This document shows, in pieces, positions 1 through 27,271 of a DNA stretch of 27,271 nt (position 1 is the stretch's first letter; each line of letters opens with the position of its first letter). Location: IMG/VR virus record IMGVR_UViG_3300040801_003594, positions 1 to 27,271 of that record; one strand, given 5' to 3'. The translations under genes were made by a program, and so were the position numbers. Source of the stretch: a virus. The notes under the pieces were generated by a model that saw only the letters and a program-made list of their open reading frames with translations, was not told where the DNA came from and did not search any database.

Positions 1-26
1 ATTAAATCTATTGAAAGCGTACCAGT

Positions 27-131
27 ATGGAAAGTTTAGTTGATTATGGCGATGGATCAGGCACAGGCGCAGGCACAGGCAATGGCAATGGCTATAGCAA
101 TGGCGATGGCACTGGCACAGGGGAAGGCTGA
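27..131 (+). CDS. Glycine-rich mini-protein (34 aa)
   Basis: The short frame opens at ATG 27, and an in-frame TGA at 12-14 excludes a longer version. After a short head (MESLVDYGDG) almost every second residue is glycine, alternating with Thr, Asn, Ser, Asp or Tyr. The DNA is a degenerate GGC-NNN repeat and may be prone to slippage. It stops at 129-131, where the stop overlaps the ATG of the next gene, as in coupled phage genes. Low-complexity Gly-rich mini-proteins of this type recur in phages and have no assigned role. No function is claimed. The upstream Shine-Dalgarno is weak, so expression is uncertain. Confidence 0.5.
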   Translation: MESLVDYGDGSGTGAGTGNGNGYSNGDGTGTGEG

Positions 132-301
132 TGAAAGCAAAAGAATTGATAACAGACTATATAAACTGTGAAATTACAGCAGTAGAAACTATCAGGATAT
201 TGTCTGCGGTCGACTTACTTGCGTTAATAAATCAAATTTGCAGAATTGAATTGGGTGATCTCTCTATAGAATTATATAGAGAAATTATAGAAAGTGAATA
301 A
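131..301 (+). CDS. Small hypothetical protein (56 aa)
   Basis: This reading frame starts at ATG 131, overlapping the TGA of the Gly-rich gene (TGATG), and ends with TAA at 299-301. The product looks largely helical and has an acidic end (ELYREIIESE). It contains two cysteines but no recognisable motif and no membrane segment. The overlap on the left and the 3-base gap to the next gene support membership of a small polycistronic unit. The family is not recognised. Confidence 0.5.
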   Translation: MKAKELITDYINCEITAVETIRILSAVDLLALINQICRIELGDLSIELYREIIESE

Positions 302-304
302 AAA

Positions 305-454
305 GTGAACCAAGAATTTAAAAGAGGTTTTAATTGGTGTCTCGGAGTTATTACTGGACTTGTCTTTTCTGCTATTTTGTTTTTCTTTGCTGTTATGTTT
401 GTTCTGGGTGGTAACGCTGTCTATTGGATAATTAATGATTGGGTGTGGAAGTGA
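305..454 (+). CDS. Small single-pass membrane protein (49 aa)
   Basis: The frame starts at GTG 305 and ends with TGA at 452-454. After a short polar N-terminus (VNQEFKRG) comes a strongly hydrophobic stretch of about 25 residues, rich in Phe, Val, Leu and Ile (roughly residues 12-36), then a Trp-rich tail (WIINDWVWK). One transmembrane segment is the clear prediction. Its stop overlaps the likely GTG start of the next gene (GTGA). Small phage membrane proteins can be holins, superinfection-exclusion factors or unknowns; nothing here distinguishes these. Confidence 0.5.
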   Translation: MNQEFKRGFNWCLGVITGLVFSAILFFFAVMFVLGGNAVYWIINDWVWK

Positions 455-678
455 AATTAAAACTAAGAACTATGGACGCAATTGAGTTTGATAGCGAGCA
501 TTACAGAGATATCAAAAAGCAAGTACCATGCCTGAGAAAACTGTCAGAAGGACGTTTTGTGCTGCAAGGAAAAAGACGATCAAAAATTATAGAACATGGT
601 GATTTAATAATCTACGACACAACCAAGGAGCTCTTTTTTGTAATTGAAAGAGAGTTTGTTAAAATATTTTCGGAATAA
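451..678 (+). CDS. Small hypothetical protein (75 aa)
   Basis: The preferred start is GTG 451, which overlaps the preceding stop as GTGA. TTG 439 and GTG 445 in the same frame would add up to four residues. The protein is charged and soluble, with a basic centre (LQGKRRSKIIEHGD) followed by alternating hydrophobic residues (LIIYDTTKELFFVIE) that suggest a small beta-rich fold. No family is recognised. It is the last gene of the leftmost + strand cluster and converges with the - strand pair. Confidence 0.55.
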   Translation: MKLKLRTMDAIEFDSEHYRDIKKQVPCLRKLSEGRFVLQGKRRSKIIEHGDLIIYDTTKELFFVIEREFVKIFSE

Positions 679-685
679 ATATTTT

Positions 686-820
686 TTACGCTTCGTCCAA
701 AAGCCGATTGAGATCGGCTAGGATATTCAAAATTATATTAAGCTTATCAATATCTTTTTCATTTTCAAGTTGTTTGAAGTATTTCTTATAGGTTTCATCC
801 AATGAGCTATACATATTCAC
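686..820 (-). CDS. Small helical hypothetical protein (44 aa)
   Basis: On the - strand a GTG start at 820 overlaps the TGA of the upstream - strand gene (GTGA), and the frame ends at TAA 686-688. An ATG two codons inside (812-814) is an alternative start. The product is charged and Leu/Ile/Asn-rich, with a continuous helical look (KQLENEKDIDKLNIILNILA). The coupled overlap is the best evidence that it is a gene. It converges with the + strand gene ending at 678. Confidence 0.45.
   Translation of the reverse strand: MNMYSSLDETYKKYFKQLENEKDIDKLNIILNILADLNRLLDEA
702..719. terminator. Possible weak terminator hairpin
   Basis: The 7-base arms AGCCGAT and ATCGGCT flank a 4-base loop (709-712). 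Read on the - strand the hairpin is followed by TTTT, so it could end - strand transcripts, although it lies within the last codons of the - strand gene. On the + strand no T-run follows. It sits between convergent genes, which is a typical terminator position, but it may be chance. Confidence 0.25.
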
Positions 821-1005
821 GTTCTTTCTACCTTGTTAATTAATCCATCGACAATTTCTGTAGCTTTGAGAAACACAAGCAGCTTATTTTTGTTTTGTAA
901 TATATTCTGTTTAAACTTCTCAGACATGTCCAATGCATCTAGTAACTCAACTAGAGATTTCTCCCAATCATCGTTGATTTTTTTCTTTTGATCGTTTGTT
1001 AACAT
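817..1005 (-). CDS. Small helical charged protein (62 aa)
   Basis: The chosen start is the ATG at 1003-1005 on the - strand, which has AAAGGA about 8 bases upstream. The same frame stays open for 54 more codons to 1167, but that extension is AT-rich, hydrophobic and lacks a comparable ribosome-binding site. The product is charged, helical and cysteine-free (KKKINDDWEKSLVELLDALD). No helix-turn-helix or other named domain is evident. With the overlapping gene at 686-820 it forms a two-gene - strand unit divergent from the virion operon, so a regulatory or early role is possible but unproven. Confidence 0.55.
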   Translation of the reverse strand: MLTNDQKKKINDDWEKSLVELLDALDMSEKFKQNILQNKNKLLVFLKATEIVDGLINKVERT

Positions 1006-1351
1006 CGTATAATTTCCTTTTATAATTAAAATTATTAAGTTATTGCATATTGTGTATACAATACTGTGTATATAATATAGATATGATATCATAGCAACAT
1101 CAAAATTGATTGTTTTTAGTGGTTTGATTATGTATATGATATTATATACATAATTTGAGGGAAACATTAAGCTTTGTTTGATGAGCTTTTAGATCGTGGG
1201 TTTAAGGTGAAGGTATGAAGTATGGCATACCTTATTAAGTCTGAAAAATTATACTGGAATGGAAGCGGATTATAATATGGATTATTTATTAAAATAAAAA
1301 CATGATAAAATAAACTAACAACAACAATTTTATGCAAGATAAGGGTTTGAT
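1006..1351. promoter_or_regulatory. Gene-free divergent regulatory region
   Basis: These 346 bases separate the - strand pair from the small terminase gene and hold no convincing gene. They are very AT-rich and contain several palindromes: TGTATACA (1053-1060), TATGATATCATA (1082-1093), the long inverted repeat at 1127-1154 and a hairpin with 8-base arms AAGGTATG/CATACCTT (1210-1233). Perfect TATAAT hexamers occur at 1071-1076 and 1271-1276 on the + strand, but neither has a good -35 partner at 17 bases. Divergent promoters with operators are the natural reading; which protein binds is unknown. Confidence 0.45.
1127..1154. repeat. 28-bp inverted repeat, candidate operator
   Basis: Two perfectly complementary 11-base arms (ATTATGTATAT and ATATACATAAT) flank a 6-base centre (GATATT). 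No T-run follows on either strand, so an operator fits better than an intrinsic terminator. The TGTATA core recurs at 1053-1060 (TGTATACA) and 1067-1072, which suggests more than one binding site for the same protein. In so AT-rich a stretch, some palindromes are expected by chance. Confidence 0.4.
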
Positions 1352-1720
1352 ATGACTTTTAAAAAAGGACAAAGTGGTAATCCAAAAGGCAGGAAAAAAA
1401 AACCAGATGAAGTAGCTTTTGCTCAAAAATTAAGCAAGGAGTTTGTGCAGCTTAGATTGACGCATTTTTTGAGGATGCCGCTTGATGAGCTTGAGGCTAC
1501 GTTAAAAGACAAAACTAAAGAAAGCATCGATCATTTCATTTGTCGTATAATCGTTATGGGTATCATTAAAGGTGATCACATCAGGCTTAACTTCATGTTT
1601 GATCGTCTGATTGGAAAAGTAAAAGATGTTGTTGAACATAAAGTGCCGGAGCCTTTCATAATCGAAGGCTACAACGGTGAAAAAATAACAATGGGTGTCA
1701 CTGAAACAACCAATACGTAA
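1352..1720 (+). CDS. Terminase small subunit (DUF5681-type)
   Basis: This protein of 122 residues begins with FKKGQSGNPKGRKKK (residues 3-17), the hallmark of the DUF5681 domain found at the N-terminus of many phage small terminase subunits. The small subunit binds the packaging site on viral DNA and regulates the large subunit. The basic N-terminus would contact DNA, and the helical remainder (around IIKGDHIRLNFMFDRLIGKV) would mediate oligomerisation. The ATG at 1352 has AAGGG upstream. Unusually, the large subunit gene starts about 2.5 kb downstream, with four genes in between. Family assignment is firm; function follows from family and phage context. Confidence 0.75.
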   Translation: MTFKKGQSGNPKGRKKKPDEVAFAQKLSKEFVQLRLTHFLRMPLDELEATLKDKTKESIDHFICRIIVMGIIKGDHIRLNFMFDRLIGKVKDVVEHKVPEPFIIEGYNGEKITMGVTETTNT

Positions 1721-1730
1721 GGAAAAAAAC

Positions 1731-2591
1731 ATGGCAAGTCCACACATAGCAGATCTTGCAAAACATTCTTATTGGGTGCCTGGCATTACAAATGGTGAGC
1801 ATAATCCGATATATGTACAAACTCATCAGATCCCAATAGCATCTGGGACATTAGACCATTATTGTTTTGTGAATAAGTTTGGTAGAGATACTGGTGTATC
1901 AACTTCCGTTGTTGATGTTAATCGGTCGGCATCTCCGGCAGTATATTCCTGGCCAACATCAGCAGTTAAGCTTGAGGCTATATCGTCAAGCGCAAATGAT
2001 ACCGCAGCAGGAACAGGTGCTAGGACTATTGTAGTAGAGGGTCTAGATATCAATCTGGCAAAGATCTCAGAAACGATCACGATGAATGGGACATCAGCAT
2101 CAACGGCCACAACACAATCTTTTTTCAGAATACATAGAGCATATGTGGATACTTGTGGTGCCTATGCAACATCAACGTCTGGCTCTCATGCTGGAAATAT
2201 CACGATAAGGACAGTGAGTGCTGGTGCTACTCATATCTATTTACCAATCGCTGACGTACCGACAGGACAATCAGAGGTTGCAAGATACACTGTTCCTGCT
2301 GGGTGTACAGCTTATCTTGTACATGCTTTTTTCAGCGTGGATGCTAATAAAACAGCAACATTTTGGCTAATGAGAAGACTTTCATCAAATACCGTTGCTG
2401 CGCCTTTTGGAGCAAAAAGGATCTTGGAAACATTCGATGGTATAAAGACACCATTTGCAAGAGAGTGGGAAGCACCTATAAAGCTTGATTCTGGAACAGA
2501 CATCTGGGTTGCTGTTAAAGGCGAAGGATCAGGTACAAGCGTGAGTGCATCTTTTGATTTAATCGAAATGGATAATGACTTTTCTCACTGA
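1731..2591 (+). CDS. Beta-rich virion structural-type protein (286 aa)
   Basis: The start at ATG 1731 is preceded by AAGGAAAAAAAC, whereas the longer frame from 1695 would overlap the terminase gene. The protein is rich in Ser, Thr, Ala, Gly and Val and looks almost entirely beta. The signature near residues 50-60 (VNKFGRDTG), the central GLDINLAKISETITMNG and the later YTVPAGCTAYL resemble a beta-structured protein family often seen among phage head genes, usually listed as a structural or capsid-associated protein. That resemblance is from memory and the exact role is not known. It lies directly after the small terminase gene. Its Ser/Thr richness makes it one possible glycosylation target. 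Confidence 0.6.
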   Translation: MASPHIADLAKHSYWVPGITNGEHNPIYVQTHQIPIASGTLDHYCFVNKFGRDTGVSTSVVDVNRSASPAVYSWPTSAVKLEAISSSANDTAAGTGARTIVVEGLDINLAKISETITMNGTSASTATTQSFFRIHRAYVDTCGAYATSTSGSHAGNITIRTVSAGATHIYLPIADVPTGQSEVARYTVPAGCTAYLVHAFFSVDANKTATFWLMRRLSSNTVAAPFGAKRILETFDGIKTPFAREWEAPIKLDSGTDIWVAVKGEGSGTSVSASFDLIEMDNDFSH

Positions 2592-2598
2592 GGTAAAC

Positions 2599-3030
2599 AT
2601 GGATAATCCCATTATCAAGCCAATTAAAAAAAAAGGACATATTTATCAGCTTGTCGAGCCATATCTTTTTGATTTTTCAATGTATGGTGATAATTTCAGG
2701 CTTTTGATTAAGAAGGGGTATACTTTTGATGGTGCTTCGATACCATCAGTTTTTTGGGGTTTTCCTCTTATGCTTTCGCCGGCACATCCTCGAATCATAC
2801 TTGGTGCTATGATCCATGATCTTTTTTATGATACAAACGGATATATAAACAAAAGCCCATTTGGACATCTTAGTAAAGCTTGCGGATGTGGATGGTATGA
2901 GTATTCAGACAAGATTTCTAAGATAGATGCTGATCTTTTGTTTCACGCTATCAACAAAAAACAGGGTATGGATATTGTTAGACGTAATGTCACATATTTG
3001 GCAGTAAGTATTTTTGGAAGGTATCAATGA
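2599..3030 (+). CDS. DUF1353 family protein (143 aa)
   Basis: The start at ATG 2599 follows GAGGTAAAC; the frame from 2575 would begin inside the previous gene. The segment GYTFDGASIPSVFW, followed by HPRIILGAMIHDLFYD, matches the DUF1353 pattern (DGASIP...HDxxY) common in phage structural regions. Its biochemical role is unknown. A cysteine pair lies in ACGCGWYEY. The stop overlaps the ATG of the NeuB-like gene (ATGA), so the two are probably translationally coupled. Confidence 0.7.
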   Translation: MDNPIIKPIKKKGHIYQLVEPYLFDFSMYGDNFRLLIKKGYTFDGASIPSVFWGFPLMLSPAHPRIILGAMIHDLFYDTNGYINKSPFGHLSKACGCGWYEYSDKISKIDADLLFHAINKKQGMDIVRRNVTYLAVSIFGRYQ

Positions 3031-3944
3031 AAATTGTATTAGATGTTGGAAGTAATTTTGAAACTATTAATGATTGTTTTGAATCAGCCAAAAAAGCCAA
3101 ACAACTTGGAGCAGATGCTATTAAGTTTCAATCTTATACATCGAAAGATTTGTATGGGTTTGACGATGTTGTTAAAGATGGGATATCTCCTGATTGGTTT
3201 GCGCCAATTGCTGCGGTTTGCCAGCAAGAAGGAATCGAGTTTATGTGTTCTGTCTTTAACCCTTCTTTGGTTAAGGTTCTTGATCCATTCGTCAAAACCC
3301 ACAAAATAGCGTCTTCTGAGGTTAAAAACAAAGAGTTGGTAGCAGAGATCAAAAAAACAAAAAAGCCTGTGTATGCGTCAACAGGTGGTGTCCCTTTTGA
3401 TTCTTTACAAAGATTGGTTTCAACGTTTGGCAGAAATCGTCTTACCCTGCTTTACTGTGTTATTGATTACCCGTCAAGGACACATGCTCTTGTTAATATT
3501 CCTAATATGAGGAAAAAGTATAACATCGATATTGGATACTCAGACCATTCGCTAGATATCTACGAAGCGCCAATGTCAGCGCAAAGGCATGGAGCTACTG
3601 TCCTAGAAAAGCATTTTAAGATTCGAGAGTTTAATAGTAATGATAATGCTCATGCGCTTAACCTTGTCCAAACTATGGCTATGATCGATCATCTTCATAC
3701 TATGAGCCAGGAATATAAAACTGCATCTGAGATCAATAATTCATATGCTGTAACTCGCAGGTGCGTTGCTACAAAGCTTATAAAAATTGGTGATACCCTT
3801 AAATATCATGACAACTATGAATATGTCAGAGGATCTCCTGACGCGCGAATGTCCGTGAGATCTTACGATGATCCAAATGGACAAACAGCAAAGCGTGTTA
3901 TTTATGTTGGTGAGGAAATAGTCAGGAAAGACTATAAAAATTGA
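3027..3944 (+). CDS. NeuB-type nonulosonic acid synthase (SpsE/PseI-like)
   Basis: NeuB-family enzymes condense phosphoenolpyruvate with an N-acetylated 6-carbon sugar to make sialic, legionaminic or pseudaminic acid. Visible family motifs are KFQ (33-35), KIASSE (93-98), STGG (118-121), YCVIDYPS (143-150), GYSDHS (170-175) and EKHF (194-197), in the order of the TIM barrel. A short SAF/antifreeze-like domain covers about 243-304 (RRCVATKLIKIGDTL). At 305 residues it is shorter than the usual ~340, and the N-terminus (DVGSNFET) departs from the common EIGxNHNG. It starts at ATG 3027 with GGAAGG upstream, overlapping the previous stop. It lies between the two terminase genes, far from the sugar operon at 23-27 kb. 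The exact sugar cannot be told. Confidence 0.85.
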   Translation: MKIVLDVGSNFETINDCFESAKKAKQLGADAIKFQSYTSKDLYGFDDVVKDGISPDWFAPIAAVCQQEGIEFMCSVFNPSLVKVLDPFVKTHKIASSEVKNKELVAEIKKTKKPVYASTGGVPFDSLQRLVSTFGRNRLTLLYCVIDYPSRTHALVNIPNMRKKYNIDIGYSDHSLDIYEAPMSAQRHGATVLEKHFKIREFNSNDNAHALNLVQTMAMIDHLHTMSQEYKTASEINNSYAVTRRCVATKLIKIGDTLKYHDNYEYVRGSPDARMSVRSYDDPNGQTAKRVIYVGEEIVRKDYKN

Positions 3945-3969
3945 CATTAAAACCGGATGGATAGATTAA

Positions 3970-4017
3970 ATGGATCGGAAAGATATAGAAAAAATGGATC
4001 GGAAAGATATAGAAAAA
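3970..4017 (+). repeat. Perfect 24-bp tandem duplication including ATG
   Basis: Two adjacent identical 24-base units encode MDRKDIEK twice, at 3970-3993 and 3994-4017. The lack of any difference between copies implies a recent duplication or slippage event. It creates two equivalent start codons with nearly the same local context. Confidence 0.9.
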
Positions 4018-4173
4018 ATGATTGGTAGAGAATTGACATATAAAGAGATGATTGCACTAGAAATTGGGCAAGATCTTTATGAGAGATCAGAAAATATAAT
4101 TTATAAAAGCTTTGATCCTGAATTTTCTAACAAGATATTTGATGCAATAAAAGATGATCAATTGTTTATTTAG
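3970..4173 (+). CDS. Small acidic protein with duplicated start (67 aa)
   Basis: The first eight residues (MDRKDIEK) are repeated exactly, followed by MIGRELTYKEMIALEIGQDL. Because the duplicated unit contains the ATG, translation could begin at 3970, 3994 or the Met codon at 4018. The product is helical and charged, with no recognised family or membrane segment. It sits between the NeuB-like gene and the large terminase gene. The absence of a strong Shine-Dalgarno leaves the start undecided. Confidence 0.6.
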   Translation: MDRKDIEKMDRKDIEKMIGRELTYKEMIALEIGQDLYERSENIIYKSFDPEFSNKIFDAIKDDQLFI

Positions 4174-4273
4174 ATCCTTTTTCAAGGATAAAAACTACAA
4201 ATAATCAAAAAAAAGCTTAAGATTAACTATTTATTGTAAAAATATTCTTAATAAAGGGCATTACGGATACAAA

Positions 4274-5575
4274 GTGATATTCAAACCGCACTCTGAAAAA
4301 CAAAACAGGATCATCTTTAGTGATAAAAAGTTCACGATTGCTGGCACTGGTATTCAGTTTGGCAAAACACTATCAGGTGTCGTTTGGCTCAAAAGGTTTA
4401 TGCATAAATTTACCGATAAGAACGACAATTTCATCATAACGTCACCAACATACAAAATTTTAAATCAATCTACGTTGCCGCCTTTTTTAAAGTTTAATGG
4501 CGACATGGGAAAGCTTGATAAAAAAGACATGGTTTTTAAGATCCATAACGGTGGTTCAGTTTGGATTCGATCCGGCCAGAATCCCGATAGCGTTGTTGGT
4601 ATCACCCAGGTTAGAGCTATTTTATGCGACGAAGGCGGTTTGTACTCAAGATATTTTTGGGACAATATCCAGGCAAGATCATCTTTTTCATCTTGTCCGG
4701 TTTGTATTGTGACGTCTCCATATTCAAGAAACTGGCTATGGTCTGACTTTATCAGGAAAGTGGAACAAAAAGATCCCTATATGCTCGACATGTGCGAGTA
4801 TGTCAAAGCAGCAAGCTATGAGAACCCATACTTTCCAAAAGCAGAATATGACCAGCGTAGACTAACAATGGATCCACATAGGTTTGCGATGATCTTTGGG
4901 GGTAATTTTGGAAGGATGGAAGGCCTTGTTTATAAAAACTTTGACGAGGAAACGGATGTCGTTGATCCGATTTTTTTTGGTGATGGTACAGAATACTTTG
5001 GCGGTATCGATTGGGGTTATACCGATCCTATGGTCATAAAGATACGAGCCGTTACGAAATCTAGCTATCATTATCAGATAGCGGAATGGTATAAGACGCA
5101 GCAGACCATAAGAGATGTTGTGGATATGTGCAAAACATACAACGCCATTTATGGGAAAGTGATTTATCTTTGCGATCCATCTAGACCAGAATACATCAAA
5201 GAATTGAATGCTAATGGGATCATCGCCTATCCTGCGAAAAATGACATACGGCTCGGCATCGATTATCATTATGATCTGATAGCTAACAAAAGGTTTAAGA
5301 TATTTCGAAACACAAGCCCACATACGCTTGATGAATATTCGATGTACCATTATCCTGAGCCAAAAGATTTAAAACCAGACCAGAGCCAAAAAGACATGCT
5401 TCCGGTTGATGTTAACAATCATACTTGTGACGTTGACAGGTATATAACTTTACATACTTATAACTTTGATAAAAAGAGAAAACGTATTATACTAAATGAT
5501 ACATCTGGAATCAAACAAGCTTTACCTCTCGTTATTGATCCAGACATGAAAAAACTTTTGAAAACAAACGTTTAA
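4274..5575 (+). CDS. Terminase large subunit
   Basis: This is the DNA-packaging motor: an N-terminal ATPase and a C-terminal RNase H-like nuclease that cuts concatemeric DNA at the portal. The ATPase has a Walker A-like loop ending GIQFGKT (26-32) and a Walker B AILCDE (115-120) with catalytic Glu120. TSP at 57-59 and 147-149 are plausible coupling motifs. The nuclease has GIDWGYTDP (Asp246), LCDPSRPEY (Asp301) and NNHTCDVDRY (Asp386/388), the expected acidic cluster. The length of 433 is normal. It starts at GTG 4274 with GGAT upstream, and the FmdB-like and portal genes follow at once. Confidence 0.92.
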   Translation: MIFKPHSEKQNRIIFSDKKFTIAGTGIQFGKTLSGVVWLKRFMHKFTDKNDNFIITSPTYKILNQSTLPPFLKFNGDMGKLDKKDMVFKIHNGGSVWIRSGQNPDSVVGITQVRAILCDEGGLYSRYFWDNIQARSSFSSCPVCIVTSPYSRNWLWSDFIRKVEQKDPYMLDMCEYVKAASYENPYFPKAEYDQRRLTMDPHRFAMIFGGNFGRMEGLVYKNFDEETDVVDPIFFGDGTEYFGGIDWGYTDPMVIKIRAVTKSSYHYQIAEWYKTQQTIRDVVDMCKTYNAIYGKVIYLCDPSRPEYIKELNANGIIAYPAKNDIRLGIDYHYDLIANKRFKIFRNTSPHTLDEYSMYHYPEPKDLKPDQSQKDMLPVDVNNHTCDVDRYITLHTYNFDKKRKRIILNDTSGIKQALPLVIDPDMKKLLKTNV

Positions 5576-5584
5576 GGATAAAAA

Positions 5585-5947
5585 ATGCCATGCTACCCGT
5601 ATCGGTGTAGTTGCTGCAAAAAAGAGTTTGATGTCTTTAAGCGAATTTCTGAAATAGATCTTTTTGAAACATGTCCCGATTGTGGGCAAACTTGCAACTC
5701 TGAAGATCGACTTATCGCAAAAAGCAACATCGATCCTGACAACTATGAACCTGAGTATAACCCTGGTCTTGGCATGGTTATTAACTCTAAGGCTCATTAT
5801 CGCAGAGTTGTAAGAGAAAAAGGGTTGGAAGAGATTGGTAACGAGCCCATTGAAAAGATCGAAAAAGAATTTGCGAAAAGACGAGAAGACAAAAGAGCAG
5901 CTAGCTACCGAAAATTGTACGAACCTTATGAGGTTAGATCGAGATGA
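5585..5947 (+). CDS. FmdB-type zinc-ribbon protein (120 aa)
   Basis: The N-terminus follows the FmdB putative regulatory zinc-ribbon pattern: PCYPYRCSCCKKEFDVF (Cys8 and Cys11) then CPDCGQTC (Cys30 and Cys33), so four cysteines probably bind one zinc. The remaining 80 residues are charged and helical. Genes of this type are common between the large terminase and portal genes of phages, where their role is not established; assistance in packaging or head assembly is a guess. It begins at ATG 5585 after AAGGA, and its stop overlaps the portal ATG (ATGA). Confidence 0.75.
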   Translation: MPCYPYRCSCCKKEFDVFKRISEIDLFETCPDCGQTCNSEDRLIAKSNIDPDNYEPEYNPGLGMVINSKAHYRRVVREKGLEEIGNEPIEKIEKEFAKRREDKRAASYRKLYEPYEVRSR

Positions 5948-7776
5948 GAGAGACTTTTGGTGGATCTGATTTATTAGAACAAGATAAGCTTGTCGATGGA
6001 GCACATGTCGATCAAAGCGAGGAAAACAGGGAAAAGGTCAAAGTTCTTTTATCTCAGTTTTTCAAATGGAAGTCTCACCGCGAACAGTATTCTAAAAATT
6101 GGATGGAATACTATAAGTTTTTCCGCGGTGCTCAATGGGATAGTCAAAGACCATCGTGGAAGTCATCCGAGGTTGTAAACCTCATCTGGTCAGCAATTCA
6201 AAGCCAGATACCGCTTCAGACAGATGTTCGGCCAAAGTTTTCTTTTCTCCCACAAGAACCTTCTGATATGCTCTTTGCATCAATCCTTGAAAAAATAGCC
6301 GATAGCGAATGGGAGAAATACAATTGGCTTAGGGTTGTCTTTGAAGTGATCCTTGATGGCTATATCTACGGCACTGGCTTTAGTTCTATGAACTATGATC
6401 CAGATATCGATTATGGTATTGGCGCAGCGGTTTATAAATCAGAAGATCCTTTCTACTGCTATCCTGATCCAGATTGCAATGATATCAATGATTCAATCTC
6501 GAGAGGTTTTTGGTATGTCCGCCCGATGACTACCTCTAGGCTCAAGTCAAAATATCCAAAGTTTGCAAACAAGATCAAAGGCGATGTCATAGATTTTATC
6601 GGTAAGCAAAGAGCCGATGTTAAATCATCTGGAACGTATGCGGAAAACAATACCGACAAAAACATGCCTGAGTACATGAGTTATAGCGCCACATATGATT
6701 GTAAGATCGAAAAGACTTTGGTGTTTGAGGGTTTTTTAAAACCTTCTGATATGGAAGAGATTGAAGAGGATGTGGAAGGCGAAAATGGCGAGACAAAAAA
6801 ACAATATACTATCAAGAAAAAACACCCAGAAGGACGGCACGTTGTAATAGCTAATGGCTTGCTTCTTTTGGATGAGGAAATGCCGTATGAAGACGGACTT
6901 ATCCCGTTTTCTCGTTACAATAATTACATACTTAGTAGAGAATTCTTTGGTGTAAGTGAGATCGAACAGCTTAAACCATCTCAAGTCGTATTCAATAAAA
7001 TACTTTCCTTTGCATTGGATTCCATGGCATTAATGGGTAACCCAATTTGGATATCCGATGATCCACAACTAGACATATCAAACCTCACCAACAAACCTGG
7101 ACTAGTAGTGCCAAAAAGCCCAGGTTCTACTGTTACACGAGAGATGGGAGTACCGCTTAACCCAGGATTTATGCAGATTCTTGATCGGCTTGTAGGCTGG
7201 TTTAACGATCAGGCAGGACAATCTGAGTTTTCAAGAGGAAACACAGAAGGTGCGGTTACTGCGGCTTCGGCTATTGAACAGCTTATCTCGGCATCGAGAA
7301 CCAGGATAAGACAACGGCAAAGAAACCTAGATGAGTATTTAAAAACGGTAGGAAGGCAATACGCCAACCGAGTTTTTGAGTTTTATAGTGTTCCAAAGAT
7401 CTATCGAATTACGAACGATGATGGTTCTAAGATGTTTATGAAGATGAGCATTGAAAACCAGGAAGGCGAAAATGGCGAGGCTGTTAGGATCGCCAAGGTT
7501 ACTCCATACAACGAATCGAAAACAGGTGAGATCCTTCCAGGAAGGCAAGAAACCCTTATCATCAAGGGAAATTTCGACATCAGGGTTAAAACTGGATCTG
7601 ACCTACCGTTCGAGGCAACGGATAAGGAAAGAAAGGCTTTGGCGTTATTTGATCGAGGGATCATAGACGAGGAAGAGGTTTTGGACCAGATCAACATGCC
7701 AAACAAAGAAAAGATATTGCAGCGTTTAGCCGAAAGACAGCAGATGCTAGCACAACAACAACAACAGGGGGCATAA
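5944..7776 (+). CDS. Portal protein
   Basis: The 610-residue protein lies between terminase and scaffold, the standard portal position, and resembles portals of short-tailed phages. Features include an N-terminal acidic/helical region, EVILDGYIYGTGFSSMNYDPD (about 132-152), a PDPDCNDINDS segment, and a helical EGAVTAASAIEQLISASRTRIRQRQRN near residues 435-460 that fits the crown/wing helices. Twelve copies would form the channel for DNA entry and exit. The C-terminus is Gln-rich (MLAQQQQQGA), encoded by CAA repeats. It overlaps the preceding gene by 4 bases. Assignment rests on position, length and pattern. Confidence 0.85.
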   Translation: MRETFGGSDLLEQDKLVDGAHVDQSEENREKVKVLLSQFFKWKSHREQYSKNWMEYYKFFRGAQWDSQRPSWKSSEVVNLIWSAIQSQIPLQTDVRPKFSFLPQEPSDMLFASILEKIADSEWEKYNWLRVVFEVILDGYIYGTGFSSMNYDPDIDYGIGAAVYKSEDPFYCYPDPDCNDINDSISRGFWYVRPMTTSRLKSKYPKFANKIKGDVIDFIGKQRADVKSSGTYAENNTDKNMPEYMSYSATYDCKIEKTLVFEGFLKPSDMEEIEEDVEGENGETKKQYTIKKKHPEGRHVVIANGLLLLDEEMPYEDGLIPFSRYNNYILSREFFGVSEIEQLKPSQVVFNKILSFALDSMALMGNPIWISDDPQLDISNLTNKPGLVVPKSPGSTVTREMGVPLNPGFMQILDRLVGWFNDQAGQSEFSRGNTEGAVTAASAIEQLISASRTRIRQRQRNLDEYLKTVGRQYANRVFEFYSVPKIYRITNDDGSKMFMKMSIENQEGENGEAVRIAKVTPYNESKTGEILPGRQETLIIKGNFDIRVKTGSDLPFEATDKERKALALFDRGIIDEEEVLDQINMPNKEKILQRLAERQQMLAQQQQQGA

Positions 7777-7777
7777 A

Positions 7778-8035
7778 ATGGCTGATATGATGCCACAAGA
7801 ACAACAAGGGCAAGGGGATGCCGGTGCTGTTATCGAGGTTGTAGGGCAAGGACTTGCAGCTTTACAAGATGGCTTGATGCAATCAAATGCACCGGATGAA
7901 GCTAAGCAGCTTATAACTCAGGCTTTAGAATCTTTTTTGAGAGTTGTTGAGATCATGGGTGGTGCTCCAAGTGGTCAACCACAAGCACAGCAACAACAAC
8001 AACAACAAATGGCGCAAAATGAACAAATGATATAG
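7778..8035 (+). CDS. Small Gln-rich protein between portal and scaffold (85 aa)
   Basis: It begins one base after the portal stop, with GGGGG as ribosome-binding site. The N-terminus is Gln/Gly-rich and the centre a predicted amphipathic helix (PDEAKQLITQALESFLRVVEIM). The C-terminus is a seven-glutamine run encoded by six CAA codons in tandem (7991-8008) plus a neighbouring CAG. Small proteins at this position are common in related gene orders and have no settled role; a scaffold or head-assembly accessory is possible. Confidence 0.65.
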   Translation: MADMMPQEQQGQGDAGAVIEVVGQGLAALQDGLMQSNAPDEAKQLITQALESFLRVVEIMGGAPSGQPQAQQQQQQQMAQNEQMI

Positions 8036-8042
8036 GTGAAAC

Positions 8043-8873
8043 ATGTCGGATTATGGATTAGATGAAAATATGTTGCAAGAACAGCCACAGGAGACAATAG
8101 AAACTCCAGTGGAACAACCAAGTGAAAAGCCTTCTTTTGAGTATTCAGCTAACGGGAAAACTGTAAAAGAGGACATCGATACAATTTTGAAAAGAGCTAG
8201 TCAGGGGTACAACTATGCTCAACATATGACATCGTTGAAACAACAACAATCGGACTTGGAATCAAGGATGAAACAAGCCCAGGAGTTGGAAAGCCAATGG
8301 AAGCCATACCAGGAGTATGCGCAGCAAAACCCTGAATGGGCTAACCATTGGAAACAGGCTTATGATAATCGGTTTAACTCGTTTTCTGGCCAACAAAATG
8401 AGCAACCATCTTATCAAAGCCAGGATAATAGCGAGGTTTCTGCGTTAAAAAGTCAGATTGCAGAACTACGTTCTCTTTACGACAAGGACAAAGAAACACG
8501 CATGGTCGAACAGCAGGATATTGAACTGAATAACCAAATAAATGAGGTTAAAAGTCTTTATCCTGATGTCGATTTTTCGTACTCTGATCCTGAAACCGGC
8601 AAATCTCTTGAATATGCAGTTTTGGAACATGGATCTTTACATGGGATCACTAGCTTTAAGGCAGCATTCAGGGATTTTTACCACGATCAGCTTATGCAAA
8701 ATGCCGTGTCAAGAGCCAAAGAGGATACGGCAAAAGAGTTACAAAACCGTCAGAAAAAGGGGTTTATGTCAACATCTGACACACCACAACTTATGACAAC
8801 ACAATCGAGAGATTCAAGGAAAAACATGTCCTACGAACAAATCATCCAGGAAGCGATGAGAGGACAATCATAA
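8043..8873 (+). CDS. Capsid scaffolding protein
   Basis: This protein of 276 residues sits immediately before the major capsid gene and has the classic scaffold look: acidic, Gln/Glu/Lys-rich, few hydrophobics and a long coiled coil (about 55-95, TSLKQQQSDLESRMKQAQEL). The N-terminal block (YSANGKTVKEDIDTILKRAS, then NYAQHM) is a pattern seen in many phage scaffolds. A basic C-terminus (NRQKKGF...SRDSRKNMSYEQI) could contact capsid protein. Scaffolds direct procapsid assembly and then leave. AGGTGA precedes the ATG. Confidence 0.8.
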   Translation: MSDYGLDENMLQEQPQETIETPVEQPSEKPSFEYSANGKTVKEDIDTILKRASQGYNYAQHMTSLKQQQSDLESRMKQAQELESQWKPYQEYAQQNPEWANHWKQAYDNRFNSFSGQQNEQPSYQSQDNSEVSALKSQIAELRSLYDKDKETRMVEQQDIELNNQINEVKSLYPDVDFSYSDPETGKSLEYAVLEHGSLHGITSFKAAFRDFYHDQLMQNAVSRAKEDTAKELQNRQKKGFMSTSDTPQLMTTQSRDSRKNMSYEQIIQEAMRGQS

Positions 8874-8886
8874 GGAGTGATTTAAC

Positions 8887-9807
8887 ATGTCATTAACAGA
8901 TCAGTTAACAAGCATTACCAGAAATCATATTGTTCCGAAGCTATACGACAATATATTTGATAGCAATCCTACCCTTGCAAAGTTTAAGAGCTCGGGCCGA
9001 TATGTTTCACAAAATGGCGGAACAACTATTGACGTACCGTTGAACTATGCGCAGACAACATCTAGCGGTTGGTATTCCGGTACTGAAACTTTACAAACTG
9101 CTGATAACGAAAATATCACCAAATCTTCTTATTCTTGGAAGTCAGCTTATGCTAACATTTCCGTAGCAGAGGAAGACAAGCTTAAGAATGGTGGAGATCT
9201 TGGAGTTATCAAGCTTTTGGCATCAAAGGCTATGATCGCAGAAAAAACATTAGCTGATATCCTTGGCACAGGTATCTTTTCCGATGGTACGACAGCAAAG
9301 TCAATCGTTGGTTTAAGAGATATTGTTGCTACTGATCAAACGGTTGGTGGCATTTCGCAGAGTACATCTAGCTGGTGGCAAGGGAACGTTGATTCAACAA
9401 CGACTACTCTAACCATCTCTGCCATGAATACTCAGTTTCAAAACGCAACGATTGGATCAGATGCTCCTGATTACATCGTGACCACAAGAGCCTTGTATAA
9501 TCTTTTTTATAACCTTCTACAGCCACAGCAACGGTTTTTAGATAAGGACATGGCGAAAGCTGGTTTTACATCTTTGATGTTCAACTCGGCTCCGGTGGTT
9601 ATCGACAGTCATTGTACTGCTGCTCATATGTTTATGCTCAACATGAAATATCTTGGGCTTTACTATCATCCAGAGCGAAACATGTATGCTTCTGAGTATA
9701 TGAAGCCAATCAACCAGGAGGTTTTGGTTTCTCGGATTTTGTGGATGGGTGCTTTGACATCCAGCAATAACAGAATGCATGCTAAATTATCGGCAATCAC
9801 AGCTTAA
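8887..9807 (+). CDS. Major capsid protein (HK97-fold, predicted)
   Basis: It has the strongest Shine-Dalgarno in the region (AAGGAGTGA), as expected for the most abundant virion protein, and follows the scaffold gene. The 306-residue product opens with SLTDQLTSITRNHIVPKLYDNIF and continues with GGTTIDVPLNYAQTT, typical of HK97-type capsid proteins with an N-terminal helix followed by a beta-rich E-loop region. The second half (DYIVTTRALYNLFYNLLQPQ; FNSAPVVIDSHC) matches the usual P-domain pattern. Fold and role are predicted from position, length and sequence character. Confidence 0.85.
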   Translation: MSLTDQLTSITRNHIVPKLYDNIFDSNPTLAKFKSSGRYVSQNGGTTIDVPLNYAQTTSSGWYSGTETLQTADNENITKSSYSWKSAYANISVAEEDKLKNGGDLGVIKLLASKAMIAEKTLADILGTGIFSDGTTAKSIVGLRDIVATDQTVGGISQSTSSWWQGNVDSTTTTLTISAMNTQFQNATIGSDAPDYIVTTRALYNLFYNLLQPQQRFLDKDMAKAGFTSLMFNSAPVVIDSHCTAAHMFMLNMKYLGLYYHPERNMYASEYMKPINQEVLVSRILWMGALTSSNNRMHAKLSAITA

Positions 9808-9822
9808 TTGGGGGTTTCTATT

Positions 9823-10293
9823 ATGGCGTATATTTCTGCAGATCCCGTAGTTTTCTACGGCAAATCTCATGTCACGGCTACTTTGAGCTCAAAGCATCCT
9901 GACGTTGGTACAATAAAAACCTTTGAAGATGGTAACACCTATGTTTGGGCTTATAACGAGTCTGAATCCGATATAAACCCAGGTTATTTGGCTCAGCTTA
10001 ATAGCGCAGCGACTGGTATGTCTGTCACTGTAACTAATGCGACTAATACTGGTCGTCCAGTAGGCGCAGTAAAACACGCTACATTGACCACAAACACATA
10101 TGGTTGGTTACTAAAAAGAGGTTTTGGAACAATTGAAATGAATGCTACATCAGGAACAATTGCTACCAGAGCTAATATTTTTGTTGGCGTTAATGGTGTT
10201 GGTGCTGTGACAGGTAGTGGTGAAGGACCAGTTGGTTATGCTTTAACTGCAATTGTTTCATCAGCTTCTGGTGAAGCTTATTTTAGTATTTAA
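9823..10293 (+). CDS. Putative capsid decoration/cement protein (156 aa)
   Basis: The preferred start is ATG 9823, which has GGGGG upstream; the TTG at 9808 is an alternative. The protein is small, beta-rich and full of Thr, Ala, Ser, Gly and Val (TGMSVTVTNATNTGRPVGA), with no cysteine. Directly after the major capsid gene, such proteins often bind the capsid surface. It lies immediately before the Maf-like glycosyltransferase gene, and with many surface-type Ser/Thr it is a leading candidate glycosylation target. No family was recognised with confidence. Confidence 0.6.
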   Translation: MAYISADPVVFYGKSHVTATLSSKHPDVGTIKTFEDGNTYVWAYNESESDINPGYLAQLNSAATGMSVTVTNATNTGRPVGAVKHATLTTNTYGWLLKRGFGTIEMNATSGTIATRANIFVGVNGVGAVTGSGEGPVGYALTAIVSSASGEAYFSI

Positions 10294-10319
10294 TGAAATT
10301 TGAAAGAGGATGATTTGAG

Positions 10320-11342
10320 ATGAAAAAAGTAAGACAGGTTTTGTTAGAGCTCCAGCCATACATCAATAGTGCTCCGATCTCTCATGGTGATGCGCACAAT
10401 CAAGCTTGCACCAATGATAACGCTACGATTGATAGGTGGGCTCAGCAATGGCTTTCCCAAATCAGATCAAATCATGCTTCTTATGGTCCATTTTCACAAC
10501 GATCTGTGGGGTCTTTGTACGGTGAGATACAAGGTGCTCCTACGGTTATTGTTGGAAGTGGACCATCTTTAAAAGAAAATGCTCATCTTTTGGTAGAAAA
10601 ACCAGAAAACATAAGAATTATATCATGCTTACACAACTTTCATTATTTGGAGGATTTAGGCGTTGACGTTGATTACTATGTGACTTTGGATGCCGGTGAG
10701 TTGACCATCAACGAAATCTCAGAAGGTGGTTTGAAATCAGAAGATGAGTATTTTGAACGAACGAAAGACAAGAAGCTTTTGGCATTTATCGGGACGCACC
10801 CAAAGCTTTTAGAAAAATGGCAAGGTGAAATCTATTTCTTTAACGCACCTGTGCCTGATGAGGCTTACACAAAAGAGGTAGATGAAATAGAACCTTTTCA
10901 TATCTATGTTGAATCCGGTGGGAATGTTCTTGGCGCTTCGATGATGTTAGCAAAAGGTATTCTCGGCTCTCAGATATCTATTTTTATCGGTGCTGATTTT
11001 GCTTTTTCTGACAGCGAAAAGATAAGCTTTCATGCTTGGGATTCAAAATATGATAAGGATCTTGGCCATTACATCATGGTTCCTTCCATTTTTGGGCATC
11101 GTCTTAGAACCTGGCAAAGCTATTATAATTTCAAACTTTGGTTTGATGTTGTGGCTCAAAGAATACCAGGGATCTATATCAATGCTACTGAAAATGGATG
11201 CCTTGGAGCATATCGAGAGGGTAACATCTGTCATATAAGACAGATGACATTAAAAGAATGTTTGGACATGTTTTCAGTTCACACAATTAAAAAACAAGCC
11301 TGTCTTGATCCATCAAACGATAGGCGAATTATTTTAATCTGA
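10320..11342 (+). CDS. DUF115/Maf-type glycosyltransferase homologue
   Basis: Maf proteins transfer pseudaminic or legionaminic acid from CMP donors to Ser/Thr of flagellins; the DUF115 core also occurs in other enzymes. Matches to the family are VIVGSGPSL (76-84), DVDYYVTLDA (116-125), GGNVLGASMMLAKGILGS (200-217), IFIGADFAFS (221-230) and YINATENGCLGA (286-297), which correspond to the nucleotide-binding core and the 'NATEGG' segment. At 340 residues it is essentially the core without the long extra domains of flagellar Maf proteins. The ATG follows GAGGATGATTTGAG. It lies among head genes rather than flagellar genes, so its acceptor is probably not flagellin. Activity is inferred. Confidence 0.75.
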   Translation: MKKVRQVLLELQPYINSAPISHGDAHNQACTNDNATIDRWAQQWLSQIRSNHASYGPFSQRSVGSLYGEIQGAPTVIVGSGPSLKENAHLLVEKPENIRIISCLHNFHYLEDLGVDVDYYVTLDAGELTINEISEGGLKSEDEYFERTKDKKLLAFIGTHPKLLEKWQGEIYFFNAPVPDEAYTKEVDEIEPFHIYVESGGNVLGASMMLAKGILGSQISIFIGADFAFSDSEKISFHAWDSKYDKDLGHYIMVPSIFGHRLRTWQSYYNFKLWFDVVAQRIPGIYINATENGCLGAYREGNICHIRQMTLKECLDMFSVHTIKKQACLDPSNDRRIILI

Positions 11343-11350
11343 GGTTTAAA

Positions 11351-11620
11351 ATGGCTTACACGACAAGCAATTTGGTTAAAACAGTTTTTGGTGACAAAAG
11401 AGTTTTTGGGATAAGAGTTACTACAGATGCGGCTACCGGACTTGTGGCTACTGGTTTGTCATATGTTGATAATGCTATGATAGCACCACAAAGTCTTAGT
11501 ACAGCAGCAATTAAGCTGGCAATTAATGAGGATTGTTCTGGCGCCGCAAGCGTTGGAAACATTGGTGTAACAGGATGCGCCAGCGGAGATGAGTTTTTGT
11601 TAACAGTTTTTGGAAGGTGA
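11351..11620 (+). CDS. Small Ala/Ser/Thr-rich structural-type protein (89 aa)
   Basis: The ATG at 11351 follows GAGGTTTAAA, 8 bases after the Maf-like gene. The product is 89 residues, beta-rich and neutral (VTTDAATGLVATGLSYVDNAM), with two cysteines (EDCSGAAS and TGCASGD). It is in the neck/decoration region and is probably a minor virion protein. The family is not recognised. Position next to the Maf-like gene makes it another possible acceptor. Confidence 0.6.
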   Translation: MAYTTSNLVKTVFGDKRVFGIRVTTDAATGLVATGLSYVDNAMIAPQSLSTAAIKLAINEDCSGAASVGNIGVTGCASGDEFLLTVFGR

Positions 11621-11624
11621 AACC

Positions 11625-11975
11625 ATGACTATTGGTCCAGTTAAACCGTACTCGATAACGATGAACAGCGGCACAACTTTAACGAGTGCCGTTGATCTAG
11701 GTGGTGGGTTTAATCATTATATGATTGGAATACCGACCATGACATCCGGCACAGATATTCGGTTAAGATGTTCGCCTACGGAAGATGGTACATACAGGCC
11801 ATTATATCTTGAGCCCGTTGCCGGAACAGCTACTCCTGTTATTTTTAATGTGGCATCATCGGTCACTAATTGTTATGTACCTGTGAAAACATCAGCGAGA
11901 TTTATAAAAGTGGAATTTACGACAGCTACAACCGCGAGCTCTCACGTTTTTGATTTAATTTGTAATGGGAATTAA
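11625..11975 (+). CDS. Small beta-rich structural-type protein (116 aa)
   Basis: The start is ATG 11625 with GGAAGGTGAAACC upstream; the longer frame from 11610 would overlap the previous gene. The sequence (GTTLTSAVDLGGGFNHYMIG; STEDGTY-like pattern RCSPTEDGTYRPLY; ARFIKVEFTT) reads as a beta-sandwich and resembles the small beta-sheet proteins often listed near phage decoration and neck genes. No catalytic motif is visible. A virion role is inferred from position and composition. Confidence 0.6.
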   Translation: MTIGPVKPYSITMNSGTTLTSAVDLGGGFNHYMIGIPTMTSGTDIRLRCSPTEDGTYRPLYLEPVAGTATPVIFNVASSVTNCYVPVKTSARFIKVEFTTATTASSHVFDLICNGN

Positions 11976-11978
11976 AAA

Positions 11979-12380
11979 ATGCCAAATGTAAAAGTAATTA
12001 ATATGAATAGTTTTGAATACTCCGAGATGTTTAACGGTGTCATGATAAAGATACCAGCTGGACAATCTATCACAATGGAATACTTTGAAGCTAACCAGTT
12101 TCTTGGGAAAATGAATTCTCTAAGTTTTGATAAAGATGGACGTATTGATCCTAGAAGCTATAAGATGCTCAAAATTGAGCCTGATGACGAAAAGCTAGCG
12201 CTTGAGGAAATAAATAGAACGAATAGCACAGATGAGAAATCAAGCGTTTTCGTCTGTCACGCTTGTGGGAAAGAGTTTAGAACGAAAAACGGACTTTTAA
12301 AGCACATCAAAGGATCTCATATTGAGGCTATGTCTGATAAGGATGCCCGTGATGAGCTATTAGATGACGAGGATGTCTGA
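11979..12380 (+). CDS. Neck-region protein with C-terminal C2H2 zinc finger (133 aa)
   Basis: Residues 1-70 form a small beta-type domain (IPAGQSITMEYFEANQFLGK), a pattern seen in phage neck-region proteins. A complete classic zinc finger follows: Cys93-x2-Cys96-x12-His109-x4-His114 (CHACGKEFRTKNGLLKHIKGSH), then an acidic tail (DARDELLDDEDV). Single C2H2 fingers are uncommon in bacteria and may bind DNA, protein or simply brace a short domain. The stop overlaps the next ATG (TGATG). Function is unknown; a virion or DNA-contacting role at the connector is speculative. Confidence 0.65.
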   Translation: MPNVKVINMNSFEYSEMFNGVMIKIPAGQSITMEYFEANQFLGKMNSLSFDKDGRIDPRSYKMLKIEPDDEKLALEEINRTNSTDEKSSVFVCHACGKEFRTKNGLLKHIKGSHIEAMSDKDARDELLDDEDV

Positions 12381-12817
12381 TGAAACTAAAAGGTAGGTGG
12401 TGGATCTCTTTGTATGGTCCAGAGTTAAAAGAACAGAGGGTTGGCAACAACGTTATAACCCAAGATGGGGTTAGCTTTGTGGCCAGCTTTCTGGGCCAAG
12501 CAGCGGCATCGGCAACGGTTTTCGACATGAAATATATAGCCGTTGGCACTGGATCTGCAGCGGAAGCTGATACGGATACGGCATTGGGTACGGAAGTAGC
12601 CAGAGCCACAGCCACAGTATCAAATGTAACCGGAGCTATATATCGTCTAACAGCTAATTTCACAAGTGGTGTTGCAGTTGGCGCTATAACAGAGTATGGC
12701 GTTTTCTCAACCGCTAGCTCAGCAGCAGGAACAATGCTGTCAAGGGACGTTGAAAGCGTTATTAATGTTGGTGCTAACGATACTTTGACGGCAATTACAG
12801 AAATCACATTGAGCTAA
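12380..12817 (+). CDS. Beta-rich tail/neck-type phage protein (145 aa)
   Basis: The sequence follows a pattern widespread in phage structural modules: an N-terminal 'NNVITQDGVSFVASFL', then a 'KYIAVGTGSAAEADTDTALG' block, an 'ITEYGVFSTAS' block and an 'LSRDVESVINV...DTLTAITEITLS' end. Such proteins are found near tail or fibre genes with no established role. The ATG overlaps the previous TGA. It is Ala/Thr/Val-rich with no cysteine. Confidence 0.65.
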   Translation: MKLKGRWWISLYGPELKEQRVGNNVITQDGVSFVASFLGQAAASATVFDMKYIAVGTGSAAEADTDTALGTEVARATATVSNVTGAIYRLTANFTSGVAVGAITEYGVFSTASSAAGTMLSRDVESVINVGANDTLTAITEITLS

Positions 12818-12820
12818 CAG

Positions 12821-13249
12821 ATGGCAGATTATACGACAACTTTTGTAAATACCCTTCGGGTTTATGGTGGTTCTGAAACCAACCGATGGGGATCTTTTAC
12901 ATGGGGAGTTGACAATTGGGGTACTACCCAGGATCTAGCTTTGTCCGTAGCCCATTTGATTTCTAATACGCTTGATATGTCCTCAACGGTTGGTAAGAAC
13001 GTATCACATGGATACACAAATATCTTTGGGCTTTCCTCAACGGTTGGTAAGAACGTATCACATGGATACACAAACGAGATGTCAGTTACAAACTCATTGA
13101 CATCGTTACATCTTTTAAATGGTGACTATTACTACAGGTTTCCAGGTGGGATAAACTTTGTAGGGAAAGTTTCAACTTCATTTACACTAAATTCAATTAC
13201 AACTAGTGCATGGAGTGAGGTTACTTTTACAACGACAACGTGGAGTTGA
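12821..13249 (+). CDS. Small repeat-containing structural protein (142 aa)
   Basis: Residues 23-34 read WGSFTWGVDNWG, a pattern that recurs in the nozzle-like protein encoded from 13904. Residues from 54 and 72 carry a duplicated segment (SSTVGKNVSHGYTN). The rest is Ser/Thr-rich and beta-like, ending TTTTWS. No Shine-Dalgarno beyond a weak purine stretch precedes ATG 12821, 3 bases after the previous stop, so coupling is likely. No family is recognised; a minor tail or neck component is inferred from context. Confidence 0.55.
   Translation: MADYTTTFVNTLRVYGGSETNRWGSFTWGVDNWGTTQDLALSVAHLISNTLDMSSTVGKNVSHGYTNIFGLSSTVGKNVSHGYTNEMSVTNSLTSLHLLNGDYYYRFPGGINFVGKVSTSFTLNSITTSAWSEVTFTTTTWS
12980..13074 (+). 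repeat. 54-bp-period direct repeat (two copies)
   Basis: Identical 41-base segments occur at 12980-13020 and 13034-13074, separated by 13 different bases, giving an 18-codon period in frame. Identity at all wobble positions indicates a recent duplication within the 142-residue protein. Confidence 0.9.
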
Positions 13250-13253
13250 TAAA

Positions 13254-13895
13254 ATGGCTTTAACTGTTTCTGATCTGATGGAACGTGCCCGTCAGAGATA
13301 TAATGCTGTGGGAGATGACTTTTTTTCTGATAAAATGTTAAGAGATGCAATATTTGATGCTCAAAGTGATCTTGCTAAAGAGGGTTGGGTTATCGAAAAA
13401 ACCCTTGAGACAACATCGGTAGCAGATCAAAGAGAGTATACCTACCCAGATAATACCCTTGCAATAAAAGAGGTTCGTTACGATAGCGATAAGCTTTGTA
13501 AGGTCACCTTAAGAGATGATCCAAAGACATCAAACGATGATCCAACCGGTACACCAGCAGACTATGCCATTTGGGATGAGGTTATCTTTTTGTTTCCTAC
13601 TCCCGACACAACTGGCGAAACCATCCAAATCAAAGTTTATAGTTATCCGCAAGATATAACATCAAATACAGATAGCATTGAGGTTCCACAAGAATATCGT
13701 GAGGATATTATAAACTATCTTAATTTCATCATGGCAACAAAAGATCAAAACTTTACCCTTGCAGATAGACTGCTTTCTCGGTGGGAAACAGCCATAGATA
13801 GAGCGAGAAGGCAGCGTCAAAGAAGACAACATGGTGATGATTTTTATACTGTACGGGATTGCTACTTTTCATCATCCAACATACCTCAAACGTAG
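13254..13895 (+). CDS. Head-to-tail adaptor (P22 gp4-like position)
   Basis: This 213-residue protein starts at ATG 13254 (GGAG upstream) with ALTVSDLMERARQRYNAVGDDFFSDKMLRDAIFDAQSDLAKEG, the helical opening of phage connector/adaptor proteins that bind the bottom of the portal. It continues with EYTYPDNTLAIKEVRYD and DEVIFLFPTPDTTGETI, characteristic of this group. The C-terminus is highly basic (RARRQRQRRQH). The order portal...adaptor...nozzle matches short-tailed phages. Role is inferred from sequence pattern and synteny. Confidence 0.75.
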   Translation: MALTVSDLMERARQRYNAVGDDFFSDKMLRDAIFDAQSDLAKEGWVIEKTLETTSVADQREYTYPDNTLAIKEVRYDSDKLCKVTLRDDPKTSNDDPTGTPADYAIWDEVIFLFPTPDTTGETIQIKVYSYPQDITSNTDSIEVPQEYREDIINYLNFIMATKDQNFTLADRLLSRWETAIDRARRQRQRRQHGDDFYTVRDCYFSSSNIPQT

Positions 13896-13903
13896 GTGGA
13901 GTT

Positions 13904-15802
13904 ATGGCTAGTAATTTTGAGGTTATTTATCCAAAAAAAGATAAGATCACTTTCGATGGTGGGATGAATAACAAGTTTTCAAAGCAGCTTATTAATATTA
14001 ATGAATCACCGTCATGTCAAAATGTTGTTTTTGGTAATAGAGCCGTACAGACAAGAGGTGGTATATCGAAAGTCAACACAACATCTGTTGGATCATTTGC
14101 TTGTGATGGCTTTTACACTAGGCATGACAATAGTGGTACAGAGACTATGTGCGCTTGGTATAACGGCACACTTTATACGCTTGGCGGTACAACTTTCACT
14201 GCGGTAGCTAGTGCGGTATCTGTTTTTACGGCAGGACAAAGGGTTTGTGCATCTGAGTATGAGAATTATATCTTTTTTGGAAATGGTGGATCAAACCCTT
14301 ATAAGTACAACGGCACTGAATTTACAAGGCATGGTATACCGGCTCCTACATCGGCTCCTGCAGCGTCAACCGCACCTACCGGAACGGCTTTAAGCGGTGT
14401 CTATTCATATAAAGTGACATATGTCAATAGTGCATTGGTGGAAGGCGACTTATCTCCTGCGGTAACCGTTTCTGCTGCAAGTGAAAACGTTTTGTTATCC
14501 TCTATTCCTGTGGCTCCAGCAAGCTTTGGTGTTAACTCAAGGAACATTTATAGAACAGAAACCAGTGGATCAGTTTACTACTATCTTGGTGAGATAACCG
14601 ACAATACGACTACTACTTATGAGGATGATACGATCGATGATGATCTTAGTGGTGTAACAGCGCCAACCGATCAAAGTGAACCGCCAAATTATAGTGTCTG
14701 TGTCTTTCATCAGACAAGGTTATTTGCGATCGATCCTAGTAACAATTGGGTAGTTTATTCAGAAATAGGTAATCCATACGTTTTCAAAGCGCTTAGCTTT
14801 CGTAGGATTGGAGACACTACATTTGACATACCTCAAGCTTTGGCGGTTTGGGATAATTCGATTTATGTCATGTGTAAAAAATCAGTTTGGCTCATCTATA
14901 TGGAATCCGTTGATGATTCAACATGGGTTAATGTCAGAATTAGCAGTAGTTATGGTTCGAATAGCCCTTTTGTACCTTTTTTGTACAACAATAGAGTTAT
15001 GTTCGCAGCAACCGAAGGTGGAAAATTTGTTGGATTTGCTAGTTTGTCTGGTGGTGGGGTTGAGCCTAATGCTACTCTTTTGACGTCAAATGCTGTTAAA
15101 AGTGATCTACAATCTAACATGATTGAGCCAGACATGCGTAATATTGTAAACGATTACATTTCAAGGATGAGTGGTATCGTCTTTGATAACAAAGCATATG
15201 TTGCTGTGACCTATGGAAGCGCTCAAACGAAAAACAACCGAATCTATCATTTTGATTTTTCTATGGAAAATCTTAAAAAAGATCAACAGTTTATGTGGTC
15301 ACCATGGACGGGGATAGAAGCTGAGCAGTTTACTGTATATGGCAATAAGCTTTATTGTGCGATGAGTAATAGCTCTGGTTATATCTACGAGATGTTAACC
15401 GACGAATACTCCGATGATGGAACAGCGATAGACAGCTTTTATTGGACAAAAGAGTTCGATTGTGAACACCCACATTGGCAAAAAGACTTTAGGTGGTTAA
15501 ACATATTATATGGTCTATTTGGGTCATATTTTATGAACATAACTACAAGGATAGATTCTGAAAGCGGTTCAGGTTTAACGGAAACTATATCTTTAGATAG
15601 AGGTTCTGGCAGTTTGTGGGGTAATTTTATCTGGGGAAGAGATGATTGGGATGCTCGTAAGGATAATAGAGAGATTAAAAAGTCTCTTGGTAGGTTTCGC
15701 GGCAAAAGGATACAATTTAAATTCGATAATCAAAATACTGTTAATCAGGCATTCAAAATAATTGAGATGACAATAACTTTTAATCTGAGAGGAAAACGCT
15801 AA
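13904..15802 (+). CDS. Tail nozzle/stabilisation-like protein (632 aa)
   Basis: The start at ATG 13904 has GGTGGAG upstream. The opening (KITFDGGMNNKF...NESPSCQNVVFGNRAVQTRGGI) is a typical pattern for large tail proteins that follow the adaptor in short-tailed phages, where six copies form a nozzle plugging the portal. Repeated blocks such as YENYIFFGNGGSNPYKYNG and HQTRLFAIDPSNNWVVYSE suggest a beta-propeller. Near the C-terminus is WGNFIWGRDDWD (572-583), the same pattern as in the 142-residue neighbour. The stop overlaps the next ATG (TAATG). Identification is by position and pattern, not by a single diagnostic motif. Confidence 0.7.
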   Translation: MASNFEVIYPKKDKITFDGGMNNKFSKQLININESPSCQNVVFGNRAVQTRGGISKVNTTSVGSFACDGFYTRHDNSGTETMCAWYNGTLYTLGGTTFTAVASAVSVFTAGQRVCASEYENYIFFGNGGSNPYKYNGTEFTRHGIPAPTSAPAASTAPTGTALSGVYSYKVTYVNSALVEGDLSPAVTVSAASENVLLSSIPVAPASFGVNSRNIYRTETSGSVYYYLGEITDNTTTTYEDDTIDDDLSGVTAPTDQSEPPNYSVCVFHQTRLFAIDPSNNWVVYSEIGNPYVFKALSFRRIGDTTFDIPQALAVWDNSIYVMCKKSVWLIYMESVDDSTWVNVRISSSYGSNSPFVPFLYNNRVMFAATEGGKFVGFASLSGGGVEPNATLLTSNAVKSDLQSNMIEPDMRNIVNDYISRMSGIVFDNKAYVAVTYGSAQTKNNRIYHFDFSMENLKKDQQFMWSPWTGIEAEQFTVYGNKLYCAMSNSSGYIYEMLTDEYSDDGTAIDSFYWTKEFDCEHPHWQKDFRWLNILYGLFGSYFMNITTRIDSESGSGLTETISLDRGSGSLWGNFIWGRDDWDARKDNREIKKSLGRFRGKRIQFKFDNQNTVNQAFKIIEMTITFNLRGKR

Positions 15803-16809
15803 TGGCAAACGCATTAGAAAGAAGGTTTCAGATTGCCCAATCTCAGCTAAAAAAGCAGGAATCTGCAAGGCAAATGCAAGAAGATAGAGCTATGAGAAGG
15901 CAATTTGCACAAGCCGGTGCTTTAGGATCTGGAGCAGCTATAAAATCAAGCATGGAATCAAGAGCTCGTGGAGCCGAAAGGTTACAATCTGGTATGCTTG
16001 CACTTAAAGCAGAAAAGTTAGGTCAACAATACCAGGAGGAACAGGCACAAAAGCAGCGAGGCTTTTTGACAGGAGAGCGTGAAGCTAGTCAATTGTTCAG
16101 CTCAGGTGAAGCACAAAAGCAGCGAGGCTTTTTGACAGGAGAACGTGAAGCTGGCCAATTGTTCAGCTCAGGTGAAGCACAAAAGCAGCGAGGCTTTTTG
16201 ACAGGAGAACGTGAGGCTGGTCAATTATTCAGCTCAGGTGAAGCACAAAAGCAGCGAGGCTTTTTGACAGGAGAACGTGAAGCTAGCCAAAAGTATGCAA
16301 CAGGTGAGCGTAAAGCTGGTCAGGAGTATGCAACAGGTGAGCGTAAAGCTAGTCAATTGTTCAGCTCAGGTGAGAGGATAGCTGGTCAACAGTTTGCTAC
16401 AAGTGAAGCTGAAAAATCAAGACAGGCAGATTGGAAGAGATTTACAGCATCCCTAGACTTTGAAAAGGCACAGGCTGAAATAGCTAATACGCTTGCTCAA
16501 TCGGAATTTGATATTAACAAATTTGTCACATTAGAAAACATTAACATGGCTAGAAGATCTCTTGGGCTTGATCCATTAGGGGGATTTTCAAGAGATAAAA
16601 AACCATCAATTACATCGGATGGATCAAGGCAAGGATCTGTTATTAGCAGCTTGACTCGAGATGAGTTAAAAGCAATAGCTTCCGGTAAAGTTTCAGCATG
16701 GAACAGACAGACGAACAGAAGGTTAGTAAATGTTGGTGGGAAACAGGTAGAAATTTCAGATGACGAATACAGGGATATTGTCAATTATTATAGGCAATCA
16801 ATATCTTAG
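15802..16809 (+). CDS. Hendecad-repeat coiled-coil virion protein (335 aa)
   Basis: Residues 1-80 are basic and helical with AGALGSGAAIKSSM, a pattern common in internal virion proteins. Residues 82 to about 205 are 11-residue repeats alternating between GEAQKQRGFLT and GEREAxQLFSS, with variants GERKAGQEYAT and GERIAGQQFAT, predicting a long coiled coil with hendecad geometry. The C-terminal third is mixed and includes LVNVGGKQVEISDDEY. Directly after the nozzle-like gene, this could be a tail needle (P22 gp26 position) or the first ejection protein; sequence does not settle which. It overlaps the previous stop. Confidence 0.7.
   Translation: MANALERRFQIAQSQLKKQESARQMQEDRAMRRQFAQAGALGSGAAIKSSMESRARGAERLQSGMLALKAEKLGQQYQEEQAQKQRGFLTGEREASQLFSSGEAQKQRGFLTGEREAGQLFSSGEAQKQRGFLTGEREAGQLFSSGEAQKQRGFLTGEREASQKYATGERKAGQEYATGERKASQLFSSGERIAGQQFATSEAEKSRQADWKRFTASLDFEKAQAEIANTLAQSEFDINKFVTLENINMARRSLGLDPLGGFSRDKKPSITSDGSRQGSVISSLTRDELKAIASGKVSAWNRQTNRRLVNVGGKQVEISDDEYRDIVNYYRQSIS
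16045..16308 (+). repeat. Four 66-bp tandem repeats
   Basis: Near-identical 66-base (22-codon) units start at 16045, 16111, 16177 and 16243; the last diverges in its final third. Each holds two 11-residue subunits. Differences are mainly silent or Ser/Gly swaps (EAS or EAG), so the array is young and its copy number may vary between isolates. Degenerate 33-base units continue to about 16410. Confidence 0.92.
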
Positions 16810-16823
16810 GTGAGAGGTTTAAA

Positions 16824-17210
16824 ATGGCAATACAACAAGTAATACTACCACAAAGGCCACAATCTCGATCATCATCAAGTGACTCTATTTTCGGGAGCAT
16901 CGGGAAAGCTGGCCAGATATTAGGTACAGTTGGAGCACTAAGCGGCAATCCTATTCTTTCCGGCATTGGCGCAGCAGCAACGACAGGATCGAATTTGTTA
17001 GACACGCCAAAACAGCCTGAGGTTCAAAAAGAGCCAAAACTTGTTGAAACCAGAGATATGGCTATGAATCGAAGGATGAACCTTCAAGAAGAAAACCCAG
17101 AAGAATCGTTAGATTATGGGATTGCTGCTATTGAAACTTTGAATATTCCAGATGAACAAAAGCAGCGATTGTTGAAACCTATGTTAATGGCAAAACAAGC
17201 GAGGGTTTAA
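16824..17210 (+). CDS. Small virion-type protein with Gly-rich segment (128 aa)
   Basis: The protein has a Ser-rich start, then a Gly/Ala/Ile hydrophobic stretch (FGSIGKAGQILGTVGALSG, about 27-45, continuing ILSGIGAAATTG), then a charged helical C-terminal half ending LLKPMLMAKQARV. The hydrophobic segment could insert in a membrane, as expected for an ejection-complex component, though it is short and glycine-rich. GAGAGG precedes the ATG, and the next gene starts 2 bases after the stop. The family is not recognised. Confidence 0.6.
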   Translation: MAIQQVILPQRPQSRSSSSDSIFGSIGKAGQILGTVGALSGNPILSGIGAAATTGSNLLDTPKQPEVQKEPKLVETRDMAMNRRMNLQEENPEESLDYGIAAIETLNIPDEQKQRLLKPMLMAKQARV

Positions 17211-17212
17211 AA

Positions 17213-18304
17213 ATGGCATTTGTGACGGTACAACAACCAACAATAAGAGAGCCAAAGGAAAAGCCTGATCCATTGGATAGAATACTAAAAGGCCTTCAAA
17301 TAGCTACTAGTGTCTTTGGCATTAAATCAAGCTTAGAACAAAGCGAGTTGAATGAGTTAAGACAAAAGCAAATTGAGCAGGATATTGCACAAGGCGAAGC
17401 ATCAGCAAAAGAACTAGAGCACGCAACAAAGCTTAGAAGACTTTCAGAACAGGATATTTTACTTCCTAGTGAAAAAAGAGAGATGAAACTTTATGATGTT
17501 CCTTCTTTGGGCGGTTTGGCTGATCTGGTTGGTGTTGATGTAAAACAGGGAGAATCAGCCGAGGACGCACTTAAAAGACAAGCACCATCATTGTTATCAT
17601 CTATCCACAGAGTTAATGTAATTGATCCTGAAACCAATGTTGTTAGCGTTGATCGTGTAATACCAACCGAAAAGATTGATGAGTATTTTAAACTCAAGCA
17701 AACAGCAGATGCTGCAAAAAAAGAAAGATTTGAAAAAGAGTACAAGGAAAAAGCAGAAATAAACAAAGAACTATTGGTGCCTGGTTATGGCTTGGCTCTC
17801 ACAAAGCAAGACGCTAAAGAGTTAAAAGAGGTTATAATTGCAAAAAATGAAGTAAACAGAATTTTAAAGGAAATGGAAGATCTTCGAAAAGAATATGGCG
17901 TAGAGTTTTTTAATAGGCCTGCAGTTGAAAGGGGTCAGCAATTATCTAAACAGCTTTTGTTGCAATATAAGAATATGGCAAAACTTGGGGTTTTAAGCAA
18001 ATCAGATGAAGACATAATTAATGCTGTTATCCCAAAAGATCCTTTAGGAATTAAGCTAACAACTGGCGGAGATCCTGTATTATCATCTTTGAGAAAATTA
18101 CAGGAAGATTTTAACTCAAAACTTGATGATAATATCAAACTTAGGCTAGATACAGGGTTTGATTTTAGAGAAAACAACGGTATTCCTGAAAGCACAATGA
18201 CAAGCGCACCAAGTTTCTTACCTGGTGTATCAACACAACAAATGATACCAGCAACACCAAGCGGAGCTAGAAAAAGACTACAAGACCTAATGAGAGAGGA
18301 TTAA
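17213..18304 (+). CDS. Putative internal virion/ejection protein (363 aa)
   Basis: The 363-residue protein is mainly helical and charged. A possible coiled coil covers about 40-85 (SLEQSELNELRQKQIEQDIA) and another about 160-230 (KKERFEKEYKEKAEINKELL; LKEVIIAKNEVNRILKEMED). No catalytic motif is visible. The C-terminus contains a Pro/Thr linker (LPGVSTQQMIPATPSG). Size, helicity and its place between nozzle and tail-fibre genes match the trio of DNA-ejection proteins of short-tailed phages. Ribosome-binding site GAGGG. Confidence 0.6.
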   Translation: MAFVTVQQPTIREPKEKPDPLDRILKGLQIATSVFGIKSSLEQSELNELRQKQIEQDIAQGEASAKELEHATKLRRLSEQDILLPSEKREMKLYDVPSLGGLADLVGVDVKQGESAEDALKRQAPSLLSSIHRVNVIDPETNVVSVDRVIPTEKIDEYFKLKQTADAAKKERFEKEYKEKAEINKELLVPGYGLALTKQDAKELKEVIIAKNEVNRILKEMEDLRKEYGVEFFNRPAVERGQQLSKQLLLQYKNMAKLGVLSKSDEDIINAVIPKDPLGIKLTTGGDPVLSSLRKLQEDFNSKLDDNIKLRLDTGFDFRENNGIPESTMTSAPSFLPGVSTQQMIPATPSGARKRLQDLMRED

Positions 18305-18305
18305 A

Positions 18306-20921
18306 ATGCCTAGTATCAAAACAGATAAAGATATTCTCGATACGATGTTAGATTCAGAGGTTTATGGTAGTCCTGAATATAATCAAGCAAAAAATCGGCT
18401 TGGTGTTGATGATAACGATGTAGAAAAATACAAAATAGCTACTGATATCTTGAAAGAAAATCCTGAAGATCAAATGGCTATCAAGGCAAGAAATCAAGTT
18501 TATAACAAGGTAGCATCTAATAGACCAGCCGTTAATATTCAGGGAGTTGGTTCCTTAGATCGATTTGCTATTAAAAACTTAATCAGCGATGAGCCAGCTT
18601 TACAGCAAAGATATTTAGAGAAAAAGGGATATCAAACAAGAGTTGTCAATGGTGAAGTTGAGGTTAAAAAGCCAGATCAGGCATCTTTTCAAAAGATAGA
18701 TCCAGATGGGTTAGATTGGTTTGATGCTACTGATCTATTATCTGATGTCATTGAAGGCGGTATTGCTGGTGCAGCCGGCACTGCTGGTTTTACAATTGGT
18801 GGTCCAGGTGGAGCATTTGCCTTAGGTGGTGCAGGTGCTGCCACAGCAGAAACATTAAGACAAGCTATTGCAAAGTATTCTGGACTTAGAGAGGAATTAA
18901 ACCCTATCAAATCAGCAGAAGCAGGTTTTTTAGAAGGCGCAGCAAATGTTATTCTCCCAGGTGCGACCAGATACGTTAGAAAAAGGCTAGAACGTGGTTT
19001 AGATGTAGCTAAGGATTTTGCAGCGACTTTAAAAGAAAACGCCACAGAAATAGCAGACACTATCAAAAAAGCTGGACTTGAGCCCATTAAAGCACAACTA
19101 ACAACATCAAAAAGATATCGAGATCTTGTTGCTGATCAAATAAAAAGCCCACCCTCTTTGTATTCTAATAGTCTCAAGAAAAAGATTAATCAAGATTTTG
19201 ATAAAATAAGAGATGAAGCCAGAAGTATAATAACTCCAGAAACAACAAAGGATCTAGGAGAAAGAGGAGTAGAGTTAGCTGATGCTATGACCGATGATCT
19301 AGCTGTTTTTATTGCGCCAGCCAAGGCGCTTTATGAATCAGCAGAATCAAAGCTTTTAGATGCTTCAAAGGCTTGGGGAGATATTACAGGAAACAATATT
19401 ATCGATGTGATATCCAAAAAATCAAATCTTGAATTTGGCGTGAAAAAAGAACAATTTATGAATTCTTTATTCAAAAACAGCTTATATGATTCACTTAATG
19501 AAATGGAAGAGAAAACTATCACAAAAGAAGGTTTGAATTACATTAAAGATCTTGACTATATGATAAATCGTATTGATTCATTTAAAAAACTAGATGATTC
19601 GATGAGTATTTTGACAAAAAAATATGGTGATAGAAACTTTACCGATCCTGAGTTAAGAAAACTTAATTCAGAGTTTAGGGACAAAATAAGAAATGAATTA
19701 TCTAAGTCATACAAAACGGTATCAAATATAATGGATGTAACAACAAGCGTTGATACTGTTGATAATTTATTGGGTGTATTTACAAAGCATAGAGCCAATC
19801 TTGAAAAGCTGGCCGATTATAATTTAAACGTTTACAACACTTATAAAAATGGTAAAGACTTTTTAGATGATTTGGGTGTTGAATTATTTCAAAACAAAAA
19901 AAGGATAAGTAAAAAATTAAGTGAGCATAAGATTGGTGAAATAAAATTAAACGATATGCCTAGTTTTTCAGTAATTGAGAAACAGCTAGATAATATGAAA
20001 GATATTTTAGAAAGATCTTTGGCAACACAAAAGCAAGATAATGTAATTCAGCTTACAAAGCCTTTAACGGATGAGGGTAAAAGGATTATTGAAGGATTTC
20101 TGAAAGATCTTAATAAAGAGATGGCTATTTATAAAAGAAAGGACGCAGCAAAGCTTTCTATCTTAGAGGCTCAGCAAAACATTTTAGAAGCTGATAAGCT
20201 TTATGCTTCAGGAGCTAATGTTTTAAAGTCACTTACCACAAAATCTGGTAGGAAAGATTTCAAAAAGACTTTAAATAAACAATTTAAGGACTTTTTGGAT
20301 GGTACTCCAGATCAAGACCTAGTTAAAAAGGTTCTAAGTTTTGCAGATCTAAACAAAGCCAAAAAGATCAGAGAAAAGGCTCCTAAAGCTTTTGATGTTT
20401 TAAGACAGGCTGAGATTCAAAAGATATCTGAAAAGATAGCTGATGATAATGACCAGAGGTTTATCAACAAACTATCAACACAATTAAAAAACATGCCAAA
20501 GGATAAGGCTATTTTGCTTTTTGGTGAGGATTATGCAGACAAGTTAATGGGTTTCAGAAAGTACATAGAAACCTTTCCTGTAACAACAAACCCAAGCGGA
20601 ACGGCTCATACTCTTTGGGATATGTTAACTAAGCAAAACTGGTTACAATCTATTACAGAAAGAGGATTAGGCTTGGCTAGCACAATACCTGCTAGCGCAG
20701 TTTCTAGGAGTAGATTAAAAGAAATGGAGCTATTAGAAAAAGCAGCAGATAAAGACTTTACGCCAAAGGCTTTACGCTTTATGAGACAGCTTGATGATAT
20801 GGTTTCATCGATCGCTGGCCGTGGTATTCAGGCTATTGGTGCTAGACAATCAATTTTACCCTTACTTCCAGGATCACAAGATAAACAAGAATCACAATCA
20901 ATTTTACCTAGTAGGAGATAA
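18306..20921 (+). CDS. Large internal virion/DNA-ejection protein (871 aa)
   Basis: At 871 residues this is the largest product in the window. The N-terminal part includes ALQQRYLEKKGYQTRVVNGE. A striking Gly/Ala hydrophobic segment follows (about 145-195, with GGIAGAAGTAGFTIGGPGGA), which could span a membrane. The remaining 650 residues are long helices rich in Lys, Asp, Glu and Leu. This layout fits the large ejection protein that leaves the capsid with DNA to make a conduit across the host envelope. No lysozyme or transglycosylase motif was seen. The C-terminus repeats QSILP (RQSILPLLPG and SQSILPSRR). GAGAGGA precedes ATG 18306, one base after the previous stop. Confidence 0.65.
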   Translation: MPSIKTDKDILDTMLDSEVYGSPEYNQAKNRLGVDDNDVEKYKIATDILKENPEDQMAIKARNQVYNKVASNRPAVNIQGVGSLDRFAIKNLISDEPALQQRYLEKKGYQTRVVNGEVEVKKPDQASFQKIDPDGLDWFDATDLLSDVIEGGIAGAAGTAGFTIGGPGGAFALGGAGAATAETLRQAIAKYSGLREELNPIKSAEAGFLEGAANVILPGATRYVRKRLERGLDVAKDFAATLKENATEIADTIKKAGLEPIKAQLTTSKRYRDLVADQIKSPPSLYSNSLKKKINQDFDKIRDEARSIITPETTKDLGERGVELADAMTDDLAVFIAPAKALYESAESKLLDASKAWGDITGNNIIDVISKKSNLEFGVKKEQFMNSLFKNSLYDSLNEMEEKTITKEGLNYIKDLDYMINRIDSFKKLDDSMSILTKKYGDRNFTDPELRKLNSEFRDKIRNELSKSYKTVSNIMDVTTSVDTVDNLLGVFTKHRANLEKLADYNLNVYNTYKNGKDFLDDLGVELFQNKKRISKKLSEHKIGEIKLNDMPSFSVIEKQLDNMKDILERSLATQKQDNVIQLTKPLTDEGKRIIEGFLKDLNKEMAIYKRKDAAKLSILEAQQNILEADKLYASGANVLKSLTTKSGRKDFKKTLNKQFKDFLDGTPDQDLVKKVLSFADLNKAKKIREKAPKAFDVLRQAEIQKISEKIADDNDQRFINKLSTQLKNMPKDKAILLFGEDYADKLMGFRKYIETFPVTTNPSGTAHTLWDMLTKQNWLQSITERGLGLASTIPASAVSRSRLKEMELLEKAADKDFTPKALRFMRQLDDMVSSIAGRGIQAIGARQSILPLLPGSQDKQESQSILPSRR

Positions 20922-20924
20922 AAA

Positions 20925-22571
20925 ATGGCATATCCAAGCGTAACCTATATATTTGCGAATGATACCGTAGCTGATGCTTCAGAGGTTAATAGCAATTTCA
21001 CCGATATTTTAAATGGTTTTTCGGACGGCACAAAAGATTTAAATATGAATGCCGGAACGTTTGCCGGTGCGGTTATTTGTAACGCAAATGTAACGATCGG
21101 AAACGCTACGTCTGATGACTTAACGGTTACCTCAAGACTTGCAAGTGATCTTATCCCAAAAACGACAAATATTTATGATCTCGGTTCTAGTTCTTTGTAT
21201 TATGCTGAGGGTTATATAAACAAATTATGTGTTGGTGGTACATCTAGTCATGCTTTGACAATTACAGAATCCAGTAGTACGTCACAATTAGCATTAATAA
21301 GAACAGGAACCGCTACCGGTGGTGTTCGCTTGGTGACCGTTAATGGTGGTCTCATTGTTGGCACTGGCTATGATACATACATGGCAGGTGGCGCAACCGC
21401 AATGACCATCGATGATTCTGCAAATGTTTGTATTGGCACAGCTAGCCCGCTATCAGCGTTGCATATATATAAGGATGTCCCAACCATAAGACTTACCGAT
21501 ACTAATTCTACTGATCGTGCTACTGCAACCGCACTTATTGATGCATGGGACAGAGACGTAAATAATCTAGGTATCATTGGTTGGGGTAGTGAACATTTAT
21601 TTATATCCAATTATTGTACTAATGGTAATTTAGTGTTTGCTACTAATACCGATACTCGAATGGTCATTGACAGCAACGGTGATATAACCTGCGCAAAAAG
21701 TCTTTCTATAACTCAAGACTTGATTGTTAATACAGATACTTTATTTGTTGACCAGAGTGCTAATAGAGTTGGTATTGGTACAGATACTCCTGATTCCAAA
21801 GTAGAGATTTCTACCGGTACTGGCAACACATTAAAACTATCTAATACGAATGTTGACGGTGATACGACTTTGGTATTTGAAGATACAAACGATACAACAG
21901 CTAATTTTACTATGGGTACTGATGGGAGTGAAGACGCTTTTAAGATAGCTTATGGCAGTAGTGGCGATCTCACAACTAATACAAGAATGACCATAGACAG
22001 CAGCGGTAACGTGGGGATTAATACGAGTAGTCCGGACAGTGCATTACAAGTTAATGGTGCGATTAATGGGAATATCAACGCAAAAATTAATGAGCTTGTT
22101 AGATCTATCCCATTCAATCCAACAACATGGGAGACAGGGCCACAAGGATCTGGAAGTGGTGCTTTCCAAGGAGGCGTTCTACTTCCGAACGGCAAAGTAT
22201 TCGCTATTCCTCGCAGCTATACAGGCACCAACACGATTTACAACCCGGCTACTAATGCATGGGAGACAGGGCCACAAGGACCTGGAAGTGGTGCTTTCTT
22301 AGGAGGAGTTCTTCTTCCTAATGGCAAAGTATTCGCTATTCCCTTTAACTACACAGGCACCGATACTATCTATAATCCTGTGAGCAACGCGTGGGAGACA
22401 GGCCCGGCAGGTCCTGGAAGCAGTGCTTTCGTAGGAGGCGTTCTACTTCCGAACGGCAAAGTATTCGCTATTCCATATAACTACACAGGCACCAACACGA
22501 TTTATAGCCCAGGTGTAACAGGATGGCCATTTGGAGATTGGATGCTCCATTCATTTTTTAACAAATTGTAA
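20925..22571 (+). CDS. Tail fibre with C-terminal kelch-like repeats (548 aa)
   Basis: The N-terminus (AYPSVTYIFANDTVADASEVNSNFTDI) is a typical fibre/attachment start. The middle is beta-rich with repeated 'VGIGTxxP' pieces (NRVGIGTDTPDSKVEIS; GNVGINTSSPDSALQVNG), as in trimeric tail fibres. Residues 402-533 are three 44-residue units with W-E-T-G-P...LLPNGKVFAIP...YTGTNTIYNP, the kelch/galactose-oxidase beta-propeller pattern, followed by a 15-residue tail. No self-cleaving chaperone (S74) motif is present. The tip probably binds the host receptor. It starts at ATG 20925 after TAGGAGA and closes the virion block. Confidence 0.75.
   Translation: MAYPSVTYIFANDTVADASEVNSNFTDILNGFSDGTKDLNMNAGTFAGAVICNANVTIGNATSDDLTVTSRLASDLIPKTTNIYDLGSSSLYYAEGYINKLCVGGTSSHALTITESSSTSQLALIRTGTATGGVRLVTVNGGLIVGTGYDTYMAGGATAMTIDDSANVCIGTASPLSALHIYKDVPTIRLTDTNSTDRATATALIDAWDRDVNNLGIIGWGSEHLFISNYCTNGNLVFATNTDTRMVIDSNGDITCAKSLSITQDLIVNTDTLFVDQSANRVGIGTDTPDSKVEISTGTGNTLKLSNTNVDGDTTLVFEDTNDTTANFTMGTDGSEDAFKIAYGSSGDLTTNTRMTIDSSGNVGINTSSPDSALQVNGAINGNINAKINELVRSIPFNPTTWETGPQGSGSGAFQGGVLLPNGKVFAIPRSYTGTNTIYNPATNAWETGPQGPGSGAFLGGVLLPNGKVFAIPFNYTGTDTIYNPVSNAWETGPAGPGSSAFVGGVLLPNGKVFAIPYNYTGTNTIYSPGVTGWPFGDWMLHSFFNKL
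22128..22523 (+). repeat. Three 132-bp kelch-like repeat units
   Basis: Units begin with TGG at 22128, 22260 and 22392, and a fourth TGG falls exactly in phase at 22524. Units 1 and 3 share silent choices in their GGVLLPNGKVFAIP stretch that unit 2 lacks, while units 1 and 2 share the start (GGGCCACAAGGA). This patchwork suggests exchange between units rather than simple divergence. Confidence 0.9.
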
Positions 22572-22610
22572 TAAAGGTTTAAAACAGGAAATAACTAGAT
22601 AAGGTGGAAA

Positions 22611-22739
22611 ATGATACGAAAGAAAGGTAATAAGTGGATTTTCTATAGCAAGGACGGAAAGAGAAAGCTAGGAGAACACAACAGTAAGGAAGACGCTCTA
22701 AAGCAAGAGCGAGTCATATACACAAAGAAGGGAAAGTAA
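22611..22739 (+). CDS. Small basic protein (42 aa)
   Basis: The frame runs from ATG 22611 (AAGGTGGAAA upstream) to TAA 22737-22739. The sequence, with KKGNKWIFYSKDGKRKLGEH then SKEDALKQERVI, is very basic and follows a pattern (K-x-W...S-x-D-G-K...LG-x-H-x-x-KEEA) seen in other small phage and bacterial proteins of unknown role. It resembles a mini beta-beta-alpha domain that could bind nucleic acid. It lies just after the tail fibre gene. Confidence 0.6.
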   Translation: MIRKKGNKWIFYSKDGKRKLGEHNSKEDALKQERVIYTKKGK

Positions 22740-22778
22740 TATGCAAGCAATTATCTTAGAAATAAAGAAGGATTTTTA

Positions 22779-23057
22779 ATGAATTTTGCAAGTATTTTGA
22801 TTATAGTTACACAATCGTTTCTCCTAATGATCATTAGTTTTTGGTTTTATCGAAGGATCTCTTTCTATAATAAAAAGATTTCTTTGATAAAATCAAAAAA
22901 TAAAGAGTTACTAAAGAGGATAAATGATATAGAAACTAAGGAAGTTTTGACAAAAGATGCTAAGGATTTGTTGGCTGACCTATGTCATGGGGATGCAATA
23001 GTTAAAGTCACGCCAATAAATCCGCAGCATATATTTGAATATAGTCCAAGGAGTTAA
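22779..23057 (+). CDS. Membrane-anchored coiled-coil protein (92 aa)
   Basis: A hydrophobic segment at about residues 4-24 (ASILIIVTQSFLLMIISFWF) is followed by a basic stop-transfer (YRR), a short coiled coil (about 33-55, KKISLIKSKNKELLKRINDIE) and a C-terminal segment ending VKVTPINPQHIFEYSPRS. The architecture resembles an inner-membrane spanin or a small membrane-anchored phage protein. Similar C-terminal 'VKV...P...F..SPR' ends occur in other phage proteins near tail genes, from memory. No partner spanin is visible, so lysis function is only a possibility. GAAGGA precedes ATG 22779; the next gene begins 2 bases after the stop. Confidence 0.65.
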   Translation: MNFASILIIVTQSFLLMIISFWFYRRISFYNKKISLIKSKNKELLKRINDIETKEVLTKDAKDLLADLCHGDAIVKVTPINPQHIFEYSPRS

Positions 23058-23059
23058 AA

Positions 23060-23944
23060 TTGAATATTTTGATTATTGGTGGTACTGGCTCATTAGGCCA
23101 AAAACTTATTGAACACTACTACAATGAAAAAAACCGCATTGTAATCTTTTCAAGAGATGAACTAAAGCAAGCTAACCTAAAAAAAAAGTATCCATATTTA
23201 GAATGTATTATAGGCGATATTAGAGACAGTGAATCTGTTTCATCTGCTTTTTCAAGAGAGTTAAAGTATGACATCGTTTTTCACACAGCAGCTTTAAAGC
23301 ATGTTGATCTTGGAGAGGAAAACGTCAGCCAGTTTGTTAAAACAAACTATTCAGGTACAAAGATAGTTTTTGATTACGCTTCATCATATGGATCAGAAAA
23401 GTTTGTTTTTTTCACGACAGACAAGGCTGTTTTTCCGATAAATGCTTATGGTATGTCAAAAGCTTTGAGCGAAAAATACTTACAGCAAACAAGGTTTTTG
23501 GAAAAGATGCCTATTTATATCTTTCGTTGGGGAAATATTCTTGGATCAAGAGGATCTTGCCTTGATTATTTCAAAGAATGTTTAATAAACAAAAAACCCG
23601 TCAGGATCACTGATCTTGAATGCACAAGGTTTTGGCTACTTTTGGATGATGCAATAGACTTTGTGACGACTGTTGTATCTACTGAGGATGTCCTTTCGTA
23701 TAACGATGTTTATATCCCAGATATGAAATCATCTTCTATATCTGATCTTTTGAAGTCTATTCATATGGTTTTAAAAAACAAAGGTCATGATCTTTTAGAT
23801 TTCAATAAATGTTATGTAGAAACTGGTTTAAGACCTGGTGAAAAGGTGCATGAATCTATTTATCCAGATTCAGATTTGAATAGTGATAATTTTCCAAAAT
23901 ATAATATTTTTGAACTAATGCTTAAAATTGAAAGGATGATATGA
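23060..23944 (+). CDS. PseB/CapD-like UDP-sugar dehydratase/epimerase (SDR)
   Basis: This extended short-chain dehydrogenase probably acts on a UDP-N-acetylhexosamine as a 4,6-dehydratase, the first step of pseudaminic or legionaminic acid pathways. Motifs: NAD(P)-binding GGTGSLG (7-13), SRDELKQ (31-37), GDIRD (52-56), HTAALKHV (75-82), TTDKA (119-123) with the Asp-Lys pair typical of PseB/FlaA1, the Tyr130-x3-Lys134 catalytic pair, and LRPGEKVHE (257-265). Length 294 is slightly short for the family. The start is TTG 23060 with AAGGAG upstream; the stop overlaps the next ATG (ATGA). Stereochemistry (4,6-dehydration with or without C5 inversion) cannot be told. Confidence 0.85.
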   Translation: MNILIIGGTGSLGQKLIEHYYNEKNRIVIFSRDELKQANLKKKYPYLECIIGDIRDSESVSSAFSRELKYDIVFHTAALKHVDLGEENVSQFVKTNYSGTKIVFDYASSYGSEKFVFFTTDKAVFPINAYGMSKALSEKYLQQTRFLEKMPIYIFRWGNILGSRGSCLDYFKECLINKKPVRITDLECTRFWLLLDDAIDFVTTVVSTEDVLSYNDVYIPDMKSSSISDLLKSIHMVLKNKGHDLLDFNKCYVETGLRPGEKVHESIYPDSDLNSDNFPKYNIFELMLKIERMI

Positions 23945-24606
23945 ATATTTTTTTATACGGTGGTGCTGGTAATATGGGGAAAAGGTATCAGGCCATTCTT
24001 TTACATCAAGGTGTTAAATATCATATCATTGATCCCGAACATGGCTATAACGAGCCATACGATATATTTCCAGACGGAATTATTATAGCAACACCCACAG
24101 AAACCCATTTTGATTTGATACTTGATTGTCATGGCCAATTTCCTGACGTACCTATCTTATGTGAAAAGCCAATCTCAAAAGAGTATGACGAGATAAAAGA
24201 GCTAGTTAATACTGATGGTCTTAATCTTACGATGGTTAATCAGTATGAGTATGCTATTTATTGCAAGCCACAAACATTAAAAAACGGTATGACTTTTTAT
24301 GATTTTTACAATTCTGGAAAAGATGGTATTTTATGGGATGTCATTAATATTGTTGGGCTACACAAAAACAAAAGTAATCCGGTATTGATTGCTAATAATA
24401 GCCCATTTTGGACATGCTTTATTGATGGTCGAATACTGGATATTACAGATGTAGAAAGAGGTTATCATTACATGATTGATTGCTGGATATCCTCTTTGGA
24501 ATGGACGGATCAAGAAAAGATTGTTCAAAAAATACAAAAAGACAAGGAATATATTTTAGAAGCACATAGACGAATATTTAAACGATTAGAGGTTTCCAGT
24601 GATTAG
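23941..24606 (+). CDS. Short Gfo/Idh/MocA-type oxidoreductase
   Basis: The N-terminal Rossmann fold is clear: GGAGNMGKR (7-15), IIIATPTETH (47-56) and the family signature CEKPIS (74-79). At 221 residues it lacks roughly 100 residues of the usual C-terminal alpha/beta substrate domain, which seems shrunken rather than cut, since the frame is intact. In nonulosonate and sugar-surface loci such enzymes oxidise or reduce a nucleotide-sugar intermediate. It overlaps both neighbours (ATGA on the left, 8 bases on the right). Substrate unknown. Confidence 0.75.
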   Translation: MNIFLYGGAGNMGKRYQAILLHQGVKYHIIDPEHGYNEPYDIFPDGIIIATPTETHFDLILDCHGQFPDVPILCEKPISKEYDEIKELVNTDGLNLTMVNQYEYAIYCKPQTLKNGMTFYDFYNSGKDGILWDVINIVGLHKNKSNPVLIANNSPFWTCFIDGRILDITDVERGYHYMIDCWISSLEWTDQEKIVQKIQKDKEYILEAHRRIFKRLEVSSD

Positions 24607-25330
24607 AGTAGCCATAGGAATCCAAACGAGGCTTAGTAACACGAGGTTACCTGAAAAGAGCCTTTTAAAAATTGACAACAAAGAGATTATTTTCCACATG
24701 ATTGATAACGTCAATCGTGGGATAGAAAAGATTAATAAGCACAAGTTTAAAAACAATACAGAATGTTTGATTTATATCTTGGTTCCAGAGGTTGAAGAGG
24801 CTTTCTGGGTAAAGCATCTTTCAAGCTACAAAAACAAGATTGCAAAAGTTATCAGTGGTGACATGGATAACGTCTTTTCGAGGTATGAAAAGCTTTTGGA
24901 TTACGATTCTTCCTACATCATGAGGCTTACAGCAGATTGTCCTTTCATACCTCATCAGTTAATAACAAAGACGGTTAATACTTGCGTCAATAGTAGGCTT
25001 GATTATCTCTCAAACGTTGATGAGGATATCAGAACGATGCCTGACGGGTTTGATGTTGAGATGATGAGTAGGGAGGCTTTTAATTGGTTAAAAAGTAATG
25101 TCTATGAAAGCGGTTCAAAGTCAGATCTCGAGCATGTTACAACATTCCTACGAGCTAATAGACAATCGTGGATGAAATTTGGGATCTTGTCTTATGTTTT
25201 TGATTTGAGTGATCATAAGTTTAGCGTAGATACCCCACAGGATTTTGAAAAAGTTGAAAGAGTTTATACTGAAAAAGTTAGAAAAGATATTTTGGCAAAA
25301 AAGAGAGGTGTTGGAGTTTATGAGTATTGA
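24599..25330 (+). CDS. SpsF-like cytidylyltransferase (CMP-sugar synthetase type)
   Basis: Members activate acidic sugars with CTP. Family motifs are IQTRLSNTRLPEKSLL (8-23, the SpsF version of the nucleotide-binding loop), SGDMDNVFSRY (86-96), RLTADCPFI (109-117), PDGFDVE (148-154), EHVT (178-181) and SVDTPQD (209-215). The GTG start at 24599 overlaps the previous gene by 8 bases, with AGAGG upstream. Length 243 is normal. In this operon it most likely makes the CMP-nonulosonate that a Maf-type transferase would use. The exact sugar is inferred. Confidence 0.82.
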   Translation: MIRVAIGIQTRLSNTRLPEKSLLKIDNKEIIFHMIDNVNRGIEKINKHKFKNNTECLIYILVPEVEEAFWVKHLSSYKNKIAKVISGDMDNVFSRYEKLLDYDSSYIMRLTADCPFIPHQLITKTVNTCVNSRLDYLSNVDEDIRTMPDGFDVEMMSREAFNWLKSNVYESGSKSDLEHVTTFLRANRQSWMKFGILSYVFDLSDHKFSVDTPQDFEKVERVYTEKVRKDILAKKRGVGVYEY

Positions 25331-26531
25331 TTATTCGAAAAATAGGGCTGTCACTAGCATAGCTCAAGGCGCATTGACAAATAGCAAACATTGGGATCGT
25401 TTTATCTATGGTGTTTATCCCACCCACATCTCACATGGTAGAGATTGCTTCTTGTTTGATACGGAAGGGAAAAAGTACATCGACTTTATTTGTGGTCTTG
25501 GTGCCAATCTTTATGGTTACGCCAATCATGCAATTATCGATGAGGTTATCAAATACTCATATCATGGCTCTTGTCATAGCCTTCCTAGTGTGTTCGAGCT
25601 AGACGCTGCAGACGCTGTTAAGAGCATCTTTTATTTTGCTGACAGGGTTAAGTTTGTTAACGATGGATCGAGCGCATGTAGTGCAGCGCTTCTTATGGCT
25701 AGAACATATACTGGTAGAGATCTCGTGTTATCGTCAGGATATCATGGATGGCACAACGAATATGTTGGGCTTACTAATCCTGCTAACGGTGTTTGTGAAA
25801 ATATGAAAGGCGCTATTAAAAAGTATACCGGAATCTCAGATATTGATGATCCTAAAAAGATTGCAGCTATTATCATAGAGCCTGTTGAGTTAGATGATAG
25901 CAACGATCGGATTAATGAATTAAAGCATCTTAGAGAGTTTTGCACTGATAACGGCATTTGTCTTATCTTTGATGAGGTTATTACAGGAATGAGGTACAAA
26001 AAGCTGGCTGTCAGTTTGATGTATGACATAATCCCAGACATAATAATTTTGTCAAAGGCGATAGCAAACGGTGAAAAGATCGGTGTTGTTGCTGGCCGAA
26101 AAGAGATCCTTGATGGTCCTTATTTTTGCTCAGGTACATTTCACGGTCATGTTGGATCGCTTGTCGCTCTAAGGAGAACCCTTCATCTTGCGGCACATAA
26201 CAACTATTATGATGTTACAGATCTTAACGATCGGACAAAACACTTTTTGGGTGAGTTTAATTGGCTAGTATTTCCTCACTTTAAAATCGATGGTTGGGGA
26301 GCCAGGGGAGTATTTAAAGGCGACCAGGTTATCATTGCAAAGTTTTGGCAAGAAATGTGCAAAGCTGGTTTTTTATTTGGACCTAGCTTTTTTTCAAACT
26401 ATCATTTGATTGATCAGTTTGATAAGACATTGAATGCTACGAGTTTGATTATTAACAAGGGTTGGGACAACATTGTGTTGGAAGGTCCATTACCGAGTAG
26501 TCCATTTTCAACAAAAATGAGAAAGGAATAA
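25320..26531 (+). CDS. Glutamate-1-semialdehyde-type class III aminotransferase
   Basis: This PLP enzyme of 403 residues starts best at ATG 25320 (GGAG four bases upstream), inside the end of the previous gene (11-base overlap); an upstream in-frame start at 25245 would overlap it by 86 bases. Motifs are NDGSSACSAALLMAR (phosphate-binding), YHGWHN (141-146), FDEVITGMR (217-225) and LSKAIANGEKIG with PLP-lysine Lys246. Haem-pathway homologues isomerise glutamate-1-semialdehyde, but in sugar operons relatives probably aminate a keto-sugar. Pseudaminate pathways normally use a DegT/PseC-type aminotransferase, so its presence hints at a different sugar. Confidence 0.82.
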   Translation: MSIDYSKNRAVTSIAQGALTNSKHWDRFIYGVYPTHISHGRDCFLFDTEGKKYIDFICGLGANLYGYANHAIIDEVIKYSYHGSCHSLPSVFELDAADAVKSIFYFADRVKFVNDGSSACSAALLMARTYTGRDLVLSSGYHGWHNEYVGLTNPANGVCENMKGAIKKYTGISDIDDPKKIAAIIIEPVELDDSNDRINELKHLREFCTDNGICLIFDEVITGMRYKKLAVSLMYDIIPDIIILSKAIANGEKIGVVAGRKEILDGPYFCSGTFHGHVGSLVALRRTLHLAAHNNYYDVTDLNDRTKHFLGEFNWLVFPHFKIDGWGARGVFKGDQVIIAKFWQEMCKAGFLFGPSFFSNYHLIDQFDKTLNATSLIINKGWDNIVLEGPLPSSPFSTKMRKE

Positions 26532-26536
26532 TTGAT

Positions 26537-26722
26537 ATGAGTTTGGATACTGAAAAAAAACAAAAGATAAAAGAGTTGATAATCCATAAGAAAGATCTTG
26601 ATAAAAAAGCATTTGAATTACGATCTGAGTTGGATGCTTTTAATAAAGAGATTAGGGATGTTTTGGGTGTATCAGAACAAGAACATGTATCCTATGACGA
26701 TCTACTTTTAAAGGTGCTATGA
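26537..26722 (+). CDS. Small coiled-coil protein (61 aa)
   Basis: A charged protein, helical over most of its length (KKQKIKELIIHKKDLDKKAF then ELRSELDAFNKEIRDVL), with an acidic C-terminus (HVSYDDLLLKVL). It follows the aminotransferase gene after 5 bases, with AAGGAATAA upstream. No family is recognised. Its position inside the sugar operon suggests co-expression and no specific role. Confidence 0.6.
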   Translation: MSLDTEKKQKIKELIIHKKDLDKKAFELRSELDAFNKEIRDVLGVSEQEHVSYDDLLLKVL

Positions 26723-26784
26723 CGGCTTTAATAGTTTTTGTAATTTTATGGATATTTTGGATTTTATGGGTGACTTATGATTGA
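26719..26784 (+). CDS. Mini single-span membrane peptide (21 aa)
   Basis: The frame MTALIVFVILWIFWILWVTYD starts at ATG 26719, overlapping the previous stop (ATGA), and ends at TGA 26782-26784, overlapping the acetyltransferase gene by 8 bases. Except for its last two residues it is entirely hydrophobic and Trp-rich, consistent with a single membrane span. Overlaps on both sides are the main evidence. Such short frames can arise by chance; it may be a coupling leader. Confidence 0.35.
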   Translation: MTALIVFVILWIFWILWVTYD

Positions 26785-27271
26785 TCATACTTATGGCGTG
26801 TTTTTGGGTGAGATTAAATATTGTAACCTCGAACAATATAAAGGATGGCGAAACAATCCTTTGATCAGAAATTGGTGTCGTCAGACCGGTATTCTCACTC
26901 GTCAAAATCAAGAGGATTGGTATGAGAGAATTCACAAAGATCCTACCATTCAGATGTTTGAAATCCGAACAAATGATGATGTGTGTTTAGGTGTCTGTGG
27001 TCTAACTTCGATAGACCGGCAAAACAGATCGGCAGAATTTTCGTTGTACATTTGTCCTGATGAAATGGGAAAAGGCTTTGGTGAAAAGGCTCTTAAAACT
27101 TTGCTTCATTATGGTTTTTCTGATCTTGGGCTTAATCGCATATGGGGCGAAACGTTTGACGGAAATCCTGCTTTGGCACTATTTCATAAATTGGGGATGG
27201 TTACGGAAGGAAGGTTAAATCAATCATACTGGAAAAAAGGACGATTCATCGACAGTCATATCGTTGCTATG
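26777..27271 (+). CDS. GNAT acetyltransferase, PseH/RimJ-like (3' partial)
   Basis: The frame opens at ATG 26777 and runs to the window end without a stop (165 codons seen). GNAT motifs are the beta-strand/A motif FSLYICPDEMGKGFGEKALKT, with acetyl-CoA loop EMGKGFG, then FSDLGLNRIWGETFDGNPAL and FHKLGMVTEGRL. PseH-type enzymes in this superfamily acetylate the 4-amino group of the sugar intermediate in pseudaminate synthesis. Here it would acetylate the product of the aminotransferase. The substrate is inferred from context; the C-terminus lies outside the window. Confidence 0.75.
   Translation, partial: MIDHTYGVFLGEIKYCNLEQYKGWRNNPLIRNWCRQTGILTRQNQEDWYERIHKDPTIQMFEIRTNDDVCLGVCGLTSIDRQNRSAEFSLYICPDEMGKGFGEKALKTLLHYGFSDLGLNRIWGETFDGNPALALFHKLGMVTEGRLNQSYWKKGRFIDSHIVAM

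Follow-up and report, generated by a model that had tools for sequence, protein, structure and literature searches.

The window analysed here spans an entire IMG/VR record, a linear 27,271-base fragment that lacks the distal end of the genome. Its open reading frame listing, combined with Pfam, PHROGs and NCBIfam scans, placed a tailed-phage virion module around a set of sugar genes, with the following principal features:

3027–3944, + strand: NeuB/PseI/SpsE-type nonulosonate synthase, 305 residues, directly upstream of the terminase module
4274–5575, + strand: terminase large subunit (phrog_2, E 2e-33)
5944–7776, + strand: portal protein (phrog_156, E 1e-53)
8887–9807, + strand: major capsid protein (MCP), i.e. 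the major head protein (phrog_9953, E 1e-61)
9823–10293, + strand: predicted capsid decoration (cement) protein and candidate acceptor, between MCP and Maf
10320–11342, + strand: Maf-domain (PF01973) glycosyltransferase, 340 residues, putatively transferring nonulosonate to protein
13206–13895: head adaptor
22779–23057, + strand: small protein with probably one transmembrane segment, at the head of the sugar operon
23060–23944, + strand: PseB/SpsM-like UDP-GlcNAc 4,6-dehydratase (PF02719, Polysacc_synt_2, E 5e-67)
23941–24606, + strand: short Gfo/Idh/MocA-like oxidoreductase, 221 residues (GFO_IDH_MocA, PF01408, E 6e-8)
24599–25330, + strand: SpsF-like CMP-sugar cytidylyltransferase (CTP_transf_3, PF02348, E 5e-10)
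25320–26531, + strand: class III (GSA-type) PLP aminotransferase (Aminotran_3, PF00202, E 1e-28)
26537–26722, + strand: ORF of 61 residues between aminotransferase and GNAT
26777–27271, + strand: PseH-like GNAT N-acetyltransferase, cut by the contig end (PF13302, E 1e-16)

The first-pass annotation had described the synthase, the Maf-like protein and the operon from 23060 to 27271 as one pathway split over three places. All of them are open frames at these positions, the families it named are borne out by HMM matches well above the Pfam cut-offs with intact catalytic motifs, and the three-place layout holds and is conserved across the whole lineage described below. Further genes of the window are a DUF1353 protein (PF07087; 2575–3030) that adjoins the synthase gene immediately upstream, a small lineage-conserved protein with a C2H2 zinc-finger-like motif between Maf and head adaptor (11979–12380), a virion-region protein with near-perfect tandem repeats of EKQRGFLTGEREAxQLFSSGEA (15802–16809), and a tail-fibre-like protein (20925–22571) with three Kelch-like repeats in its C-terminal third (ETGPxGxGSxAFxGGVLLPNGKVFAIP).

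Judged by its sequence, the protein encoded at 3027–3944 is a member of the NeuB family: It matches PF03102 with E 4e-42 (144.6 bits vs a cut-off of 22.1), and its closest PDB match is the pseudaminic acid synthase 8h2c (E 9e-23). The residues K33, Q35, H174, E194, K195, H196 and R268 are kept in 14 lineage homologues, and the conserved C-terminal arginine is intact; we take the catalytic lysine and glutamate and the metal-binding histidines to have the roles that they have in N. meningitidis NeuB. The protein stays below the NCBIfam equivalog cut-offs of both NeuB_NnaB (127.9 vs 399.65 bits) and PseI (117.9 vs 340.25 bits).

The operon proteins present a similar picture. The PseB-like protein has its closest PDB match in H. 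pylori 2gn4 (E 9e-41) and retains an intact T-x9-Y-x3-K triad (TDKAVFPINAYGMSK; the pattern sought was T-x9-M/Y-x3-K), while it reaches 183.3 bits against TIGR03589 with an equivalog cut-off of 407.75. The glycines of the nucleotide motif and an EKP motif of the Gfo/Idh protein are conserved in 14 homologues. For the SpsF-like protein, whose R11, R16, K20 and D113 are conserved among the lineage homologues, the closest PDB match is the cytidylyltransferase 6oew. The aminotransferase most likely starts at the ATG at 25320, overlapping the SpsF stop, in a frame that opens at 25245; D243 and K271 (numbered from 25245) are conserved in 21 homologues, and the match to the GSA aminomutase 5i92 (E 1e-30) agrees with class III, PF00202, and not with the DegT type of PseC and LegC. 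The GNAT protein scores 67 bits against TIGR03585 (PseH), under the cut-off of 93.1. Because the scores fall below the equivalog cut-offs of NeuB_NnaB, PseI, PseB and PseH, our assignment stops short of the exact sugar. Homologues of the small protein at 22779–23057 occupy the equivalent position in three relatives (G012, G014 and G017), and small ORFs of this kind precede PseB in most long contigs; a further small membrane-like ORF often lies downstream of GNAT in relatives. These membrane-like ORFs may encode lysis proteins or belong to the pathway. Similarly short ORFs also fill the position of 26537–26722 in several relatives.

The Maf-like protein matches PF01973 (MptE-like/Maf domain) with E 4e-21 (75.9 bits vs a cut-off of 34.6), and in a sequence-profile search its sole PDB match was the Magnetospirillum Maf glycosyltransferase 5mu5. 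An AF2 model built with 52 phage homologues (pLDDT 95) has the same protein as its top solved fold (Foldseek E 2e-10; VIA Z 22.5, rmsd 2.9, 239 residues aligned), ahead of archaeal MptE (M. jannaschii HPPK) with Z 14.9 over 194 residues and of the sialyltransferases GT42 CstII and ST8SiaIII (Z 9.6–9.7), which come next in the ranking. The phage protein covers residues 238–513 of 5mu5 only: The flanking domains, and with them the three-domain architecture of canonical flagellin Mafs, are absent from its 340 residues. Since 5mu5 outranks MptE, only its central domain is matched and the profile search finds it alone, the PF01973 protein is, on the strength of the model, a single-domain Maf-type transferase. 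Thus, both NeuB-like and Maf-like protein fall into the families expected of them and not into unrelated ones. In C. botulinum, Maf transfers nonulosonates onto Ser/Thr of flagellin, with promiscuity towards both donors and acceptors (PMC11339370).

Directly before the Maf gene lie two genes for candidate acceptors. The protein encoded at 9823–10293 is predicted to have the fold of phage capsid cement proteins: The best-ranked fold matches of its AF2 model (pLDDT 85) are phage capsid-associated, namely HFTV1 (VIA Z 12.8), the T1 capsid (10.9), Pam3 (10.5) and the TW1 stabilising protein (8.9). The MCP carries a Ser/Thr run at about residues 170–176, after a WW motif, with at least four consecutive Ser/Thr in 61 of 69 lineage sequences; the run is a possible acceptor site. 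We compared both genes with five outgroup phages of about 30% MCP identity (Mx8, BUCT555, ppBjS10J-1 and two Manatee Spring genomes): The decoration gene has no counterpart there at the sensitivity used, and the Ser/Thr run is absent from the five capsid proteins. Ser/Thr enrichment of the decoration protein was discarded as acceptor evidence because its share of conserved Ser/Thr columns does not exceed that of the MCP.

The relatives of the window appear to form a widespread, uncultured lineage of short-genome, podovirus-like phages. A search with the Maf protein alone yielded 25 loci. All seven of their contigs of at least 35 kb have NeuB just before the terminase together with cytidylyltransferase and aminotransferase, and in six the latter two form, with PseB, an operon downstream of the tail-fibre gene; PseB has been relocated upstream in G012. 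As an independent set of relatives we collected 80 loci with an alignment of the capsid protein. Among the newly analysed loci of this search, all 64 that extend at least 1.8 kb beyond the MCP carry the Maf-like gene there, after the decoration gene, and NeuB lies upstream of the terminase in 22 of the 25 with at least 3.5 kb before it. Likewise, 55 of 78 newly fetched NeuB-bearing viral loci adjoin the terminase of the lineage. NeuB, Maf and the operon are absent from the five outgroup phages, and across 84,980 species genomes the Maf search returned just one 3.5-kb MAG contig. Contamination by a bacterial operon was ruled out by the recurrence of the same genes in the same virion context on many independent contigs.

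Whole-contig Pfam scans of 21 long contigs (31–40 kb) identified the aminotransferase in 21/21, NeuB in 20/21, PseB in 18/21 and the cytidylyltransferase in 18/21, plus one more (G020) by a lineage profile. The full order PseB, Gfo/Idh, SpsF, aminotransferase, GNAT is found in 12 of them; six have one or two operon members moved, divergent or missing, and two (G028 and G029) have just the distal portion of the operon. Not every member of the lineage has Gfo/Idh and GNAT. There is one clear loss of NeuB, PseB and SpsF, in G031 (loci L142/L145), which retains Maf and may use a host sugar. Also present in this contig are the Ser/Thr run of the capsid protein, a divergent gene resembling the aminotransferase and, near the terminase, a putative FkbM-like methyltransferase.

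The sugar genes are under purifying selection, like the capsid genes: In close pairs, dN/dS is 0.07 for NeuB, 0.04 for Maf and 0.04 for the MCP, and in another pair it is 0.10–0.14 for PseB and aminotransferase and 0.14 for the tail-hub gene. Values of 0.04–0.14 rule out pseudogenes. In a tree of viral sequences only, without bacterial ones, a 100/100 branch sets the lineage NeuB apart from 21 other viral NeuBs, and the distances of Maf and NeuB correlate with those of the head genes (Mantel r 0.38–0.68). Together with the conservation, this is consistent with a core function that is passed on vertically.

Two unrelated, larger viral contigs (L224 and L227) have PseB, class III aminotransferase, SpsF, Gfo/Idh, NeuB and GNAT in a single cluster, so that the scattered genes of the lineage probably form one pathway as well, which is further supported by the conserved layout. 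The loci L208–L232, to which these two belong (contigs up to about 155 kb), have nonulosonate clusters with PIG-L, formyltransferase-like and PhyH genes. It had been claimed for the window that its families cover the entire route to a protein-bound nonulosonate. Our results do not support this claim as it stands: None of the 21 long contigs encodes a UDP-sugar hydrolase, whether PseG-type (PF04101) or NeuC-type (PF02350), a class III enzyme takes the place of the DegT aminotransferase, and the Gfo/Idh protein is left without an assigned step. The UDP-release step would thus come from the host or from an unrecognised enzyme.

The position of a Maf-type gene right behind the capsid genes suggests that the sugar coats the phage's own particle, and the lineage-wide conservation of this layout upholds the first-pass argument that a synthase and a transferase amid head genes favour a virion target. 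We therefore consider it probable that a CMP-nonulosonate is synthesised by the phage and its sugar O-linked to the phage's own capsid or decoration protein. We computed gene identities, predicted transferase and decoration folds, conservation, synteny and purifying selection, and infer each catalytic step, the sugar and the acceptor. Synthesis would take place during the late phase of infection: The PseB-like enzyme would convert UDP-GlcNAc to a 4-keto-6-deoxy sugar, which would be aminated by the class III aminotransferase and acylated at the amine by the GNAT protein. An enzyme unrecognised in the phage, probably the host's, would free the sugar from UDP, whereupon the NeuB-like synthase would condense it with phosphoenolpyruvate to the nonulosonate and the SpsF-like enzyme would produce the CMP form. 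Finally, the Maf-domain transferase would pass the sugar to Ser/Thr residues in one of the virion proteins, with the decoration protein and the MCP, whose genes directly precede Maf, as the likeliest acceptors. For the Gfo/Idh protein, an adjustment of stereochemistry or oxidation state is conceivable.

Could the sugar instead be destined for the host surface? The genes would then serve superinfection exclusion or lysogenic conversion by remodelling the capsule, LPS or flagellum, and Maf would act on a host glycan or protein; prophage nonulosonate genes that alter the host capsule are known in epaA/epaB of A. baumannii (PMC12053666), and an integrase in 7/21 long contigs indicates that some members of the lineage are probably temperate. 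However, the genes lie in the virion module with Maf behind MCP and decoration gene at each of the 64 loci, the sugar genes persist in those contigs, too, in which no integrase was detected, and no flippase, polymerase or lipid-linked transferase was matched among the scanned proteins of the window, which leaves host-surface remodelling unlikely. It is more doubtful still that the operon makes another sugar, for example a 2,4-diamino hexose or an unusual ulosonate, with NeuB as a modified synthase and something other than a nonulosonate being transferred: While the lack of PseG and NeuC, the class III instead of DegT aminotransferase, the extra Gfo/Idh protein and the sub-threshold equivalog scores would agree with this, the intact catalytic residues and C-terminal arginine of NeuB, a cytidylyltransferase of the SpsF type that fits a CMP-ulosonate, and the clustering of equal families with NeuB in L224 and L227 argue against it. 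Similarly improbable is a PF01973 protein that acts as an MptE-like nucleotide/pterin diphosphotransferase or DNA modifier next to nonulosonate genes serving something else, even though the pterin diphosphokinase MptE belongs to PF01973 and shares the fold, and DNA is often the target of phage glycosyltransferases according to PMC12619734, since the Maf fold scores clearly above MptE and is followed by CMP-sialic-acid transferases, 5mu5 is the only profile match and nonulosonate genes accompany Maf in 20/21 long contigs.

We return to the glycosylated virion as the preferred reading. Counting against it are the missing hydrolase, the scores below the equivalog cut-offs, a Maf without the flanking domains of 5mu5, the Maf fold of MptE, the loss in G031, the several operon genes missing from G028 and G029 and the non-universal Gfo/Idh and GNAT. 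The more far-reaching proposal, that capsid nonulosonate glycosylation is a core, vertically inherited trait of the lineage, with a largely self-made CMP-sugar, a single-domain Maf and the decoration protein or the MCP Thr run as acceptor, has in our estimate even chances of being correct.

Sialic-acid-like sugars are known mainly from cell surfaces and flagella. The phage system resembles the flagellin glycosyltransferases of C. botulinum and Magnetospirillum (5mu5) in PF01973 domain, fold and proposed nonulosonate-type donor, but its Maf consists of the central domain only, is encoded behind capsid genes and presumably has a capsid protein as acceptor; flagellin Maf, too, targets a self-assembling structural protein at its Ser/Thr residues (PMC11339370). 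PseB-type SpsM, NeuB-type SpsE and SpsF recur in the legionaminic acid pathway of B. subtilis (SpsM, C, D, E, F, G), which decorates a proteinaceous surface layer (PMC7439481), whereas the phage has a class III aminotransferase, an added Gfo/Idh protein and Maf and lacks the SpsG hydrolase. PseB-, PseH- and PseI-like proteins are shared with the CMP-pseudaminic acid pathway PseB-C-H-G-I-F of H. pylori and C. jejuni, yet the phage has neither a PseC-type (DegT) aminotransferase nor PseG and remains below the equivalog cut-offs. Phage-borne nonulosonate metabolism including a CTP_transf_3 domain is found in prophage epaA/epaB of Acinetobacter baumannii; unlike the present lineage, with its near-whole pathway and a protein transferase amid virion genes, epaAB only modify host-made capsule nonulosonate.

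Virion glycosylation in mycobacteriophages reportedly involves other sugars and transferases, and these phages, unlike what is proposed for the present lineage, are not known to synthesise a nonulosonate of their own. Their capsid and tail proteins are glycosylated by phage-encoded enzymes (Freeman et al. 2023, as cited in PMC12619734). A B. megaterium phage paper was dismissed as a precedent for phage nonulosonates, KDNase occurring merely in its reference list. In the searched open-licence PMC literature there was no case of a nonulosonate synthesised by a phage, nor a nonulosonate-making phage with Maf among head genes, although an earlier description is possible, and among 50,697 phage records tblastn gave no match for Maf and SpsF and one weak match for NeuB. 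Glycosylated virions and Maf/nonulosonate systems are already known separately; what the searched papers and phage records lack is the combination of a nonulosonate pathway and a Maf among head genes in one phage lineage.

If true, this would be a phage group with a self-made, sialic-acid-like particle coat as a core trait and not as an occasional auxiliary gene, which would explain why sugar synthesis takes up about a seventh of a 37-kb genome. Possible benefits of such a coat are a charge shield, receptor mimicry, and protection from grazers or host enzymes. The reading gives a checkable prediction on specific capsid proteins, and it would extend the role of Maf beyond flagella and offer a minimal single-domain Maf for study.
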